DNA from: Micromonospora sp. NBC_00421 | GTDB taxonomy: Bacteria > Actinomycetota > Actinomycetes > Mycobacteriales > Micromonosporaceae | Direction: 5' to 3' | DNA: 64,000 nucleotides | NCBI RefSeq assembly: GCF_036017915.1 | Contig: NZ_CP107929.1 | Location: 3,223,501-3,287,500, forward strand | In this document: piece after piece, positions 1 to 64,000 of the stretch | Numbering within the stretch: the stretch's first letter is position 1 | Layout: each line of letters opens with the position of its first letter | Made by a program: the position numbers and the translations under genes | The notes under the pieces: model-generated | What the model was told of the DNA's origin: nothing | Seen by the model: only the letters and a program-made list of their open reading frames with translations | Database searches by the model: none

Positions 1-395
1 AACATTTGCAGGATCCGGGCCTGTTCCTCCTCGGAGCGGTCGGAAATGCGCTCCAGGAACGCGTCAGTCAGCCGGCTCAGCTTTTTCTCACCCCGGATGT
101 GTGGCGCATCCTTCTCGTGGGCATACACAGCCACGCCGGGATTCCCGGCAAGAAGGTCTGCCGCACCCGAGATATGATCGATGTCCTGTTGCGTGAACAC
201 GATGTGGTTCAGCCTGGAAAACGGCACGCCGGCAGCCTCGGCCTGGTTCCTGATCTCTTCCAGGCTGCCCGCTACTCCGGTGTCGATGAGGACGACACTC
301 TCTTCGTCCCACATCAGGGTCGGGTGGAACACCCGCGGAACGCCCATCACCCGCGTGTGCACGTCCAACATCTCGAGATTTTCTGCTACTCGCAT
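1..395 (-). CDS. MBL-fold metallo-hydrolase, N-terminal part (cut by window edge)
   Basis: Reading the minus strand from ATG at 395 gives an open frame of 131 codons that runs off the left edge. A GAGGAG ribosome site lies about 7 bases upstream of the ATG. The N-terminal half matches the metallo-beta-lactamase fold: a strand ending in LIDTG (residues 36-40) and the metal motif region TQQDIDH (68-74). The usual HxHxDH or HxDxDH motif has His at position 69, but this protein has Gln69, with Asp71, Asp73 and His74 kept. One metal ligand is therefore missing, and activity may be altered or lost. Substrate is unknown. The C-terminal metal ligands are outside the window. Confidence 0.8.
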   Translation of the reverse strand, partial: MRVAENLEMLDVHTRVMGVPRVFHPTLMWDEESVVLIDTGVAGSLEEIRNQAEAAGVPFSRLNHIVFTQQDIDHISGAADLLAGNPGVAVYAHEKDAPHIRGEKKLSRLTDAFLERISDRSEEEQARILQM

Positions 396-532
396 AGCGC
401 TGCTCCTCTTGGTCGTAGCGTTCGGATTTCGCCGTTGGTGGTCTCTCGTCGTGCCGGTGAGAGCTGTTGCCTTCCCCCGTCCCGGCGGCGCGCTAGGCCG
501 TCGCCGGGCAGACCATCGGCGGCCCGCACGCG

Positions 533-1491
533 TCATGCACCGGTCTCGAACCATTTCCGTAACGCGCCGGTCATGTCTTCGCCCGGGGCGGTCCAGCACA
601 CGTATCCGTCCGGTCTGATCAGAACTGCCTGAACATCCACCCAGGGCAACGTGTCAGTCACCGTGGCGGCGATCCGATCCTGGTAGGGCACAGCGGCGCG
701 AGGTATCTCTCGTCGCGGGCCAGTAGGACACCCTGGCACTTGTGGAACAGTTGGCTCGCCCAGCCCGTGCCCGCCGTGAAGTCGGTCGGCGACGTCCTCG
801 CTCGCGACATCTCCTTCTGCCGCATCGGAATAGACGAACCGATACAGCCCTGGTTCCCCGAGCGGCACAATGCGGGCGAAGGTCCCATCCGCCCGGCGAC
901 GGGGCGCCATGCCCGCCAGCGACCAGCCGACCGGTGGCTGCGCCGCGCCCGGGCCGCATACGACGTCGGCTACGGCGGTCCACCGAGTGGCGTCGGTGCC
1001 GGCGAACTCGACGCCGAGCAGTTTGCGTACCGCGCTACGGCCGCCGTCGCATCCGATCAGGTACCGCGCTCGCAGTTGTTCGGGGCCATAGACGGTGACA
1101 CCGTCGTCATCCTGATCGAACCCGGTCAGCCGCCCAGTTCCGGCGGACCCTTCCCCCGAGTTCCGCCAGCCGGTCCTGGAGAATCTCCTCGACGCGCGCC
1201 TGCGGGACGCCCACCTGGTAGGGATACCGGCTGTCGAGTGCGGCGTAGTCGAGGGATTCCGGCGAACTCTCCACCCTCGACCCGCCCGATCGACTGTTCG
1301 TCGACACCCGTCAACAGGCCCCGCATTGCCAAGATCTCAGCGGTTCGGGGCTGCAGGTTCGTCGCCTTGCTTTGCCCTGAGCGCGTCGTGAGTGTCTCGA
1401 CCACGATGGCGCACACGCCCGCGAGGGCCAGCTCGGTCGCGAGCATCAATCCAGCAGGCCCAGCGCCCGCGATGACGACGTCCGTATCCAT
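533..1491 (-). pseudogene. Broken FAD-dependent aromatic-type monooxygenase
   Basis: Pieces of one flavin monooxygenase are readable in order but in different frames. From ATG at 1491 (GAAGGGG ribosome site) come the FAD-binding Rossmann motif GAGPAG and a family-like stretch to about 1255. The next frame continues with DYAALDSRYPYQVGVPQ. A third frame from about 1140 carries the second FAD motif GCDGGRSAVR and runs toward the C-terminal VLIRPDGYVCW typical of this family. At least two frameshifts are needed, and the total (about 320 codons) is short of the usual 480-550, so an internal deletion near 700-780 is also likely. It is divergent from the TetR gene at 1584 and was presumably its target. 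Confidence 0.8.
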
Positions 1492-1518
1492 GGAAACCCC
1501 TTCAACGAAGACTGACAC

Positions 1519-1548
1519 TGGTACGGTACCATACTTGGTATCGTACCA
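1519..1548. promoter_or_regulatory. Double palindromic operator between TetR gene and monooxygenase remnant
   Basis: Two 13-bp palindromes of pattern TGGTAYSGTACCA lie at 1519-1531 and 1536-1548. They are separated by 4 bp, with centres 17 bp apart, in the 92-bp divergent intergenic region. The first copy is a perfect palindrome around its central base. Paired palindromes in this position are typical binding sites for a TetR-family repressor controlling itself and a divergent enzyme. Assignment to the TetR gene at 1584 is inferred from position. Confidence 0.75.
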
Positions 1549-1583
1549 CCCTTGCTCGAGTGTCTCGCCGGTAAGCTCAGATC

Positions 1584-2171
1584 GTGGATGCTGAACTGGC
1601 TCAGGCGGGACGCCGGGAGCGCAAGAAAGCGGCGACTCGTGCCCACATCTCAGCCACTGCGCTCAAGTTGTTCCTGGAGAAGGGGTACGAGAACGTGACC
1701 GTGCGTGACGTCGCGGCCGCTGCCGACGTCTCCCCCACGACGCTGCTGAACCACTTCGCGACGAAAGAAGCACTAGTTGTCGACCGCGGGAGCGAAATTT
1801 CGGCGGAACTCGTCCGAACGGTGGCCGACCGTGGTCCCGGCGTCGGCATTCTCGACGTCCTGCGTGTCTACGCCCACAACCGGATAGAGCAGGCCGTAGC
1901 CGCCGCCGACCCGAACACCCAGAGCTTCATGGCCCTTGTCGTCGGTAACCGCGATCTGTCGGAGTACTGGCACAGGACGTGGATGGGCCACGAGGACGTC
2001 CTCGCCGAGGCAATTCGCGAACAGGCCGGCGCCCCACCAGGGGATCCACGCCCCGCGGTCATCGCACATCTGGTGCTCGGCGCGATCGACTTCGCCTTAC
2101 GCTCGGCCGATCCCCGGAGGATCCTCGATGCGGCATTCGACGTCATCATCAATGGTGGATCGATTGAGTGA
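1584..2171 (+). CDS. TetR/AcrR family transcriptional regulator
   Basis: A 195-residue protein from a GTG start. The N-terminal helix-turn-helix is clear at about residues 14-60 (KAATRAHISATALKLFLEKG, then VTVRDVAAAADVSPTTLLNHF), the standard TetR DNA-binding domain. The C-terminal ligand domain has no recognisable substrate signature. It is divergent from the decayed flavin monooxygenase at 533-1491, with a double palindrome between them, so it most likely repressed that gene in response to its substrate. The gene itself appears intact although its probable target is dead. No strong Shine-Dalgarno is seen. Confidence 0.9.
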   Translation: MDAELAQAGRRERKKAATRAHISATALKLFLEKGYENVTVRDVAAAADVSPTTLLNHFATKEALVVDRGSEISAELVRTVADRGPGVGILDVLRVYAHNRIEQAVAAADPNTQSFMALVVGNRDLSEYWHRTWMGHEDVLAEAIREQAGAPPGDPRPAVIAHLVLGAIDFALRSADPRRILDAAFDVIINGGSIE

Positions 2172-2749
2172 AGGAGCAAGTCGTTGCCGAACTCCGCCGC
2201 GGGGTGTTGAGAGAGCGCCGCAAGCGCCGTATCGGCGGTCATAGCCAGAGCCGTCGGCTCTACCCACACCCGATCCCTCCCCGGGAAGCATCAGCTCCGG
2301 CGGAAGAGGCCCGCCTGCACGCCACCCGCTCCTGGCCGTCGTCGAGGTGCTGCATTTGGACACCGATTACTTGACGTGGTGGCGTCATGTGTTACGTGTG
2401 ATTGGCGAGACGGATCCCCGGCGGCCGGCCTCGATCGTCATCTCCGCGATGTCCGGCACCGCCGGGCCGGCACGCTGGAGGCCCTGGTCTCACACCCTTG
2501 ACCTTTGACCAGTCCGCCACCCTGGGGCACCAAACCCTCACCGGAAGCAGATTCGGTGAGGCATCCCGATCCGATGCTCGAGCCTGGCCGCGCCTGCGGG
2601 ATGTGACCGAGGCCGCTCTACCCGACCCCGAGCAGACCGCAGCCGCGATCACTGCCATCGCTCGTGGGAGCGCAGGTCAGCCGCCAGAACGGAAGCATCG
2701 ACCAAGTGCCCCAGACACCACACCCGCGTGGGCGGCAAAGCGCCCGGTG
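2172..2749. other. Stretch without a supportable gene
   Basis: No convincing ORF. A short plus-strand reading near 2326-2470 resembles coding sequence but has no intact frame and matches no family I recognise. The composition and the decayed genes on both sides suggest degraded coding DNA. Confidence 0.5.
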
Positions 2750-3353
2750 TCGTGCGTGGGTGTTGCGGTCGTCGAGCATTGGAAGGATCAGCAGTTGCCC
2801 GGTGATCGCGGGCCGCCGCGGTGACGGGCCAGGATGGAGACGGCGGCGGCCAGGCCACCGTCGGCGCTGTTGCCCATCACGGCGATGCGGGCTGGGTCGA
2901 TGCCCAGTTCGCCGGCGTGTCCGTGCAGCCATTGCAGGGCTGGGTAGGCGTCCTCGACCGGGGCCGGGAACGGGTGTTCCGGGGCCAGGCGGTACTCGAC
3001 CGAGAGGAACGGCCGCCCTGCGCGACACGATGCGGCTGATCGGGCCGTCTCACCTGGCAACGCTGTCGAGGATAATGCCTCCGCCGTGGAAGTAGGACAC
3101 TGCCGAGCCGGGCTGGGCACCGGCTTTGGTATACCAGCGCAGCAGCAGATCGGCGCCGTCCGGGGTGGTGACTGGTGGTCGGTGGTGCTGACATCGTCAG
3201 GTACGGCTTCGATGCCGTGATCGCGGTGAGCATTCCGTCCATCGCGGTGCGGCGGGCTCCGACGTCACCGCCCGGCGGCGGCTTCACCTCGCCCGCGTTT
3301 TCCAAGATCGCGGTGAGAGCTGCAGCGATCTGCGGGTCGAGTGGCAACGTCAT
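2750..3353 (-). pseudogene. Broken alpha/beta-hydrolase of the hormone-sensitive-lipase type
   Basis: From ATG at 3353 a frame opens with LPLDPQIAAALTAILENAG, typical of HSL-type esterase N-termini, but goes out of frame near 3180. A second frame carries the core [20 protein letters not shown] and the nucleophile region GNSADGG (family usual GDSAGG). A third frame, after about 2825, carries [13 protein letters not shown] from the region after the nucleophile elbow. The catalytic Asp/His section is not recoverable. Two or more frameshifts plus a missing C-terminus make this a pseudogene. Confidence 0.75.
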
Positions 3354-3382
3354 GCGTGCCTGCCCCCAGACAGGTGCAGGGG

Positions 3383-3844
3383 TCAGCGGGGCGGGCCGAC
3401 GATGACGTTTCCGTATTCCGCGGCGATTGCCGGGTTCGGCGTGATCTTGAAGTCCGGCGGGCGAGGGGTGGACTTGTCCCGCCCGGATGCGCGGAACATG
3501 CCCTCGATGCCGGCCGGCGTATTGATCATCAGCAGGTCGGCCCGGTCGGAGGTGATGCGGTAGGCATGTGGGAGGCCTTTGGGTAGGAACACCACGCCAC
3601 CCTCGGCCACCTCGTATTCCTGGTCGTCGTACCAGACCAGGGCGGTGCCCTTGATCAGCATGAAGACCTCGTCCTCGCGGGTGTGCGTGTGGTAGGGCGG
3701 CGCCTCACCTTTGCTGACGTCGAAACGGCCCATCATCAACTGGCCGTCGGTGGCCTTGCCGTCGAGCAACATGGCGAGCGTTCCGCCGTCGAGCCACTCC
3801 AGTTGTTGCTGCTGTTCGGGCTGCGCTAGGTAGAGCATGCTCAT
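3383..3844 (-). CDS. Cupin-domain protein
   Basis: A 153-residue single-domain cupin. The ATG at 3844 is chosen because AAGGAG lies 7 bases upstream; the longer frame adds residues with no support. Cupin motif 1 is seen as PYHTHTREDEVFMLIKG, with metal-type His residues and Glu, and motif 2 as LPKGLPHAYR. The overall resemblance is to quercetin-dioxygenase-like or oxalate-type small cupins, but the substrate cannot be told. It follows a TetR gene on the same strand with a 76-bp gap and may be regulated by it. Confidence 0.88.
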   Translation of the reverse strand: MSMLYLAQPEQQQQLEWLDGGTLAMLLDGKATDGQLMMGRFDVSKGEAPPYHTHTREDEVFMLIKGTALVWYDDQEYEVAEGGVVFLPKGLPHAYRITSDRADLLMINTPAGIEGMFRASGRDKSTPRPPDFKITPNPAIAAEYGNVIVGPPR

Positions 3845-3920
3845 GTCGGTCTCCTTGCCTGAAGCACCGGGCCGGCGCGGCAAGCCACCAGCTTAGACGG
3901 AGGAAACCGTCCGGATAATT

Positions 3921-4628
3921 CTAGCGTCGGACGTACGGTTCGTCACTCCGGGGCGGCATGCCCGCAAGATAGACGTCTGCCGTCCGTCGTGCGACGAGGT
4001 CCCAATCCGTGATGTTGGGCAGCGGCTGGGCCAGCATCGTCGCCATCAGGATGAGGTCGAGGGGAGTCAAGCCGCTCTGGATCGTGCCGTCCGCGACCCC
4101 TCGGCGCAGGATGTCCTCAAGTTCTCGGCGGACGTCCTCGCGAAGTCCGGCCGCTTCGGCGCTGACCACCGCAGGGCCGCCGCGCAGTGGGAGGATCAGC
4201 TGGTCGCGGTGTTCGATCACGCGGTAGAAGTAACCCCGCACCGCGTCGAGCGCGGTCGCGGCGTCGCCGACCGCATCCCGGATCGCCTCGAGGACAACCC
4301 GCAGGGACCGTATGACCAATCCGTCCAGCAGTGCCGCACGGTTCGGGAAGTGGCGGTAGAGGGTGCCGATCCCGACCTCAGCCTCGGCCGCCACCGTCGC
4401 CAGGGGCACCTGCAGGCCGTCGCGGGCAACGACCACCGTCGCCACGGCGAGAATCCGCTGCCGGTTCTCCACGCCGTCGCTACGCTCGGCGCGCAGCCTC
4501 GACCGTTCTCGCCTGTCATCGGGCACGGCAGGAAAGTACCGCAGAAACCCCTGATGAGCAGACACGAACTGGAGTTCGTCAACCGGCGCCGGACTGACGA
4601 GGATCCCGGATGTGACCGGTGGGGTCAT
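3921..4628 (-). CDS. TetR/AcrR family transcriptional regulator
   Basis: The TetR helix-turn-helix is clear: NRQRILAVATVVVARDGLQVPLATVAAEAEVGIGTLYRHFPNR, read in two parts, with the recognition helix before GTLYRHF. The C-terminal half matches the SbtR/TetR_C type with an L-rich dimer interface. The start is uncertain. The frame is open from 4628 but the first 30-35 residues are not typical, and a GTG at 4526 would give a more normal N-terminus. No clear ribosome site supports either. It lies upstream of the cupin gene on the same strand. Confidence 0.85.
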   Translation of the reverse strand: MTPPVTSGILVSPAPVDELQFVSAHQGFLRYFPAVPDDRRERSRLRAERSDGVENRQRILAVATVVVARDGLQVPLATVAAEAEVGIGTLYRHFPNRAALLDGLVIRSLRVVLEAIRDAVGDAATALDAVRGYFYRVIEHRDQLILPLRGGPAVVSAEAAGLREDVRRELEDILRRGVADGTIQSGLTPLDLILMATMLAQPLPNITDWDLVARRTADVYLAGMPPRSDEPYVRR

Positions 4629-4672
4629 GATGGTCTCGTACTCGATAGGTCAACCGGGCTATGGAACGGGAC

Positions 4673-5011
4673 CTAGAACCGCGGGTGTTCTTCGGCTTGA
4701 GCGCGTTCCACGATCATTCGGAGCGCCTCGACATGCCTCACGAAACGGGATCGGGCCTCGTCGGTGGCTCGCACCGTGGTTTTGGGCACCCGGCCGTGAT
4801 ACGTGCGCCGTTGCTCGATCTGCCCGTCGTTCTTGAGTGTGGTGAGCTGCTTGGACAGTGCCGAGTCCGACAGTGACACCGCGTCCCGCAGGAAGGCGAA
4901 GTCGCACCAGTCCGCAGCCGTCAGCACCGACATGATCGCCAGCCGTGTCGGATCCGAGAGCAGCCGGTCCAGGCCCGACGCCCGGCCGGCGGTTGGTGGT
5001 GAGTCGGTCAT
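4673..5011 (-). CDS. Winged-helix (MarR/ArsR-like) transcriptional regulator
   Basis: A 112-residue protein consisting almost wholly of a winged helix. It opens with LLSDPTRLAIMSVL, has a recognition-helix region SDSALSKQLTTLKNDG, and a wing YHGRVPKTTVRAT. This pattern is typical of small ArsR/MarR-like regulators that sit beside a membrane protein. Its ATG overlaps the stop of the upstream membrane-protein gene by 4 bp (ATGA), so the two are translationally coupled. The long inverted repeat upstream of that gene is its probable operator. Confidence 0.88.
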   Translation of the reverse strand: MTDSPPTAGRASGLDRLLSDPTRLAIMSVLTAADWCDFAFLRDAVSLSDSALSKQLTTLKNDGQIEQRRTYHGRVPKTTVRATDEARSRFVRHVEALRMIVERAQAEEHPRF

Positions 5012-5511
5012 CGGCCGGTTCGGTGTTGGAAGGTCTCGCTCAGCAGCTGACTCAGGGCGAACAACGCGGTGAACGCAGCGCCGAGGAGCATCCCGGCGAC
5101 GGTGTTCGGGTAGTTGCTCAGGCCGATCGCGCCGGCCACGTTGTCAGCGATCGTGTTGCCGTAACGGAAGAGCAACCAGACGCCGAGACCGCCGACGACC
5201 GCCACCGCACCGAAAGCCTGTGGCACGAACGTCTGCCTGCGCCGCACAGCGCGCAGCCTGCTCAGTGGCGCCGATCGGCCGGCATACGTGATCACGGCAA
5301 CGATGACGAGCACGACCAGGACCACTGCGGCGAGCAGCTTGGCGCCATCGAGGTCGACGAAGTCGTTAGCCGCACATGCCGCGGCACTCAGGAGGAACAT
5401 CGTTGCGTAGACCCACCACGGCACGCGCGCCGCACGCCGGGTCCGTTGCTGGTGCTCATGGATCGTGGCCAGAGTTGCTGCCGCGTTCTGCTGATCGTCC
5501 TGCCTGCTCAT
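5008..5511 (-). CDS. Small four-helix membrane protein, partner of the winged-helix regulator
   Basis: A 167-residue protein. The ATG at 5511 is chosen for the AAGGAGG site 5-6 bases upstream. Four hydrophobic segments are visible: VYATMFLLSAAACAA, LLAAVVLVVLVIVAVITY, AFGAVAVVGGLGVWLLF and TVAGMLLGAAFTALFALSQLL, with an Arg-rich loop between the second and third. No enzymatic motif is seen. It precedes and overlaps the winged-helix regulator, an arrangement common in actinomycetes where the regulator controls the membrane protein. Function unknown. Confidence 0.85.
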   Translation of the reverse strand: MSRQDDQQNAAATLATIHEHQQRTRRAARVPWWVYATMFLLSAAACAANDFVDLDGAKLLAAVVLVVLVIVAVITYAGRSAPLSRLRAVRRRQTFVPQAFGAVAVVGGLGVWLLFRYGNTIADNVAGAIGLSNYPNTVAGMLLGAAFTALFALSQLLSETFQHRTGR

Positions 5512-5522
5512 CGCGACCTCCT

Positions 5523-5577
5523 TGACTAGTTGCCTCACTGGAAAGTACTAGCTTCTTTCCAGTGAGGCAACTAGTCA
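5523..5577. promoter_or_regulatory. Perfect 23-bp inverted repeat ahead of the membrane-protein/regulator pair
   Basis: The arms are 5523-5545 and 5555-5577 and are exact reverse complements over 23 bp, around a 9-bp centre. The left arm touches the ribosome-binding site of the gene starting at 5511. Such a long perfect palindrome is either a dimeric operator for the winged-helix protein or, if transcribed, a hairpin next to the ribosome site. Which one applies depends on the transcription start. Confidence 0.8.
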
Positions 5578-5844
5578 GGTGGCCAGGGCGGCGACGGTGC
5601 GCGGATCTTCGCCGGACAGCACCTGAGCGAGACCCCGTCGGCGTGGAAGCGGGCGACGCCCGACTCATGCGTACAGCGGATTGTGCGGCCGAACACCGAA
5701 GCGGCGGCGCACCACCACCGTGCCCGACCCGGCAGCGGTCCTGCCGGCGGACCTGGTCCGCACTGCCCTGACACGGCGGCGATCCGGCGTCATGTCCACC
5801 CTCGGACACGGACCATTGCCCCGCGGTGCGCGCTGAGATGGATC

Positions 5845-6126
5845 TCAGCGCGCACCGTGTGCGTTTCCGGCTGGTAGTTCGGCCGGAGGCAGAGTTGTAC
5901 GTACCCGGAGCACCACCGGCCGCGCATCGACCGGCAGGTCCGCAAGGGGCCGCTGGTGATACCCGTACACCCGGCCCGTCACGGCCGCGCACCCCGGACA
6001 CGCCACTGGCCTCTGCGGAGTCCGAGCCCGCACCAGGATTCGCTCGCCCTCGTCCGTCACGTCGTCGATCACCAGCGGCAGCAATCCCGAGAACACCGTC
6101 TTCGTAAGATCAACGATCTCGCACAC
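5845..6126 (-). pseudogene. ISL3-family transposase, N-terminal remnant
   Basis: About 93 codons from a start at 6126 match the ISL3 N-terminus. The zinc-finger part ACPGC is followed by GRVYGYHQRPLADLPVDARPV, the stretch that normally leads to the second zinc-finger half and the DDE domain. Homology stops after VVLRVR at about 5880, and the rest (about 350-400 codons in the family) is absent. The neighbouring 5578-5844 holds no recognisable gene. It is a dead insertion-sequence fragment. Confidence 0.7.
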
Positions 6127-6536
6127 AAGGCCTCAACGACATCGACTACCTTCGGTCACCACCGAATGTGAGACAGAGCCGAAAGCTACGCAGTCCCAGG
6201 CTGCAAGGTCGCCGGAGCGTGGCACACGCGATCTGTTCGGGATTACCTTGCACCTTCGGTGGATCTTGTTTTGGGTCGGCTGTTCGGAGCTGGACGAGTT
6301 CCTGTTGGCCCGCGCGTTGGAGCACGACTCGCCGCTGCCGTTGTTCCGGCCGGCAACATCAGCTTTCTCGGCCCGATCGACGTCGACATCGAGGGCGAGT
6401 TGGCCCAGCTCGGCCCGACCGGAAACCGACCGCTGCGGGTACGCGACACCTTGTCCTGAACGGCCGAACGGCTTTCAGCGCGCACCGGTCAGCCTGCGCG
6501 GGTGCGCACGACGGCCTACGTCTCGTCGTCGGGTTG
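6127..6536. other. Stretch without a supportable gene
   Basis: No intact gene. A plus-strand frame ending near 6459 contains a coding-like stretch (about residues of the form AVVPAGNISFLGPIDVDIEG) but has no proper start and no family I recognise. It is likely debris from the insertion-sequence activity nearby. Confidence 0.45.
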
Positions 6537-7433
6537 TCAGGCGTGGGAGTAGGCGCCTGTGTTGAGGTCGTCCAGGAGGGTGGGGCCGGTGGGTGTCCAG
6601 CCGAGGATTTCCTGGGTGCGAGTGCTGGAGGCGGGGATGTCCATGCCGAAGAATCCGCCGATCCAGCCGAAGTGAGCTGGTGCGTTCTCGGACGAGATGG
6701 AGGCGACGGGCAGGTCGAGCGCGTGGCCGATCGCCTCGGCGATATGGCGTGTCGGGATTCCTTCCTCGGCGATCGCGTGCAGGAGCGAGCCCGCGGGTGC
6801 TTTCTCCAGTCCGAGGCGGACGAGGCGGGCGGCATCGGAGCGATGCACTGCGGGCCACCGGTTCGTACCGTCACCGATGTAGCAGGCAACGCCCTTCTCC
6901 CGCGCGATACCGACGAGAGTGGTCATGAGGCCGTTGTCGCCCGCGCCGTGCGTGGTGGGGGCGAACCGCACCCCGACCACGTGCACGCCTCGGGCGAGGT
7001 AGTCCAGTGCGAGGTTCTCGCCGCCGCCGCGAGGGGTGTCGGGGCCGTGGAACGGGGAGGCATCGTCTTCGGTGGCGGGACGACCACCGCCGACCGGGAT
7101 GATGCCCGAGGCGAACAGGAACGGCCGACCCGAACCTTCGAGGGTGTCCCCGATTGCCTCGATCGCGGCTCGTTCGGCCTTGTTCGAGACGGCGGGGTTG
7201 TCGAAGTCGTGCTTGTTGGCGAGATGAATCACGGCCTCCGCGTCCGCGGCGCCCGCGCGGATGCCGTCGAGGTCGTCGAGGTCGCCGCGCAGGACCGTGA
7301 CGCCCATGGCTTCCAGAGCGGCGGCGGAGGCGTCGGAGCGGGCGAGGCCGACGACGTCGTGACCGGCCGCGAACAGCTCGTCGACGGTGGCGGAGCCGAT
7401 CCAGCCGGATGCCCCGGTGACGAAAACGCGCAT
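6537..7433 (-). CDS. NAD-dependent epimerase/dehydratase family protein (extended SDR)
   Basis: 298 residues from ATG 7433, which has AAGGAG 8 bases upstream. The extended-SDR cofactor motif TGASGWIGS is at residues 6-14. D-residue loops follow (RGDLDD, then VIHLANKHDF), as do later family features such as WPAVHRSDAARLVRLGLEKAP. The classic YxxxK is not obvious: the equivalent region reads ENLALDYLARG. This is common in atypical SDRs used as NAD(P)H-dependent reductases rather than sugar epimerases. It is divergent from a TetR gene with repeats between them, so the pair probably forms an inducible detoxification-type unit. Confidence 0.88.
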   Translation of the reverse strand: MRVFVTGASGWIGSATVDELFAAGHDVVGLARSDASAAALEAMGVTVLRGDLDDLDGIRAGAADAEAVIHLANKHDFDNPAVSNKAERAAIEAIGDTLEGSGRPFLFASGIIPVGGGRPATEDDASPFHGPDTPRGGGENLALDYLARGVHVVGVRFAPTTHGAGDNGLMTTLVGIAREKGVACYIGDGTNRWPAVHRSDAARLVRLGLEKAPAGSLLHAIAEEGIPTRHIAEAIGHALDLPVASISSENAPAHFGWIGGFFGMDIPASSTRTQEILGWTPTGPTLLDDLNTGAYSHA

Positions 7434-7473
7434 GGATGGATCTCCTTCTTGATGCCGGCCAACCAACACCCCG

Positions 7474-7522
7474 ATGATGTCAGTCGCTGTCGTCACCTTA
7501 GCGCATGATGTCAGCCGCTGCC
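7474..7522. promoter_or_regulatory. Direct repeat in the epimerase/TetR divergent region
   Basis: Two 18-bp near-identical copies of ATGATGTCAGYCGCTGYC lie at 7474-7491 and 7505-7522, 31 bp apart start to start, in the 106-bp region between the divergent genes. The second copy ends 17 bp before the TetR start codon. Position and repetition suggest the binding site of the adjacent TetR protein. That assignment is inferred. Confidence 0.65.
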
Positions 7523-7539
7523 ATCAGTATGCTCTCGCT

Positions 7540-8103
7540 ATGGCGCGATGGGATCCAGGTGCGAGGCAGCGCCTACAGATGGCGGCACTGGAGCTCTATG
7601 TCCGACAAGGCTTCGAGAAGACGACCGTCGAAGAGATCGCCCAGAGCGTCGGCCTGACCGAGCGCACGTTCTTCCGTCACTTCGCCGACAAGCGCGAGGT
7701 GCTGTTCGACGGACACGACATGCTGCAACAGGCATTCCTGGACGGCGTGCGCGCGGCCCCGCCGTCCGCGTCGCCGCTGGAGATGGTCACCGCAGCCCTG
7801 GCGGTCTCGGCGGAGTCCTTCACCGACGAACGACGGCCCTGGTCACGTCAGCGCCACGCGGTCATCACGGCGAACCCCCGCCTACTGGAACGCGAGCTGC
7901 TGAAGAGGGCATCGCTCGCGGCGGTGGTAGCCGGCGCGTTGCGTGCGCGCGGCGTCGCCGAGCGAGCGGCCGTCCTCGCGGCGGAAACCGGCGTGACGGC
8001 TTTCACCGTGGCCTTCTCCGAGTGGATCGCCGAGGACGAACAGAGGTCACTAGCCGAGGTCGAGCGTGAGGTGCTGGAAGAACTGAAAGCACTGGCAGCT
8101 TGA
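7540..8103 (+). CDS. TetR/AcrR family transcriptional regulator
   Basis: 187 residues from ATG 7540; upstream in-frame starts would run through the repeat region. The helix-turn-helix domain is at residues 8-52 (QRLQMAALELYVRQGFEKTT, then VEEIAQSVGLTERTFFRHFADKREVLF). The C-terminal domain resembles the TetR_C acyl-CoA/xenobiotic type without a clear ligand signature. It probably represses the divergent epimerase gene and itself through the direct repeats at 7474-7522. Confidence 0.9.
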   Translation: MARWDPGARQRLQMAALELYVRQGFEKTTVEEIAQSVGLTERTFFRHFADKREVLFDGHDMLQQAFLDGVRAAPPSASPLEMVTAALAVSAESFTDERRPWSRQRHAVITANPRLLERELLKRASLAAVVAGALRARGVAERAAVLAAETGVTAFTVAFSEWIAEDEQRSLAEVEREVLEELKALAA

Positions 8104-8341
8104 CATTCGTCGCCGTCGAAGCCCCGATGGCCGGCGGCGATGCGCAAGATCAATCCGAACGGCGCAAGATCATGTGCAACCTCAGCGCGGACGGTGCAGT
8201 CTCGACGCGTACAGGACATAACACAACCAGAATCACGCGACACTAGCGCCTCGTCTTTGAACGTTGGTCGGGTAATGCGTCGGTTCTGGGGATGGATCGG
8301 GCAGGCTGTCTCCCAGCACTCGTGGTGGGAGGTGGTGGCCG

Positions 8342-9151
8342 GTGGGCAGAAAGCCGGAAGTGTGCGTCCGGCAGGTGTCGATGGCTGAGGGCCAGCGGTT
8401 GCGGCGGATCACCAGGACGGCGAAGGACCCGGTGAAGCTGCGGCGGGCGATCGTGGTGCTGATGTCCGCCCAGGGACAGCCGGCCCCGGACATCGCTCAC
8501 CTGCTCACGAGCAGCGTGGATGACGTCCGCGACGTGATGCACGCGTTCAACGAGCGGGGGTTCGACGCCCTGGACCCAAAATGGAGCGGGGGCGCACCGA
8601 GACGGATCGATGAGCAGACCCGCGACTGGATCTGCGTCACCGCCCGGTGCGACCCCCGCTTCCTCGGCCAACCGTTCTCCCGCTGGTCGCTTGCCGAACT
8701 GCGCGATTACCTCGTCGCCGCGGGTTACGTCACGACGATCAGCGTCGAGACCGTGCGTCGTGTCCTGCACGAACGCGGGGTGACGTGGCAGGCCACCAAG
8801 ACGTGGAAGGCCAGCACCGACCCCGGCTTCACCACGAAGATGCGCCACCTCTACGACCTCCCACCCGCCGATGGCAGGGTGCTCTGCGTCGACGAGTTCG
8901 GGCCGCTGAACCTCAAACCCGCCCAGGACGGGGCCTGGCGACCCGTCGCACACCCGGTGCGACTTCGTGCCACTTACACCCGCGACCAGGGCGTACGACA
9001 CATGATCGCCGCCCTGGACCCGGCCACCGGCCGCCTGCACTACCGCATCCGCGACCGCAAACGGTGGCGCGAGTCCCTGACCTTCCTCAAGACCCTGCGC
9101 CGTTCAAGGCTGCGTGACGAGGCACTAGAACGAATGACCGATGACGTTTGA
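8342..9151 (+). pseudogene. IS630-family transposase, C-terminally truncated
   Basis: 269 codons from GTG 8342 match IS630 transposases. The N-terminal helix-turn-helix region reads KLRRAIVVLMSAQGQPAPDIA, the mid-region has FSRWSLAELRDYL, and the first catalytic Asp sits in RVLCVDEFGPLNL. After TFLKTLR the sequence diverges and stops. The second Asp (usual context VxDNxxxH) and the catalytic Glu are missing, about 100 residues short. The element cannot transpose by itself. No clear terminal inverted repeats were identified. Confidence 0.85.
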
Positions 9152-9825
9152 GATCGTCATCCGACGTTGCCTTCATCTCATCCCGAGCGGACGAACGCCG
9201 AGACCGATGACGAGCCGTGCCACTTTGCCGGTTGGCCAGCCCACGGCTGGTCGCAGTGCGGGCAGGCGAGGGCGGAGAAGAAGGGGCTGAGTTGATCATC
9301 GACCCGCTCCTGCTTCGGCTTTACGCCGGCGACGCCTCCGCCGGCATAGGTCAGCTCGCGATGCTGGGCGCGTCGGTCGGCTACTACTCGCCCCTGGCAG
9401 CAGAGGTTGTCGTGGGTGATCAACGGCGCAGGGCCGCGAAACTGTCCCCTGCGGCGCAAGATGCACAGAGGCCCAATACAGAGAAGGTCAGCCTCGCTGA
9501 GGGTCCGGTATCGCGATCCGCATCGGAGTCGTTGTCGGAAAGACGACACCGTGGCGTTCATGCCAACCTCAGTACCGCTGGCGGACCTTCCCATCGTGGC
9601 GACACGTCGGATGACCGCGTCATGGCCGACAGCTACGTTGCTGGAACTGATCTCGATCAGAGACACCGTGGTCAGCTCCAGCCGGAGCTGGCTGGCACCT
9701 GCAAATTCACCACCGGCCCCGCCCTCGGCGACGGCACCACCGCTTCCCGCCGCATTCTCGTAGCCGCAAAAATGGCTTGTGCCACACCTTGAGTACGGTG
9801 GCGAACGCTCTCTAGAATTGCTGGC
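9152..9825. other. Stretch without a supportable gene, upstream of the methyltransferase
   Basis: Long frames exist on both strands but none shows a recognisable domain or a credible start. It separates the IS630 remnant from the biosynthetic cluster and must contain the promoter of the methyltransferase at 9826. No clear -35/-10 pair or operator stands out. Confidence 0.5.
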
Positions 9826-10494
9826 ATGGCTAATCAGATCGGGGTCGGCCCGGAGCTTCTGGCCTATGTCCGGGAATTCTCGCTCAGAGAGGACGACGTC
9901 CTTCGGGCGCTACGCACGCACACCGGCGAGCTTCCCGGCGGGCAGTCCCTGCAGGTGATGGCCGAGGAGGGACAACTCCTTGCGCTGCTGGTGTCCCTGG
10001 TCGGGGCCACGAGGGTGCTGGAGGTGGGCACCTTCACCGGCTACAGCACCCTGTGCATGGCCCGGGCGCTGCCACCGCACGGCCGGCTGGTGACCTGTGA
10101 CATCAGCGCGCGGTGGCCGGAGATCGGTGCCGAGTACTGGCACCGCGCGGGGGTCGCCGACCGCATCGAGGTACGCATCGGTGCGGCCGTCGAGACCCTT
10201 GACAAAATGCTCGACGAAGGCACCGACAGCAGTTTCGATCTCGTTTTCATCGACGCCGACAAAGCAAACTATCCGCAGTACTACGAATTCGCGGTGCAAC
10301 TCGTACGCCCCGGCGGTCTGGTGGTGGTGGACAACACGCTGTTCTTCGGCCGGGTGGTCGACCCGACCGCCGGTGATCCGGACACCGCCGGGGTGCGGCG
10401 GGTCAACGCCATGATCCGCGACGACCAACGGGTGGATGTGTGTCTGCTTCCAATGGCCGACGGCATCACGTTGGCCCGGCGGCGGGCCGGCTGA
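9826..10494 (+). CDS. galG: O-methyltransferase of methoxymalonyl-ACP synthesis (FkbG type)
   Basis: 222-residue SAM-dependent methyltransferase of the CCoAMT/FkbG family. The SAM motif [12 protein letters not shown] is at residues 64-75, an acidic motif follows in LVTCDIS, the metal/substrate motif is [13 protein letters not shown], and the later motif is LVVVDNTLF. With the FkbH, acyl-CoA dehydrogenase, ACP and hydroxyacyl dehydrogenase genes next door it completes the five-gene set that makes methoxymalonyl-ACP. Its role is methylating the hydroxymalonyl (or glyceryl-derived) 2-hydroxyl on the ACP. It is convergent with galH (43-bp gap), so it has its own promoter. The symbol is by analogy to the galbonolide locus. 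Confidence 0.88.
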
Positions 10495-10537
10495 TCTCCA
10501 CACCGCGGTCCGGCCGGTGGAGGCCGGGTGCGGGCGG

Positions 10538-11647
10538 TCAACCCGCGCCGACGGTCGCCGGGCCGGCCAGGTCGGGGGCGGTCAGGTGGAACGTCGACGG
10601 TGCCGGTTGCCGGCGTGCCGCCAGGTGCAGTCGCTGGACGGCCCGGTCGCTGTCGACGGCGATGCGGTCCCGGCATGCGCAGGGCTCCTCGTCGAAGCCG
10701 GCGAACCGGTAGGCGATCTCCATCATCCGGTTCCGGTCGTTGGGCCGGAAGTCGGCGATCAGGTGCACGCGAGCTCGAGCGGCCTGGTCCACCAGCCAGG
10801 TCAGCAGGACGGTGCCGGTGCCGAAGGACACCACCCGGCACGAGGTGGCGAGCAGCAGCAGGTGCCACACCCCGGGGTGTTTCTCCAGGACCAGCACACC
10901 GACCGCGCCGTGCGGCCCGAACCGGTCGGTCAACGTCGTGACCAGGACCTCGTACCGGGGGTCGGCCAGCAGGGCCCGCAACGCCTGATCCGGGTAGTGC
11001 ACTCCGGTCGCGTTCATCTGGCTGGTCCGCAGGGTCAACTCCTCGACCCGCGACAGGTCTGCGGCGTCGGCCCGCCGGATGCGCATCACCAGTTCCAGCG
11101 AACGCAGGAAGTCCTCCGCCGGGCCGGTGAACCGGGCCTGCTCGTCGGCCCGCCGCTGACCGGCCTGGTACATCTGCCGGCGTCGCCGGGCGTCCACGGT
11201 CACCGACGTCGGAGTGAACTCCGGCCGGTCCAACAGGGCTGTGGCCGCGCTGGCGTCGTAGCAGCGTACCTGCGGGAGGTGGAAGGCGACCTCGGCCCGT
11301 TCGACCGGTTGGTCGTCGATGAAGGCGACGGTGCCGAGCGCGAAGCCCAGCCGGTCGGCGATCCGCTGGACCGCGTCGGACTTGCGTCCCCACCCGATCT
11401 GCGGTGCCACGAAGTACTCGGCGACGCCGAGCGCGCACAGCCGGGCCCAGGCCGGCTCGTGGTCGTTGCGGCTGCAGACCGACTGGAGGATGCCCCGGGC
11501 GTCCAGCCCGGTGATCACCGCCCGGATCGGGTCGGGGAGCACGACCTGTTCGTCCTCCAGCAGGACACCCTGCCAGAGGGTGTCGTCCAGATCCCAGACC
11601 AGGCACTTCACGGTCACGGGTGGGACCGTCGGGACCTCGTCGGTCAC
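10538..11647 (-). CDS. galH: FkbH-like glyceryl-ACP synthase (HAD family)
   Basis: 369 residues. The HAD nucleophile motif is DLDDTLW at 19-25, followed by SVCSRND and a third HAD motif region ending FIDDQPVER. The C-terminal half (about 180-330) is the GNAT-like FkbH domain with RTSQMNATG. FkbH proteins take 1,3-bisphosphoglycerate, dephosphorylate it and load glyceryl onto an ACP, the first step to methoxymalonyl-ACP. The complete set galG, galI, galJ, galK around it favours methoxymalonyl over the alternative fate of glyceryl-ACP, tetronate formation. It lies 73 bp behind galI. Confidence 0.92.
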   Translation of the reverse strand: MTDEVPTVPPVTVKCLVWDLDDTLWQGVLLEDEQVVLPDPIRAVITGLDARGILQSVCSRNDHEPAWARLCALGVAEYFVAPQIGWGRKSDAVQRIADRLGFALGTVAFIDDQPVERAEVAFHLPQVRCYDASAATALLDRPEFTPTSVTVDARRRRQMYQAGQRRADEQARFTGPAEDFLRSLELVMRIRRADAADLSRVEELTLRTSQMNATGVHYPDQALRALLADPRYEVLVTTLTDRFGPHGAVGVLVLEKHPGVWHLLLLATSCRVVSFGTGTVLLTWLVDQAARARVHLIADFRPNDRNRMMEIAYRFAGFDEEPCACRDRIAVDSDRAVQRLHLAARRQPAPSTFHLTAPDLAGPATVGAG

Positions 11648-11720
11648 GTCGACTCCTTCGTGGACTGCCGTTCGTCGGCAGCATGGGATGAGTGGGCGGG
11701 CGATCGGCGCGGCGGTGGGG

Positions 11721-12854
11721 TCACCGGCGGTTCACCGCGTGGTCGGCCAGCATCAGCTGACACATCTCGGTGCTGCCTTCGATGATCTCCATGAGCTTGG
11801 CGTCGCGGTACGCCCGGGCGACGGGGTGCCCGTCGACCGCACCGGCCGACGCCAGGATCTGGACCGCGTCGGCGGCGGCCCGGGTGGCGTGCCCGGCGCT
11901 GACGTACTTGGCCAGGACGGTGGCGGTGACCACTTCGGGTGAGCCGGTGTCCCAGCAGCGGCTGGCGTGCTCACAGACCCGGGTGGCCACCTGCTCGGCG
12001 GCCCACAGGTCGGCCAGGTGCCGGGCGACGAGCTGGTGTTGGGCCAGCGGGCGGCCGAACTGGTGGCGGGAACCGGCGTGTGCGACGGCCGCCGTCAGAC
12101 AGGCCCGCAGGATCCCCACGCAACCCCAGGCGACCGACATCCGGCCGTAGCTCAACGCCGTGGTCACCAGCAGGGACAATGACTGCCCGCCGGCACCGAG
12201 CAGGCTGCTGGTGGGCAGCCGTACCGCGTCGAACCACACGTCGGCGTGTCCGGCCGCCCGGCATCCCAGGGGATCCGCCCGCCGGTGCACCCGTACCCCC
12301 GGGGTGGCCCGGGGCACCACCACCACGGCTCCCTGGTCGCCGAGTCGGGCGAAGACCAGGAGCAGGTCGGCGTGGTCGGCGGCGGTCACCCACACCTTGT
12401 GGCCGTCGAGGCGCAGGGTGTCGCCGGTCATGGTGACGGTGGTGGTCATCGCCGACAGATCACTGCCCGCCTGCGGTTCGCTGAAGGCCACGGCGGCCGT
12501 GTCCGTGGCGGCCAGGCGGGGCAGCAGCGACCTGGCCTGGGCCCGGTCGGCCAACCGTTCGATGGTCCAGGCCGCCATTGCCTGGGAGGTCATGACGCTG
12601 CGCAGGGAGCTGCACAGGCTGCCCACCTGGGCGGTGAACTCGCCGCTGTCCAGGCTGCTCCATCCCGCTCCGCCGTACCCGGTCGGGATCTGGGGGGCGA
12701 GCAGGCCTGCGGTGTTGAGTGCGCGCACCACGTCCACGGGTAGCCGGCCCGCCCGGTCCCAGTCGCCCGCCCGGTCGCCGACCAGGCGGGCGGCGAGCGT
12801 GGCGGCCTGGGCGGGCGTGACGGTGGGCGCGGTGGCGGCGACGGTCTCAGGCAC
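11721..12854 (-). CDS. galI: Acyl-CoA dehydrogenase-like oxidase of methoxymalonyl-ACP synthesis (FkbI type)
   Basis: 377 residues from GTG 12854; the longer frame upstream is the shadow of galJ. The acyl-CoA dehydrogenase fold is clear: N-terminal helical part with IPTGYGGAGW, the middle-domain FAD motif VAFSEPQAGSDLSAM, and the C-terminal helical domain with RHQFGRPLAQHQLV. The catalytic glutamate is in IIEGSTEMCQ. In this pathway it oxidises the glyceryl/hydroxymalonyl semialdehyde chain on the ACP. The start overlaps the galJ stop by 8 bp, so it is translationally coupled. Confidence 0.9.
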   Translation of the reverse strand: MPETVAATAPTVTPAQAATLAARLVGDRAGDWDRAGRLPVDVVRALNTAGLLAPQIPTGYGGAGWSSLDSGEFTAQVGSLCSSLRSVMTSQAMAAWTIERLADRAQARSLLPRLAATDTAAVAFSEPQAGSDLSAMTTTVTMTGDTLRLDGHKVWVTAADHADLLLVFARLGDQGAVVVVPRATPGVRVHRRADPLGCRAAGHADVWFDAVRLPTSSLLGAGGQSLSLLVTTALSYGRMSVAWGCVGILRACLTAAVAHAGSRHQFGRPLAQHQLVARHLADLWAAEQVATRVCEHASRCWDTGSPEVVTATVLAKYVSAGHATRAAADAVQILASAGAVDGHPVARAYRDAKLMEIIEGSTEMCQLMLADHAVNRR

Positions 12855-13149
12855 CGTGGTCGCCGGGTTCGCTGTTGCGGAGCCGGTCGACCAGGGCCAC
12901 CATCCGGCGCACCGTGCGGAAGTTGTCCAACCGCAGGTCGGTGCCGCGCACGGAGACCCCGTACGTCTGCTCCAGGTGCACCACCAGCTCCATCGCGAAC
13001 AGGGACGACAGCCCACCGGTGGCGAAGAGGTCCGTGTCCGGCGGCCAGGTCCGCCCGGTAAGCGCCGTCAGGAAGCGCACCAGTTCCGGCGCGGCGGTGT
13101 CGACCCGGTCACCAGTGTCCGACACCTCCTGGTCGGATGGCACAGTCAT
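12847..13149 (-). CDS. galJ: Discrete acyl carrier protein for methoxymalonyl (FkbJ type)
   Basis: A 100-residue ACP. The phosphopantetheine serine is in GGLSSLFAMELV, where the usual DSL reads SSL, followed by the family helix LVVHLEQTYGV. It carries the glyceryl unit through galH, galK, galI and galG to the methoxymalonyl extender, which is then passed to the PKS acyltransferase. ATG 13149 forms a TGATG junction with the galK stop; a GTG one codon earlier is also possible. It is located between galK and galI with overlaps on both sides. Confidence 0.9.
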   Translation of the reverse strand: MTVPSDQEVSDTGDRVDTAAPELVRFLTALTGRTWPPDTDLFATGGLSSLFAMELVVHLEQTYGVSVRGTDLRLDNFRTVRRMVALVDRLRNSEPGDHGA

Positions 13150-14039
13150 CACAGGTCTCCCTCGTAGTGGTAGAAACCCCGTCCGCTCTTGCGGCCGAGG
13201 TGGCCGGCCCGGACCTTGGTCAGCAGCAGCTCACAGGGGCGGCAGTTCTCGTCGCCGGTGCGTTCGTGCAGCACCCACAGGGAGTCGACCAGGTTGTCCA
13301 GGCCGATCAGGTCGGCGGTGCGCAGCGGACCGGTCGGATGTCCCAGACATCCCTGCAGGAGTTTGTCGACGGACTCGACGCTTGCCGTGCCGGCGGCCAC
13401 CACCCGAACCGCACTGTTGATCATCGGGTGCAGGATCCGGCTGGTGACGAAGCCCGGCGCGTCCTCGACCACCACCGATTCCCGGCCCAGGGTGGTGAGC
13501 AGCCCGCGTACCGCGTCCAGGGTGTGCGGACCGGTACGTGGGCCGCGGATCACCTCGACGGTCCGGATCAGGTAGGGCGGGTTCATGAAGTGGCTGCCGA
13601 TCAGGTCTTCCGGTCGTGCCACCGACCGGGCCAGTTCGCCGATGGGGATCGAGGAGGTGTTGGACACCACCGGGGTGCCTGGTGCCACCAGGGCGGAGAC
13701 GTCCGCCAGCACCTTCGCCTTGGCGTTGGGGTCCTCGGTGACCGCCTCGACCACCGCGGTGAGGGTGCCGGTCCGCCCTGTCGAGACGTCCGCGAGGGAC
13801 ACTCCGACGTCGAGCAGGCCGGGTCGGGTGCCCTCCGGTAGGGCACCCATCAGCCGGGCCGTCCGGACCTGCCGGTCGACCCGGTCGGTGGCCTCGGCCA
13901 GGCGACGGCGGTCGACGTCGATCATGGACACGGCGATCCCGTGCCCGATCGCCAGTGCGGCGATGCCCGTCCCCATCACTCCCGCGCCCAGCACCGCCAG
14001 TCGTTGCGCGGCACCCGGCGTGGTGTTCTGCCCCGCCAT
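13149..14039 (-). CDS. galK: 3-hydroxyacyl-CoA dehydrogenase-like enzyme of methoxymalonyl-ACP synthesis (FkbK type)
   Basis: 296 residues from ATG 14039 (AAGGGAG 7 bases upstream; a longer frame to 14075 lacks a ribosome site). The NAD motif is VLGAGVMGTGIA, followed by the family pattern VSNTSSIPIGELA, the catalytic His context GSHFMNPPYL, and C-terminal domain signatures GFVTSRILHPMINSA and GRKSGRGFYHY. It oxidises glyceryl-ACP to the 2-hydroxy-3-oxo stage. It starts 61 bp after the galE stop and is coupled to galJ. Confidence 0.92.
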   Translation of the reverse strand: MAGQNTTPGAAQRLAVLGAGVMGTGIAALAIGHGIAVSMIDVDRRRLAEATDRVDRQVRTARLMGALPEGTRPGLLDVGVSLADVSTGRTGTLTAVVEAVTEDPNAKAKVLADVSALVAPGTPVVSNTSSIPIGELARSVARPEDLIGSHFMNPPYLIRTVEVIRGPRTGPHTLDAVRGLLTTLGRESVVVEDAPGFVTSRILHPMINSAVRVVAAGTASVESVDKLLQGCLGHPTGPLRTADLIGLDNLVDSLWVLHERTGDENCRPCELLLTKVRAGHLGRKSGRGFYHYEGDL

Positions 14040-14100
14040 GAGGGTCTCCCTTCGTTGCCGAGACGGCACCGACACGGTTCACAGGCCACGGTGGCCACGG

Positions 14101-15309
14101 TCACACCCCGGAACGGCCGGCCTTCCGTTCGTCGACGGACGATCCGTTGGCGACCGGCCAACCGTTGACAACTGACGATCCGTTGACAGCCGGCACACCG
14201 TTGGCGGCCGGCGAACCGTTGGTGATGGACGTCCCGGTGGCGGCGGCGTCGGTGGGATCGCCGGACGGGGTGGGGTCGGTGTAGAACTGCCGCGCCCACT
14301 GCCGGTACCGCCCGATCGGGCCGTCTCCCCGGGCGAGCTTCGGCTGTTCGACGTGCTCCTGGTGGTGCCACATCAGCAGGTCCGCGCCGGTGTCGACCGA
14401 GGCCACCCGTTGGGCGATCGCGCCGAGCAGCCGGGCGACGGGCATCGCCGTCGCGCGGGCGGCCCGCTCGGGCAGGAACGGCAGACCGGCCAGCTCCAAC
14501 TTGGTACCGAACCGCAGTTGGATCCGACCGGCGGTGGTCGGGGTCGCGTGCAGCATGACGTGGAGGTCGCCCGCGCCGTTGGGCAACCGGGTGCGGGCCG
14601 CGATGGTGGCCAGTCCGATCACGGTGAGGGTGTAGGACTGGCGGCTCTGGCGCATGACGGTGCCCCGGGCGGTCGCGGTGACCGTGCTGATCGGCTCCCC
14701 CATCACCGGTGCCCCCTCGATGACCAGGTCCCGCAGCCCGTGCAGGGCCGGGAGGTGCCCCCAGTCGAAGGCGTTCTCGATGACGTCCTGCGGGTGACCG
14801 GCGATGTCGAAGGTGTTGTGGCTGAAGGGTTGCCGCTCGTCCATGCCGAAGATCGGCACCTGCCACTGCGGTGCGAGGCCGAGCGCGTGCCGCCACACGT
14901 AGATCGACCCGTTGGCCTCGCAGACCGGGAACTGGGTCAGGGTCGCCTTGGGCGGCGGCAGGTCGTACCCGGTCCGTACGCAGGCCCCGGAGGGGTCGAA
15001 GGCGAACCGGTGGAAGGGACAGACGATCTCCTCACCTTCGAGTGTTCCACCGACGCCCAGGTGCGCCCCGAGGTGGGGGCAGCGTGGGCGGACCGCACGC
15101 AGCAACCCGCGGGGAGTCCGGTAGACGACCACCTCGCCACCCATGAACGGGCGGGTGGTGATGGCCCCGGGGCGGACCTCGTCGGAGAAGGCCACGCAGA
15201 ACCACCCGTTCGGGTCGGGACGCGTGGGCGGGTGGAGCCGGTCGGCCGGTGCGGCGGTGTGCCGGCGGATCTCACGGTTACGGAGCAGCTGTTTGACCAG
15301 CGACCTCAT
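14101..15309 (-). CDS. galE: Rieske-type non-haem iron oxygenase with repetitive C-terminal tail
   Basis: 402 residues. The Rieske [2Fe-2S] ligands are CPHLGAHLG and CPFHRF (about residues 76-105), the CxH...CxxH pattern. The mononuclear iron site follows as ENAFDWGHLPALHG, with the Asp/His-x4-His pattern of the KshA/oxygenase superfamily. After about residue 350 the domain ends and a low-complexity tail begins that contains a six-residue repeat. In the galbonolide cluster GalE is the Rieske protein adjacent to the P450. It probably performs a late oxidation of the macrolactone and needs external ferredoxin/reductase. It begins 10 bp after the P450 stop. Confidence 0.88.
   Translation of the reverse strand: MRSLVKQLLRNREIRRHTAAPADRLHPPTRPDPNGWFCVAFSDEVRPGAITTRPFMGGEVVVYRTPRGLLRAVRPRCPHLGAHLGVGGTLEGEEIVCPFHRFAFDPSGACVRTGYDLPPPKATLTQFPVCEANGSIYVWRHALGLAPQWQVPIFGMDERQPFSHNTFDIAGHPQDVIENAFDWGHLPALHGLRDLVIEGAPVMGEPISTVTATARGTVMRQSRQSYTLTVIGLATIAARTRLPNGAGDLHVMLHATPTTAGRIQLRFGTKLELAGLPFLPERAARATAMPVARLLGAIAQRVASVDTGADLLMWHHQEHVEQPKLARGDGPIGRYRQWARQFYTDPTPSGDPTDAAATGTSITNGSPAANGVPAVNGSSVVNGWPVANGSSVDERKAGRSGV
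14131..14220 (-). repeat. Five 18-bp repeats coding a hexapeptide in the GalE tail
   Basis: The tail of the Rieske protein is built of five hexapeptides that each begin Asn-Gly (NGSPAA, NGVPAV, NGSSVV, NGWPVA, NGSSV-). The Asn codons are exactly 18 bp apart from 14220 to 14148. The copies differ by point changes, so the repeat is not newly formed. It lies outside the catalytic domain and is probably an unstructured tail. Confidence 0.85.
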
Positions 15310-15319
15310 GGTTGTTCTC

Positions 15320-16771
15320 CTAGTGGGCGACCGGGCAGGCGTCAGGGCCCGGTCCGGGGGTCGACGGAACGGGTAGTGGCTGCGACGTGGCGACCGGCGG
15401 CGCGTCGGTCCCGGAGGTCTCCGTCCGACACCGCAGCCGCAGGCGCAGCCCGCGGGAGCTGAGGCTGGTTTCCACCTTGGGTCGGAAGGGTTCCTCGCCG
15501 ACAGGGGACAACTCCCAGCGGGCCGCCACCGCGGTCAGGGCCAGGATCGCCTCGGTGAGCGCGAACTGGTCCCCGATGCACTTGCGTGCGCCGGCGCCGA
15601 ACGGGACGTAGCCCGTCCGGTCGGGTGAGGTGCCGCGCCAGCGGTCCGGGTCGAAGCGGTCCGGGTCGGCGTACAGGTCGGGGCGCCGGTGGATCAGGTA
15701 CGGGCTGAGCACGAGGGTGTCGCCGCGTCGTAGCCGTACCCCGTCGAGTTCGGCCTCCTGGGCGACGGTGCGGGTCATCATCCAGGCCGGCGGGTAGAGC
15801 CGGAGGGTTTCGGTGACCACCCGGGTCGCCAGGTCGAGTCGGGGCAGGTGTTCGGGGCCGGGGAGCGCGCCTGCCAGGACAGTGTCGGTTTCGGCCTGCA
15901 GTGCGTGTTGGATTTCCGGATGGGTGGCCACCAGGTGCAGTGCCCAGGCCAGGGTGATGGCGGTGGTCTCCATGCCGCCGAGGAAGAAGGTGAGGGCCTG
16001 GTCGGCCAGTTCGGCGTCGCTGAGCCGCTGCTCGTGGTCACGGCTTTCCACGTCGACGGCCGCGACCAGTGCGGAGAGCAGGTCGGCGTGGTCGGTGGGG
16101 TCGGCCCGGCGGGCGGCGACGATCTCGGTGATGGTGGCGAAGAGCCGGGCCCGGGCCTGGTCGTAGCGTCGCTTGGCGGGGGTAGGTAGCCGGCGCATCA
16201 GGGCCGGGGTCATCATCCGGCGGAAGAAGGCGCTCACCACGGTGTTGGTGTCGGCCAGGGCCCGGCGGAGGGTGTCCGCGGGGAGGGACCCGCTGAACAT
16301 CGTCTCCATGGTGGCCTGGGTGGTCAGCGTCATCATCTCCCGGGTGACGTCGAGCACCTGACCGTCGTGCCAGGAGCCGGCGGTGGCATGGGAGGCCCGG
16401 CCGAACACCGCCGCGTACCCGTGTAGGCGCTGTGGGTGGAACGACGGTTGGCACAGTCGTCGTTGTCGCCGGTGCAGCGGGTACGGGCAGGTGGACAGCC
16501 CGTCGCCGATGACCTCCCGGATCCGGTCGTAGATCGGGCCGCCCTTGTCGAAGGTCCGGTCGTTGACGAAGATGTGCCGGGTCAGGGTCGGGTCGCAGAT
16601 CAGCACTGCGGAGGTCGGGCCCAACCGGACCCGCACCATCCTGGGGTAGCCGGCCAGGGAGCGGATGAAGGCCAGCGGATCCCGCAACAGGGGCAACGCG
16701 TGTCCGAGGAGCGGCAGTGCGCCTGGTGCCAGGGGAATCGACGCGGTGGTCGTCGTAGTCGTCTCGGTCAT
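15320..16771 (-). CDS. galD: Cytochrome P450 acting on the galbonolide-type polyketide
   Basis: 483 residues. The I-helix oxygen motif is GGMETT, the K-helix ExxR is in ETLRL, the PERF-like region is DRFDPDRW, and the haem-binding loop is FGAGARKCIGDQFA with Cys398. The sequence resembles class CYP110/fungal-like bacterial P450s with an LLGHALPLLRDP N-terminus. In S. galbus (from memory) a galD mutant accumulated an under-oxidised galbonolide C, so this enzyme is expected to install hydroxyl groups and allow formation of a double bond. It starts 3 bp after the galC stop. Confidence 0.92.
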   Translation of the reverse strand: MTETTTTTTASIPLAPGALPLLGHALPLLRDPLAFIRSLAGYPRMVRVRLGPTSAVLICDPTLTRHIFVNDRTFDKGGPIYDRIREVIGDGLSTCPYPLHRRQRRLCQPSFHPQRLHGYAAVFGRASHATAGSWHDGQVLDVTREMMTLTTQATMETMFSGSLPADTLRRALADTNTVVSAFFRRMMTPALMRRLPTPAKRRYDQARARLFATITEIVAARRADPTDHADLLSALVAAVDVESRDHEQRLSDAELADQALTFFLGGMETTAITLAWALHLVATHPEIQHALQAETDTVLAGALPGPEHLPRLDLATRVVTETLRLYPPAWMMTRTVAQEAELDGVRLRRGDTLVLSPYLIHRRPDLYADPDRFDPDRWRGTSPDRTGYVPFGAGARKCIGDQFALTEAILALTAVAARWELSPVGEEPFRPKVETSLSSRGLRLRLRCRTETSGTDAPPVATSQPLPVPSTPGPGPDACPVAH

Positions 16772-16774
16772 GGG

Positions 16775-17794
16775 TTACCTCGTTCTCCGGTCTGGCGTCG
16801 TCGCACCGGGCGGTGGGCGGGTGATCTCGAGCAGGGCGGTGGTCCAGCGGAAGCCGAGGCCGAAGCTCACGACGAGGACGTGGTCCCCGACCCGCAGTGC
16901 GCCGGTGCGGAACATCCGGTCCAGGGCGAGCAGCACGTCGCAGGGGCCGGCGTGGCCGAGGTGGCGGCCGAAGGTCCAACTGCTGTCGGTGGCGCGGCGG
17001 TGCAGCGGGGGTCCGGAGAGCACCAGGTCGAGCACGGCTGACCCGATCGCGATGGCCACCACGTGCGAGATGTCCGCCGCTGCCAGGCCGGTCTCGCCGA
17101 GGACGGTGTCGACACAGTGCCGGGTGCGGCGTTGAAGTGTCCCGATGTGCGGCAGGAGTCCGGTCTGTTCGGCGAGGAACCGTCGGCCGTCGCCGGCGGC
17201 GGTGCCCTGCTCACCGGCGCGGGTCAGCACCTCCAGCTCCGGTTCGGTGGCTTGGGCGGTGGCCAGCAGCCGGGCGAAACCGGTGCCCCGGGTGAGCACC
17301 GCGGCGGCGCCGGCGTCACCGGCGACGTAGCCGATGTCGCGGACGTGGCCCCACCGCTGGTGGGGGAAGCGGGCTCCGGCGGTGACCAGGGCCGCCGGGG
17401 CGGTGGGTTGGGCGGTGAGGTGTTCGGCTGCGGTGACCAGGGCGGCCGCGCCGCCGTCACTGGCCGCGCCGATCTCGATGCCGGTGGTACGGGTGGCTCC
17501 GAGGACCCGCAGCAGGTACGGCGCGGGCGTGTAGTGGTCCTCGTCCTGGAAGGTGGCGTGGGCCAACAGGCTCACGTCGGCGCTGGGGACCTCGGCGTGG
17601 CGCAGTGCCAGCAGGGCGGCCCGGGCCGCCATCTGGGTCGCGGTCTCCCCGGTCGAGACCGCCGCCGAGGTGAACCCGTTGGCCGCCGCCATGGACGACG
17701 GACCGGCCTGGGTGCCGCCCCACGGGTCCTGCTCAGGTCGGATCGGGGGTATCCAGGAACCGGTTCCGGCGATCGTGATGTCGTGCCACAACAC
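16775..17794 (-). CDS. galC: KASIII-like protein with serine at the catalytic cysteine position
   Basis: 339 residues from GTG 17794, with GAGGAG 6 bases upstream and 17 bp after the galB stop. The thiolase fold is recognisable from the FabH-like N-terminus (ITIAGTGSWIPP) and the core strand with the nucleophile elbow IGAASDGGAAAL. The nucleophile position is Ser112. The usual catalytic His (HQAN-type) and Asn (GNTSAA-type) segments read IAIGSAV and LGHAGPC, so the normal Cys-His-Asn triad is absent. Ser-type KASIII relatives such as DpsC, and KASIII-like acyltransferases such as CerJ, prime chains or form esters. GalC may therefore prime the PKS or close the lactone. Which one is not shown by the sequence. 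Confidence 0.85.
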   Translation of the reverse strand: MLWHDITIAGTGSWIPPIRPEQDPWGGTQAGPSSMAAANGFTSAAVSTGETATQMAARAALLALRHAEVPSADVSLLAHATFQDEDHYTPAPYLLRVLGATRTTGIEIGAASDGGAAALVTAAEHLTAQPTAPAALVTAGARFPHQRWGHVRDIGYVAGDAGAAAVLTRGTGFARLLATAQATEPELEVLTRAGEQGTAAGDGRRFLAEQTGLLPHIGTLQRRTRHCVDTVLGETGLAAADISHVVAIAIGSAVLDLVLSGPPLHRRATDSSWTFGRHLGHAGPCDVLLALDRMFRTGALRVGDHVLVVSFGLGFRWTTALLEITRPPPGATTPDRRTR

Positions 17795-17811
17795 CGCTGT
17801 CTCCTCGGCTG

Positions 17812-20800
17812 TCAGGGAAGGGCCGGCTGGGGGATGTCGGCGTGCGGCCGGATCAACCTCCCGCTGTGGTCGGTGGCGTGCGCGCTGACCCCGGTGATCC
17901 GGGCCAGGACGTGGCCGTCCGTGGTCGACGCGGTCAACGCGCCGTCGGCGAACCGGCAGTGCAGCCGGATCGTCGGATGCGCGGCGCTGAGCTGGCAGTC
18001 GTTGCCCGGTCCACCGAGGTCCACCGCCTCGATGCCGGCCATCGGGCCGACCAGGGGTGGCCGGTCGCCGTGTGGCGGCAGGAGCAGCAGGTGCACCATC
18101 GCGTCCAGCAGAATCGCCGGTACGGTCATCCCGGCCAGGGCCGGGCTCCACGCCTCGTGGTCCAGGCGGAACGTGGCGCTCGTGCCGTCCGGTCCCCGGG
18201 CGTACCCGCTGGTGCCGGCGAACGGGCCGCTGAGGGTGATCGGCAGGTCGGCGGAGTAGACCGGCATGGTGAAGTCCGGTTCGGGTCGGTGCGCCACCTG
18301 GTCGGTCGGCGCGGGCAGTGCGGGGTGCCGGTCGGCCAGCACGACTGTCGTCTCGCAGAGCAGGTCGTCGAAGCGCAGGACCTTGCCGTTGCGGCCGACC
18401 CGGTTGGTGGTGATCCGGACCGTCACCACGGCCCGGTCCGGGGACCGGTCGGTGAGTCGGGCCTGCACCGTGATGGTGCGGGGTGGTCCGGCGGACCTGA
18501 CCGTCACCGACGTCCGGCAGACCAGGTCACGGAATCCGGTGACGACGAGGTCGGGGCAGAGGTGTCCGGCTGCGCCGGCGGCGGCCTCGAGGGCGAAGGT
18601 GCCGGGGAGGACATACTCCCCGTTGACCCGGTGGTGGCGCATCCACCGGCCGTCCTGCTCCGCGAGGGTGTGTGGTTCCCAGGTCTTGGTGAACACCGCC
18701 CAGCGGCGGCCGCGCAGCAGCACGCCGTCGAGCAGCGGCGTGGCCAGGGACGGATCCGGTGGGGTGGGTGGTGGTGCGTCGGGTACGGGCAGTGGCAGCC
18801 GGCCGCTGGTGGTGTCGGTGCTGATTCCCCGCTGCCCCAGCAGTACGCGTTCCTCCTCCCGGATGTAGAAGACCGCCGCCCCGCTGCCGGGCCGGGTCAC
18901 CGCGTCGAGGAACTGGGCGGCACCCTGCCTGCTGCTGATGTAGGCGTCCATCCGGTTGCGGCGCAGGGTTTCCTGCATGGCGGCGCTGCTGGCGACGCCG
19001 ACTTCCCGCCAGCCGCTCCAGAGGATGGCGAGTTCGCGGTGTCCCTCGGGTGCGTGCCGGTCGGCCCAGGCGCTCGCGTACGCCAGGTATTCGTTGACGG
19101 CGCAGTAGTCGACGTCTCCGGGGGCGGGGGCGAGGGTGGCCAGGGTGCTGAAGTTGCACCAGGTCCGGGGCGGCCGGCCGGCCAGGGCGCGTTTGAGGTT
19201 GCGGTAGCCGGTGGCTTTGGTGGCCCGTACCGCCCGGAAGTCGACCAGGGTCTTCGCGTGCAGTGCCCGGGAGCGCAGGTCGAGGACGGTGTTGATGAGC
19301 AGGTCGATGCGCCCGTGCCGGTCCATGACCTCGTCGAGGACCGCCCTGGTGCGGTCCGCGTCCAGAACGTCGCACACCCGGTGGTGGACCCGGTCCGGCC
19401 CGCACAGTTCGGCGAGCCGGTGCACGGTCCGGCGTACCTCCAGGCGGGCCTGGGCACGTTCGTAGGCGGTCTTGAGTTCCCGCACCGACGCGTCGGGGTG
19501 TTCCCGGCGTCCGGCGGCGATGAACTCGGCCTGGGGTGGCAGTTCGTCGTCGGTCTCGGGTAGCAGGGTACGGCCGACGAGGTACAGGTGGGGGCGGTCG
19601 GTGGTGCGGGCCACGGCATCGAGGAGTTCGGGGGTGATGCCGCGGGCGCCACCGAAGGCGACCACGATCGCGCCCGGTGGCAGGGTGGGTTCTGCCGTGC
19701 GGTGCGGTCGGGCTTCGTCGTCGGCGACGGCCAGCTCGGACCAGGTCTGTCCGTGGCAGGCCAGGGTGTGCGTGGGCACCCGGGCGGTCGCCGCCCGGGC
19801 CAGCTGTGCCAGCGCGGTCGGGGCTTGCGACGCGTCGGTGATCAGGGTGTTCCCGCTGCACTGCGGGACCTCGGCCCGTACCGAGCGGACGAGTCCGCTG
19901 AACAGGCCGGCGAGCGGGTGGGTCGTTCCCTGCGGTAGGGCGGCGAGCAGCAGCGCGGCGAGCGACCCGCCGGCCCGCAGCGCGGGCAGCGCGGCCTGGA
20001 TGGTGGTGAACGCCAGGTCCTGGAGGTCCTCCAACCGGGCGGCCTCGATGTCGTCGGCACCGCCGTCGGGGGTTTCCAGCCGGGTGAGGATCCGGATGTG
20101 GCGTGGAACGAACGGCAGGTCGGCCAGCGCGTCGGCGGCGGCGTCGGGCGGTACGTGGGTGGCGGCGTCGACTCCCGGCCGCGGTGACCAGACGGCGATG
20201 TCCGGTCCGGTGACCGCAGCGGCGAGGTCCGCGGCGTCGGTGAGCACGATGCTCCCGGCCGGGATCGCCGGCCCGTCCGGGTCCGGTGGGGTCAGCGGAC
20301 GCAGCTGGAGGGTCTGCCGGCGGCCGATCGGCTGTTCGGCCGGTTCCGGGACGGCCCCGCCCGGGTCGGGGCCGGAGCCGGTCGGCCCGGTGAACCGGAT
20401 CGACGGTGATCCGGGGGCGGCCGGTGACACGACGGTGTCGGTGCCGGTGACGACGGCCCGGAGCACCGCCAGCAGGGCGTCCAGGGCCAGGTAGGTGCGG
20501 TCGGTGCCGGCCGGTGCCGGCAGGGTGTGTGCCGGGTCGTCGGCGGTGCCCTCGGGTGCGGTGGCGAGCGTACCCAGGATGGGCAGGCCGTACTCCCGGG
20601 CGGTGGAGCGGCGGGCGACGGCGACGACGGCGGCGCCCTCGGCGACCGATCGACCCGCCGGTACGAGGGTGTCCAGGTGCCGGTCCCATCCGCTGATCGG
20701 TCGGAGGCTCACCGCGCCGACGAGGGCCAGGTCGCAGGCCCGGTGGCGGAGTTGGCGCAGGGCCAGATCGAGGGCGCTGTGGGTGGAGTCGCGGTGGGCG

Positions 20801-23727
20801 TAGACGCTGGTGCCGAAGCCCCGCAAGTCGTAGTAGTTGGCGGCCCGGCCGGACAGGATGCAGGAGACGGCACCGGTGAAGTCGTCCTCGTTGAGCTCGT
20901 CGGGTATGACGTCGCCGGCGTCGGCGAGCGCCTTGGCGAGGTATTCCCGCAGTGTCTGGGCCTGCCCGGGGTCGGGTAGCAGGTCGAACGTCGAGGCGCA
21001 CTCCTGCGCGTGCACCCGTAGGGCGGCGCGGGCGTTGTGCGTGGTCGGCAGGCTCGCCCCCACCAGGATCGCGGTGGTGGGTCGCAGTGCGGTTCCCGGC
21101 TCACCCAGGTCGGCCAGGAGCGGCCCGAGGGCTTGGAGCATCATCAGGTGGGCGGGGTCCATGTGCCGCATCGTCCGGGGCGGGATCCGCACGTCGAGGG
21201 GGGACGGCAGCGGGTACGGGCTGCCGAAGCTGAGCTGCGGGGCCGGGCCGTCGCCGACGAGCCAGCCGGGCACCCGGTCGCGGTCCAGGCCGGGCAGGTG
21301 GGTGCTCCAGCCCACCACGACCAGGTCCTCGGTGTCCGGGGTGCGGTCGGGCACCGACGGTCGGGGCGCGGGTCGGGTCGACGGCACCCGGTCGGCGAGC
21401 ACCACGTGGGCGTCGGCTCCCCCGAGGCCGAACGAGGACACCCCGACCATCCGGGGGCGGGCCTCGTCGACCGGCCAGGGCGCATCGGTGACCGGCACCG
21501 TCAGTCGGGTGCCGTCGCCCAGCAGCGGGTGGGGATCGGTGACCACGGTGTGGCCGGGAATCGTGCGGTGGGCGAGGGCGACCAGTGCGTGCGCCACCGA
21601 CACCAGCCCGGCCAGGACACCGGTGTGGCCGAAGACCTGTTTGTTCGACGTCAGCAGGCACGGCCGGTCCCGCTCGCCCAGTCGTGACAACAGGGAACGT
21701 AGTTCCACCTCGTCACCGACGGGGGTGCCGGTGCCGTGGGCCACCACCCAGTCCACGTCGGAGGCGTCGACGCCGGCGTCGGCCCAGGCCCGGCCGATCG
21801 CCAGTTCCTGTCCCCGGGTGGCCGGGGCGTGGATGCCCTTGCCGCGGCCGTCGGCGGCCAGTCCGGTGCCGAGGACGACGCCGTGGATGTGGTCCCCGTC
21901 GGCCACCGCGCGGGCGTACGGTTTCAGCGCGAGCATGACGGCGCCCTCACCGATCAGTGTCCCGTCGGCCGCCTGGTCGAAGGGGCGGATCCGGCCGCTG
22001 ACGGTGATTCCCTGGGCCCGGCAGAACAGCGTGAAGCCGATCGGTTCGATCACCGACGTGCCGCCGACCAGTGCCACGTCGCAGCTTCCCTCGCGGAGGG
22101 CCTTGACGGCGGCGTCGAGACAGAACAGGCCGGTGGCGCAGGCCGCGTCGAGGGTCAGGTGTTGGGCGTCGCCCGGGATCAGCCCGCGTAGCGCGTTGCG
22201 GGAGACCGAGGCGGGCAGGTAGGCCAGCGGGTTGCCGCCGTCGCCGCCGTAGTGGGCGCTGATGGCGTGGTCGGCGAGTTCGGCCAGCCAGTCGTCGCCG
22301 CCGCTGCTCTGGATGGCGTCGCGGATCAGGCGTTGGTACTCGTCGCCGAGGACGACGCCCTGGGTGCCGAGCCCGGTCTGGTCGTGGATGCCGGTGGTCG
22401 CCGCCAGCCACCGGTCGCCGGGCCGGCGGCGCACTCCGGCCAGGGCCTGGACGGTGCAGTGCCGCAGCCACCGGGTGGTGCGTGGCCAGCCGGGGTGTCC
22501 CAGGAACCCGTCGGGTTCGGTGATCGAGGCGGGGTCGGGGACGAACCCCTGCACGTAGCCGGCTTCCCGGATGTAGAAGCTGTCGGTCTCCGCCGCGCTG
22601 GCCGACCAGAAGTGCCGCAGGTCGAACGCGGACGGCTCGCTGGCCAGCAGGACGCCCTCCCGGAGCCGGTCGTAGAGTTCGGCGGGGTTGTTGGCGCCGG
22701 GCAGGACCACCCCGAGGCCGACCACCGCGATGGCATCCGGGTCCTGCTCGGCGGGGCCGGTCTCCGGTCGGCGCGGCTGCGGGTCGCGCACCGGGCGTGG
22801 TGTCGCGGCGGCGGGGGCCGGTTCGGGTACGACGACGACCTCGGTGGTCGAGGGGTGCGCCTCGGGTGCCCTGGCTGCTGCGGTGGGGCGGACCGGTGGG
22901 GTTCGGGTGGGCACACCGACCTGCGCGGCGAGTTTGCTGTGCAGTCGCAGACTCTGCATTCCGCCGATGCTGATGCCGCCGTCGGCGACGAGGGTCTGCC
23001 CGGTGATGAATCCGGTGTCCGGGTGCAGGAGGTGGACGAGCAGCCGGGCCGCTTCGGGGGTGGAGATGGTGCGGCGCATCAGGTCGCTGGTGCGCGGCGA
23101 GTCTCCGAGCGCGGCGGCCGGGTCGTCGAGGTTGACGACGATTTCGCTGGCCACGGAGCCCAGCAGCACGGTGTTGACCCGGATGTCCTGGTCGGCCAGT
23201 TCCAGCGCCAGGTACCGGACCAGGGACTCCAGGGCGGCCTTGGTGACGCCGCCGGGGCCGTACCCGGGGACCGGCTGGTGGGCGCCGACGCTGGACAGAC
23301 AGAGGATGGCTGCTCCCGGGCGGCCCACCATCAGCTCGGCCGCCCGGCGGGAGCAGTGGTACGCCCCCATGACGTTGGTGGACCAGGCCCGCTGCCAGTA
23401 CGTGTCGTCGACGTCGAACAGGGGCAGGAACGCGCCGCCGGCCGCGTTGTTGACGAGGAAGTCGAGGCCGCCGTGCCGCTGCCGGACCAGGCCGAACATC
23501 CGGTCGATCTCGGTGCGTTTGGCCACCGAGGCCCGGATGAACTCCGCGCTGAGGCCGGCCTCCGCCAGCTCGGTGCGCAGCAGTTCGGCCTGCTCGACGG
23601 AGTGGAAGTAGTTGACGACGACGTGTGCGCCGCAGGTGGCCAGTCGACGGACGATGTCCGCGCCGAGGCTCTTGGCCGCGCCGGTCACCAACGCGATCCG
23701 ACCGTGCAGGCTTGGCGTGTCGGTCAT
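17812..23727 (-). CDS. galB: Iterative type I polyketide synthase: ENR-KS-KSbeta-KR-DH
   Basis: 1971 residues from ATG 23727, which overlaps the galA stop (ATGA). Order of domains: FabL-like enoyl reductase, 1-255 (TGAAKSLGADI; Y156-x6-K163); linker; ketosynthase, about 333-790 (Cys530 in DAACATG, His664 in AHGTGTP, His701 in FGHTG); degenerate second ketosynthase, about 797-1210, without the cysteine (Arg979-Asp980 there); ketoreductase, about 1345-1640 (GGARGITPEL; Tyr1541-x3-Asn1545); double-hotdog dehydratase, about 1680-1971 (His1699 in HxxxGxxxxP; Asp1875-x3-His). No AT or ACP is present; both are in GalA. The KS-CLF and KR type recalls PUFA synthases. One module must act repeatedly to build the whole chain. 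Confidence 0.92.
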   Translation of the reverse strand: MTDTPSLHGRIALVTGAAKSLGADIVRRLATCGAHVVVNYFHSVEQAELLRTELAEAGLSAEFIRASVAKRTEIDRMFGLVRQRHGGLDFLVNNAAGGAFLPLFDVDDTYWQRAWSTNVMGAYHCSRRAAELMVGRPGAAILCLSSVGAHQPVPGYGPGGVTKAALESLVRYLALELADQDIRVNTVLLGSVASEIVVNLDDPAAALGDSPRTSDLMRRTISTPEAARLLVHLLHPDTGFITGQTLVADGGISIGGMQSLRLHSKLAAQVGVPTRTPPVRPTAAARAPEAHPSTTEVVVVPEPAPAAATPRPVRDPQPRRPETGPAEQDPDAIAVVGLGVVLPGANNPAELYDRLREGVLLASEPSAFDLRHFWSASAAETDSFYIREAGYVQGFVPDPASITEPDGFLGHPGWPRTTRWLRHCTVQALAGVRRRPGDRWLAATTGIHDQTGLGTQGVVLGDEYQRLIRDAIQSSGGDDWLAELADHAISAHYGGDGGNPLAYLPASVSRNALRGLIPGDAQHLTLDAACATGLFCLDAAVKALREGSCDVALVGGTSVIEPIGFTLFCRAQGITVSGRIRPFDQAADGTLIGEGAVMLALKPYARAVADGDHIHGVVLGTGLAADGRGKGIHAPATRGQELAIGRAWADAGVDASDVDWVVAHGTGTPVGDEVELRSLLSRLGERDRPCLLTSNKQVFGHTGVLAGLVSVAHALVALAHRTIPGHTVVTDPHPLLGDGTRLTVPVTDAPWPVDEARPRMVGVSSFGLGGADAHVVLADRVPSTRPAPRPSVPDRTPDTEDLVVVGWSTHLPGLDRDRVPGWLVGDGPAPQLSFGSPYPLPSPLDVRIPPRTMRHMDPAHLMMLQALGPLLADLGEPGTALRPTTAILVGASLPTTHNARAALRVHAQECASTFDLLPDPGQAQTLREYLAKALADAGDVIPDELNEDDFTGAVSCILSGRAANYYDLRGFGTSVYAHRDSTHSALDLALRQLRHRACDLALVGAVSLRPISGWDRHLDTLVPAGRSVAEGAAVVAVARRSTAREYGLPILGTLATAPEGTADDPAHTLPAPAGTDRTYLALDALLAVLRAVVTGTDTVVSPAAPGSPSIRFTGPTGSGPDPGGAVPEPAEQPIGRRQTLQLRPLTPPDPDGPAIPAGSIVLTDAADLAAAVTGPDIAVWSPRPGVDAATHVPPDAAADALADLPFVPRHIRILTRLETPDGGADDIEAARLEDLQDLAFTTIQAALPALRAGGSLAALLLAALPQGTTHPLAGLFSGLVRSVRAEVPQCSGNTLITDASQAPTALAQLARAATARVPTHTLACHGQTWSELAVADDEARPHRTAEPTLPPGAIVVAFGGARGITPELLDAVARTTDRPHLYLVGRTLLPETDDELPPQAEFIAAGRREHPDASVRELKTAYERAQARLEVRRTVHRLAELCGPDRVHHRVCDVLDADRTRAVLDEVMDRHGRIDLLINTVLDLRSRALHAKTLVDFRAVRATKATGYRNLKRALAGRPPRTWCNFSTLATLAPAPGDVDYCAVNEYLAYASAWADRHAPEGHRELAILWSGWREVGVASSAAMQETLRRNRMDAYISSRQGAAQFLDAVTRPGSGAAVFYIREEERVLLGQRGISTDTTSGRLPLPVPDAPPPTPPDPSLATPLLDGVLLRGRRWAVFTKTWEPHTLAEQDGRWMRHHRVNGEYVLPGTFALEAAAGAAGHLCPDLVVTGFRDLVCRTSVTVRSAGPPRTITVQARLTDRSPDRAVVTVRITTNRVGRNGKVLRFDDLLCETTVVLADRHPALPAPTDQVAHRPEPDFTMPVYSADLPITLSGPFAGTSGYARGPDGTSATFRLDHEAWSPALAGMTVPAILLDAMVHLLLLPPHGDRPPLVGPMAGIEAVDLGGPGNDCQLSAAHPTIRLHCRFADGALTASTTDGHVLARITGVSAHATDHSGRLIRPHADIPQPALP

Positions 23728-25226
23728 CGGGCGGTCGCCTCCCCCCGGGCCTGGACGACGGCTTGCGCGATCCGCCCCAGGGTGCCGACGGTCAGCAGGG
23801 AGGTGTTGGCCCGCAGGTCCGGCAGGCCGTACCGGTCGGCGACCCGGCCGAGGAGGGCGACCTGCTTGAGTGACTCCACGCCCAGGTCGGATTCCAGGCC
23901 GTCGTCGTCGCCGAGCAGCTCCGGCGGATAGCCCAGGTAGTCGCCGTACAGGGCCCGGATCTCGGTCAGCACCACCGCGTACTGCCCGTCGGCGTCCGAC
24001 GCGGACGACAAGTGGTCCACGGTGGCCGGGGAGGCCGGCGTCACCGGTGCCTGCGGGGTCGGCGGCGCCAGGACGGACAGGACAGGCGGCGTCGGGGCGA
24101 TTGGGGCGGGCAGGACCTCCGGGGCGCTTGGGGCAGCCGGGACCGCAGCCGCCGGGACGGTCGGGACCGCCGGGACCGCCGGGGCGGGTGTGGTCGCCAC
24201 GGGTGGCGGCAGCACGAGGGTGGGAGCCGGTCGAACCGGGACAGGTGGCGACGCCGGCGTCCGTACCTGCGGTGACACCGTTTCGGTGCGGCCGGCGACC
24301 AGCGCCCGGACCGCCGCGACCGGGTCGTGTTCGCTCAGCGGAACGACCGACTGGATGCCCGGGACCGACGCCTCGACGAACCGGGTGACGACCGGCCACT
24401 CCCCGCATTCGATGAACGTGTCCGCGCCGGCGGCGTGCAGGGCACGCACCGTGTGCAGCATCCGGACCTGGGCGGTGAGCGCGCCGGCCACCAGCTCGAC
24501 CGGGTCCTCGTCGCCGATGTCCCGGCCCAGCCACGGTGAGGACACCCGCCACCGTCCGCCGCCGTAGGACACCCGGGGGGCGGTGGCCAGCAGGTCCCGG
24601 GCGGCCTGCGCGACCGCCGGGGTGTGGGTGGGGTGCGGAACGTCGAGGCGGACACTCGACCAGCCGAGTGCCTCGGCCACCCGCTCCGCCTCGTCGATCT
24701 GCCGTCGCGGACCGCTCAGGACACTCTGCCGGGGTGTGTTCTCGCAGGCCAGCACCAGGTGCGGGTGGCCGATCAGCCCGGCGAGTGACCCCGCGCGGCG
24801 GCCGTCCACCCCGACGGCGAGCATCGTGCCCGGCCACGCCTGCCGGGTCAGTGCCCGGGACCGGGCCACCGCCAGGCGCGCGGCGTCGCCCACCGACACG
24901 TGCCCGGCGGCGGCCAGGGCCCAGAGTTCCCCGATGCTCTGTCCGACGATCGCCACCGGTTCGACGCCCTCGGCGACGAGCAGGTGGTACGTGGAGAGGC
25001 TGACCGCGAAGATCTCCAGGTACTGCACCTCGGGGCTGTAGGGGCGCCCACCTGCCACATCCTCGATCAGACGGGTGCTGATGTCGGGCAACCCCAACTC
25101 CCGGGCCGCCTTGTCGATGCGGGTCAGTGCCTCACGTACCGTCTCGTAGCGGCTGTGCAGGTCACGCAGGATGCCCGTACGGGGAGCAGCCACTGTGCCG
25201 GGCATGACGAAGACAGAATCCACCAT
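23724..25226 (-). CDS. galA: Acyltransferase-ACP subunit of the iterative PKS
   Basis: 500 residues from ATG 25226 (GAGGG upstream); the frame open to 25463 has no support. Residues 1-285 are an acyltransferase with nucleophile Ser97 in GQSIGE (family usual GHSxGE). The specificity position before the catalytic His reads HPTH, neither the malonyl HAFH nor the methylmalonyl YASH form. A Pro/Ala/Val-rich linker (about 295-410) joins it to one C-terminal ACP with Ser452 in GVESLKQVALL. It must feed GalB with methylmalonyl-CoA and, at one step, methoxymalonyl from GalJ. The stop overlaps galB, so the two subunits are probably made in equal amounts. Confidence 0.9.
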   Translation of the reverse strand: MVDSVFVMPGTVAAPRTGILRDLHSRYETVREALTRIDKAARELGLPDISTRLIEDVAGGRPYSPEVQYLEIFAVSLSTYHLLVAEGVEPVAIVGQSIGELWALAAAGHVSVGDAARLAVARSRALTRQAWPGTMLAVGVDGRRAGSLAGLIGHPHLVLACENTPRQSVLSGPRRQIDEAERVAEALGWSSVRLDVPHPTHTPAVAQAARDLLATAPRVSYGGGRWRVSSPWLGRDIGDEDPVELVAGALTAQVRMLHTVRALHAAGADTFIECGEWPVVTRFVEASVPGIQSVVPLSEHDPVAAVRALVAGRTETVSPQVRTPASPPVPVRPAPTLVLPPPVATTPAPAVPAVPTVPAAAVPAAPSAPEVLPAPIAPTPPVLSVLAPPTPQAPVTPASPATVDHLSSASDADGQYAVVLTEIRALYGDYLGYPPELLGDDDGLESDLGVESLKQVALLGRVADRYGLPDLRANTSLLTVGTLGRIAQAVVQARGEATAR

Positions 25227-25374
25227 GTGCGTCACCCTCGTTTCCGTCCCGGTGAACGGGCTCTGGCGCGCCGTGCCGGCGCAGGGACAATCGACGACGT
25301 GCGGCCTGCGGGTCCGGATGGACCCTGCGGTCACCCCGGCCCGGACCGCCCGGCCGGGGCAGGTTCCCGGCCGG

Positions 25375-25611
25375 CTATTCCGCGATCCGCGACCGGTACG
25401 CCCAGCGGAAGACGAGCGGCTCACCGTCGCCGTCGTCGGGGCGTTCGAAGTGCTCGTAGCCACCGTGGTGCGGGACCTTCACCTTCGGTGCGTCCGGCGA
25501 GATCCGTTGACTGCGAAGCTCGGGCGGAAGGCTCGCCGGGCCGCCTTCGAGTGCGATCACAACGGTGGTGCGGGGGGTTGTGGTGTCGTCCGGCTGGGGG
25601 GACACGGTCAT
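25375..25611 (-). CDS. Small DUF5988-like protein
   Basis: 78 residues from ATG 25611, supported by GGGGGAGG about 10 bases upstream. It shows the pattern ALEGGPASLP near the N-terminus, then KVKVPHHGGYEHFE and a C-terminal aromatic-rich FRWAYRSRIAE. I recognise this as the small DUF5988 type found as single short genes in actinomycete secondary-metabolite clusters. No function is known to me. It lies between the LAL regulator and galA on the same strand (81 bp and 148 bp gaps), so it may be co-transcribed with the PKS. Confidence 0.72.
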   Translation of the reverse strand: MTVSPQPDDTTTPRTTVVIALEGGPASLPPELRSQRISPDAPKVKVPHHGGYEHFERPDDGDGEPLVFRWAYRSRIAE

Positions 25612-25692
25612 GCGGATAGCCTCCCCCGGGATGACGAACGAGACATGCGTCAGTTGACCCACAAAACCGACCCGGTGTCGCCGAGTCATCCG

Positions 25693-28563
25693 TCATCGGG
25701 AACCCGCGTTGCGTAGCACCTCCCGGGCGATCTGGTTACGGCTGCGCAGCCCGAGCTTGTGCAGGGCGCGGGAGATGTGCGTCTGGACCGTCCGGCGGGT
25801 CAGGAGCATCGCGGCAGCGATCTCGGGCGTCGAACGGCCCTCGGCGACGAGGACGGCGACGCGCCGTTCTGTGGCGGTGAGCGCCGCCCAGCCCGACACC
25901 GGCCGGGCCGCGCGGGGGCCGCTGACCCCTCGGCGTACGCCCCTGCCCCGCAGCCGCGCCTCGGTGCGCCGGACGTCCCAGGTCGCGCCCATCCGGGTAT
26001 ACAGGCCGACCGCCTCGGTGGCGGCCGCCCGGCACTCGGCGGTCGCGCCGTGGCCGGCCAGCACCACCGCGAGGTCCTCAAGTGTCGCCGCCAACTCGGT
26101 CCCGGGGCCGGCCGACCGGTAGTGCTGCACGGCTGTGCGCAGCGGCTCGGGGTCCTCGGTGGCGAGGCCCACGCAGCGCTGCCGCATGGTCGCGGCCCGC
26201 CCCGGCGTCTTCTCGGCCTCGGTCCAGACCCGCGTCCGTTCGAGGGCAGCCGTCACGGTCGAGGAATCCGTGCCGGCCGACGCCATCCGGATCAGGTCCG
26301 CGAACCACGGATGGTGGGGCCCCGTCCCGGAGTCGGGTCGGTGCTGCAGCATCGTGGCGAGCAGGGCGGCGCCCCGTTCCGGTTCGCCCCGCTGTTCGGC
26401 GTGCACGGCCCGGGCGGCGAGGAGGAAGCCCTCGCTGTCCTCGTCGATGCTGCGGTCGGCCGGCGCGTCCGGGTCAGAGCGCAGGTGCGCCTCGGCGAGC
26501 GCGCGGTCGTCGCGCCGGACGGCGATCAGCGCGGTGACGCCCCGCCGCAGTAGCGCAGGCCCACCCCGGTGCAGACCCGGATAGAACGGCCCGCAGGGGT
26601 CGTCAGCCACCGGGACCAGTGCCGTCAACGCCTCGTCCCAGCGGCCGACCCAGTAGTGCAGCATCGCCTCGGTGACGCCGATGGACCCGGCGGCGACGTC
26701 GTGTGCCCGGCGACGGATCTCCCGGGACAGCCGCAGCACCCGTTCGGCCTCCCTCCACCGGGCCATGTTCTGCAGGCTCACCACGCGGCAGTGCAGGGCG
26801 AACATCTCCAGTTCCGGGTGGTCGGGGTGACCGACGAGGGCGGCGAGCGCCTGTTCGGCGTACCGCAGTGCGGCCAGGTGGTCACGCCGGTCGGAGCGGG
26901 TGAGGGACAGCACGACGCTGGCGCCCGCGATGGCGCAGTCGTCGCCCGATCGGCGACCGGCGTCGAGGGCCTCACCGGCCAGAGCCTCGGCTTCGTTCGG
27001 CCCGCCGGTGCCGGCCCGGCTGATCAGGGCCAGGGTGCTCAGAAGACGTCCGCGCCACGGTTCGGGTATCGCCTGTCGGGTGAGCACCTGCCGCAGGATC
27101 AGTTCGGCCTCGTCGGTCTTCCCGCTGTTGTTGAGCGCACGGATCAGCAGCCAGTGCAGCTCGCCGTGCGCGTCCAGCCCGGTCGACGACGCGAGGGCCT
27201 CGCGGGCCCGGTCGGCGGCCTCCTCCCACCGGCCCAACAGCTGTAGTGAGCGGGCCAGCGCAACGCTCAGCGAAGCCTGGTGCGGGTCCTTTGCCGGAAG
27301 CTGTCCGAGCTGTGCGCGCAGCAGCCGGACCGTGAGTCCCGGGTCGGCGTCCGCCAACGCGTGGACGGACCTGTGGAGCCAGTCGGGCACCCACCGGTTC
27401 TCGACGCCGCCCGCCGCCACCAGTTGGTGTGCCACGGTGAGCGGTTCGGCGGCTGCGGCGGCCAACTCCTGGGCCAGGTCGAGGTGCAGCGCCCGGCGCA
27501 ACGGCAGCGCGACGGCGTCGTACAGGGCCTGGCGGATCAGCGGATGGCAGAAGGTCATTCGTTCACCGGTGCCGGCGAGGATCCGGGCCGCGACGGCCCG
27601 CTGCAGCACGTCGGCGAGGACCCGCACCGGCCGCCCCAGCACGACACTCAGGTCGGTGACGGTGAACTCGGTGCCGAGTAGTGCGGCGGTCCGCAACACG
27701 TCCCCGGCGTCCGGCACCAGACCGAGCCGGCTGGTCAACGCGGCGGTGAGGGCCGGAGGTATCCGGTCGTCGTCGTCACGCAGGTCCGCGTGTCCCGCCA
27801 CGACCTGGACCAGGTCCTCCCGCACCAGGACGTCGGCCAACTCACGCAGGTAGAGCGGGTTACCCACCGCCGCATCCGACCACCGGCTGAGGGTCGGGCC
27901 GGGCGGCGCTCCGAGCAGCCCGGCCAGCAGCTGCGAGACCTCCGCTTCGTCCAGCGGCACGAGGCACAGCAGGTGTTCGTGGCCCCGGCCGGCGTTGGCC
28001 GGGGTACGGGCCGGACGGGACGGGTCCTGACTGTGCGCGGCGACCAGGAGTAGGGGCAGATGCTCGGTGCTCGCGGCCAGGCGCCGCCAGACCACTGTCG
28101 ACGCCTCGTCCATCCAGTGCGCGTCGTCGACGATCAGGACGGTGGGGCCCGCCGTACACAGGTCGTCGACCAGGGAGACCAGCATCTCGGCCACGGCAGC
28201 CAGGGCCGGCCCGTTGGCGGGGAAGACCGGCGGTTGGCCGACCAGGGTCTGGGTGATCTCCGCCCGGGACGGGTCGCCCGGCCGCTGCCGGACTCCGAGG
28301 CAGGCGAGCAGGACGCTCAGTGGTGACTGCTGGGAGAGTTCGTCGGCGACGGCGTGGAACACCTGGTAGCCGCGGGCGGCTGCGGCCCGGGCGGTGATGG
28401 TGAGCAGTGCGGTCTTGCCGATGCCCGGCTCACCGACCAACCGGAGCACCGAGCCGGTCCCCCGCGCCAGCCGGGTCAACGCTGTCTGCGTGAGGCTCAG
28501 CTCACGCGCTCGCCCGACCCATACCTCGGACCCGGACTCCGGGCCTATTCTCAGCATTCCCAT
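25693..28563 (-). CDS. LAL-type LuxR family pathway regulator
   Basis: 956 residues from ATG 28563; an upstream GTG at 28635 would add 24 residues of no evident domain, and neither start has a strong ribosome site. The N-terminal AAA-type ATPase has Walker A GEPGIGKT at 44-51 and Walker B TVLIVDDAHWMDEAS. A long TPR-like helical middle follows. The C-terminal LuxR helix-turn-helix reads LTATERRVAVLVAEGRS and TRRTVQTHISRALHKLGLRSR. Large ATP-binding LuxR proteins are common activators of polyketide clusters, and this is the only regulator inside the cluster block. It is upstream of the small ORF and galA on the same strand. Confidence 0.9.
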   Translation of the reverse strand: MGMLRIGPESGSEVWVGRARELSLTQTALTRLARGTGSVLRLVGEPGIGKTALLTITARAAAARGYQVFHAVADELSQQSPLSVLLACLGVRQRPGDPSRAEITQTLVGQPPVFPANGPALAAVAEMLVSLVDDLCTAGPTVLIVDDAHWMDEASTVVWRRLAASTEHLPLLLVAAHSQDPSRPARTPANAGRGHEHLLCLVPLDEAEVSQLLAGLLGAPPGPTLSRWSDAAVGNPLYLRELADVLVREDLVQVVAGHADLRDDDDRIPPALTAALTSRLGLVPDAGDVLRTAALLGTEFTVTDLSVVLGRPVRVLADVLQRAVAARILAGTGERMTFCHPLIRQALYDAVALPLRRALHLDLAQELAAAAAEPLTVAHQLVAAGGVENRWVPDWLHRSVHALADADPGLTVRLLRAQLGQLPAKDPHQASLSVALARSLQLLGRWEEAADRAREALASSTGLDAHGELHWLLIRALNNSGKTDEAELILRQVLTRQAIPEPWRGRLLSTLALISRAGTGGPNEAEALAGEALDAGRRSGDDCAIAGASVVLSLTRSDRRDHLAALRYAEQALAALVGHPDHPELEMFALHCRVVSLQNMARWREAERVLRLSREIRRRAHDVAAGSIGVTEAMLHYWVGRWDEALTALVPVADDPCGPFYPGLHRGGPALLRRGVTALIAVRRDDRALAEAHLRSDPDAPADRSIDEDSEGFLLAARAVHAEQRGEPERGAALLATMLQHRPDSGTGPHHPWFADLIRMASAGTDSSTVTAALERTRVWTEAEKTPGRAATMRQRCVGLATEDPEPLRTAVQHYRSAGPGTELAATLEDLAVVLAGHGATAECRAAATEAVGLYTRMGATWDVRRTEARLRGRGVRRGVSGPRAARPVSGWAALTATERRVAVLVAEGRSTPEIAAAMLLTRRTVQTHISRALHKLGLRSRNQIAREVLRNAGSR

Positions 28564-29481
28564 CGAAGGTGAATTGCCGCCGGGAATCTCCCCGACGACG
28601 GATATCCTTTCCCCGGCCGAGCCGACCACCAGCACACCGTGTCGACCGGGAAATCAACTCTGAACTCGTCCGCTCCGACGCCCTACGATGAGCCATCCTG
28701 ATAGGAGTTAGTCAAAAAATCAAGGGAAGCTCGTCGGGTTCATAGAGAGTCACTTCTCAGTGAACCAACAGGGCATTTTCCGGATCGCAAAACGCGTTTC
28801 GGTCAGGTTAATTTATGATGGTCGCCCGGTCCTGCGGCGGCGGACGGGCAGTACCGCTTCACCGATCAGCCCTGCGCCGCGCCCGAAGGACGCGAGACGG
28901 CAGGGTGAATTCACATCATCATCGCGAGGAGTTCCCGAATTCCTACCCGCCTTCGCATCGATTCCGGCGAGGTCACCGAATCAGGACGCCAATAACCACT
29001 TCGAAAGGGGCTTGGTCTCCCAAGGTCGAGTTCGATGCTACAACGCCGCCCGTCAAATCCGATAGCCCTGAGTGAATCTTCACGCACCTTCGGTAACGAC
29101 CGCGGGCCACTCCCCCTCCCCCGCCGTGGCCGGACCGTGTGGAACAGGCGCAGGCGGCGGGCACCGCCGGGGATGTCGAGGGTGAGGCGGTCCGCTCAGG
29201 CCGCGCCCTCACGCGTGACACTGACCCGAAACGGGCGGGTGGACTCGGTGCCGCAGCCGGAGCACGGGGCTCGAAACAGCAGACTGATCGCCCGCGTTCG
29301 GTGAGGGGCGACGCGCCGCGCTGACCGGGCGGCGAGGACCGCAGCCCGCTGCGGCGATCGTGCGGACGGCAGGCGGTGCAGAACCGTGCCGGCCGGGTGA
29401 GGCCGAGCTCCCTACCATCCCCCTGCTGCAGGCCGTCCTGGCTCTGCAAGGCGCCTACACGCCATCCACGCGGCTCCCGTC
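28564..29481. other. Gene-poor stretch upstream of the LAL regulator
   Basis: No supportable gene on either strand over about 900 bp. The part 28690-28830 is clearly lower in GC than its surroundings (runs such as CAAAAAATCAAGG and GGTTAATTTATG), which fits promoter DNA or foreign DNA. The rest is GC-rich without codon-like structure. It must hold the promoter of the regulator gene. Confidence 0.6.
28737..28766. promoter_or_regulatory. Interrupted inverted repeat upstream of the LAL gene
   Basis: GGTTCA at the left end and TGAACC at the right end enclose a second short inverted pair, GAGA and TCTC. This gives a 30-bp two-step dyad inside the low-GC stretch, about 175 bp upstream of the regulator start. 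It could be a protein-binding site for control of the cluster or a hairpin in a leader. Assignment is by position only. Confidence 0.4.
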
Positions 29482-29808
29482 GTGGTGGACGTCAGCAGTG
29501 GCCTGGGCTCACTGGCCGTCACCGCCGACCCCGTGGGCCACGCGTCGGTGGTGCCCGTCTGGGTCCCGGCGCTGGCATACGGCTCCGCCAAGGCCGCGCT
29601 GGACATGGTCACCGCACAGTACGCCCACGCGTATCCAACAATGAAAGTCAACTCGGTCGATCCCGGTCACACCGCTACCGACCTCAACGGCCGCACCGGT
29701 GCCCAGAGCGTCGAGGAGGGCGCCGAGATCATCGTGCGGATGGCCGTGATCGGGCCGGACGGCCCGACGGGTGGCTACTTCGCCGCCTGCGGTCCGGTTC
29801 CCTGGTGA
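29482..29808 (+). pseudogene. Short-chain dehydrogenase, C-terminal fragment
   Basis: The readable part, about 108 codons, matches the second half of a classical SDR. It has VDVSSGLGSLA with the catalytic Ser, YGSAKAALDMVT with the YxxxK motif, then KVNSVDPGHTATDLNG and a usual C-terminal stretch ending in GGYFA. The N-terminal NAD(P)-binding half (TGxxxGxG and about 120 residues) is not present upstream in any frame. It is a truncated remnant next to another broken gene. Confidence 0.8.
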
Positions 29809-29897
29809 CGCATCGAAGGCCACCCGCTGCCGGGCCAGCACCCGGAGGCCGTGTCCGCCGAACGACCAAACAGTCACAGCCGCAGAAGGGGTCGAGT

Positions 29898-30494
29898 ATG
29901 GAAAAGCCGCGCAGGGTAGAGGTCGTCCTGGACTTCATGTGTGTGCATTCTTATCGTGGATTCAGCCGCTTTACTCGAGCCACTCGTCGCTTCCGCGCCG
30001 ATGGCGGCCAGGTGGAAACGGTCTAATGCCCGTTCCAGTTCCAGCCCGAAGCGTCCTGCGCCGGCGAGCCGCTGTTCGAGGTCGGGAAGCGGCAACGCGG
30101 CGAGGAGGTCGCGCGTGCCCTCGTATCCGATGAGTCCTTCGGTGTTGCCGACGGTCTTGAGCTGAACTTCGGTCGGGCATGGTTCACCAACACGTTCGAC
30201 GCGCACCGGGTCCATGCTCAGGCGTCTGCCCAGGGAAGGGGCGAGCAGATGGCCGAACGGCTGTTCCGGGCCTACTTCACCGACGGACTGAACATCGCCG
30301 ATCCTGACACGCTTACCCGACTCGCAAGCGAGACGGGAGTGGTGACCAGCGAGACCGGTGCCGCCGGCCTGCGGGCCGAACTTGAGCGGGTACGACGGTT
30401 CGGCGTCCAGCCGCCGGCTTTCCGCTTCGAGGGCGGACCTGTCCTGGAAGGAGAGCAGTCCGAGGAACTGTTCCTCACGACCCTCATGAGGTGA
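29898..30494 (+). pseudogene. DsbA/FrnE-like oxidoreductase interrupted by one in-frame TAA
   Basis: From ATG 29898 the frame reads a DsbA-like N-terminus (VEVVLDFMCVHSY, with Cys15-x2-Ser18 instead of CxxC) and runs to TAA at 30024-30026, codon 43. The same frame continues without shift through CPFQFQPEAS, then FGRAWFTNTFDAHRVHAQAS and MAERLFRAYFTDGLNIAD to a stop at 30494. These are the middle and C-terminal parts of the same family. Total length (about 197 residues) fits an intact FrnE-type protein, so a single nonsense codon separates the two parts. The simplest reading is a recent pseudogene. Sequencing error and readthrough are alternatives. Confidence 0.85.
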
Positions 30495-30711
30495 TCGCCA
30501 AGCCACCATCAGCACCCCTCGCCCCCGCCGCCGACGATGCGGCAGGGCGGCGTCCATGTGCAGCTCCTTGGCCTACCCTGCGGGGTGCCAGTGCAAGGTC
30601 CCTGAAAACGGCGGGGTAGCAGTGGTTGCTGAGACCGACAACAGCGGGTGCTGCTCACCGGTCAACATCGAAAGCGCCCGGGCGACCTCGTAAACGTCTG
30701 CTCGCGCGTAG

Positions 30712-31824
30712 GTGCTCGTCGTGCCCGCATCGGCTCTGCCGTTGTGGCCTGCAAAATCGGTGGCAACGCCCGAGGAGGCGCAAGCGTGGATCGACGCCAT
30801 GGTCAGCGCGGCACAGGGTGGCGTCGACCCGCTCGCCGCGACAAAGCGACTGGCCGAGCACGGCGAAAGCGTGATGACGCTGGCCCTGCGCGGCCTGGAA
30901 CGCAAGACGCTCGACCCGTACCTAGCCGGTTGGCGTAAACGGGTGGTCCCCGCACTCGGCCACATCCCGATTCGCATGATCACCAACGGCGCGACAGACC
31001 GGGCCGTTCACGGCTGGATCGCTGACGAATGCAGTCGATCGACGGTCAAGAACAGTCTTGCCGTGCTGGCCCGGGTGATGCAGCAGGCAGTACGCGACGG
31101 CGTCATCGCGCGGAATCCCGCACAGGTCACCGGGTGGCAGCGCGAATACCAGCGGGCCGAAGACGAGTTGGACGACCCGCGCACGCTCGCCCTGCCGCAC
31201 TGGGAAGCGCTGACCGGACTTGCCACAGCCCTGGTCGAACGATCCGCGAACGGGTTCCCCGGATGGGGCGACGTGACGATTTTCGCCGCGTGCACCGCCG
31301 CCCGGATCGGCGAGGTGTCCGGCGTCCGCGCCGAGGACATCGACCGGGAAACGTGGATGTGGACCGTCCGCCGACAGACCACACCCGGCCCCGGTGGCCT
31401 GATCGACAAGGGCACCAAGGGAAAGCGCGCCCGGATGGTGCCGCTGATCGAGGAAGTGCAACCGATCGTCGTCCGCCGCCTGGACTCGGTGACCGCGCCG
31501 CACTCCCGGCTGTTCACCGGCCCGCGTGGTGGCCGGATCAGCACTGCCGTGCTGCGGGACGCGACGCACTGGGATGAGGTGGTGACGAAGCTCGGCTACG
31601 AACACCTGGGACGGCACGACCTGCGGCACACAGGGTTGACCTGGATGGCCGACGCCGGGGTCCCGGTGCACGTCCTGCGGAAGATCGCCGGCCACGGGTC
31701 GCTGACCACGACACAGCGCTACCTGCACCCCGACCGGCAGTCGATCACCGACACGGGAACGGCACTCAGCGCCCACTTGAAGGCCCGCCGGTCCCCAGGT
31801 GGTCCCCAGCTACGCGCCGTCTAG
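30712..31824 (+). CDS. Tyrosine recombinase (integrase), N-terminus probably truncated
   Basis: 370 codons from GTG 30712, directly after an in-frame stop at 30709. The catalytic residues of phage-type integrases are all visible: Arg in AARIGEVSG, Lys in KGTKGKRARMVPL, HxxR in HDLRHTGLTW, His in AGHGSLTTTQ and Tyr in QRYLHPD. The core-binding domain begins near residue 55. Homology to actinomycete integrases starts already at about residue 18 (EEAQAWIDAM), whereas family members carry some 40-60 more residues of arm-type DNA-binding domain that is not readable upstream. The gene ends 84 bp from the 3' end of tRNA-Pro, the usual place for an integrase of a tRNA-targeting element. Confidence 0.85.
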   Translation: MLVVPASALPLWPAKSVATPEEAQAWIDAMVSAAQGGVDPLAATKRLAEHGESVMTLALRGLERKTLDPYLAGWRKRVVPALGHIPIRMITNGATDRAVHGWIADECSRSTVKNSLAVLARVMQQAVRDGVIARNPAQVTGWQREYQRAEDELDDPRTLALPHWEALTGLATALVERSANGFPGWGDVTIFAACTAARIGEVSGVRAEDIDRETWMWTVRRQTTPGPGGLIDKGTKGKRARMVPLIEEVQPIVVRRLDSVTAPHSRLFTGPRGGRISTAVLRDATHWDEVVTKLGYEHLGRHDLRHTGLTWMADAGVPVHVLRKIAGHGSLTTTQRYLHPDRQSITDTGTALSAHLKARRSPGGPQLRAV

Positions 31825-31858
31825 ATCAGCAATACTCTACTGAGGAAGAATGAAATAG

Positions 31859-31896
31859 AACCCGTTGACCAGGGCATACACCCTGGTCAACGGGTT
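31859..31896 (+). terminator. Hairpin terminator behind the integrase
   Basis: A perfect 16-bp inverted repeat (arms 31859-31874 and 31881-31896) with a 6-base loop lies 34 bp after the integrase stop. It sits between two convergent genes (integrase and tRNA-Pro), so it can end transcription from both sides. There is only a short T stretch after it. Confidence 0.8.
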
Positions 31897-31908
31897 CCTT
31901 AGCAATTG

Positions 31909-31982
<74 letters not shown>

Positions 31983-32103
31983 ATGCTCCCCGCAGGGTCT
32001 CCCCCGCAGCAGCCGCTTCAGCTTAGCGCAGGATCTTCGTGCCGCACGCACAGGCCCCTGCCGCATCGCGTGCCCGCCGCCACCACTCCTAAGGCATCCT
32101 AGG

Positions 32104-32138
32104 AAAGAGGGCCGGGAGATGAACTCCCGGCCCTCTTT
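32104..32138. terminator. Terminator after der
   Basis: A 15-bp perfect stem (32104-32118 with 32124-32138) and 5-base loop, bordered by A-tract and T-tract, lies 29 bp after the der stop. It can work in both directions and ends the cmk-der operon. Confidence 0.85.
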
Positions 32139-32166
32139 CTGGTTCTCGTCGAGTGGAGGAGGTACG

Positions 32167-33564
32167 TCAGCCGTGCGCCTTGCCCCGGCCACCGGGGCCG
32201 AGCTTCTTGCGGGGGCGTACCGAGATCTCCACCGGGCTGCCCTCGAAGCCGAACTCCTCGCGGAGCTTGCGCTCGACGAAACGCTGGTAGCCGGCGTCCA
32301 ACGGTGCGGTGGTGAAGAGCACGAACCGGGGCGGGGAGACACCCGCCTGGGTGGCGAAGAGGATCTTCGGGGCCCGGCCCCCGCGCACCGGGTGCGGGGT
32401 GGCCTGGACCAGGGCGGTGAGCCACTGGTTGAGCTGTGCGGTCGGCACCCGGGTCTCCCAGCTCGCGAGTGCCTTGCGTAGCGCGGGGGCGAGCTTGTCG
32501 ACGGCCCGGCCGGTCTGCGCCGACAGGTTGAGCCGGATCGCCCAGGGGATCCGGCGCAGCTCCCGGTCGATCTCCTTGTCCAGGTAGTACCGACGGTCGG
32601 CGTCGACCAGGTCCCACTTGTTGAAGGCGATCACCAGGGCCCGGCCGGCCTCGACGACCATGGTCAGGATCCGCTGGTCCTGCTCGCTGATCGGCTCGCT
32701 GGAGTCGAGCAGCACCACCGCCACCTCGGCCGCCTCGATGGCCCCGGCGGTACGCAGACTGGCGTAGTACTCGGTGCCGCTGGCCTTGCCGACCCGCTTG
32801 CGCAACCCGGCGGTGTCGACCAGTTGCCAGGTCTCGCCGCCGATCTCCACCAGGCTGTCCACCGGGTCGACTGTGGTGCCGGCGACCGAGTCGACGACCG
32901 CCCGCTCCTCGCCGGAGAACCGGTTGAGCAGGCTGGACTTCCCGACGTTGGGCCGACCCACGAGGGCCACCCGGCGGGGGCCGCGCGGCCGGTTCTCGAT
33001 GATCTTCGGCGCGTCGGGCAGCGCGTCGAGGATGGCGTCGAGCAGTTCACCGGAGCCCCGGCCGTGCAGTGCGGAGACCGGGAACGGTTCGCCGAGACCC
33101 AGCGACCACAGCGAGGTCGCCTCCATCTCGATGGCGGTGTTGTCGGTCTTGTTGGCCACCAGGATCACCGGCTTGGCGCTGCGTCGCAGCATCTTCACCG
33201 CGGCCTCGTCCACATCGGTGGAGCCGACCATGGCGTCGACCACGAAGATCACCACGTCGGCGGTGACCACCGCCGTCTCGGCCTGGGCCGCGATGGCCGC
33301 CGCCCGGTCCTTCGCGTCCGGCTCCCAGCCGCCGGTGTCCACCACGGTGAACGACCGACCGTTCCACTGTGCGTCGTACGGCACCCGGTCCCGGGTCACC
33401 CCGGGGACGTCCTCCACGACCGCCTGCCGCCGGCCGATGATCCGGTTGACAAGTGTCGACTTGCCCACGTTGGGGCGACCGACCACGGCCACCACCGGCT
33501 GCGGACCGGTCGGCTCCTCGACGGCGGCCTCCGGCTCGCGCAGCTCCACCCATCCGTCGCTCAT
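32167..33564 (-). CDS. der: Ribosome biogenesis GTPase Der (EngA)
   Basis: 465 residues with two tandem GTPase domains. The first has GRPNVGKST at about 30-38, DTGGWE and NKTDN. The second has [17 protein letters not shown] and NKWD. The C-terminal KH-like domain ends in a basic [12 protein letters not shown] tail. Der is needed for 50S subunit maturation. Its ATG overlaps the cmk stop (ATGA), the usual cmk-der pair in actinobacteria. The length fits the family. Confidence 0.97.
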
Positions 33565-34241
33565 GCCACTCCCCGCTCGGTGAGCAGCTCACGCAGCCGG
33601 GTGACGACCTCGTCGATGCCCAGCTCGGTGGTGTCCAGTTCGACGGCGTCGGCCGTCTGCCGCAACGGGTTCACCGTGCGGGTGGAGTCGAGCCGGTCCC
33701 GCCGGGCCAGGTCGGCGGCGGTCGCCGTGACGTCGGCGGCGTCCTCGGCGCTGCGCCGCCTGGCGCGGGCCGCCTCGGACGCGGTCAGGTAGACCTTCAG
33801 GTCGGCGTCCGGGGCCACCACGGCACCGATGTCCCGGCCCTCGACCACGATCCGGCCGGCATTGGCGATCAGTTCCCGCTGCCGGGCCACGAGCAACGCC
33901 CGCACCGCCGGCACGGCGGCCACCGCGGAGACCGCACCGGTCACCTCGGAACCCCGGATCTCCTGGTCGACACCCACCCCGTCGACGCTCACGCCGTACC
34001 CCTGGGGGTCGGTGCCGATGCGCAGCTCGACCTCACCGGCGACCTTGCCCACGGCGGCGGCGTCGGTCAGGTCGACGCCGGAGCGCAGCACCGCCCAGGT
34101 GACCGCCCGGTACATCGCGCCGGTGTCCAGGTAGCGGGCACCGAGGCCGGCGGCGAGCCGCCGCGAGACGGTGGACTTACCCGAACCGGACGGCCCGTCC
34201 ACAGCGACCACGCAGCGCCCGGCCCGTACGTTTTCCTCCAC
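33561..34241 (-). CDS. cmk: Cytidylate kinase
   Basis: 226 residues from GTG 34241. The P-loop is GPSGSGKST at 16-24, followed by [13 protein letters not shown], the CMP-binding insert region, and [10 protein letters not shown] and [17 protein letters not shown], which are standard Cmk motifs. It phosphorylates CMP/dCMP for nucleotide supply. It is coupled to der. The gap of about 210 bp to rluB suggests a separate promoter for cmk-der. Confidence 0.96.
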
Positions 34242-34431
34242 CGTTGTCCTCCTCAGCCCGTACCTCGCGGGTCGCCGGTTACCCCGGCGCCGTTGAGCGG
34301 TTCTCCATCGTCGTCAATCATCCCGCGCCTCGCGGGTCGGCCGCGCGCCGCCGCCGGGGGCGACCCGCGCCACCCGACGGCCCGCGGGCCGGGGGGAAGC
34401 CTACCGGCACACCTACCCGCTGCGACTCCGG

Positions 34432-34475
34432 TCAGTCACCCACGGCCCTGAACTCAGTCACCCACGGCCTTGAAC
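34432..34475. repeat. 22-bp tandem duplication at the 3' end of rluB
   Basis: Copies 34432-34453 and 34454-34475 are directly adjacent and differ at one base. The second contains the last six codons and the stop of rluB; the first is the duplicate just behind the gene. It is a local slippage duplication with no effect on the protein. Confidence 0.85.
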
Positions 34476-35224
34476 AGGGCGGCGACCTCCGCGTTGGTCA
34501 GCCGCCGGATCCGCCCGGTACGCAGGTCGCCGAGCTTGATCGGCCCGATCGAGGTACGCACCAGCCGGGACACCGGATGCCCGACCTCGGCCAGCAACCG
34601 GCGGACGATGTGCTTACGCCCCTCGTGCAGGCTCAGCTCCACCTGGGCGCTTTTGCCCAGCGTGTCCACCACCTTGAACGAGTCGACCTTCACCGGCCCG
34701 TCCTCAAGCTCGACGCCGGCCAGCAGCCGCTTGCCCAGGTTGCGCGGGATCGGCCCGGCCACCTCGGCCAGGTAGGTCTTGAGCACCTGGTACGACGGGT
34801 GCATCAGCTTGTGGGTGAGGGTCCCGTCGTTGGTGAGCAGCAGCAGTCCCTCGCTGTCCGCGTCGAGCCGTCCGACGTGGTAGACCCGCTGCTCCACCCG
34901 GTTGCCGATGAACTCGGCGAGCTCGTTGCGGCCCTTGTCGTCCGCCATCGTGGTGACCACCCCGCGCGGCTTGTTCATCGCCACGTAGACCAGGCGGTTG
35001 TCGGCCTGGAGGCGTTCGCCGTCGACGTGGATCACGGCGGTGGCGGGGTCGACCTTGTCGCCGAGCTTGGCGACCCGCCCGTCGACGGTGACCCGACGCC
35101 GGAAGATCAGGTCCTCGCAGGCACGGCGGGAACCGACACCGGCGGCGGCGAGCACCTTCTGGAGGCGTTCGGCACCCTCGTACACGGGGGCGTCGGGCTT
35201 GGGGGAACGGTCATCGCGTGGCAT
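34454..35224 (-). CDS. rluB: Large-subunit rRNA pseudouridine synthase (RluB family)
   Basis: 256 residues from ATG 35224. The N-terminal S4 RNA-binding domain reads ERLQKVLAAAGVGSRRACEDLI. The catalytic domain has NKPRGVVTT and the active-site Asp in GRLDADSEGLLLLTND, then KTYLAEV and EGRKHIVRRL. Homologues modify a uridine in helix 80-92 region of 23S rRNA; the exact position is not shown here. The start overlaps the scpB end by 14 bp, as in the common actinobacterial scpA-scpB-rluB operon. Confidence 0.93.
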   Translation of the reverse strand: MPRDDRSPKPDAPVYEGAERLQKVLAAAGVGSRRACEDLIFRRRVTVDGRVAKLGDKVDPATAVIHVDGERLQADNRLVYVAMNKPRGVVTTMADDKGRNELAEFIGNRVEQRVYHVGRLDADSEGLLLLTNDGTLTHKLMHPSYQVLKTYLAEVAGPIPRNLGKRLLAGVELEDGPVKVDSFKVVDTLGKSAQVELSLHEGRKHIVRRLLAEVGHPVSRLVRTSIGPIKLGDLRTGRIRRLTNAEVAALFKAVGD

Positions 35225-36095
35225 CGGCAAGCTCTTCTACGTCGTCGGGGAGGAACGGGGCGAGCGGGGGCAGGTCGGCGACCGAGTCCAGGCCCAGTTT
35301 CTCCAGGAACATCGTGGTGGTCCGGTAGAGGAACGCCCCGCTGTCCGGTTCGGCGCCGCACTCCTCGACCAACCCGCGGGAGACCAGGGTACGGAGCACC
35401 CCGTCGCAGTTGACACCCCGGATGGCCGAGACCCGGCCACGGGTCACCGGTTGCTTGTAGGCGATCACCGCGAGCGTCTCCAGCGCGGCCTGGGTCAACC
35501 GTACCGACTGCCCGTCCAGCACGAACCGTTCCACGTGCGTCGCGTATTCCGGCCGGGTGTAGAGCCGCCAGCCACCCGCCGCCCGGCGCAGCTCGAAACC
35601 GTGCCCGGCGGCGGTGTAGCCGGCGGCGATGTCGTCGAGCACCGGCCCGATCCGCTCCGGTGACTGCTCCAGCACCTGGGCCAGCACCAGCTCGCTGACC
35701 GGCTCGTCGACCACCAGCAGGATGGCCTCCAACGCGCCGCGCAGCTCCGCGTCGTCCAGCTCGGGTGCGGGCTCCGGCACGACCGTCGCCCGCCGCCGCC
35801 CCGCCGGCCGCCGCTTCGGTACGTCCTCAGCCGTCCCCTCCCCCATCCTGGCCGCTCCGGCACCGACCCGCTCCGCCGGTCCACCCGGTACGTCCGGGTC
35901 GACGGTCACGGCGTCCGTCGGAGCATCACCCGGTGCGGCGGGCGCGACGTCCGCCGGGGAGTCCGCGGTCTCACCGGCGGTGTCGGCGGTGTCGTCCGTG
36001 GGGACGGGCTTCTGCCGGGGGGTGGGCCGCTCCCACGGGGGGACCCAGGCGGCGGCCTGATCGGCCAGCGAGTCCCGGTGCTCCTCGTCGCTCAT
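35211..36095 (-). CDS. scpB: Chromosome segregation/condensation protein ScpB
   Basis: 294 residues. The N-terminal 100 are a low-complexity acidic/Pro-rich extension. The winged-helix ScpB domain starts at LRGALEAILLVVDEPVS and continues through ALETLAVIAYKQPVTRGRVSAIRGVN and RTTTMFLEKLGL, the family hallmarks. ScpB works with ScpA and SMC in condensing the chromosome. AGGAG lies 8 bases before ATG 36095, directly behind scpA (TGA at 36100). The N-terminal extension is longer than in Bacillus ScpB but common in actinomycetes. Confidence 0.95.
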   Translation of the reverse strand: MSDEEHRDSLADQAAAWVPPWERPTPRQKPVPTDDTADTAGETADSPADVAPAAPGDAPTDAVTVDPDVPGGPAERVGAGAARMGEGTAEDVPKRRPAGRRRATVVPEPAPELDDAELRGALEAILLVVDEPVSELVLAQVLEQSPERIGPVLDDIAAGYTAAGHGFELRRAAGGWRLYTRPEYATHVERFVLDGQSVRLTQAALETLAVIAYKQPVTRGRVSAIRGVNCDGVLRTLVSRGLVEECGAEPDSGAFLYRTTTMFLEKLGLDSVADLPPLAPFLPDDVEELADATR

Positions 36096-36099
36096 CACG

Positions 36100-37131
36100 T
36101 CACTCCTGCGTCGTCGCGGGATCGCCCGCCGGGTCGGTGAACACGGCGGGTCCGCCCGGCACGGGACCAGCCGGGGCAGCGGGCCCGTCCGGGGCGGGAG
36201 CGGTGTCGTCGGGGTCGGCGGGGGTGCCGGCGTACTCGTCGACGTGCAGGGCGGCCCCGCCGTCGGCGGGGCCGGTCCAGCGCACGGTCAGCTCCTCCAG
36301 GGCCTCCTCCTGGACGAAGGCGACCAGTCCCTCCCGGTAGAGCTCCAGCAGCGCCAGGAAGCGGGCCACCACCTCCAGGGTGATCTCGCAGTCGGCGCAG
36401 AGCAGGGTGAAGGTGGCTAGGCCGGCCCGGCGCAGCCGCTCGGCGAGGATCGCCGCGTGTTCCCGGACGCTGACCCGCACCAGGTGCACGTGCGCGATGG
36501 AGACCTCGGGCACCGGTTTCGGGGTCATCGCCCGGACCGCCAGCTTGAGCAGCCGTTCGGGGCCGATGCCGAGCACCAGGTCGGGCAGGGCGTCGGCGTA
36601 CCGGGCCTCCAGGGTGACCGCGCGCGGGTAGCGTCGCCCGCCGACCGCCTCCAGTTCGGCGATGTGCGCCGCCGCCTCCTTGTACGCCTTGTACTGCAAC
36701 AGCCTGGCGAAGAGCAGGTCCCGTGCCTCCAGCAGGGCGAGGTCCTCCTCGTCCTCCACCTCCGCCGAGGGGAGCAGCCGGGCGGCCTTCAGGTCGAGCA
36801 GGGTGGCGGCGATGAGCAGGAACTCGCTTGTCTCGTCGAGGTCCCACTGGTCGCCCATGGCGCGGATGTAGGCGATGAACTCGTCGGTGACGGTGTGCAG
36901 GGCCACCTCGGTGACGTCCAGCTTGTGCTTGCTGATCAGCTGCAGCAGCAGGTCGAACGGGCCGGTGAAGTTCGCCAGCCGGACGGTGAAGCCGCCGCTC
37001 TGCCCGTCCTGCGGTACGCCCGCCGGGTCGGTCGCCACGTCGGCGGCGACCTCGGCGGCCAGCACGGGCGGCTGCTCCGGGGTCGTCGGCGGGTCCAGCG
37101 GCGGGGCGGTCACCGGACGACCGTAGTCCAC
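36100..37131 (-). CDS. scpA: Segregation/condensation protein ScpA (kleisin)
   Basis: 343 residues from GTG 37131. After a variable N-terminus the kleisin domain begins with FTVRLANFTGPFDLLLQLISKHKLDVTEV. The middle contains LLIAATLLDLKAARLLP, and the C-terminal winged helix contains VVARFLALLELYREGLV, all typical of ScpA. It binds SMC heads and ScpB. It is first gene of the scpA-scpB-rluB unit and 69 bp behind parA. Confidence 0.95.
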   Translation of the reverse strand: MDYGRPVTAPPLDPPTTPEQPPVLAAEVAADVATDPAGVPQDGQSGGFTVRLANFTGPFDLLLQLISKHKLDVTEVALHTVTDEFIAYIRAMGDQWDLDETSEFLLIAATLLDLKAARLLPSAEVEDEEDLALLEARDLLFARLLQYKAYKEAAAHIAELEAVGGRRYPRAVTLEARYADALPDLVLGIGPERLLKLAVRAMTPKPVPEVSIAHVHLVRVSVREHAAILAERLRRAGLATFTLLCADCEITLEVVARFLALLELYREGLVAFVQEEALEELTVRWTGPADGGAALHVDEYAGTPADPDDTAPAPDGPAAPAGPVPGGPAVFTDPAGDPATTQE

Positions 37132-37200
37132 GCCCCGGGCGCGGACGTGCTCGCCGTCCCGGGCACCTCGGACGCGGCGCGGCGGAGACGCACCCCAGGC

Positions 37201-38124
37201 CTACCGGTCGGCCTGGGCGGCGATCACCTCACGGGCCAGCTGCCGGTAGTTGCGGGCCCCGGAGGAGGCCGGGTCGAGGGTGGTGATCGGCGCACCGGCC
37301 ACCGTGGACTCGGGGAACTTCACCGTCTTGGTGATGACCGTCTGGTAGACCTTGTCGCCGAACGCCTCGACCACCCGCTGGAGCACCTGCCGGCAGTGGG
37401 TGGTGCGGCTGTCGTACATGGTGGCGAGGATGCCTTCGAGTTCCAGGTCGAAGTTGAGCCGCTCACGAACCTTGTCGATGGTGTCCAGCAGCAGCGCCAC
37501 CCCGCGCAGGCTGAAGAACTCGCATTCGAGCGGGATGAGCACCCCGTGCGCGACGGTCAGCGCGTTGATCGCCAGCAGGCCCAGTGACGGCTGGCAGTCG
37601 ATCAGGATGTAGTCGTACTCCTTGCGCACGTTGCGCAGCACCCGGGCCAGGGCCATCTCCCGGGCGACCTCGTTGACCAGCTGAATCTCGGCGGCGGAGA
37701 GGTCGATGTTGGCGGGCAGGATGTGCAGGCCGGCCACGTCGGTCTTGATCAGGACGTCCTCGGCCATGACGTCGTCCTGCATGAGCAGGTTGTAGACCGA
37801 CAGGTCGAGGTTGTGCGGGTTGACGCCCAACCCCACCGAGAGCGCGCCCTGCGGGTCGAAGTCGACGAGCAGCACCTTGCGGCCGTACTCGGCGAGCGCC
37901 GCGCCCAGGTTGATGGTGGTGGTGGTCTTGCCGACGCCACCCTTCTGGTTGGCCATCGCGATGATCCGGGCCGGTCCGTGCCGGTCGGTGGGCATCGGCT
38001 CGGGGATCGGCTTGCGCATCGTGTAGGCGGCCGGGTCGGCCGGGCCCAGGTCGGCGCCGAGCGACGCCTGCTGCTCACGGAGCTCCGACGTCCAGGCGTC
38101 GGCACGATCACCGTTGCCAGCCAT
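37201..38124 (-). CDS. parA: ParA-family ATPase (chromosome partition/segregation)
   Basis: 307 residues from ATG 38124; the frame continuing to 38631 is a shadow. The deviant Walker A is MANQKGGVGKTTTTINLG, followed by LLVDFDPQGALSVGLG, DYILIDCQPSLGLL and ECEFFSLRGVALL, all classic ParA/Soj. No parB or parS is next to it. This is the second, scpA-linked ParA of actinobacteria rather than the oriC parAB copy, and it may act with the condensin genes behind it. It is not evidence for a plasmid. Confidence 0.93.
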   Translation of the reverse strand: MAGNGDRADAWTSELREQQASLGADLGPADPAAYTMRKPIPEPMPTDRHGPARIIAMANQKGGVGKTTTTINLGAALAEYGRKVLLVDFDPQGALSVGLGVNPHNLDLSVYNLLMQDDVMAEDVLIKTDVAGLHILPANIDLSAAEIQLVNEVAREMALARVLRNVRKEYDYILIDCQPSLGLLAINALTVAHGVLIPLECEFFSLRGVALLLDTIDKVRERLNFDLELEGILATMYDSRTTHCRQVLQRVVEAFGDKVYQTVITKTVKFPESTVAGAPITTLDPASSGARNYRQLAREVIAAQADR

Positions 38125-38366
38125 GTCCTCGTTGCCCCCTCCCGACGACCCACCCGGCATCGGAGCAGTCCGACGTCCTTCGCGGCGCCGCTGCGCACCC
38201 CGGTTGTCGCCCCAGGAGGTCCGCGCCGATGCCGACTCTACGCCACCGACGACCAGCGCGTTCGGCACCGGTCCGGCGTGTCGGGCGTATCGGCCGGTCA
38301 GCGGCCGGGTCACCGGCGGGCGCGGCGGGAAGGAGCGGCCCGACGGGCGGTTCGCGCCCCGGACGG

Positions 38367-39419
38367 TCAGCGGCCCGAGGGAGGGCTGGCGTCCCGGGCG
38401 CGGGGGTGGGTGGTGGCGTACACCTCGCGCAGCCGTTCCACGGTGACCAACGTGTACACCTGGGTGGTGGTGACCGAGGCGTGGCCGAGCAGTTCCTGCA
38501 CCACCCGCACGTCGGCGCCACCGTCGAGCAGGTGGGTGGCGTACGAGTGGCGCAGGGTGTGCGGGGAGACCGCGTGCGGGCCGTCCACCGGCAGCCCGGC
38601 CCGCTGAGCGGTCCGCCGCAGCACCGTCCACGCCCCCTGCCGGGTCAGCGGACCGCCCCGGGCGTTGACGAAGACCGTCGGGGTGCCCCGGCCGGCGGCG
38701 ACCAGGCCCGGTCGGGCCCGCACCAGGAAGGCCCGCAGCGCCTCGACGGCGTACCCGCCGATCGGCACCAACCGGGTCCGGCCGCCCTTGCCCCGCAGCA
38801 GGGCGGTGCCCTCGTCGAGGTCCAGGTCGTCCACGGCGGCGCCGACCGCCTCGGAGATCCGCGCCCCGGTGCCGTACAGGAACTCCAGCAGCGCCCGGTC
38901 CCGCAGCGCGAGGGCCGCCCCGTCGCCGGCGGCGGTGACCGGGCCGGCGGCCTCCAGCAGCCGGGTCACGTCGTCGACCGGCAACGCCCGGGGCAACCGG
39001 CGCGCGGCGGGCGGTGGGCGGACGTCCCGGCTGGGGTCGGCACCGGTCAGCCCCTCGCGGACGGCGAACCGGTGCAGTCCCCGCACGGCGGAGGCGGCCC
39101 GCGCGGCCGAGGCCACCGCCAGCGGCGGATGGTCGTCGTCGCCGGCGCGCAGCCGGGCCAGGTGCGCCTCGACCTGTCCGCTGCCGACCGACGCCAGGTC
39201 GGTCACCCCGGCGGCGGCCAGGGTACCCAGGTAACGCTCCAGATCCCGACGGTACGAGGTGAGGGTGTTCGCCGACAGCCCCCGCTCGACGGTGAGGTGG
39301 TCGAGGTAGCCACGCACCGCCCGACGCAGGGCCGGCGCGGGTTCCCCGCCCGCTCCGGCCCCGTCGTCCGTGCTGCCGGGAACACCCTCGGGTGCCGGCT
39401 CGGGTGCTGCGGCGCGCAC
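38367..39419 (-). CDS. xerD: Site-specific tyrosine recombinase XerD
   Basis: About 350 residues from GTG 39419. The start is uncertain: no good ribosome site, and the domain starts near residue 30. The N-terminal SAM-like domain reads [23 protein letters not shown]. The catalytic residues are Arg in [11 protein letters not shown], Lys in [16 protein letters not shown] in [13 protein letters not shown], His in LLGHASVTT and Tyr in TQVYTLV. XerC/XerD resolves chromosome dimers at dif. The position beside parA, scpA and scpB is conserved in actinobacteria, so this is the host enzyme, not a mobile-element integrase. Confidence 0.92.
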
Positions 39420-39451
39420 CCGGTCCGGTGCCGCGCCGCGCGGCCGACCGG

Positions 39452-40567
39452 TCAGGCCAGCACCTCCGCCAGCGGGAGGGCGGCCATGCCGTGCGCCTCG
39501 GCGACCGGGCCGTAGACCACCCGACCGTCGTGGGTGTTCAGGCCCAGCGCCAACGCGGGGTCGCGGCGCAGCGCGTCGCGCCAGCCCTGGTTGGCCAGCT
39601 CCAGGGCGTACGGCAGGGTGACGTTGGTCAGCGCGTAGGTGCTGGTGTGCGGCACCGCGCCGGGCATGTTCGCCACACAGTAGAAGATCGAGTCGTGCAC
39701 CTGGTAGGTCGGCTCGGCGTGCGTGGTGGGACGGGAGTCCTCGAAGCAGCCACCCTGGTCGATGGAGATGTCGACGAGCACACTGCCGGGCTTCATCCGG
39801 GACACCAGCTCGTTGGAGATCAGCGTCGGGGCCTTCGCCCCGGGGACGAGGACCGCGCCGATGACCAGGTCCGCGTCGAGCACCGCACGCTCGATCTCGT
39901 ACGCGTTGGAGGCGACCGTCTGCAGGTGGCCCCGGTAGATGGCGTCGGCCTGCCGCAACCGGGCCACGTTCATGTCCAGCAGCAGCACCTCGGCCTGCAG
40001 GCCCAGTGCGATGGCGGCGGCGTTCATGCCGGACACGCCCGCGCCGATGACCACTGTCTTCGCCGCGTACACCCCGGAGACGCCGCCCATCAGGATGCCC
40101 CGGCCGCCGCCCTGCCGCTGGAGGTGGTAAGCGCCGACCTGCGGGGCGAGCCGCCCGGCCACCTCGGACATCGGGGCGAGCAGCGGCAGCGACCGGTCGG
40201 GCAGCTCGACCGTCTCGTACGCGATGCCGGTGACCTTCCGGTCGACCAGCGCGTCGGTGCACTCCTTCGAGGCAGCCAAGTGCAGGTAGGTGAAGAGCAC
40301 CTGCCCGGCGCGCATCCGGTGGTGCTCCTCGGCGATCGGCTCCTTGACCTTGAGCACCAACTCGGCGGTGTCCCACACCTCGTCGGCGGTGTCGAGGATG
40401 GTGGCCCCGGCGGCGGCGAACTCGTCGTCGGTGAGGCTGGACCCGACGCCGGCGCCGGCCTCGACGAAGACCTGGTGACCGTGGCGGACGAACTCGTTGA
40501 CGCCCGCCGGCGTGATCGCCACGCGGTACTCGTGGTTCTTGACCTCGCGTGGGATTCCGACCTTCAC
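39452..40567 (-). CDS. ald: Alanine dehydrogenase
   Basis: 371 residues from GTG 40567 with AGGAAGG upstream; this equals the usual family length. The N-terminus is [21 protein letters not shown], with catalytic-domain His/Lys residues ([12 protein letters not shown]). The NAD motif is [13 protein letters not shown], and the C-terminus contains [18 protein letters not shown]. It interconverts L-alanine and pyruvate/ammonia with NAD. It stands between xerD and the NUDIX/pyrG block, a common actinobacterial order. Confidence 0.96.
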
Positions 40568-40912
40568 GATGCAGACACCTTCCTCCGGGATGACGCACCC
40601 CGGACTGCGCGGTGCCCCGCCGGCTCCGTTGCCGACGCGGTCCACCGGTCCCGCCGGCGGCAGTCTAGGCGCGCCGCCACCCTCCGACGGCCAGCACTGT
40701 GACAACCGGTGCCCGATCCACCTGACGAGGTGTCAGGCATGGCGCACGGGCCTGCCGTTCGGTGTCTCCCCCATGGTCGCACCGGTCGGCCCCGCCCGCC
40801 GGATGGAACCCGGCCGGGATCACCGTGTCCGACGCCGACGGCCGGAACCGGGCGGAGACGGCGCAGGGGCCGTCGCGGCGGTCCGCGGCGGCCCCTGCGG
40901 GCGTACCGGAAA
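40568..40912. other. Intergenic region between ald and the NUDIX gene
   Basis: No gene. It contains the ald promoter region and, near the NUDIX end, the terminator at 40863-40898. A short dyad CCTGAC/GTCAGG near 40720-40738 could be a binding site. Nothing else stands out. Confidence 0.6.
40863..40898 (-). terminator. Hairpin terminator after the pyrG-NUDIX pair
   Basis: GCAGGGGCCG at 40863-40872 pairs with CGGCCCCTGC at 40889-40898, and the inner bases pair further. It is 14 bp behind the NUDIX stop on the minus strand. GC-rich, with no clear T-tract. Confidence 0.7.
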
Positions 40913-43344
<2,432 letters not shown>

Positions 43345-43425
43345 TCAGCAAAGTGATCACGCGATCCACGGGACTCCACGGTAACACCTCCCCGGCGGCC
43401 CTCCGGCGTCGCACCCGATCCCGGG

Positions 43426-45828
43426 CTATCCGGGCCCCGCGCCGGGCCGACCGGCCACCACCTCGGTCGACGCCGGAGCCGCCGGGCCGGGCACCCGTGC
43501 CGCGGGGACCGTCGCCCCACCCCGCCCCGCCGGCCGGGCCCCGTCCCCACCCGGGCCAGCTGCCGGATCGCCGTCCGACGCCACAGGCGGTGGGGCGTGC
43601 TCCGGGGTCGGGTCGTCGCCGTCCCCCACCGGGTCGCCGCCGTCGTCGGGCCGTCCGCCGGGCGGGGTGCCGTCGGACGGGGCACCGCCGGGTGGTCCAG
43701 CCGGGCCCTCCGGCCGGGGGTGACCCGGATCGGGCAGGGTGCGGTCCGTGGAGTGGTCGAGCACCCGCAGCGAGGCCAACGCCGCCATCGGCACCACCAG
43801 CGCCGCGGCCGCCCCGGCCACGTCCAGCGCGGAACCGCCGAGCAGTCCGGCGATGACCGCCGCGACCGCCGTACCGGCCAGTGCCGCCCGGATCGCCGGG
43901 TAGATGCCGAACAACCGCATCAACCCGCCCCAGGGTTGCAGCAACGCGAACCAGACCAGCAGCAGGCCGACCACCGCCAGCACGGTCAACGGGCTGTTCA
44001 CCAACGTCTGGAAGTTCGCCGTGCTGGACCGGTGCACGGTCAGCCCGCCGGTGCCCTCGCCCAGTGCGGTCAGGAACCGGCCCAACGCCCCCCGTTCCTC
44101 CACCGGCCGGCGCAGGTCCACCACCGCGAAGCCGATGGTCAGCGCCAGCCCGGCCATGGTGGCCCAGACCAGCCGACTGACCGTCAGCCAGCCGCCGGTG
44201 CTGATCGCGGCGGCCACCGCCACCCCGGCGGTCAGCGCGATCGCACCGATGGAGTCCGCACCCAGGTAGGGGCTCCCGATCACCACCACGGCCAGTCCGC
44301 CCACCGCGACCACCACCATCGGTCGCCACTGCCGGCGGACCCGCTGGGCGAGCCAGCCGGCGCTGAGCAGCGAACCGGCGAGGAAGACGCCGAGCCCCAC
44401 CGTGCCGAGGCCGGAGAACCGGCCGCCCTCCAGCGCGGAGTAGCCGACCACCCCGTTGAGCTGCAACCGGGCACCGCTGAGCACGTCCGCCCCGACCACC
44501 AGGGTGGCCAGGCCGGCGACCACGCCGAGCGGTCCGAGGGTGCGGTCGTGGCCGGGGGCGAACCGGACCAGGGCGGTCGCGCCGACGACCAACGCGACAG
44601 TCACCCCCGCGAAGTACGCGCCGGCGTGGTCGCCCCGCCACCACGGCACCGCGTCGGCGAGCAGGGCCGCGGGCACCGCCAGGGCGACGGCGATCAACAG
44701 CAGTTCCACTGTCGACACGATGCGGCGGGACACCGGCGGCGGGCTGTGCGGGCCGGCGAGCCGGCGGGCCCGGCGCAACAGCGGCAGGACCGCGACGGCG
44801 AGGGCGATCTGGGCCGCGGCGAGCAGGGCGAAGAACCAGCCGGCCACGGCCCGCTGGGCGGCGGCCTCCCGGTCGGCGTCGGCGGGCGCGGTGATCGCGG
44901 TGGCCAGGTCGTCGGGTCGATCGTCGATCTTGACGGCGGGACGACCGAGGAAGATCCGCTCGGGCATCGGCCGGCCCAACGCGATCAACGCGGTCGGGGC
45001 CAGGTCCACCAGTTGCAGGTAGCCCTCCCGGCCGGTGCTGGGCGAGGTGAGCCAGCCGTGTTCCCAGCCGGGGCCGTCGGCGACGACGACGTGCAGCCGG
45101 GCCGGAGCCTCGGTGTCGGACACCCCGGCGACCAACACCAGGGAGCGTTCCGGCCGGGCGGCGAGCACCTTCGCCAGCGCCTCGTCGGCGCGGCGGGCCT
45201 GCGCCTGCCGGTCGGCCGGATCCGTGCCGCTGACCGTGCCCAGGTCGACGATGCTCAGCACACAGGAGCCGAGCAGCTCCGCCGGGTCGGCCGGCAGCGC
45301 CGGGGCGTACCGGTCGACCCGGCCGAAGGGACGGGCGGCGGCGACGGCGGCGCCCGGGCCGACCGCCACCGAGCAGCGCACCGACTCCGACAGCGAGCCG
45401 GGCACCGTGCCCCACGGCTGCCGGTCGGCGTTGTACGCGACCACGCTCTCCTGGTCGGGCAGGTTGGCGCCGATCCCGTCGGGCTGTTCGACGGTCACCT
45501 CTGCCGGCGGACAGCCGCCCGGTTGGCGGTTGCCGTTCCAACCGGCGTAGCTGCCCGCGCCGAGGGTGAGCCAACCGTCCACGGGGCAGGTCGGACGGTG
45601 CGCGGAGCGGGTCGACAGCGAGCCGATGGAGCCCCGCTGGGCCATTCGCCACAGCGCCGGGGTCCGCTGCGGGTCGACGTCGGACCAGCGCAACCCCGCC
45701 ACTCCGACGAGGACCACGTAGTCGGCGGTGCGCCGGGGTGGGCTGCTGTCGGGGCGGGCGGCCAACGCGGTCACGCCGAGCGCCACCACGATCAGGGTGA
45801 GCAGGACCGGGGTGAATCTGCGCAGCAT
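43426..45828 (-). CDS. Large polytopic membrane protein with alkaline-phosphatase-like N-terminal part
   Basis: 800 residues from ATG 45828 (TGATG junction with the upstream glycosyltransferase); longer frames are shadows. An N-terminal signal-anchor (LLTLIVVALGVTALAA) is followed by an extracellular domain of about 330 residues, in which VVLVGVAGLRWSDVD and TPALWRMAQRG recall phosphodiesterase/sulfatase folds. At least ten hydrophobic helices follow between residues 370 and 700. A Pro/Gly-rich, disordered cytoplasmic tail ends it. Homologues of unknown function occupy this place in the envelope gene block of other actinomycetes. Exact role unknown. Confidence 0.85.
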   Translation of the reverse strand: MLRRFTPVLLTLIVVALGVTALAARPDSSPPRRTADYVVLVGVAGLRWSDVDPQRTPALWRMAQRGSIGSLSTRSAHRPTCPVDGWLTLGAGSYAGWNGNRQPGGCPPAEVTVEQPDGIGANLPDQESVVAYNADRQPWGTVPGSLSESVRCSVAVGPGAAVAAARPFGRVDRYAPALPADPAELLGSCVLSIVDLGTVSGTDPADRQAQARRADEALAKVLAARPERSLVLVAGVSDTEAPARLHVVVADGPGWEHGWLTSPSTGREGYLQLVDLAPTALIALGRPMPERIFLGRPAVKIDDRPDDLATAITAPADADREAAAQRAVAGWFFALLAAAQIALAVAVLPLLRRARRLAGPHSPPPVSRRIVSTVELLLIAVALAVPAALLADAVPWWRGDHAGAYFAGVTVALVVGATALVRFAPGHDRTLGPLGVVAGLATLVVGADVLSGARLQLNGVVGYSALEGGRFSGLGTVGLGVFLAGSLLSAGWLAQRVRRQWRPMVVVAVGGLAVVVIGSPYLGADSIGAIALTAGVAVAAAISTGGWLTVSRLVWATMAGLALTIGFAVVDLRRPVEERGALGRFLTALGEGTGGLTVHRSSTANFQTLVNSPLTVLAVVGLLLVWFALLQPWGGLMRLFGIYPAIRAALAGTAVAAVIAGLLGGSALDVAGAAAALVVPMAALASLRVLDHSTDRTLPDPGHPRPEGPAGPPGGAPSDGTPPGGRPDDGGDPVGDGDDPTPEHAPPPVASDGDPAAGPGGDGARPAGRGGATVPAARVPGPAAPASTEVVAGRPGAGPG

Positions 45829-47048
45829 CAGGCGCGTCCCGTCGAGGGGGTGTCGGTGCCGGGCGCCGCCGGCCCGACCTGGTCGCCACGCCCGGCCGGC
45901 CGGGCGTGCCCGGCGTCGTCGCGGCGATCGGCACGGCCGGCGTCGAGTTCGGCGTAGAGGGCACCCAGCGCGGCGACGGTGTCCGCCTCGGTGGGCCAGC
46001 CGGCGGCGCGGGCGGCGCCCCGACGGGCCAGGTCGGCACGCAGGCTCGGGTCGTCCAGCAGCGACCGGACGGCCGCGTCGACCGCGTCGACGTCGCCGGG
46101 CGGGACCAGCAGCGCGCCGTCGCCGACCAGCTCGGGCAGCCCACCGACGGCGGTCGTCACAAGCGGTACGCCGGCCCGCAGCGCCTCCTGGGCGAACAGT
46201 TGCCGGGCCTCCCAGTCGCTCGTCACCACCGCCAGGTCGGCACCGGCGAGCAGGTCCGCCACGTCGGTGCGGTGCCCGAGCAGGGTCACCGGGGCGCGGG
46301 CGGCGGAGATCCGGGCGGCCAACGGCAGGTACGCCGGGCCGCTGCCGGCGATCACCACCACCGGCGGCGGCGTACGGGTACGCCACCGGGCGGCGGCGTC
46401 GACGAGCACGTCGTAGCGTTTCTGCGGGTGCAGCCGGCCGACGGAGAGCACCAGCGGCCGATCACCGGCGACGCCGAACTCGGCGCGGACGGCGGCGCGG
46501 CGGCGACGTGGGGCGGGCAGGGCCGGCGCGGCGACCGGGGCGAGCCGGGCGTCGGTGGCGCCCAGCGCCGCAGCCCGGTCCACCAGGTCGGCGGAGGCCC
46601 CCAGGGCGACCCGGGCGGACCGCGCGACCACCCGTTCGGCGAGCCGGGACAGCCGTCCGCGCAGCCCTCCGGCGAGCACCGCGTTGTGCCAGGTGACCAC
46701 GAGCGGGGCGGCGGGCCGGGCGAGCGCCGCGACCAGCCCGGCGCGCAGCCCGTGGGCGTGCACCACCCGGGCGTCCACGTCGGCCAGCGCCCGGCGCAGC
46801 GCGGTGACCGCGCGGGCGTCGGCGGGGGTGGGGTTGGCCGAGATCTCCACCGGCGTGAACCGGGCCCCGGTGGCGGCGAAGTCGAACTGCTCGCCGGTGG
46901 CGGCCGGGCCGCAGACCAGCACCGGTTGGCCGGCCTCGACGAGCCCCCGGGCCACCGACCGCACGTGTTGCCCCACCCCGCCGGTGCTGGAGGCGAGCAG
47001 CAGCACCACAGTGCCCCGGGGGTCGGGGGCGGGCGTCGCGTGGGTCAT
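45828..47048 (-). CDS. Glycosyltransferase family 4 (GT-B) protein
   Basis: 406 residues. The N-terminal glycogen-phosphorylase-like fold carries STGGVGQHVRSVARGL. The C-terminal donor domain has VLSVGRLHPQKRYDVLVDA and the Ex7E motif region in FAQEALRAGVPLVTTAVGGLPELV. It transfers a sugar from a nucleotide donor; acceptor unknown. ATG 47048 overlaps the stop of the MurJ-like gene (ATGA) and its own stop touches the large membrane-protein gene. A role in assembling a cell-surface glycan is inferred from these neighbours. Confidence 0.9.
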   Translation of the reverse strand: MTHATPAPDPRGTVVLLLASSTGGVGQHVRSVARGLVEAGQPVLVCGPAATGEQFDFAATGARFTPVEISANPTPADARAVTALRRALADVDARVVHAHGLRAGLVAALARPAAPLVVTWHNAVLAGGLRGRLSRLAERVVARSARVALGASADLVDRAAALGATDARLAPVAAPALPAPRRRRAAVRAEFGVAGDRPLVLSVGRLHPQKRYDVLVDAAARWRTRTPPPVVVIAGSGPAYLPLAARISAARAPVTLLGHRTDVADLLAGADLAVVTSDWEARQLFAQEALRAGVPLVTTAVGGLPELVGDGALLVPPGDVDAVDAAVRSLLDDPSLRADLARRGAARAAGWPTEADTVAALGALYAELDAGRADRRDDAGHARPAGRGDQVGPAAPGTDTPSTGRA

Positions 47049-48715
47049 GGGGAGCGGGTCTCCTTCCCGTCACCGGCGTTGCCGGCAACGCCGTCCTGCG
47101 GGGCACCCGCCGGTCGCCGGCCGCCCAGCCGACGACGTACGCCGGCGAGCAGCGGCCCGACGTCCCGCCGGTCCGCCAGCCAGGCCACGGCGAGGAACAG
47201 CACACCGACCACGGCCCCGGACAGCATGCCCTGAACGAATGCTCCCGCTGTCGTCGGGGTGCCGTCGCCAGCGAGCAGGCGGGCGGTGAGGACGCCGGCC
47301 GGGGCGGCCAGCAGCGCGCCCAGCAGACCGGCGAGGGCAGCCCGACCGCAACCGGCGAGGGCGGCCCGACCGGCGGCGCGGAGCACCGCGCCGACCAGCA
47401 GCACCCCGAGGACCAGCATGCCGACGGAGTTGGCCAGGGTGACGGCCAGCACCCGGTCGGCGCGCGGCAGCAGCGCCGCCAGCGGTACGGCGACCAGCGG
47501 CACCACCAGCCAACCGGTGGTGATGGCGGCGGTCGCCACCCGGGTGGCGCCCCGGGCGTAGAGCGCCCTGGACAGCACCGCGAAGAGCCCGTAGCCGACC
47601 AGCCCGGGGGCGAACCCGGCGATGGCGGCGGCGGTCGGCTCCGCGCCGAGCGGGAAGAACCGGCCGACCGGTTCGGCGGTGCCGATCAGGGCCGCCGCGC
47701 CGAGGAAGCTGCACAGCAGCACCCCCCGGGTGGTCGCGGCGACCGTCGTGCGGTAGCCGCCCTCGTCGCCGGTGGCCGCAGCGGCCGACAGCCCCGGATA
47801 CGCGGCGACCGCCAGCGGCACCGCCAGCACCGCCCAGGGCAGCAGGTACATGGTCTGGGCGAGGTTGTAGACCTGCGGGGCTTCGGTCGGGCCGCCGGAG
47901 ATCCGGTTGAGGATGACCACCAGGGCGAGTTGTTGGGCGGTGACGGTGACCGCCCCGGCGACGGCGAGCCCGCCGACCCGGGCCCGGGCGTCGGCGGGGA
48001 AGGCGTAGCCGGGCCGCCAGGCCAGCCCGAGCCGGCGCAGCGGGATCAACAGCGACAGCGACAGCACCACCACACCGAGGGTGGTGCCGCCGGAGAGGAC
48101 CAGCTCCCCGGCCCGGCTCACCTGGGCGATGCTCGCGTCCCGCCCCTGGGTGGCCCCGAAGACGAGGTAGACCAGCACGACGGTGAGGCTGGACAGCAGC
48201 GGGGCGACGACCGGCCAGGCGAACCGGCGGTGCGCCTGGAGCACCCCGGTCAGCACGATCCCGATGCCGTAGAGCGGCAGTTGCGGGGCGAACACCCGCA
48301 GCATCCGTGCCCCGGCGGCCAGTTCGGCCGGGGAACGCCCGTCGGAGATGACCGCCACGATCGGGTCGGCGAAGAGCGCCACCAGCGCCGCGAGCGGCAC
48401 CAGCAGGGTCACCGTCCAGGTCAGCAGCGCGCCGGTGGTGGCGGCCACCGCCCGCCGGTCACCGACCGCGACCGGCCCGGCCAGCAGCGGTACGACGAGA
48501 CTCGCCAGCGCCCCACCGGCGACGATCTCGAAGATGATGTTCGGAACGGTGTTGGCGATCACGTACATGCCGCCGAGGTCGCTGCGTTCGACCACCCAGG
48601 TGAACACGGCGGTACGCCCGAACCCGGCGAGCCGGGCGAGGACGGTGAGTACGGCGATGAGGGCGGCGGCGCCGGCCACCCGACCGGCGCCGGCGAGGGG
48701 TGCCGGTCTGGTCAC
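47045..48715 (-). CDS. MurJ-like lipid flippase (MVF family)
   Basis: 556 residues from GTG 48715. It has about 14 hydrophobic segments and the family N-terminus LARLAGFGRTAVFTWVV and NTVPNIIFEIVAGGALASLVVPL. MurJ/MviN proteins flip lipid-linked precursors across the membrane. The canonical murJ of actinobacteria lies near parAB and trxA at oriC, so this second, MVF-type protein more likely flips another lipid-linked glycan. It stands between a PNPT enzyme and a GT4 enzyme, which fits that idea. Confidence 0.88.
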   Translation of the reverse strand: MTRPAPLAGAGRVAGAAALIAVLTVLARLAGFGRTAVFTWVVERSDLGGMYVIANTVPNIIFEIVAGGALASLVVPLLAGPVAVGDRRAVAATTGALLTWTVTLLVPLAALVALFADPIVAVISDGRSPAELAAGARMLRVFAPQLPLYGIGIVLTGVLQAHRRFAWPVVAPLLSSLTVVLVYLVFGATQGRDASIAQVSRAGELVLSGGTTLGVVVLSLSLLIPLRRLGLAWRPGYAFPADARARVGGLAVAGAVTVTAQQLALVVILNRISGGPTEAPQVYNLAQTMYLLPWAVLAVPLAVAAYPGLSAAAATGDEGGYRTTVAATTRGVLLCSFLGAAALIGTAEPVGRFFPLGAEPTAAAIAGFAPGLVGYGLFAVLSRALYARGATRVATAAITTGWLVVPLVAVPLAALLPRADRVLAVTLANSVGMLVLGVLLVGAVLRAAGRAALAGCGRAALAGLLGALLAAPAGVLTARLLAGDGTPTTAGAFVQGMLSGAVVGVLFLAVAWLADRRDVGPLLAGVRRRLGGRRPAGAPQDGVAGNAGDGKETRSP

Positions 48716-48716
48716 G

Positions 48717-49583
48717 TCAGTCGGATCGCCGACCCAGCGCGTCGAGTTCCCGCAGCACCGGGGTGCGCTGGATGACCGCCGTGAAGCTGACCTTCTCGCT
48801 GGCCGCGGTGAGGCCGGCGAGCGCCGCGAGCAGACCGGCCCGGCCGAGCGGCCCGGTCCGGGCGGCGAGCGCCACGCCGAGCAGCGCGCCGAGCGCGTTG
48901 GCCCCGCTGTCGCCGATCATCACCCGTTCGCCCAGGTCCTCGCCGAGCAGCCCACCGGCGGCGCCGACCGCGCCGGCGGCGATGCCGGCGTGCGGACCAC
49001 CGGCCAGCGGGACGCCGAGCAGCACGCCCGACTTCAACGCCCGGCCGGGACGCAGGTCGAGCAGGTTGAGCAGGTTGGCGGTGCCGGCCACCACGCCCGC
49101 GCCGAGCAGCACGTCGACGGTGCGACCGAGGGAGCCGTGGCGCTGCCGGCGGGGGTGCGCGGCGACCCGGGGGTCGGCGGCGAGCAGCGCGGCGGCGGCG
49201 AGCCCGGCCGCGCCCACCCCGGCGACCTTGACCAGGCCGGCGGTGACCCGGCCGGCACGCAGGGCGGCGAGGTGACCGGCGAAGCCCTTGGCGGCCTTCT
49301 GCTCCGGCCGGGCACCGACCACGTCGTCGTAGAGGCCGACCGCGCCCGCGCCGAGGCCGGCGACGAGCGCCGCCGCACCGGCCGGGACGCTTGCGGCGCC
49401 GAGCGCCCCGGCGCCGGACGCCCCGACGGCCAGCGCCGGCCCGGCAGCGAGGCTGACGGTACGGCCCCGGAAGTTGGTGCGTTCCAGAGCCGGCCCGACC
49501 GGCGCGGTACGGATCTCCCGCAGCGCGTACCGGGCGGCGGCGGCGCCGGCGGCGGCGGCGAGCAGCCGCCCGAGCCCGCTCAT
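48717..49583 (-). CDS. MraY/WecA-like (PNPT) glycosyl-1-phosphate transferase
   Basis: 288 residues, strongly hydrophobic. Motifs of the polyprenyl-phosphate N-acetylhexosamine-1-phosphate transferase superfamily can be seen: [11 protein letters not shown] near the N-terminus, the Asp-Asp pair in [23 protein letters not shown] with the Asn-x2-Asn-x2-Asp pattern, and [13 protein letters not shown]. It would start a lipid-linked glycan by moving a sugar phosphate onto polyprenyl phosphate. The protein is shorter than true MraY (about 360). It lies 1 bp upstream of the MurJ-like gene and 58 bp behind mctB. Confidence 0.85.
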
Positions 49584-49641
49584 GCGACGCCGCCGGACGG
49601 GGCGGTCGGGTGGTTACCGGTCACCGGGGTACGTCGTTCGC

Positions 49642-50577
49642 TCACTGGGGCAGTCTAGGCACCAGTGTGGCGTTGTCGCCGACGCCGTACTGACCGGCCC
49701 GCTTCTCGGTGAGCTGTTGGACCAGGGCCAGGCTGGTGACCAGCTGCCCCTGCACGGTGTTGGCGTTGTCGACGGTGGAGATGGTCTGGGCGAGCACCGG
49801 GTCGCCCCGGACCACGGCCACCAGGTTGCCCCCGGCGGAGCCGTTGCCGCCGACGACTATCGCGCCGGTGCGGTCGAACTGCTCGGCGATCTTCACCATC
49901 GACTCGTCCTTCTTGGCGGAGTCCTTGTCGACGTAGGGCTGCCCGCTGACCACCACCACGGCCTCCGCCGGGCCGGTGACCTTCTCCTCGCTGGTGAGGT
50001 ACCCGGCGTTGGCGTACGCGGCCAGCACCGCCCGCCGGTCGGCCTCGGTCACCACCGGGGTGCCCTGCGGGCGGTCGAGCAGGACGCTGGCCAGCAGGGC
50101 GCTGGAGGTCTCCACGCCGTTGCCGTTGCCGGGCAGCGCCGAGGCGGGCGCGGTGGGCCGGGCGGCGGTGACGGCCAGCTCCATCAGGTTGGTGTTGTTG
50201 TCCGGGTTGATGAACTTGTCCTGCACGTCGACCCGGCCGGTCACGGTGGCCCCGGCGGTCTGGAGCATCTTCAGCACGCCCTCGGTGTGCTCCCGGCCGG
50301 TGGGCAGGCTGAGCACCATCACGCGCTTGCCGGTGAGCTTGCCGGGCAGGTAGAGCTGCGCCATCTCGGCGGCGAAGTCCTCCTCGAGGTCCAGCTCCTT
50401 CTGGAGGCTGTTGACCGACTGGCGCATCTGCTGGTTGTCCTTGCGCAGCGAGTTGACGGTCTCCTTGAGCGAGTCGGCGACCGGGCCGTTGAGGGCGGCC
50501 GTGCCGACCACCAGGCCGATCGCCAACGCCAGGAAGACCGCGGTCAGGGACACCACGTGGTACCGGAAGTTGATCAC
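49642..50577 (-). CDS. mctB: Copper transporter/outer-barrier protein MctB-like
   Basis: 311 residues with one N-terminal membrane anchor (YHVVSLTAVFLALAIGLVVGTAAL), a coiled-coil stretch (about 35-65) and a periplasmic domain. The start MINFRYHVVSLTAVFLALAIG is the hallmark of the MctB family; Mycobacterium tuberculosis Rv1698 is the known member, linked to copper release. No transmembrane pore is visible. It follows steA by 27 bp, the same order as Rv1697-Rv1698. Confidence 0.9.
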   Translation of the reverse strand: MINFRYHVVSLTAVFLALAIGLVVGTAALNGPVADSLKETVNSLRKDNQQMRQSVNSLQKELDLEEDFAAEMAQLYLPGKLTGKRVMVLSLPTGREHTEGVLKMLQTAGATVTGRVDVQDKFINPDNNTNLMELAVTAARPTAPASALPGNGNGVETSSALLASVLLDRPQGTPVVTEADRRAVLAAYANAGYLTSEEKVTGPAEAVVVVSGQPYVDKDSAKKDESMVKIAEQFDRTGAIVVGGNGSAGGNLVAVVRGDPVLAQTISTVDNANTVQGQLVTSLALVQQLTEKRAGQYGVGDNATLVPRLPQ

Positions 50578-50604
50578 GCTTGCAGCCTCTTGATCGATCG
50601 GGAG

Positions 50605-51783
50605 CTAGAAGAGCTGGCCGAGCTGGAACACGAAATTGTCCCACCACTCGGAGACCACTCCCAAATACGCCTTGCCGACGGTGGAGACCGCCACGGCGGA
50701 GGCCATCGCGGCGATCGCCGACAGGACCAGGAGCAGCAGGGACGAACCGGAGATGTTCTGCCGGTAGAGCCGGCTCACGCCCTTGGCGTCGACCAGCTTG
50801 CCGCCGACCTTGAGCCGGGTGAGGAAGGTGGAGGCCATCCCGCCGCGCCCCTTGTCCAGGAACTCGACGAGGGTGGCGTGGGTGCCGACCGCGACGAGCA
50901 GCGAGGCGCCCTTCTCGTCGGCCAGCAGCATGGCGAGGTCCTCGCTGGTGGCGGCGGCCGGGAAGGTGATCGCCGGAACCCCGAGGCCGTTGACCCGGGC
51001 CAGGCCGGGCGCCCGGCCGTCCGGGTAGGCGTGCACGATCACCTCGGCGCCGCACCGCAGCACGTCGTCGGTGACCGAGTCCATGTCCCCGATGATCATG
51101 TCGGGGGTGTAGCCCGCCTCGACCAGCGCGTCCGCACCGCCGTCCACGCCGATCAGCACCGGCTTGAACTCCCGGATGTACGGGCGCAGCACGTCCAGGT
51201 CGGCCTTGTAGTCGTAGCCCCGGACCACGATCAGGCAGTGTCGACCCTGCACCTGGGTCTGGATCTCCGGGACGCCCACCCCGTCGAGCAGCAGGTCCCG
51301 TTCCTGGCGCAGGTAGTCCATCGTGTTGGCGGCGAACGCCTCCAACTGCACCGACAGGCCCTCCCGGGCGTCGGCCATCGCCTTGGCGACCGTCTCGGCG
51401 TCCTGGAGGTCACCGTGCGCCACCGGCTCGTCGCCGGCGAAGACGGTGTTGCCCTCGATCCGGACGGTGTCGCCCTCCCGGAGCCGCTCGAAGACCCCCT
51501 CGCCGAGGTCGTCCAGGAGCAGGATGCCGGCACCGATGAGCACCTCGGGGCCGAGGTTGGGATACCGGCCGGAGACCGACGGCTTGGCGTTGAGCACCGC
51601 GGCGACCCCGACCGCGACAAGCGAGTCGGCCGCGACCCGGTCCAGGTCGACGTGGTCGATCACCGCGATGTCACCGGGGCGGAGCCGGCCGACCAGCCGT
51701 TTGGTACGGCGGTCCAGACGTGCGGTGCCGAGAACTGAGTCCGGTTCCGCGTTCCGGGTCCGGCGCAACGTGGGTAGACGCAT
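50605..51783 (-). CDS. steA: SteA-like cytokinetic-ring protein
   Basis: 392 residues from ATG 51783; ATG at 51792 is an alternative. A soluble part with TARLDRRTKRLVGRLRPGDIAVIDH is followed by a thiamin-pyrophosphokinase-like region GVDGGADALVEAGYTPDMIIGDMDSV. One C-terminal membrane helix (SLLLLVLSAIAAMASAVAV) ends it. Rv1697/SteA homologues act with SteB (an MctB-like protein) in cell separation in corynebacteria. The steA-mctB order here is the same, so the pair likely functions in division. Confidence 0.9.
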   Translation of the reverse strand: MRLPTLRRTRNAEPDSVLGTARLDRRTKRLVGRLRPGDIAVIDHVDLDRVAADSLVAVGVAAVLNAKPSVSGRYPNLGPEVLIGAGILLLDDLGEGVFERLREGDTVRIEGNTVFAGDEPVAHGDLQDAETVAKAMADAREGLSVQLEAFAANTMDYLRQERDLLLDGVGVPEIQTQVQGRHCLIVVRGYDYKADLDVLRPYIREFKPVLIGVDGGADALVEAGYTPDMIIGDMDSVTDDVLRCGAEVIVHAYPDGRAPGLARVNGLGVPAITFPAAATSEDLAMLLADEKGASLLVAVGTHATLVEFLDKGRGGMASTFLTRLKVGGKLVDAKGVSRLYRQNISGSSLLLLVLSAIAAMASAVAVSTVGKAYLGVVSEWWDNFVFQLGQLF

Positions 51784-51855
51784 CGTGACCATCCTGGCAT
51801 GGGAAGCAGGCATTTCCAGCGCGACATGCCTGAGCAGGGCCGCCTACCCAGGGAA

Positions 51856-51881
51856 GCACACCGGAGCGCGGGCCGGTGTGC
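51856..51881 (-). terminator. Hairpin after recN
   Basis: GCACACCGG (51856-51864) pairs with CCGGTGTGC (51873-51881) 22 bp behind the recN stop, in the 119-bp gap before steA. No clear T-tract, so efficiency is uncertain. Confidence 0.6.
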
Positions 51882-51902
51882 CTCCGCTCACAATCGTCGC
51901 GC

Positions 51903-53660
51903 TCAGGGCCGCCTTTCCTTCGCCGCGACGGCCAGGAGCTCCTCGGCGTGGGCGATACCCAGATCCGAATCCGGCAAACCCGCAAGCATCCGGGCCAGCT
52001 CCCGGGCCCGCTCGGTGTCCTCCACCACCCGCACACCGCTGGTGGTCACCGCGCCCCCGGTGTCCTTCGCCACCACCAGGTGCCGGTCGGCGAACGCGGC
52101 CACCTGTGGCAGGTGGGTCACCACAAGCACCTGGTGGCTGCGGGCCAACCGGGCCAACCGTCGACCGATCTCCACCGCCGCCTGGCCGCCCACCCCGGCG
52201 TCGACCTCGTCGAAGACCAGGGTCGGCGGGCCACCGGAACCGGCGAACACCACCTCGATGGCGAGCATCACCCGGGACAGCTCGCCACCGGACGCACCCC
52301 GCTGCAACGGCAGCGACGGCGCCCCGGGGTGGGCCAGCAACCGCAACTCCACCTCGTCGGCGCCGTCCGGACCGACCCCGCACCCGACCCCGTTGACCGT
52401 CAGCGTGGGCTCGGACCGACCGGCCGGCCGGGGCAGCACCGCCACCTCGATCCGGGCGTGCGGCATGGCCAGCCCGGCCAACTCCGCTGTCACCTGCTCG
52501 GCGAACCGGACCGCCGCCTCCTGCCGGGAAGCCGACAGCCGACCGGCCAACTCGGCCACCTCACCGGCGAGACGCTGGGCCTCCCGGTCCAGCTCGTCGA
52601 GCACGTCGTCGGAGGTGTCCAGGTCGGACAGTCGGGTCCGGGCCCGCTCGGCCCAGGCGATCACCCCGTCGACGTCGTCGGCGTACTTGCGGGTCAACGC
52701 CCGCAACGCCGCCCGCCGTTCGTAGACGGTCTGCAACCGGGCCGGATCGGCGTCCAGCACCGCCAGGTAGGTCGACAGCTCCGCCGACACGTCGGCCACC
52801 AGGGTGGCCGCCTCCTCCAGCCGGCCGGCCAGCTCACCCAGCGCCGGGTCGGTGCCGGCCTGCGCCTCCAGGGTGCGGCGGGCCGTGCCGAGCAGCACCG
52901 TCGCGTCCGGGGTGTCGTCGGTCGCCTCCACCCCTCCGGCCACGCACTGCTGGGCCAGCTGCGCGGCTGTCCGCAACCCCTCGGCGTGCTCCAACCGCTG
53001 CGCCTCGGTCTTCAGCTCGTCGTCCTCGCCGGGCTGCGGGTCGACCCGGGTGATCTCGTCCAGGCCCAGCCGCAGCAGGTCGGCCTCCTGGTGCCGGGCC
53101 CGGGCGTTGCTGCGCCGGTCGGCCAGGTCGTCGACCACCTGCCGCCACCGCCCGTACGCCTCCCGCAGCGCGTCGACGAGCTTCTCGTGCCCGGGGCCGG
53201 CGAACCGGTCCAGCGCGGCCCGCTGCTCGGCCGGGCGGAGCAACCGCAACTGGTCGGACTGACCGTGCACCGCCACCACCTGCTCGCCGACCTCGCCGAG
53301 CATCGACACCGGCATGCTCCGGCCGCCCAGGTGCGCCCGGGACCGCCCCTCCACGGTCACCGTACGGCTCATCAGCAGCGAGCCGTCCTCGTCGGGCCCG
53401 CCACCGGCGTCCACGATCCGGGCGTGCACCACGTCGGCGACCCGGCCACCGAGCCGCAACCGCCCCTCGACGGTGGCCCGCCCCGGCGCGGCCCGCACCC
53501 GACCCGCGTCGGCCCGACCGCCGAACAGCAGGCCGAGGCCGGTCACCACCATCGTCTTGCCGGCACCGGTCTCACCGGTGATGACGTTCATCCCGCCGGC
53601 CAGCGGCAGGGTGGTGTCCTCGATGACGCCCAGTCCGGTGATCCGCAGCTCTTCCAGCAC
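51903..53660 (-). CDS. recN: DNA repair ATPase RecN
   Basis: 585 residues from GTG 53660. The SMC-like head is split: Walker A GETGAGKTMVVTG is at residues 29-41. Near the C-terminus are the signature LQRGASGGELSRVMLAIEV and Walker B PTLVFDEVDAGVGG, then VLVVTHLPQVAAFAD. Coiled coils fill the middle (about 155-370). RecN holds DNA ends during double-strand break repair. It lies between nadK and steA, a conserved actinobacterial location. Confidence 0.96.
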   Translation of the reverse strand: MLEELRITGLGVIEDTTLPLAGGMNVITGETGAGKTMVVTGLGLLFGGRADAGRVRAAPGRATVEGRLRLGGRVADVVHARIVDAGGGPDEDGSLLMSRTVTVEGRSRAHLGGRSMPVSMLGEVGEQVVAVHGQSDQLRLLRPAEQRAALDRFAGPGHEKLVDALREAYGRWRQVVDDLADRRSNARARHQEADLLRLGLDEITRVDPQPGEDDELKTEAQRLEHAEGLRTAAQLAQQCVAGGVEATDDTPDATVLLGTARRTLEAQAGTDPALGELAGRLEEAATLVADVSAELSTYLAVLDADPARLQTVYERRAALRALTRKYADDVDGVIAWAERARTRLSDLDTSDDVLDELDREAQRLAGEVAELAGRLSASRQEAAVRFAEQVTAELAGLAMPHARIEVAVLPRPAGRSEPTLTVNGVGCGVGPDGADEVELRLLAHPGAPSLPLQRGASGGELSRVMLAIEVVFAGSGGPPTLVFDEVDAGVGGQAAVEIGRRLARLARSHQVLVVTHLPQVAAFADRHLVVAKDTGGAVTTSGVRVVEDTERARELARMLAGLPDSDLGIAHAEELLAVAAKERRP

Positions 53661-53811
53661 AGCACCCGACAGTAGACGCGTGCTGCGACAGTTGACCAGC
53701 CGGCACGGGCGAGCGTCGCGGCCGGGAACGATCCACCGTGCCGGCCGCCGGGGCAGCGCCGCTGGTGGGCGGCACCCGGGGCGACGACGAACACACCGCC
53801 ACCGGGCGGGC

Positions 53812-54696
53812 TCAGCGGCGGCTGCCCCGCCAGCCCTGCACCGGCAGGTCGAACTTGGCCACCAACCGATCGGTGAACGGCCGGTCCCGCAACCGTACGA
53901 CCCGCACCGGCAGGGCGCCCCGACGCACCGTCACCGTGGCGCCCGGCGGCAGGTCGTAGACGCGCCGGCCGTCACAGCAGAGCACGGCCAGGGTGGTGAA
54001 CGGATCGACGGTGATGACGAACGTCGAGGTGGGCGCGGTCACCAGCGGACGGCTGAACAGCGCGTGCGCGCTGATCGGCACCAGCAGCAACGCCTCCACC
54101 TCCGGCCAGACCACCGGCCCCCCACCGGAGAACGCGTACGCGGTGGAGCCGGTGGGGGTGGCGCAGACCACGCCGTCGCAGCCGTAGCGGGACAGCGGTC
54201 GACCGTCCACGTCGACAAGCAGCTCCAGCATCTGGGCGCGCTCGCCCTTCTCGACGCTGATCTCGTTGAGCGCCCACGACTCGATGGTCGGACCACCGTC
54301 GAACTCGGCGGTGACATCGAGGGTCAGCCGTTCGTCCACTGTGTAGTTGCGCCCGACGACGTCCCGTACGGCCGTGTCGAGATCGTCGATCTCCGCCTCG
54401 GCGAGGAAACCCACCTTGCCCAGGTTGATCCCGAGCAGCGGCACCTTCGCCGGGCGGGCCAGCTCGGCGGCGCGCAGGAAGGTGCCGTCCCCGCCGAGCG
54501 CGAAGACGATCTCGGCCCCCTCGGCGGCCCGCAGCCCGGCCATCGGCACCACCCCGGGCAGGTCCAGGTCCTCGGCCTCCTCGGCCACCACCCGTACCTC
54601 GAACCCGGCCGCGATCAGGTCGGCGGCGACCGCCCGGGCGTGCTCGGTGCTCCGTCGCCGCCCGGTGTGGGTCACCAGCAACGCGGTCCGGCTCAC
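53812..54696 (-). CDS. nadK: NAD kinase
   Basis: 294 residues. The diagnostic motif GGDGTFLRAA, with the preceding ALGG, is present, then GINLGKVGFLAEAE, the substrate loop NEISVEKG, and TPTGSTAYAFSGGGPVVWPEV, all NadK hallmarks. It makes NADP from NAD and ATP. GTG 54696 is chosen because it overlaps the stop of the 38-codon ORF (GTGA). Frames that extend to 55062 are tlyA shadows. Confidence 0.96.
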   Translation of the reverse strand: MSRTALLVTHTGRRRSTEHARAVAADLIAAGFEVRVVAEEAEDLDLPGVVPMAGLRAAEGAEIVFALGGDGTFLRAAELARPAKVPLLGINLGKVGFLAEAEIDDLDTAVRDVVGRNYTVDERLTLDVTAEFDGGPTIESWALNEISVEKGERAQMLELLVDVDGRPLSRYGCDGVVCATPTGSTAYAFSGGGPVVWPEVEALLLVPISAHALFSRPLVTAPTSTFVITVDPFTTLAVLCCDGRRVYDLPPGATVTVRRGALPVRVVRLRDRPFTDRLVAKFDLPVQGWRGSRR

Positions 54697-54809
54697 CGGT
54701 GCCACCGCCCGTCCCGCACCCGGTCGGCCAGGTCCTCGCTGAGGTCCACCGGACCCGCCTCCCGTCCACCCTCGCGGGACACCGTCCCGACGTCGCCCAC
54801 CACGCTCAC
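54693..54809 (-). CDS. 38-residue small ORF coupled to tlyA and nadK
   Basis: GTG at 54809 overlaps the tlyA stop (GTGA), and the TGA ending at 54693 overlaps the nadK start (GTGA). The 38 codons have G or C in nearly every third position, like the neighbouring genes. The product is acidic at the N-terminal half and ends in LADRVRDGRWHR. No domain is recognised. The two-sided coupling argues that it is translated, at least as a relay that keeps ribosomes moving from tlyA to nadK. It may also be a real small protein. Confidence 0.65.
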   Translation of the reverse strand: MSVVGDVGTVSREGGREAGPVDLSEDLADRVRDGRWHR

Positions 54810-55651
54810 CCTGCCACCTTCCCGGACGCCGCGTCCGGCCCGGGGCCGACCGGTCCGGCGACCACCACGGCGTGCACCCGCTCGGGGTCGGCCGCCGGCG
54901 CATCCCGGCGTAACCATACGAAAAACTCGACGTTGCCGCTCGGACCCGGCAGCGGACTGGCCGCCACGTCCGCCAGGCCCAGCCCGAGCCCCGCGGCGCT
55001 CGCCGCCACCGCGAGCACCGCCTCGGCCCGCAGCGCCGGATCTCGGACCACGCCGCCGGCACCGACCCGCTCCTTGCCGACCTCGAACTGCGGCTTGACC
55101 ATCAGCGCCAGGTCCCCGTCGGTACGGGTGCAGCCGGCCAGCGCGGGCAGCACCAACCGCAGCGAGATGAACGACAGGTCGGCCACGGTCAGGTCGACAG
55201 TCCCGCCGATCACCTCCGGGGTGAGGGTGCGCACGTTGGTGCGGTCCAGCACCCGCACCCGTTCGTCGGTACGCAGCGACCAGGCGAGCTGGCCGTAGCC
55301 GACGTCGACGGCGACCACCTCGGCCGCGTCGGCGCGCAGCAGCACGTCGGTGAATCCCCCGGTCGACGCCCCGGCGTCCAGGCACCTCCGACCGGCCACG
55401 GTCAACCCGGCGGGGGCGAAGGCGGCGAGCGCACCGGCCAACTTGTGGCCGCCCCGGGAGACGTACTCGTCGGCCGGGTCCGCCCCGGTGACCAGCAGCG
55501 GATCGGCCGGGTCGACCATCGCGGCGGCCTTGCGCGCGGGCACCCCGCGCAGCTGGACCCGGCCGGCCTCGATCAGCGCGGCGGCCTGTTCACGGGAACG
55601 GGCCAGGCCGCGACGGACGATTTCGGCGTCGAGTCGGGTACGACGTGCCAT
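54806..55651 (-). CDS. tlyA: TlyA-family rRNA 2'-O-methyltransferase
   Basis: 281 residues. The N-terminal S4 domain reads RLDAEIVRRGLARSREQAAALIEAGRV, and the FtsJ-like domain starts EYVSRGGHKLAGAL. The SAM motif is CLDAGASTGGFTDVLL, with acidic VAVDVGYGQLAW, then VKPQFEVGKERVGAGGVVRD. Actinobacterial TlyA methylates C1409 of 16S and C1920 of 23S rRNA and confers capreomycin sensitivity. It is coupled to the 38-codon ORF and nadK downstream; a tlyA-nadK-recN order is usual. Confidence 0.95.
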   Translation of the reverse strand: MARRTRLDAEIVRRGLARSREQAAALIEAGRVQLRGVPARKAAAMVDPADPLLVTGADPADEYVSRGGHKLAGALAAFAPAGLTVAGRRCLDAGASTGGFTDVLLRADAAEVVAVDVGYGQLAWSLRTDERVRVLDRTNVRTLTPEVIGGTVDLTVADLSFISLRLVLPALAGCTRTDGDLALMVKPQFEVGKERVGAGGVVRDPALRAEAVLAVAASAAGLGLGLADVAASPLPGPSGNVEFFVWLRRDAPAADPERVHAVVVAGPVGPGPDAASGKVAG

Positions 55652-55673
55652 GAGGCGGTTCTCTCCGGTCCGG

Positions 55674-56054
55674 TCAGGCCTGGTCGATGGTGGCGAGGGT
55701 TTCCCGCAGCGTCTGGTACGCCGCCTCGTACTGGGCGATCTGGTCGGCCGGTGGTAGGCCCTCGGCGTTGGCCATCGCCCGGACGGCGGCGTCGACGGCC
55801 GGGTGCCGGGCGTCGTCGCCGCCCTCGTCCGACTCGACGACCGGCGGCGGAACGGGCCGGGGGGCGTGCGGTGGAACCGGCCGGGGGGTGTGCGGCGGCG
55901 GGGCCTGGCGGCCGGCGGGCGGCGGGCCGGGCCTGCCGGGCGGCGGCGGGCCGGGCCTGCCGGGCGGCGGCGGGCCGGGCCTGCCGGGCGGCGGCGGGGC
56001 CGGACGGACCGGGCCGGTCACGACCGGCTCCGGGGGACGTCGTTCACTCGGCAC
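55674..56054 (-). CDS. Proline-rich small protein of unknown function
   Basis: 126 residues from GTG 56054. The first 75 residues are Pro/Gly/Arg-rich with an eight-residue unit (PPPPGRPG) repeated three times. The last 50 form a predicted helical part (HPAVDAAVRAMANAEGLPPADQIAQYEAAYQTLRETLATI, given here only by its ends). No enzyme motif is seen. It overlaps the next upstream gene by 11 bp and sits 22 bp before tlyA, so it is in the same operon. It may be a scaffold or linker protein; function unknown. Confidence 0.78.
   Translation of the reverse strand: MPSERRPPEPVVTGPVRPAPPPPGRPGPPPPGRPGPPPPGRPGPPPAGRQAPPPHTPRPVPPHAPRPVPPPVVESDEGGDDARHPAVDAAVRAMANAEGLPPADQIAQYEAAYQTLRETLATIDQA
55929..56000 (-). 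repeat. Three exact 24-bp repeats coding PPPPGRPG
   Basis: Copies start at 55929, 55953 and 55977, each GGGCCTGCCGGGCGGCGGCG plus four bases. Exact identity at DNA level points to recent slippage; repeat number may vary between strains. Confidence 0.85.
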
Positions 56055-56640
56055 CGCCTGCGCCCCGTCGGCCGGGGGCGGCCTTCCTGGCCGGCCGGGA
56101 CGGCGGCGGTGCGCCCTCGTCGAGCGGGCCCGACCCGGCGGATGCCGCTCCCGCCTTCTTCACCGCCTTCTTGGCCACGGCCTTCTTCGCCACCGCCTTT
56201 TTCGCCACGGCCCTGGCCGGTGGGTCGGCGGCACCGGGCTCTCCGCCGGCCGCCGACCCGGGAACCGGCTGAGTCGGCGCGGTTGCCGGGACGGTGGTGT
56301 GGGGGGCGGCGTCAGCGGCCCGTAGCGCGGTCGACCCACCCTTGGCCTCACGGAGCTGCCGTTCCAGCTCGTGCACCCGACGGGTCAGCTCGGCCACCTC
56401 GTCGGCGGTGGCGAGGCCCACCGCGCCGAGTGCCCGGTCGACCTCGAACCGGACCAGCTTGGTCAGCGCCTCCCGGTTCGCCGCGCCGGTGGCGAGGAGT
56501 TCCTCGGCGAGCGCCTGGAGTTGCCCGGCGGTCGCGCCACTCGTACCCGCCAACCGTCGGGCGGCGTCCTGTGCCCTCCTCCGGGGCGCTTCCGTCAGGC
56601 CCAGGGCCAGCTCCAGGTAGGCGCGCCACGCGTCCTGCAT
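56044..56640 (-). CDS. Phasin-like helical protein with lysine/alanine repeat tail
   Basis: 198 residues from ATG 56640. Residues 1-100 are all-helical with a heptad-like pattern (LVRFEVDRALGAVG, then VAELTRRVHELERQLRE), like polyhydroxyalkanoate granule-associated (phasin) proteins. The tail from about 140 has three AVAKKAVAKK-type units and then Arg/Ala/Pro. This is a histone-H1-like basic segment seen in actinomycete phasin-like and HupS-like proteins. A nucleic-acid or granule-binding role is inferred. It overlaps the Pro-rich gene behind it. Confidence 0.75.
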   Translation of the reverse strand: MQDAWRAYLELALGLTEAPRRRAQDAARRLAGTSGATAGQLQALAEELLATGAANREALTKLVRFEVDRALGAVGLATADEVAELTRRVHELERQLREAKGGSTALRAADAAPHTTVPATAPTQPVPGSAAGGEPGAADPPARAVAKKAVAKKAVAKKAVKKAGAASAGSGPLDEGAPPPSRPARKAAPGRRGAGGAE

Positions 56641-56751
56641 GACCGAGTCCTTCCGCCGGGGCAGTGTGCGGCCCTCACGCTACCGGGCGCCCCGAGACGC
56701 CCATTGCGGTACGGTGCCGGGAAACGGCGTGGCGGGTACGAGGGAGACGAT

Positions 56752-57087
56752 GTGGCAAGCGTGGACGAGTGCCGACAGGCTCTGCGGGATCTTGCCGATC
56801 GTCTGGACCGGCACGCCGAGGCATCCGGCAAGATCGATCTGGATCGCACCCTGGCCTGCCGGCTCACCGACCTGGAGACGGCCTTCCACGGCCGGATCAC
56901 CGGTGGTCGACTGCGCGATCTCGCCGACGGCGACGACCCGAAGGCGAAGATCGCGCTGATCACCACCAGTGACGATCTGGTCGCCCTGACGCATGGTCAG
57001 CTCGACGTCACCAAGGCGGTCGCCGCCCGGCGGATCTCCATCAAGGCCAGCCCGTTCGACCTGCTGAAGCTGCGCAAGCTGCTCTGA
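56752..57087 (+). CDS. SCP2 sterol-binding-domain protein
   Basis: 111 residues from GTG 56752 with GAGGGAG upstream; the frame open from 56371 is a shadow. It has DLDRTLACRLTDLETAFHGRI, then KAKIALITTSDDLVALTHGQLDVTKAVAARRISIKASPFDLLKLRKLL (described by its ends), the compact SCP2 fold with the conserved KIxGDPxxL-like end. This family binds lipids or CoA esters. It is transcribed divergently from the phasin-like gene and convergently with the HAD gene. Confidence 0.85.
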   Translation: MASVDECRQALRDLADRLDRHAEASGKIDLDRTLACRLTDLETAFHGRITGGRLRDLADGDDPKAKIALITTSDDLVALTHGQLDVTKAVAARRISIKASPFDLLKLRKLL

Positions 57088-57135
57088 TTGGCGGCACCGA
57101 CGCCTGGTGCGGTGCGGTGGGCCGGCCAACAGGCA

Positions 57136-57172
57136 GGGGCGGCACCGCCCGTTGTCGGGTCGGTGCCGCCCC
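57136..57172. terminator. Bidirectional terminator between SCP2 and HAD genes
   Basis: GGGGCGGCACCG (57136-57147) pairs exactly with CGGTGCCGCCCC (57161-57172) around a 13-base loop, in the 113-bp gap between convergent genes. Confidence 0.85.
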
Positions 57173-57200
57173 GGGCCCCGCTGTCAGATCGTCGAGATGG

Positions 57201-58220
57201 TCAGGTGGCCAGGCCGAACCCGGCCAGCACCTGCTCCGCCTCCGGTGAGGCCGGTCGCACGTCCGCACCGGTGCCGGCCGACCAGGCGACCGCACAGAGC
57301 GCCGCCAGGGCGTCCAGCGGCCGTCCGGCACCGCGCAGCTCCACCGCCCCCTCCACCGCCGTCGCCGACCATCCGCCGGCCTGTGGATCGCCGGGAACCC
57401 GGACCACCGCCGCCGGGTCGAAGAGCCCGGCCAGGTCCGCCGCGACGTGGGTCGGCCGCCGCTGTTCGGCAGCCGTCAACAGCTCGGGTACGTCGCTGAC
57501 GCCGGTGAGCACCAGCAGGCTGTCCAGCCCGGCCCGGCGGGCACCCTCGATGTCGGTGTCCAGCCGGTCACCGACCACAAGCGTCCGGCCGGTGCCTGCG
57601 CGTCTGGCAGCGGTGGCGAAGAGCGCCGGCTCGGGTTTGCCGACCACCACGTCGGGTGCCCGGTCCAGGGCATGCCGCAGGGCGGCCACCAGCGACCCGT
57701 TACCCGGCAGCGGGCCACGCCCACTCGGTAGCGTCCGGTCGGTGTTGGTGGCCACCCAGGTCGCCCCGGCCCGGATCGCCACCGATGCCTCGGCCAGGTC
57801 CATCCAGCTCACCTGCGGGCCGTACCCCTGAACGACGGCGACCGGCGCGGCGTCGGCGCGGTCGACGGGGGTGAGCCCCACGGCGCGGATCTCGGCGCGC
57901 AGCGCCTCCGCACCGACGACGAGCACCGCAGCGTCGCCGGGAAACCGGTCCCGCAGCAGCTCTGCGGCGGCCGCCGCAGAGGTGAGAACCTCCGCGGGGT
58001 CGGCCGGTACACCCATCCCCGTGAGCAGGTCGGCGACCTCGCTCGAACGTCGTGAGGCGTTGTTCGTGGCGAACGCCACCGACCGACCCTCGGCCCGCAG
58101 CGCACCGAGCGCCTCGACCGCGCCGGGGATCGGCCGGTCGATCAGGTAGACCACCCCATCCAGGTCGAAGACGACCAGAGCGTACCCGTCGATCAGCCGG
58201 TCCCCGGCGACCTCGGTCAT
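57201..58220 (-). CDS. HAD-superfamily IIA hydrolase (NagD/p-nitrophenyl-phosphatase type)
   Basis: 339 residues. HAD motif 1 is VVFDLDGVVYLI, with motif 2 in VAFATNNASRRS and the C2A cap following. Motif 3 lies in VVGKPEPALF and motif 4 in LVVGDRLDTDIEGARRAG. The enzyme dephosphorylates small phosphorylated metabolites; substrate unknown. The last 70 residues are an extra domain not found in short NagD forms. ATG 58220 overlaps the TPR gene stop (ATGA), so it is translated with it. Confidence 0.92.
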   Translation of the reverse strand: MTEVAGDRLIDGYALVVFDLDGVVYLIDRPIPGAVEALGALRAEGRSVAFATNNASRRSSEVADLLTGMGVPADPAEVLTSAAAAAELLRDRFPGDAAVLVVGAEALRAEIRAVGLTPVDRADAAPVAVVQGYGPQVSWMDLAEASVAIRAGATWVATNTDRTLPSGRGPLPGNGSLVAALRHALDRAPDVVVGKPEPALFATAARRAGTGRTLVVGDRLDTDIEGARRAGLDSLLVLTGVSDVPELLTAAEQRRPTHVAADLAGLFDPAAVVRVPGDPQAGGWSATAVEGAVELRGAGRPLDALAALCAVAWSAGTGADVRPASPEAEQVLAGFGLAT

Positions 58221-61200
58221 CGCTGGTCCGCCCCCGACCCACGCCCGTCCACCGGCCGGGTCTCCGCCGGGGTCGTCACGTCGTCGACGGTGTCGGCCGG
58301 ACGCGCGATCGTGCCGGGCCGGGTATCCGCAGTACCGCCGTCGGTCTCGTCGGCGGCGGTTTCCCGCCCACCGTCGCGCCGGTCGTCGTCGAGGTCGCCG
58401 CGATCCTCGTCGCTTCCGTCCCCGTCGCGGTCACGATCGTCGTCCCCGTCCCCGTCCCCGTCCTCGTCGTCGCGGTCGCCCTCGTCGTCGAAGTCGCCCT
58501 CGTCGTCGCGGTCGCCCTCGTCGTCGAAGTCGCCCTCGTCGTCGCGGTCGCCCTCGTCGTCGAAGTCACCGTCCTCGTCGCGGTCGCCGGGGGTTCGCCC
58601 GAGTCCGGTGTCCGCGCCGGCCGGCAGCGCGCCGGCGGCCGATTCTTCGACCGGCTCGTCGTCCTCGTCGTCGCCCTCGATGACGACGCCGTCGAGCTCC
58701 AACAGCCGCTCCGGGGCATCGGTCTCACCGTCGGTGTCCACGTCGGCGGCGCGCGAGAACCACTCCCGGGCCTCCTCGCGGCGACCCACCGCGAGCAGCG
58801 CGTCGGCGTACGCGTAGCGCAGCCGGGCGGTCCACGGCTCGGCCACGTCGGTGGTCAGCTCCGGGACCTGCAGCATCGCCACGGCCGCGTCCTTCTGCCC
58901 CAGGTCCCCCCGGGCACCGCCGGCGACGATGAGCAGTTCGACCGCGACGGCCTTGTCGAGCTTGTCGTTGTCGGCCCCCCGGAACAGGTCGATCGCCCGC
59001 TCCGGACGCCCCAGGGCGCGCTCACAGTCGGCGAGCACGGCCAGGTGGCTCTGCAACCCGGTCATCCGGTGGAACGTACGCAGCTCGGCGATCGCCGTCT
59101 GCCACTCCCCCGCGTGGTAGGCGGCCAGACCGACCGCCTCGCGTACGGCGGAGATCCGCGAGGCCAGCCGCCGGGCCGCCATAGCGTGGGCCAGTGCCTC
59201 GACCGGGTCCTCGTCGATCAGTTGACCGGTGGCGACCAGGTGTCGTGCGACGGTCTCCGCCACCGGCTTGTTCAGCGAGAGGAGTTCCGCCCGAACGGCC
59301 GTGTCGAGGTCGCTCGCGGCAATCTCGTCCGGCAGCGCCGGCGCGGCCGATCGGCCGTCGGCCTCGTCCCGACGCTCCCGATCGGGGCCGAACCCGCCCT
59401 CGCGACGTCGGTCCTCGTCGCCTCGCTGGTCGTCGCGGCGCGGCCGGTCGTAACCGCCACGATCCGCGCCCCGGAAGCCACCCTCGCGGGAGTCACCGCC
59501 CCGGAAACCACCCTCACGCGGGCCGGACCGGAAACCACCCTCACGGCGGTCACCACCCTGGAACCCACCCTCACGGGAATCACCACCACGGAAACCACCC
59601 TCACGGGAGTCACCGTCCCGGCGGAAACCACCCGAACGGGAATCACCGTCACGCGGACCCGACCGGAAACCACCCTCACGGCGGTCACCACCCTGGAACC
59701 CACCCTCACGCCGGTCACCACCGCCGGGACGGCGGTCACCACCCCGGAAGCCACCCTCACGGGAATCACCACCCCGGAAGCCACCCTCACGGCGGTCGCC
59801 ACCGCCGAAACCACCCGGACGACGCTCACCCCCGGCAGCACCCTCCCGACGATCCCCGCCACGGAAGCCACCCTCGCGGGAGTCACCGCCCCGGAAACCA
59901 CCTTCACGCGGACCGGACCGGAAACCACCACGGTCACCACCACGCGAATCATCACGACGGTCCCCACCACGGAAACCACCCTCACGCGAGTCACCGCCCT
60001 GGCGGAAACCACCCGAGCGGGAATCACCATCACGCGGACCCGACCGGAAACCACCCTCACGGCGGTCACCACCCTGGAACCCACCCTCACGCCGGTCACC
60101 ACCGCCGGGACGGCGGTCACCACCCCGGAAGCCACCCTCACGGGAATCACCACCCCGGAAGCCACCCTCACGGCGGTCGCCACCGCCGAAACCACCCGGA
60201 CGACGCTCACCCCCGGCAGCACCCTCCCGACGATCCCCGCCACGGAAGCCACCCTCGCGGGAGTCACCGCCCCGGAAACCACCTTCACGCGGACCGGACC
60301 GGAAACCACCACGGTCACCACCACGCGAATCATCACGACGGTCCCCACCACGGAAACCACCCTCACGCGAGTCACCGCCCTGGCGGAAACCACCCGAACG
60401 GGAATCACCATCACGCGGACCCGACCGGAAACCACCCTCACGGCGGTCACCACCCTGGAACCCACCCTCACGCCGGTCACCACCGCCGGGACGGCGGTCA
60501 CCACCCCGGAAGCCACCCTCACGCGAGTCACCGTCCCGGCGGAAGCCACCGGGCCGCGAGTCTCCGCCCCGGAAACCACCCTCCCGACGATCCCCGCCAC
60601 GGAAGCCACCCTCGCGGGAGTCACCGCCCCGGAAGCCACCCTCACGGCGGTCGCCACCGCCGAAACCACCTTCACGCGGACCGGACCGGAAACCACCACG
60701 GTCACCACCACGCGAATCATCACGACGGTCCCCACCACGGAAACCACCCTCACGCGAGTCACCGTCCCGGCGGAAACCACCCGAACGGGAATCACCATCA
60801 CGCGGACCCGACCGGAAACCGCCCTCACGCGGTCCCGCGCGGTAGCTACCGTCACGACGATCGCCGCCGGAACCGGTGCCCTCACGCCGGTCGCCGCTGC
60901 GGAACCCACCGCTTCGAGGGGCGTCAGCATCGCGTCGGAAACCGCCTTCGCGGCGGTCCCCGCCACGGAAACCGCCGTCGCGGGAGTCGCCACCGGAACG
61001 GAAACCACCGGGCCGGGAGTCACCGGTACGGGGGCCCGAGCGGAAACCCTCCTCGCGCCGGTCGCCGCCCCGAGGTCCACCCTGCGAGGTGCCGCGGTCG
61101 TCGCGGTCGCCCCGGTACGGGGGACGGTCGTCCCGACGGGGGCCGGCGTCCCGCTGCTGGGGCCGGTCGGAGCGGTCTTCGTAACGGCGCGGACGATCTC

Positions 61201-61222
61201 CGCCCTGCGGTCCTGAACTCAC
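58217..61222 (-). CDS. 1001-residue repeat protein: RGG/RDGGF-type disordered N-terminus, TPR-like middle, acidic tail
   Basis: GTG 61222 is chosen for AGGAAGGA 7 bases upstream; the open frame reaches 61333. Residues 1-640 are nearly all Gly, Arg, Asp, Ser, Phe and Glu in units such as GGDRREGGFRGG and SREGGF, clearly disordered and similar to RGG RNA-binding segments. Residues 640-830 form a helical repeat domain (SDLDTAVRAELLSLNKPVAETV, then HAGEWQTAIAELRTFHRM) of TPR type. The tail from about 850 is strongly acidic with a DFDDEGDRDDEG repeat. It is transcribed just behind 5S rRNA, followed by the HAD gene. Role unknown; binding to RNA or ribosomes is inferred. Confidence 0.85.
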   Translation of the reverse strand: MSSGPQGGDRPRRYEDRSDRPQQRDAGPRRDDRPPYRGDRDDRGTSQGGPRGGDRREEGFRSGPRTGDSRPGGFRSGGDSRDGGFRGGDRREGGFRRDADAPRSGGFRSGDRREGTGSGGDRRDGSYRAGPREGGFRSGPRDGDSRSGGFRRDGDSREGGFRGGDRRDDSRGGDRGGFRSGPREGGFGGGDRREGGFRGGDSREGGFRGGDRREGGFRGGDSRPGGFRRDGDSREGGFRGGDRRPGGGDRREGGFQGGDRREGGFRSGPRDGDSRSGGFRQGGDSREGGFRGGDRRDDSRGGDRGGFRSGPREGGFRGGDSREGGFRGGDRREGAAGGERRPGGFGGGDRREGGFRGGDSREGGFRGGDRRPGGGDRREGGFQGGDRREGGFRSGPRDGDSRSGGFRQGGDSREGGFRGGDRRDDSRGGDRGGFRSGPREGGFRGGDSREGGFRGGDRREGAAGGERRPGGFGGGDRREGGFRGGDSREGGFRGGDRRPGGGDRREGGFQGGDRREGGFRSGPRDGDSRSGGFRRDGDSREGGFRGGDSREGGFQGGDRREGGFRSGPREGGFRGGDSREGGFRGADRGGYDRPRRDDQRGDEDRRREGGFGPDRERRDEADGRSAAPALPDEIAASDLDTAVRAELLSLNKPVAETVARHLVATGQLIDEDPVEALAHAMAARRLASRISAVREAVGLAAYHAGEWQTAIAELRTFHRMTGLQSHLAVLADCERALGRPERAIDLFRGADNDKLDKAVAVELLIVAGGARGDLGQKDAAVAMLQVPELTTDVAEPWTARLRYAYADALLAVGRREEAREWFSRAADVDTDGETDAPERLLELDGVVIEGDDEDDEPVEESAAGALPAGADTGLGRTPGDRDEDGDFDDEGDRDDEGDFDDEGDRDDEGDFDDEGDRDDEDGDGDGDDDRDRDGDGSDEDRGDLDDDRRDGGRETAADETDGGTADTRPGTIARPADTVDDVTTPAETRPVDGRGSGADQR
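59608..60520 (-). repeat. 381-bp (127-codon) tandem repeats inside the RGG-type segment
   Basis: The same landmark (CCCTGGAACCCACCCTCACG) occurs at 59691, 60072 and 60453, exactly 381 bp apart. Copies one and two match almost base for base over the full unit. The third is kept only up to about 60520. 381 is divisible by three, so each unit adds 127 residues. Near identity at DNA level indicates recent duplication and likely length variation between strains. Shorter units of 24-36 bp are nested inside. Confidence 0.9.
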
Positions 61223-61261
61223 AGGTACATCCTTCCTGATTGCGCCACCAACGGCGCGACG

Positions 61262-61299
61262 CAGTCGAGGGCCGACCCGGATGGGGCGGCCCTCGACTG
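61262..61299 (-). terminator. Terminator after the rRNA operon
   Basis: A perfect 13-bp stem (61262-61274 with 61287-61299) and 12-base loop lies just behind the 3' end of 5S rRNA. It is 40 bp upstream of the start of the repeat-protein gene, so leakage would transcribe that gene. Confidence 0.85.
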
Positions 61300-61306
61300 G
61301 AAAGTT

Positions 61307-61425
61307 GTCCGGCGGTGTCCTACTCTCCCACACCCTCCCGAGTGCAGTACCATCGGCGCTGGAGGGCTTAGCTTCCGGGTTCGGAATGTGACCGGGCGTT
61401 TCCCCTCCGCCATGACCGCCGTAAC
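61307..61425 (-). rRNA. rrf: 5S ribosomal RNA
   Basis: The minus strand reads GTTACGGCGGTCATGGCGGA at its start and has the conserved CCGAACCCGGAAGCTAAGCC and GATGGTACTGC segments of actinobacterial 5S rRNA. The 5' GGCGGT pairs with ACCGCC at the 3' end. Ends are estimated to within a few bases. Confidence 0.95.
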
Positions 61426-61514
61426 TCTATGAACATATCAACACACGCGCGGGCTGGTCGTGTGACCAGTCGGGGTGTTTGCTTGTTCAGAGTTGCACAG
61501 TGGACGCGTAGCAG

Positions 61515-64000
<2,486 letters not shown>

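Follow-up and report, generated by a model that had tools for sequence, protein, structure and literature searches.

The window (the whole stretch of 64,000 nucleotides of the soil bacterium Micromonospora sp. NBC_00421 that was analysed) holds at positions 9713-28661, as we conclude with high confidence, a complete and probably functional biosynthetic cluster for the antifungal galbonolide (rustmicin). This block, which is common to other Micromonospora by DNA homology, comprises the genes for GalA (AT-ACP), GalB (single-module PKS), GalC (KAS III-like), a cytochrome P450, a Rieske oxygenase and the methoxymalonyl-ACP set. The cluster type is already known; the interesting part is the pattern of its discrete ACP among relatives. 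We infer the product and each biochemical step given below from gene content, gene order, protein identities and intact catalytic motifs. All positions refer to the window, and features lie on the minus strand unless marked with (+).

Cluster identity and extent

According to passages of PMC11074319, the published galbonolide gene set consists of galABCDE and galGHIJK. All ten functions are found in the window and in order, with galA, galC, galD (P450) and galE (Rieske) standing in order beside galB. Domains were assigned based on Pfam/NCBIfam profiles; all cluster reading frames are open and their catalytic motifs intact. Aligned with the beta-ketoacyl synthase of S. galbus (E5DHQ1/P0117), GalB is 71% identical across 1716 positions, and the 3-hydroxyacyl-CoA dehydrogenase (HADH) is 78% identical to a UniRef cluster named GalK. 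Since gene order and strands are also the same in relatives, the match to the galbonolide locus is far beyond chance.

A preliminary description had placed a galbonolide/rustmicin-type cluster of a probable Micromonospora at 9826-28563, with gene content and order as in the S. galbus locus. This holds: the parts are present there, the span is close to the DNA homology shared with M. antibiotica and M. matsumotoense (about 9713-28661), and the cluster-bearing genomes of the same genus match named Micromonospora loci. The AT-ACP gene, the KS-containing gene and the full methoxymalonyl set, which had been read directly from the sequence, are recovered by the profiles, and galC, covered by the wording 'PKS subunits A-C' but absent from the items listed as directly seen, is present as well. 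We also looked for low protein identity or a different gene set, named there as evidence against the assignment, and found the GalB identity and the ordered functions given above.

The earlier statement that rustmicin is known from Micromonospora agrees with passages in PMC9054317 and PMC10669366, where the genus is reported as a source of rustmicin and galbonolide B. The title of Kim 2014 (cited in PMC11463028) describes the macrolactone as made by a galbonolide synthase with a single module, and a passage on Streptomyces AgN23 reports that a gbnB knockout abolished galbonolides. The gal/gbn clusters of Streptomyces galbus, LZ35 and AgN23 resemble the present one in combining galA-E with methoxymalonyl-ACP genes, where S. 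galbus was compared by sequence while LZ35 and AgN23 are likened by description.

The synthase proteins GalA and GalB

GalA (23724-25226, 500 aa) consists of an acyltransferase and an ACP (Pfam Acyl_transf_1, PP-binding) with the active residues Ser97/His201 and Ser452, respectively. These AT/ACP motifs are kept in 18/18 sequences; the loci L015 and L022 are truncated at contig borders. In the proposed mechanism, the AT would supply extender units and the ACP would carry the chain.

GalB (17812-23727, 1971 aa) was assigned by Pfam and S. galbus homology and would act iteratively. It starts with an FabL-like short-chain dehydrogenase/reductase (SDR; 22954-23727) with the motif Y156(x)6K163, whose best PDB match is FabL (3oic, E 4e-36). 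The Y(x)6K spacing is found in all 19 loci (window included) as well as in all 54 proteins that hold the region. We thus predict a FabL-type enoyl reductase, i.e., the fused SDR would reduce the enoyl group; unlike FabL itself, it forms the N-terminal part of a PKS. The subsequent active ketosynthase (21358-22734; PF00109/PF02801), which would catalyze the condensations, has Cys530, His664 and His701 kept in two alignments (20/20 and 58/58).

The ketosynthase is followed by a second KS-like domain (20383-21330; second PF00109 stretch) that is nucleophile-less, with Arg979 replacing the Cys; the respective column is without Cys in 58/58 proteins. Its profile matches that of the first KS with probability 96.5 and E 9e-10 over 86 columns only, and its PDB match to a DEBS KS is weak (E 4e-6). 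We predict a chain-length-factor-like partner, that is, the domain may serve as a structural or chain-length partner of the active KS. The AlphaFold model of both KS domains is too poor to use (mean pLDDT 40.6), so this reading draws on sequence only. A PUFA-type KS-CLF arrangement was considered from passages of a paper, and PfaA-type NCBIfam matches are far below the cut-off.

The sequence linking the second KS to the ketoreductase showed no similarity to KR or KS in profile comparison. The ketoreductase (18808-19692; PF08659) has a conserved Ser/Tyr/Asn motif, and the dehydratase (17815-18765; PF21089) shows His1699/Asp1875 in its motifs; both would process the beta-carbon.

GalC as a predicted starter loader

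GalC (16775-17794; GTG start inferred) is KAS III-like. The Cys-His-Asn triad of FabH is altered in 41/41 GalC proteins, i.e., Cys is replaced by Ser, the first His is missing and Asn is replaced by His. What is found instead is a Ser112-His281-Asp286 triad as in DpsC, the primer of the daunorubicin type II PKS, which shares the KAS III fold and whose triad S118-H297-D302 moves the acyl group to the ACP according to passages of PMC12664062. The two differ in that DpsC has a His at the place of the first His missing from GalC; identity is about 32% and GalC adjoins a single-module type I PKS. Given these residues, GalC is probably a DpsC-like starter loader, whose Ser112 would accept a short acyl starter from CoA before passing it to a carrier protein.

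Alternatively, GalC could be the releasing enzyme, i.e., a CerJ-like O-acyltransferase responsible for macrolactone closure. We consider this unlikely, since the nucleophile of CerJ is Cys116 (title of entry 3t5y) while that of GalC is, as in DpsC, Ser in all 41 proteins, and since DpsC ranks above CerJ in the sequence matches of GalC (E 6e-31 vs. 5e-20).

Tailoring, regulatory and methoxymalonyl genes

Oxidation of the product may be assigned to two enzymes: the cytochrome P450 GalD (15320-16771; PF00067), with its heme-Cys motif conserved in 20/20, and the Rieske oxygenase GalE (14101-15309; PF00355, PF19298), which has a KshA-type C-terminal domain and cluster Cys/His ligands conserved in 20/20. 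No thioesterase that would explain product release was found: Pfam/NCBIfam gave no match to such a family for any of the eleven annotated genes of the block.

The five-gene methoxymalonyl-ACP set is complete. It comprises the FkbK-like 3-hydroxyacyl-CoA dehydrogenase GalK (13149-14039; PF02737/PF00725), the FkbJ-like discrete ACP (12847-13149; PF00550) with the phosphopantetheine site GGLSSLFAMEL, an FkbI-like acyl-CoA dehydrogenase (11721-12854, start codon inferred; PF00441/PF02770/PF02771), an FkbH-like glyceryl loader (10538-11647; TIGR01686, E 3e-100) and an FkbG-like O-methyltransferase (9826-10494 (+); PF01596, E 4e-67), whose gene has the reverse orientation in all loci in which it was detected. 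Galbonolides A and B differ at one extender. Here, the discrete ACP would carry methoxymalonyl during its assembly by FkbH, the acyl-CoA dehydrogenase, GalK and the O-methyltransferase, and would deliver it in one round to yield galbonolide A, while methylmalonyl in that round would yield galbonolide B.

The conserved block also includes a LuxR/LAL-type regulator (25693-28635; Pfam AAA_16 and GerE). It is found at the same position in 4/4 Micromonospora loci with 65-97% identity, whereas 15 Streptomyces loci (three of them with little or no upstream sequence) show two partial matches only (26% and 33%), located elsewhere in the locus. The adjacent LAL regulator thus distinguishes the Micromonospora version from the Streptomyces cluster, as does the tRNA-Pro hotspot discussed below.

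Comparison with relatives

GalC is present in 5/160 genomes of the genus, including the source strain. The complete cluster in a one-contig Micromonospora genome can be compared with four sibling loci. Colinear blocks are found in M. antibiotica (97.7% nucleotide identity over 19038 bp) and M. matsumotoense (97.0% over 19073 bp); the orthologous loci of M. wenchangensis and M. rosaria are colinear as well, with 88-91% and 76-83% nucleotide identity, respectively. In all four, the flanking DNA differs from that of the window. For M. antibiotica and M. matsumotoense, the flanks outside 9713-28661 are not shared except for small matching segments adjoining 28661, namely 765 bp (to 29415) in the former and 152 bp in the latter. 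Gene order is the same in 19/19 loci as far as contigs reach, with 4 loci missing some methoxymalonyl genes.

The cluster might be silent or newly inactivated in the source strain, given that its surroundings are mobile-element and island DNA. With open frames, intact motifs and 97-98% nucleotide identity to two other species, we regard this as quite improbable.

Another reading is that the same kind of PKS makes a related but different macrolactone, i.e., of other chain length, methylation or oxidation. GalB homologues of 32-44% identity with similar domain order, presumably with other products, are found elsewhere, and the Micromonospora loci form a separate branch on the tree. Furthermore, GalB and its S. 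galbus counterpart disagree at about 26-29% of the aligned positions, such that a difference in methylation or reduction is possible. On the other hand, overall identity is 71-74% (73.9% over 1924 positions in the alignment), the assigned domains each reach 73-81% with only a linker stretch at 62%, the accessory gene set is the same, and no extra tailoring gene was seen in the conserved block. A different macrolactone is thus very improbable compared to galbonolide.

Galbonolide-like clusters are also mentioned for more distant cases, which are known by description and do not imply identity with the present locus: passages of PMC5183585 mention a galbonolide-like iterative PKS cluster in Pseudonocardia Ae717_Ps2, and a table in PMC7375171 gives a weak antiSMASH galbonolide match (10% similarity) for Micromonospora aurantiaca.

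The tRNA-Pro neighbourhood

The cluster adjoins a tRNA-Pro hotspot. The tRNA-Pro(GGG) gene (31908-31982) marks the edge of the conserved chromosome, as the homology shared with two relatives ends at the 3' terminus of this gene, and a tyrosine recombinase (30712-31824 (+); PF00589, E 2e-19) is located next to it. The distance from the block to tRNA-Pro is about 3 kb in the window vs. about 52 kb in M. antibiotica.

The adjacent integrase and tRNA-Pro made a mobile element carrying the cluster a candidate reading. A second attachment repeat was not found in the window, with no clear partner among 12 genome matches, and the recombinase has no match in the 80 kb of M. antibiotica sequence that were read; we therefore claim a hotspot only.

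The discrete ACP among relatives

The methoxymalonyl-making enzymes are partly or wholly lost in 7/24 relatives' loci, by at least four separate events on the tree. The discrete ACP with its GGLSS(L/I)FAME site is nevertheless present in all 24, including the 7 reduced ones. Another FkbH is encoded elsewhere in 7/7 genomes with reduced loci, compared to 2/13 genomes with intact or near-intact loci and 31/192 galC-free Streptomyces genomes, which served as comparison group. That is, shedding of the enzymes coincided with the presence of a second FkbH set, while the ACP was never shed in these 24 loci. A second sample of relatives, screened for reduced loci, gave 3 matches in 150 genomes, all previously found. 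Among the matches listed in searches of the galbonolide, rustmicin and methoxymalonyl-ACP literature, no title concerns this pattern.

It may be, with chances that we judge about even, that the discrete ACP is a sixth essential galbonolide A gene. As a pathway-specific handle, it alone would dock on GalA/GalB, while the methoxymalonyl enzymes would be interchangeable and could be supplied in trans by unrelated clusters. The comparison yields three testable predictions on synthase programming, namely priming by a DpsC-type enzyme, a pseudo-KS as partner, and an ACP on which a strain's ability to use borrowed methoxymalonyl depends. If the last one is true, strains described as 'only galABCDE' could still make galbonolide A.

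Gene content and relation to the S. galbus locus

We read both strands of 5-34 kb and scanned them with Pfam and NCBIfam. The minus strand encodes a LAL regulator (25693-28635), GalA (AT-ACP; 23724-25226), GalB (single-module PKS; 17812-23727), GalC (KAS III-like; 16775-17794, start inferred), the P450 GalD (15320-16771), the Rieske protein GalE (14101-15309), the 3-hydroxyacyl-CoA dehydrogenase GalK (HADH; 13149-14039), a discrete ACP (12847-13149), an acyl-CoA dehydrogenase (11721 to about 12854, start inferred) and FkbH (10538-11647), and the plus strand the O-methyltransferase (OMT; 9826-10494). This reading confirms the gene list of the preliminary description, which had proposed a galbonolide/rustmicin-type cluster at 9826-28563. 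That proposal is borne out as well: judged by gene content, the locus is a complete galbonolide cluster of known type, with galbonolide as its predicted product. The LAL regulator adjoins the cluster in the Micromonospora loci and has no comparable match in the Streptomyces loci read; control of the cluster possibly differs between the two genera. A transposase-like helix-turn-helix protein lies near the cluster's low edge (8342-9151).

A protein search with GalB residues 790-1340 returned S. galbus E5DHQ1 (P0117), named beta-ketoacyl synthase, which by name and homology is most likely the published galB product. It shares 71% identity with the window GalB over 1,716 aligned positions (73.9% over 1,924 positions in the multiple alignment), i.e., 81% in the SDR, 81% in the KS, 74% in the second KS, 62% in the linker stretch, 78% in the KR and 73% in the DH. 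A UniRef cluster named GalK is 78% identical to the window HADH. According to an excerpt of PMC11074319, galABCDE are enough for galbonolide B and galGHIJK are required for A. PMC11463028 reports that no galbonolide was detected in Streptomyces AgN23 after gbnB knockout, and calls the spread of galbonolide clusters among actinomycetes yet to be determined.

Domains of GalB

The N-terminal SDR of GalB best matches FabL (3oic, E 4e-36) and is a predicted enoyl reductase. It carries Y156(x)6K163, and the FabL chain in the alignment likewise shows Y(x)6K. This spacing is kept in 19/19 sequences of the locus set that have the region (L015, a relative's locus, begins after it) and in 54/54 proteins of the wider alignment, where 4/58 lack the region. 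By alignment, the KS, KR and DH motifs of the window GalB are intact; the DH motif Pro is Ala in eight Streptomyces loci.

Residues 800-1115 form a second KS-like stretch in which Arg979 takes the nucleophile position; Cys occupies this column in 0/58 aligned proteins, nine of them remote (32-44% identity). Its profile matches the first KS with probability 96.5 and E 9e-10 over 86 columns only, and PDB sequences gave only a weak KS match (E 4e-6). The nine remote GalB-like synthases (P0129-P0137; from Catenulispora, Amycolatopsis, other Streptomyces and further sources) likewise lack the second KS nucleophile, and 6/9 have the N-terminal SDR. Together with GalB they form, on sequence grounds, a putative wider synthase family.

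The discrete ACP in reduced loci

Among 22 loci from a scan of genome contigs, L009-L027 (n=19) are galbonolide loci and L028-L030 match in the SDR region only (26-30%). GalC was found in 11/392 sampled Streptomyces genomes; six of these overlap with the 19 and five are new, such that 24 relatives' loci were read. All five methoxymalonyl genes are present in 16/24, while seven loci are reduced: L015, L044, L045, L046 and L047 are without HADH, acyl-CoA dehydrogenase, FkbH and OMT, L024 holds relics, and L016 misses only FkbH and OMT. In L023 (Streptomyces antioxidans), the OMT was not found in the locus and the other methoxymalonyl genes are present, which suggests that hydroxymalonyl is used or that an OMT lies elsewhere.

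In 7/7 reduced loci, the ACP is retained at full length and carries GGLSSLFAMEL; in the intact locus L025, its N-terminus is cut off in the extracted sequence. Since HADH lies between Rieske and ACP in intact loci, gene loss or decay in 6/7 reduced loci extends to both sides of the ACP. Against this pattern counts L016, with loss on one side only. On a GalC, P450 and Rieske tree, the reduced loci take four places (L015/L044/L045/L047; L024; L016; L046), i.e., at least four losses, three of them two-sided, with some nodes weakly supported. On the simplest reading, the synthase requires a matching ACP, and methoxymalonyl enzymes from elsewhere can serve. Alternatively, the ACP may have a core role, e.g., taking the starter from GalC. 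We consider the ACP pattern the part of the cluster worth following.

With regard to methoxymalonyl enzymes from elsewhere, a further FkbH is present in 7/7 reduced genomes, either on a different contig or at a distance of at least 287 kb. In 6/7, an open FkbH shares its stretch with OMT, acyl-CoA dehydrogenase and ACP, in five also with part of HADH; in the seventh (G165), no OMT was found within the 1.5-kb flanks of FkbH. Two FkbH copies of genome G337 and one of G270 contain a stop codon, which counts against a role as backup, though other copies in each genome are open. FkbH occurs in 38/199 sampled Streptomyces; seven of the 38 have galC, which leaves FkbH in 31/192 galC-free ones. Fisher p-values for reduced vs. 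galC-free genomes are 6e-6 (7 genomes) or 9e-4 (4 events), and 5e-4 against Streptomyces with intact or near-intact loci (second FkbH in 2/13), all of which flatter because related genomes are not independent. A counterpoint to this association is that large genomes hold more clusters. In the five Micromonospora genomes FkbH is single, save one remote copy (46%) in G088.

Boundaries and genomic setting

DNA is colinear with the window over about 9713-28661 in M. antibiotica (97.7%) and M. matsumotoense (97.0%), and the M. wenchangensis and M. rosaria loci show lower identity. Flanking DNA is unlike among these named loci (n=4), except for short pieces just past 28661. GalC at E <= 1e-60 is found in 5/160 genomes of the genus, the window genome counted. 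The colinearity and this distribution agree with the earlier call of a probable Micromonospora, which was correct.

A tyrosine recombinase adjoins tRNA-Pro(GGG) (31908-31982). The der gene and this tRNA are shared with M. antibiotica and G086, a near relative without GalC, and homology ends at the tRNA 3' end. G086 has a different recombinase there (26% identical), and the window recombinase has no match in M. antibiotica across the 80 kb read. The distance from tRNA to cluster start is about 3 kb in the window vs. about 52 kb in M. antibiotica. No second attachment repeat was found in the window, nor a clear partner among 12 genome matches. The site looks like an integration hotspot. Past tRNA-Pro(GGG), downstream of der, DNA is unlike in all 3 species compared (window, L036, L038), and the recombinases adjoining the tRNA in 2 of 3 are only distantly related.

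Located 15 kb ahead of the window start, a region of the same genome (G000:C1:3041512-3208481) encodes 32 consecutive KS domains in giant reading frames of up to 10307 aa. By description, it resembles the Micromonospora quinolidomicin cluster (>200 kb, 34 modules, per an extract of PMC9054317).
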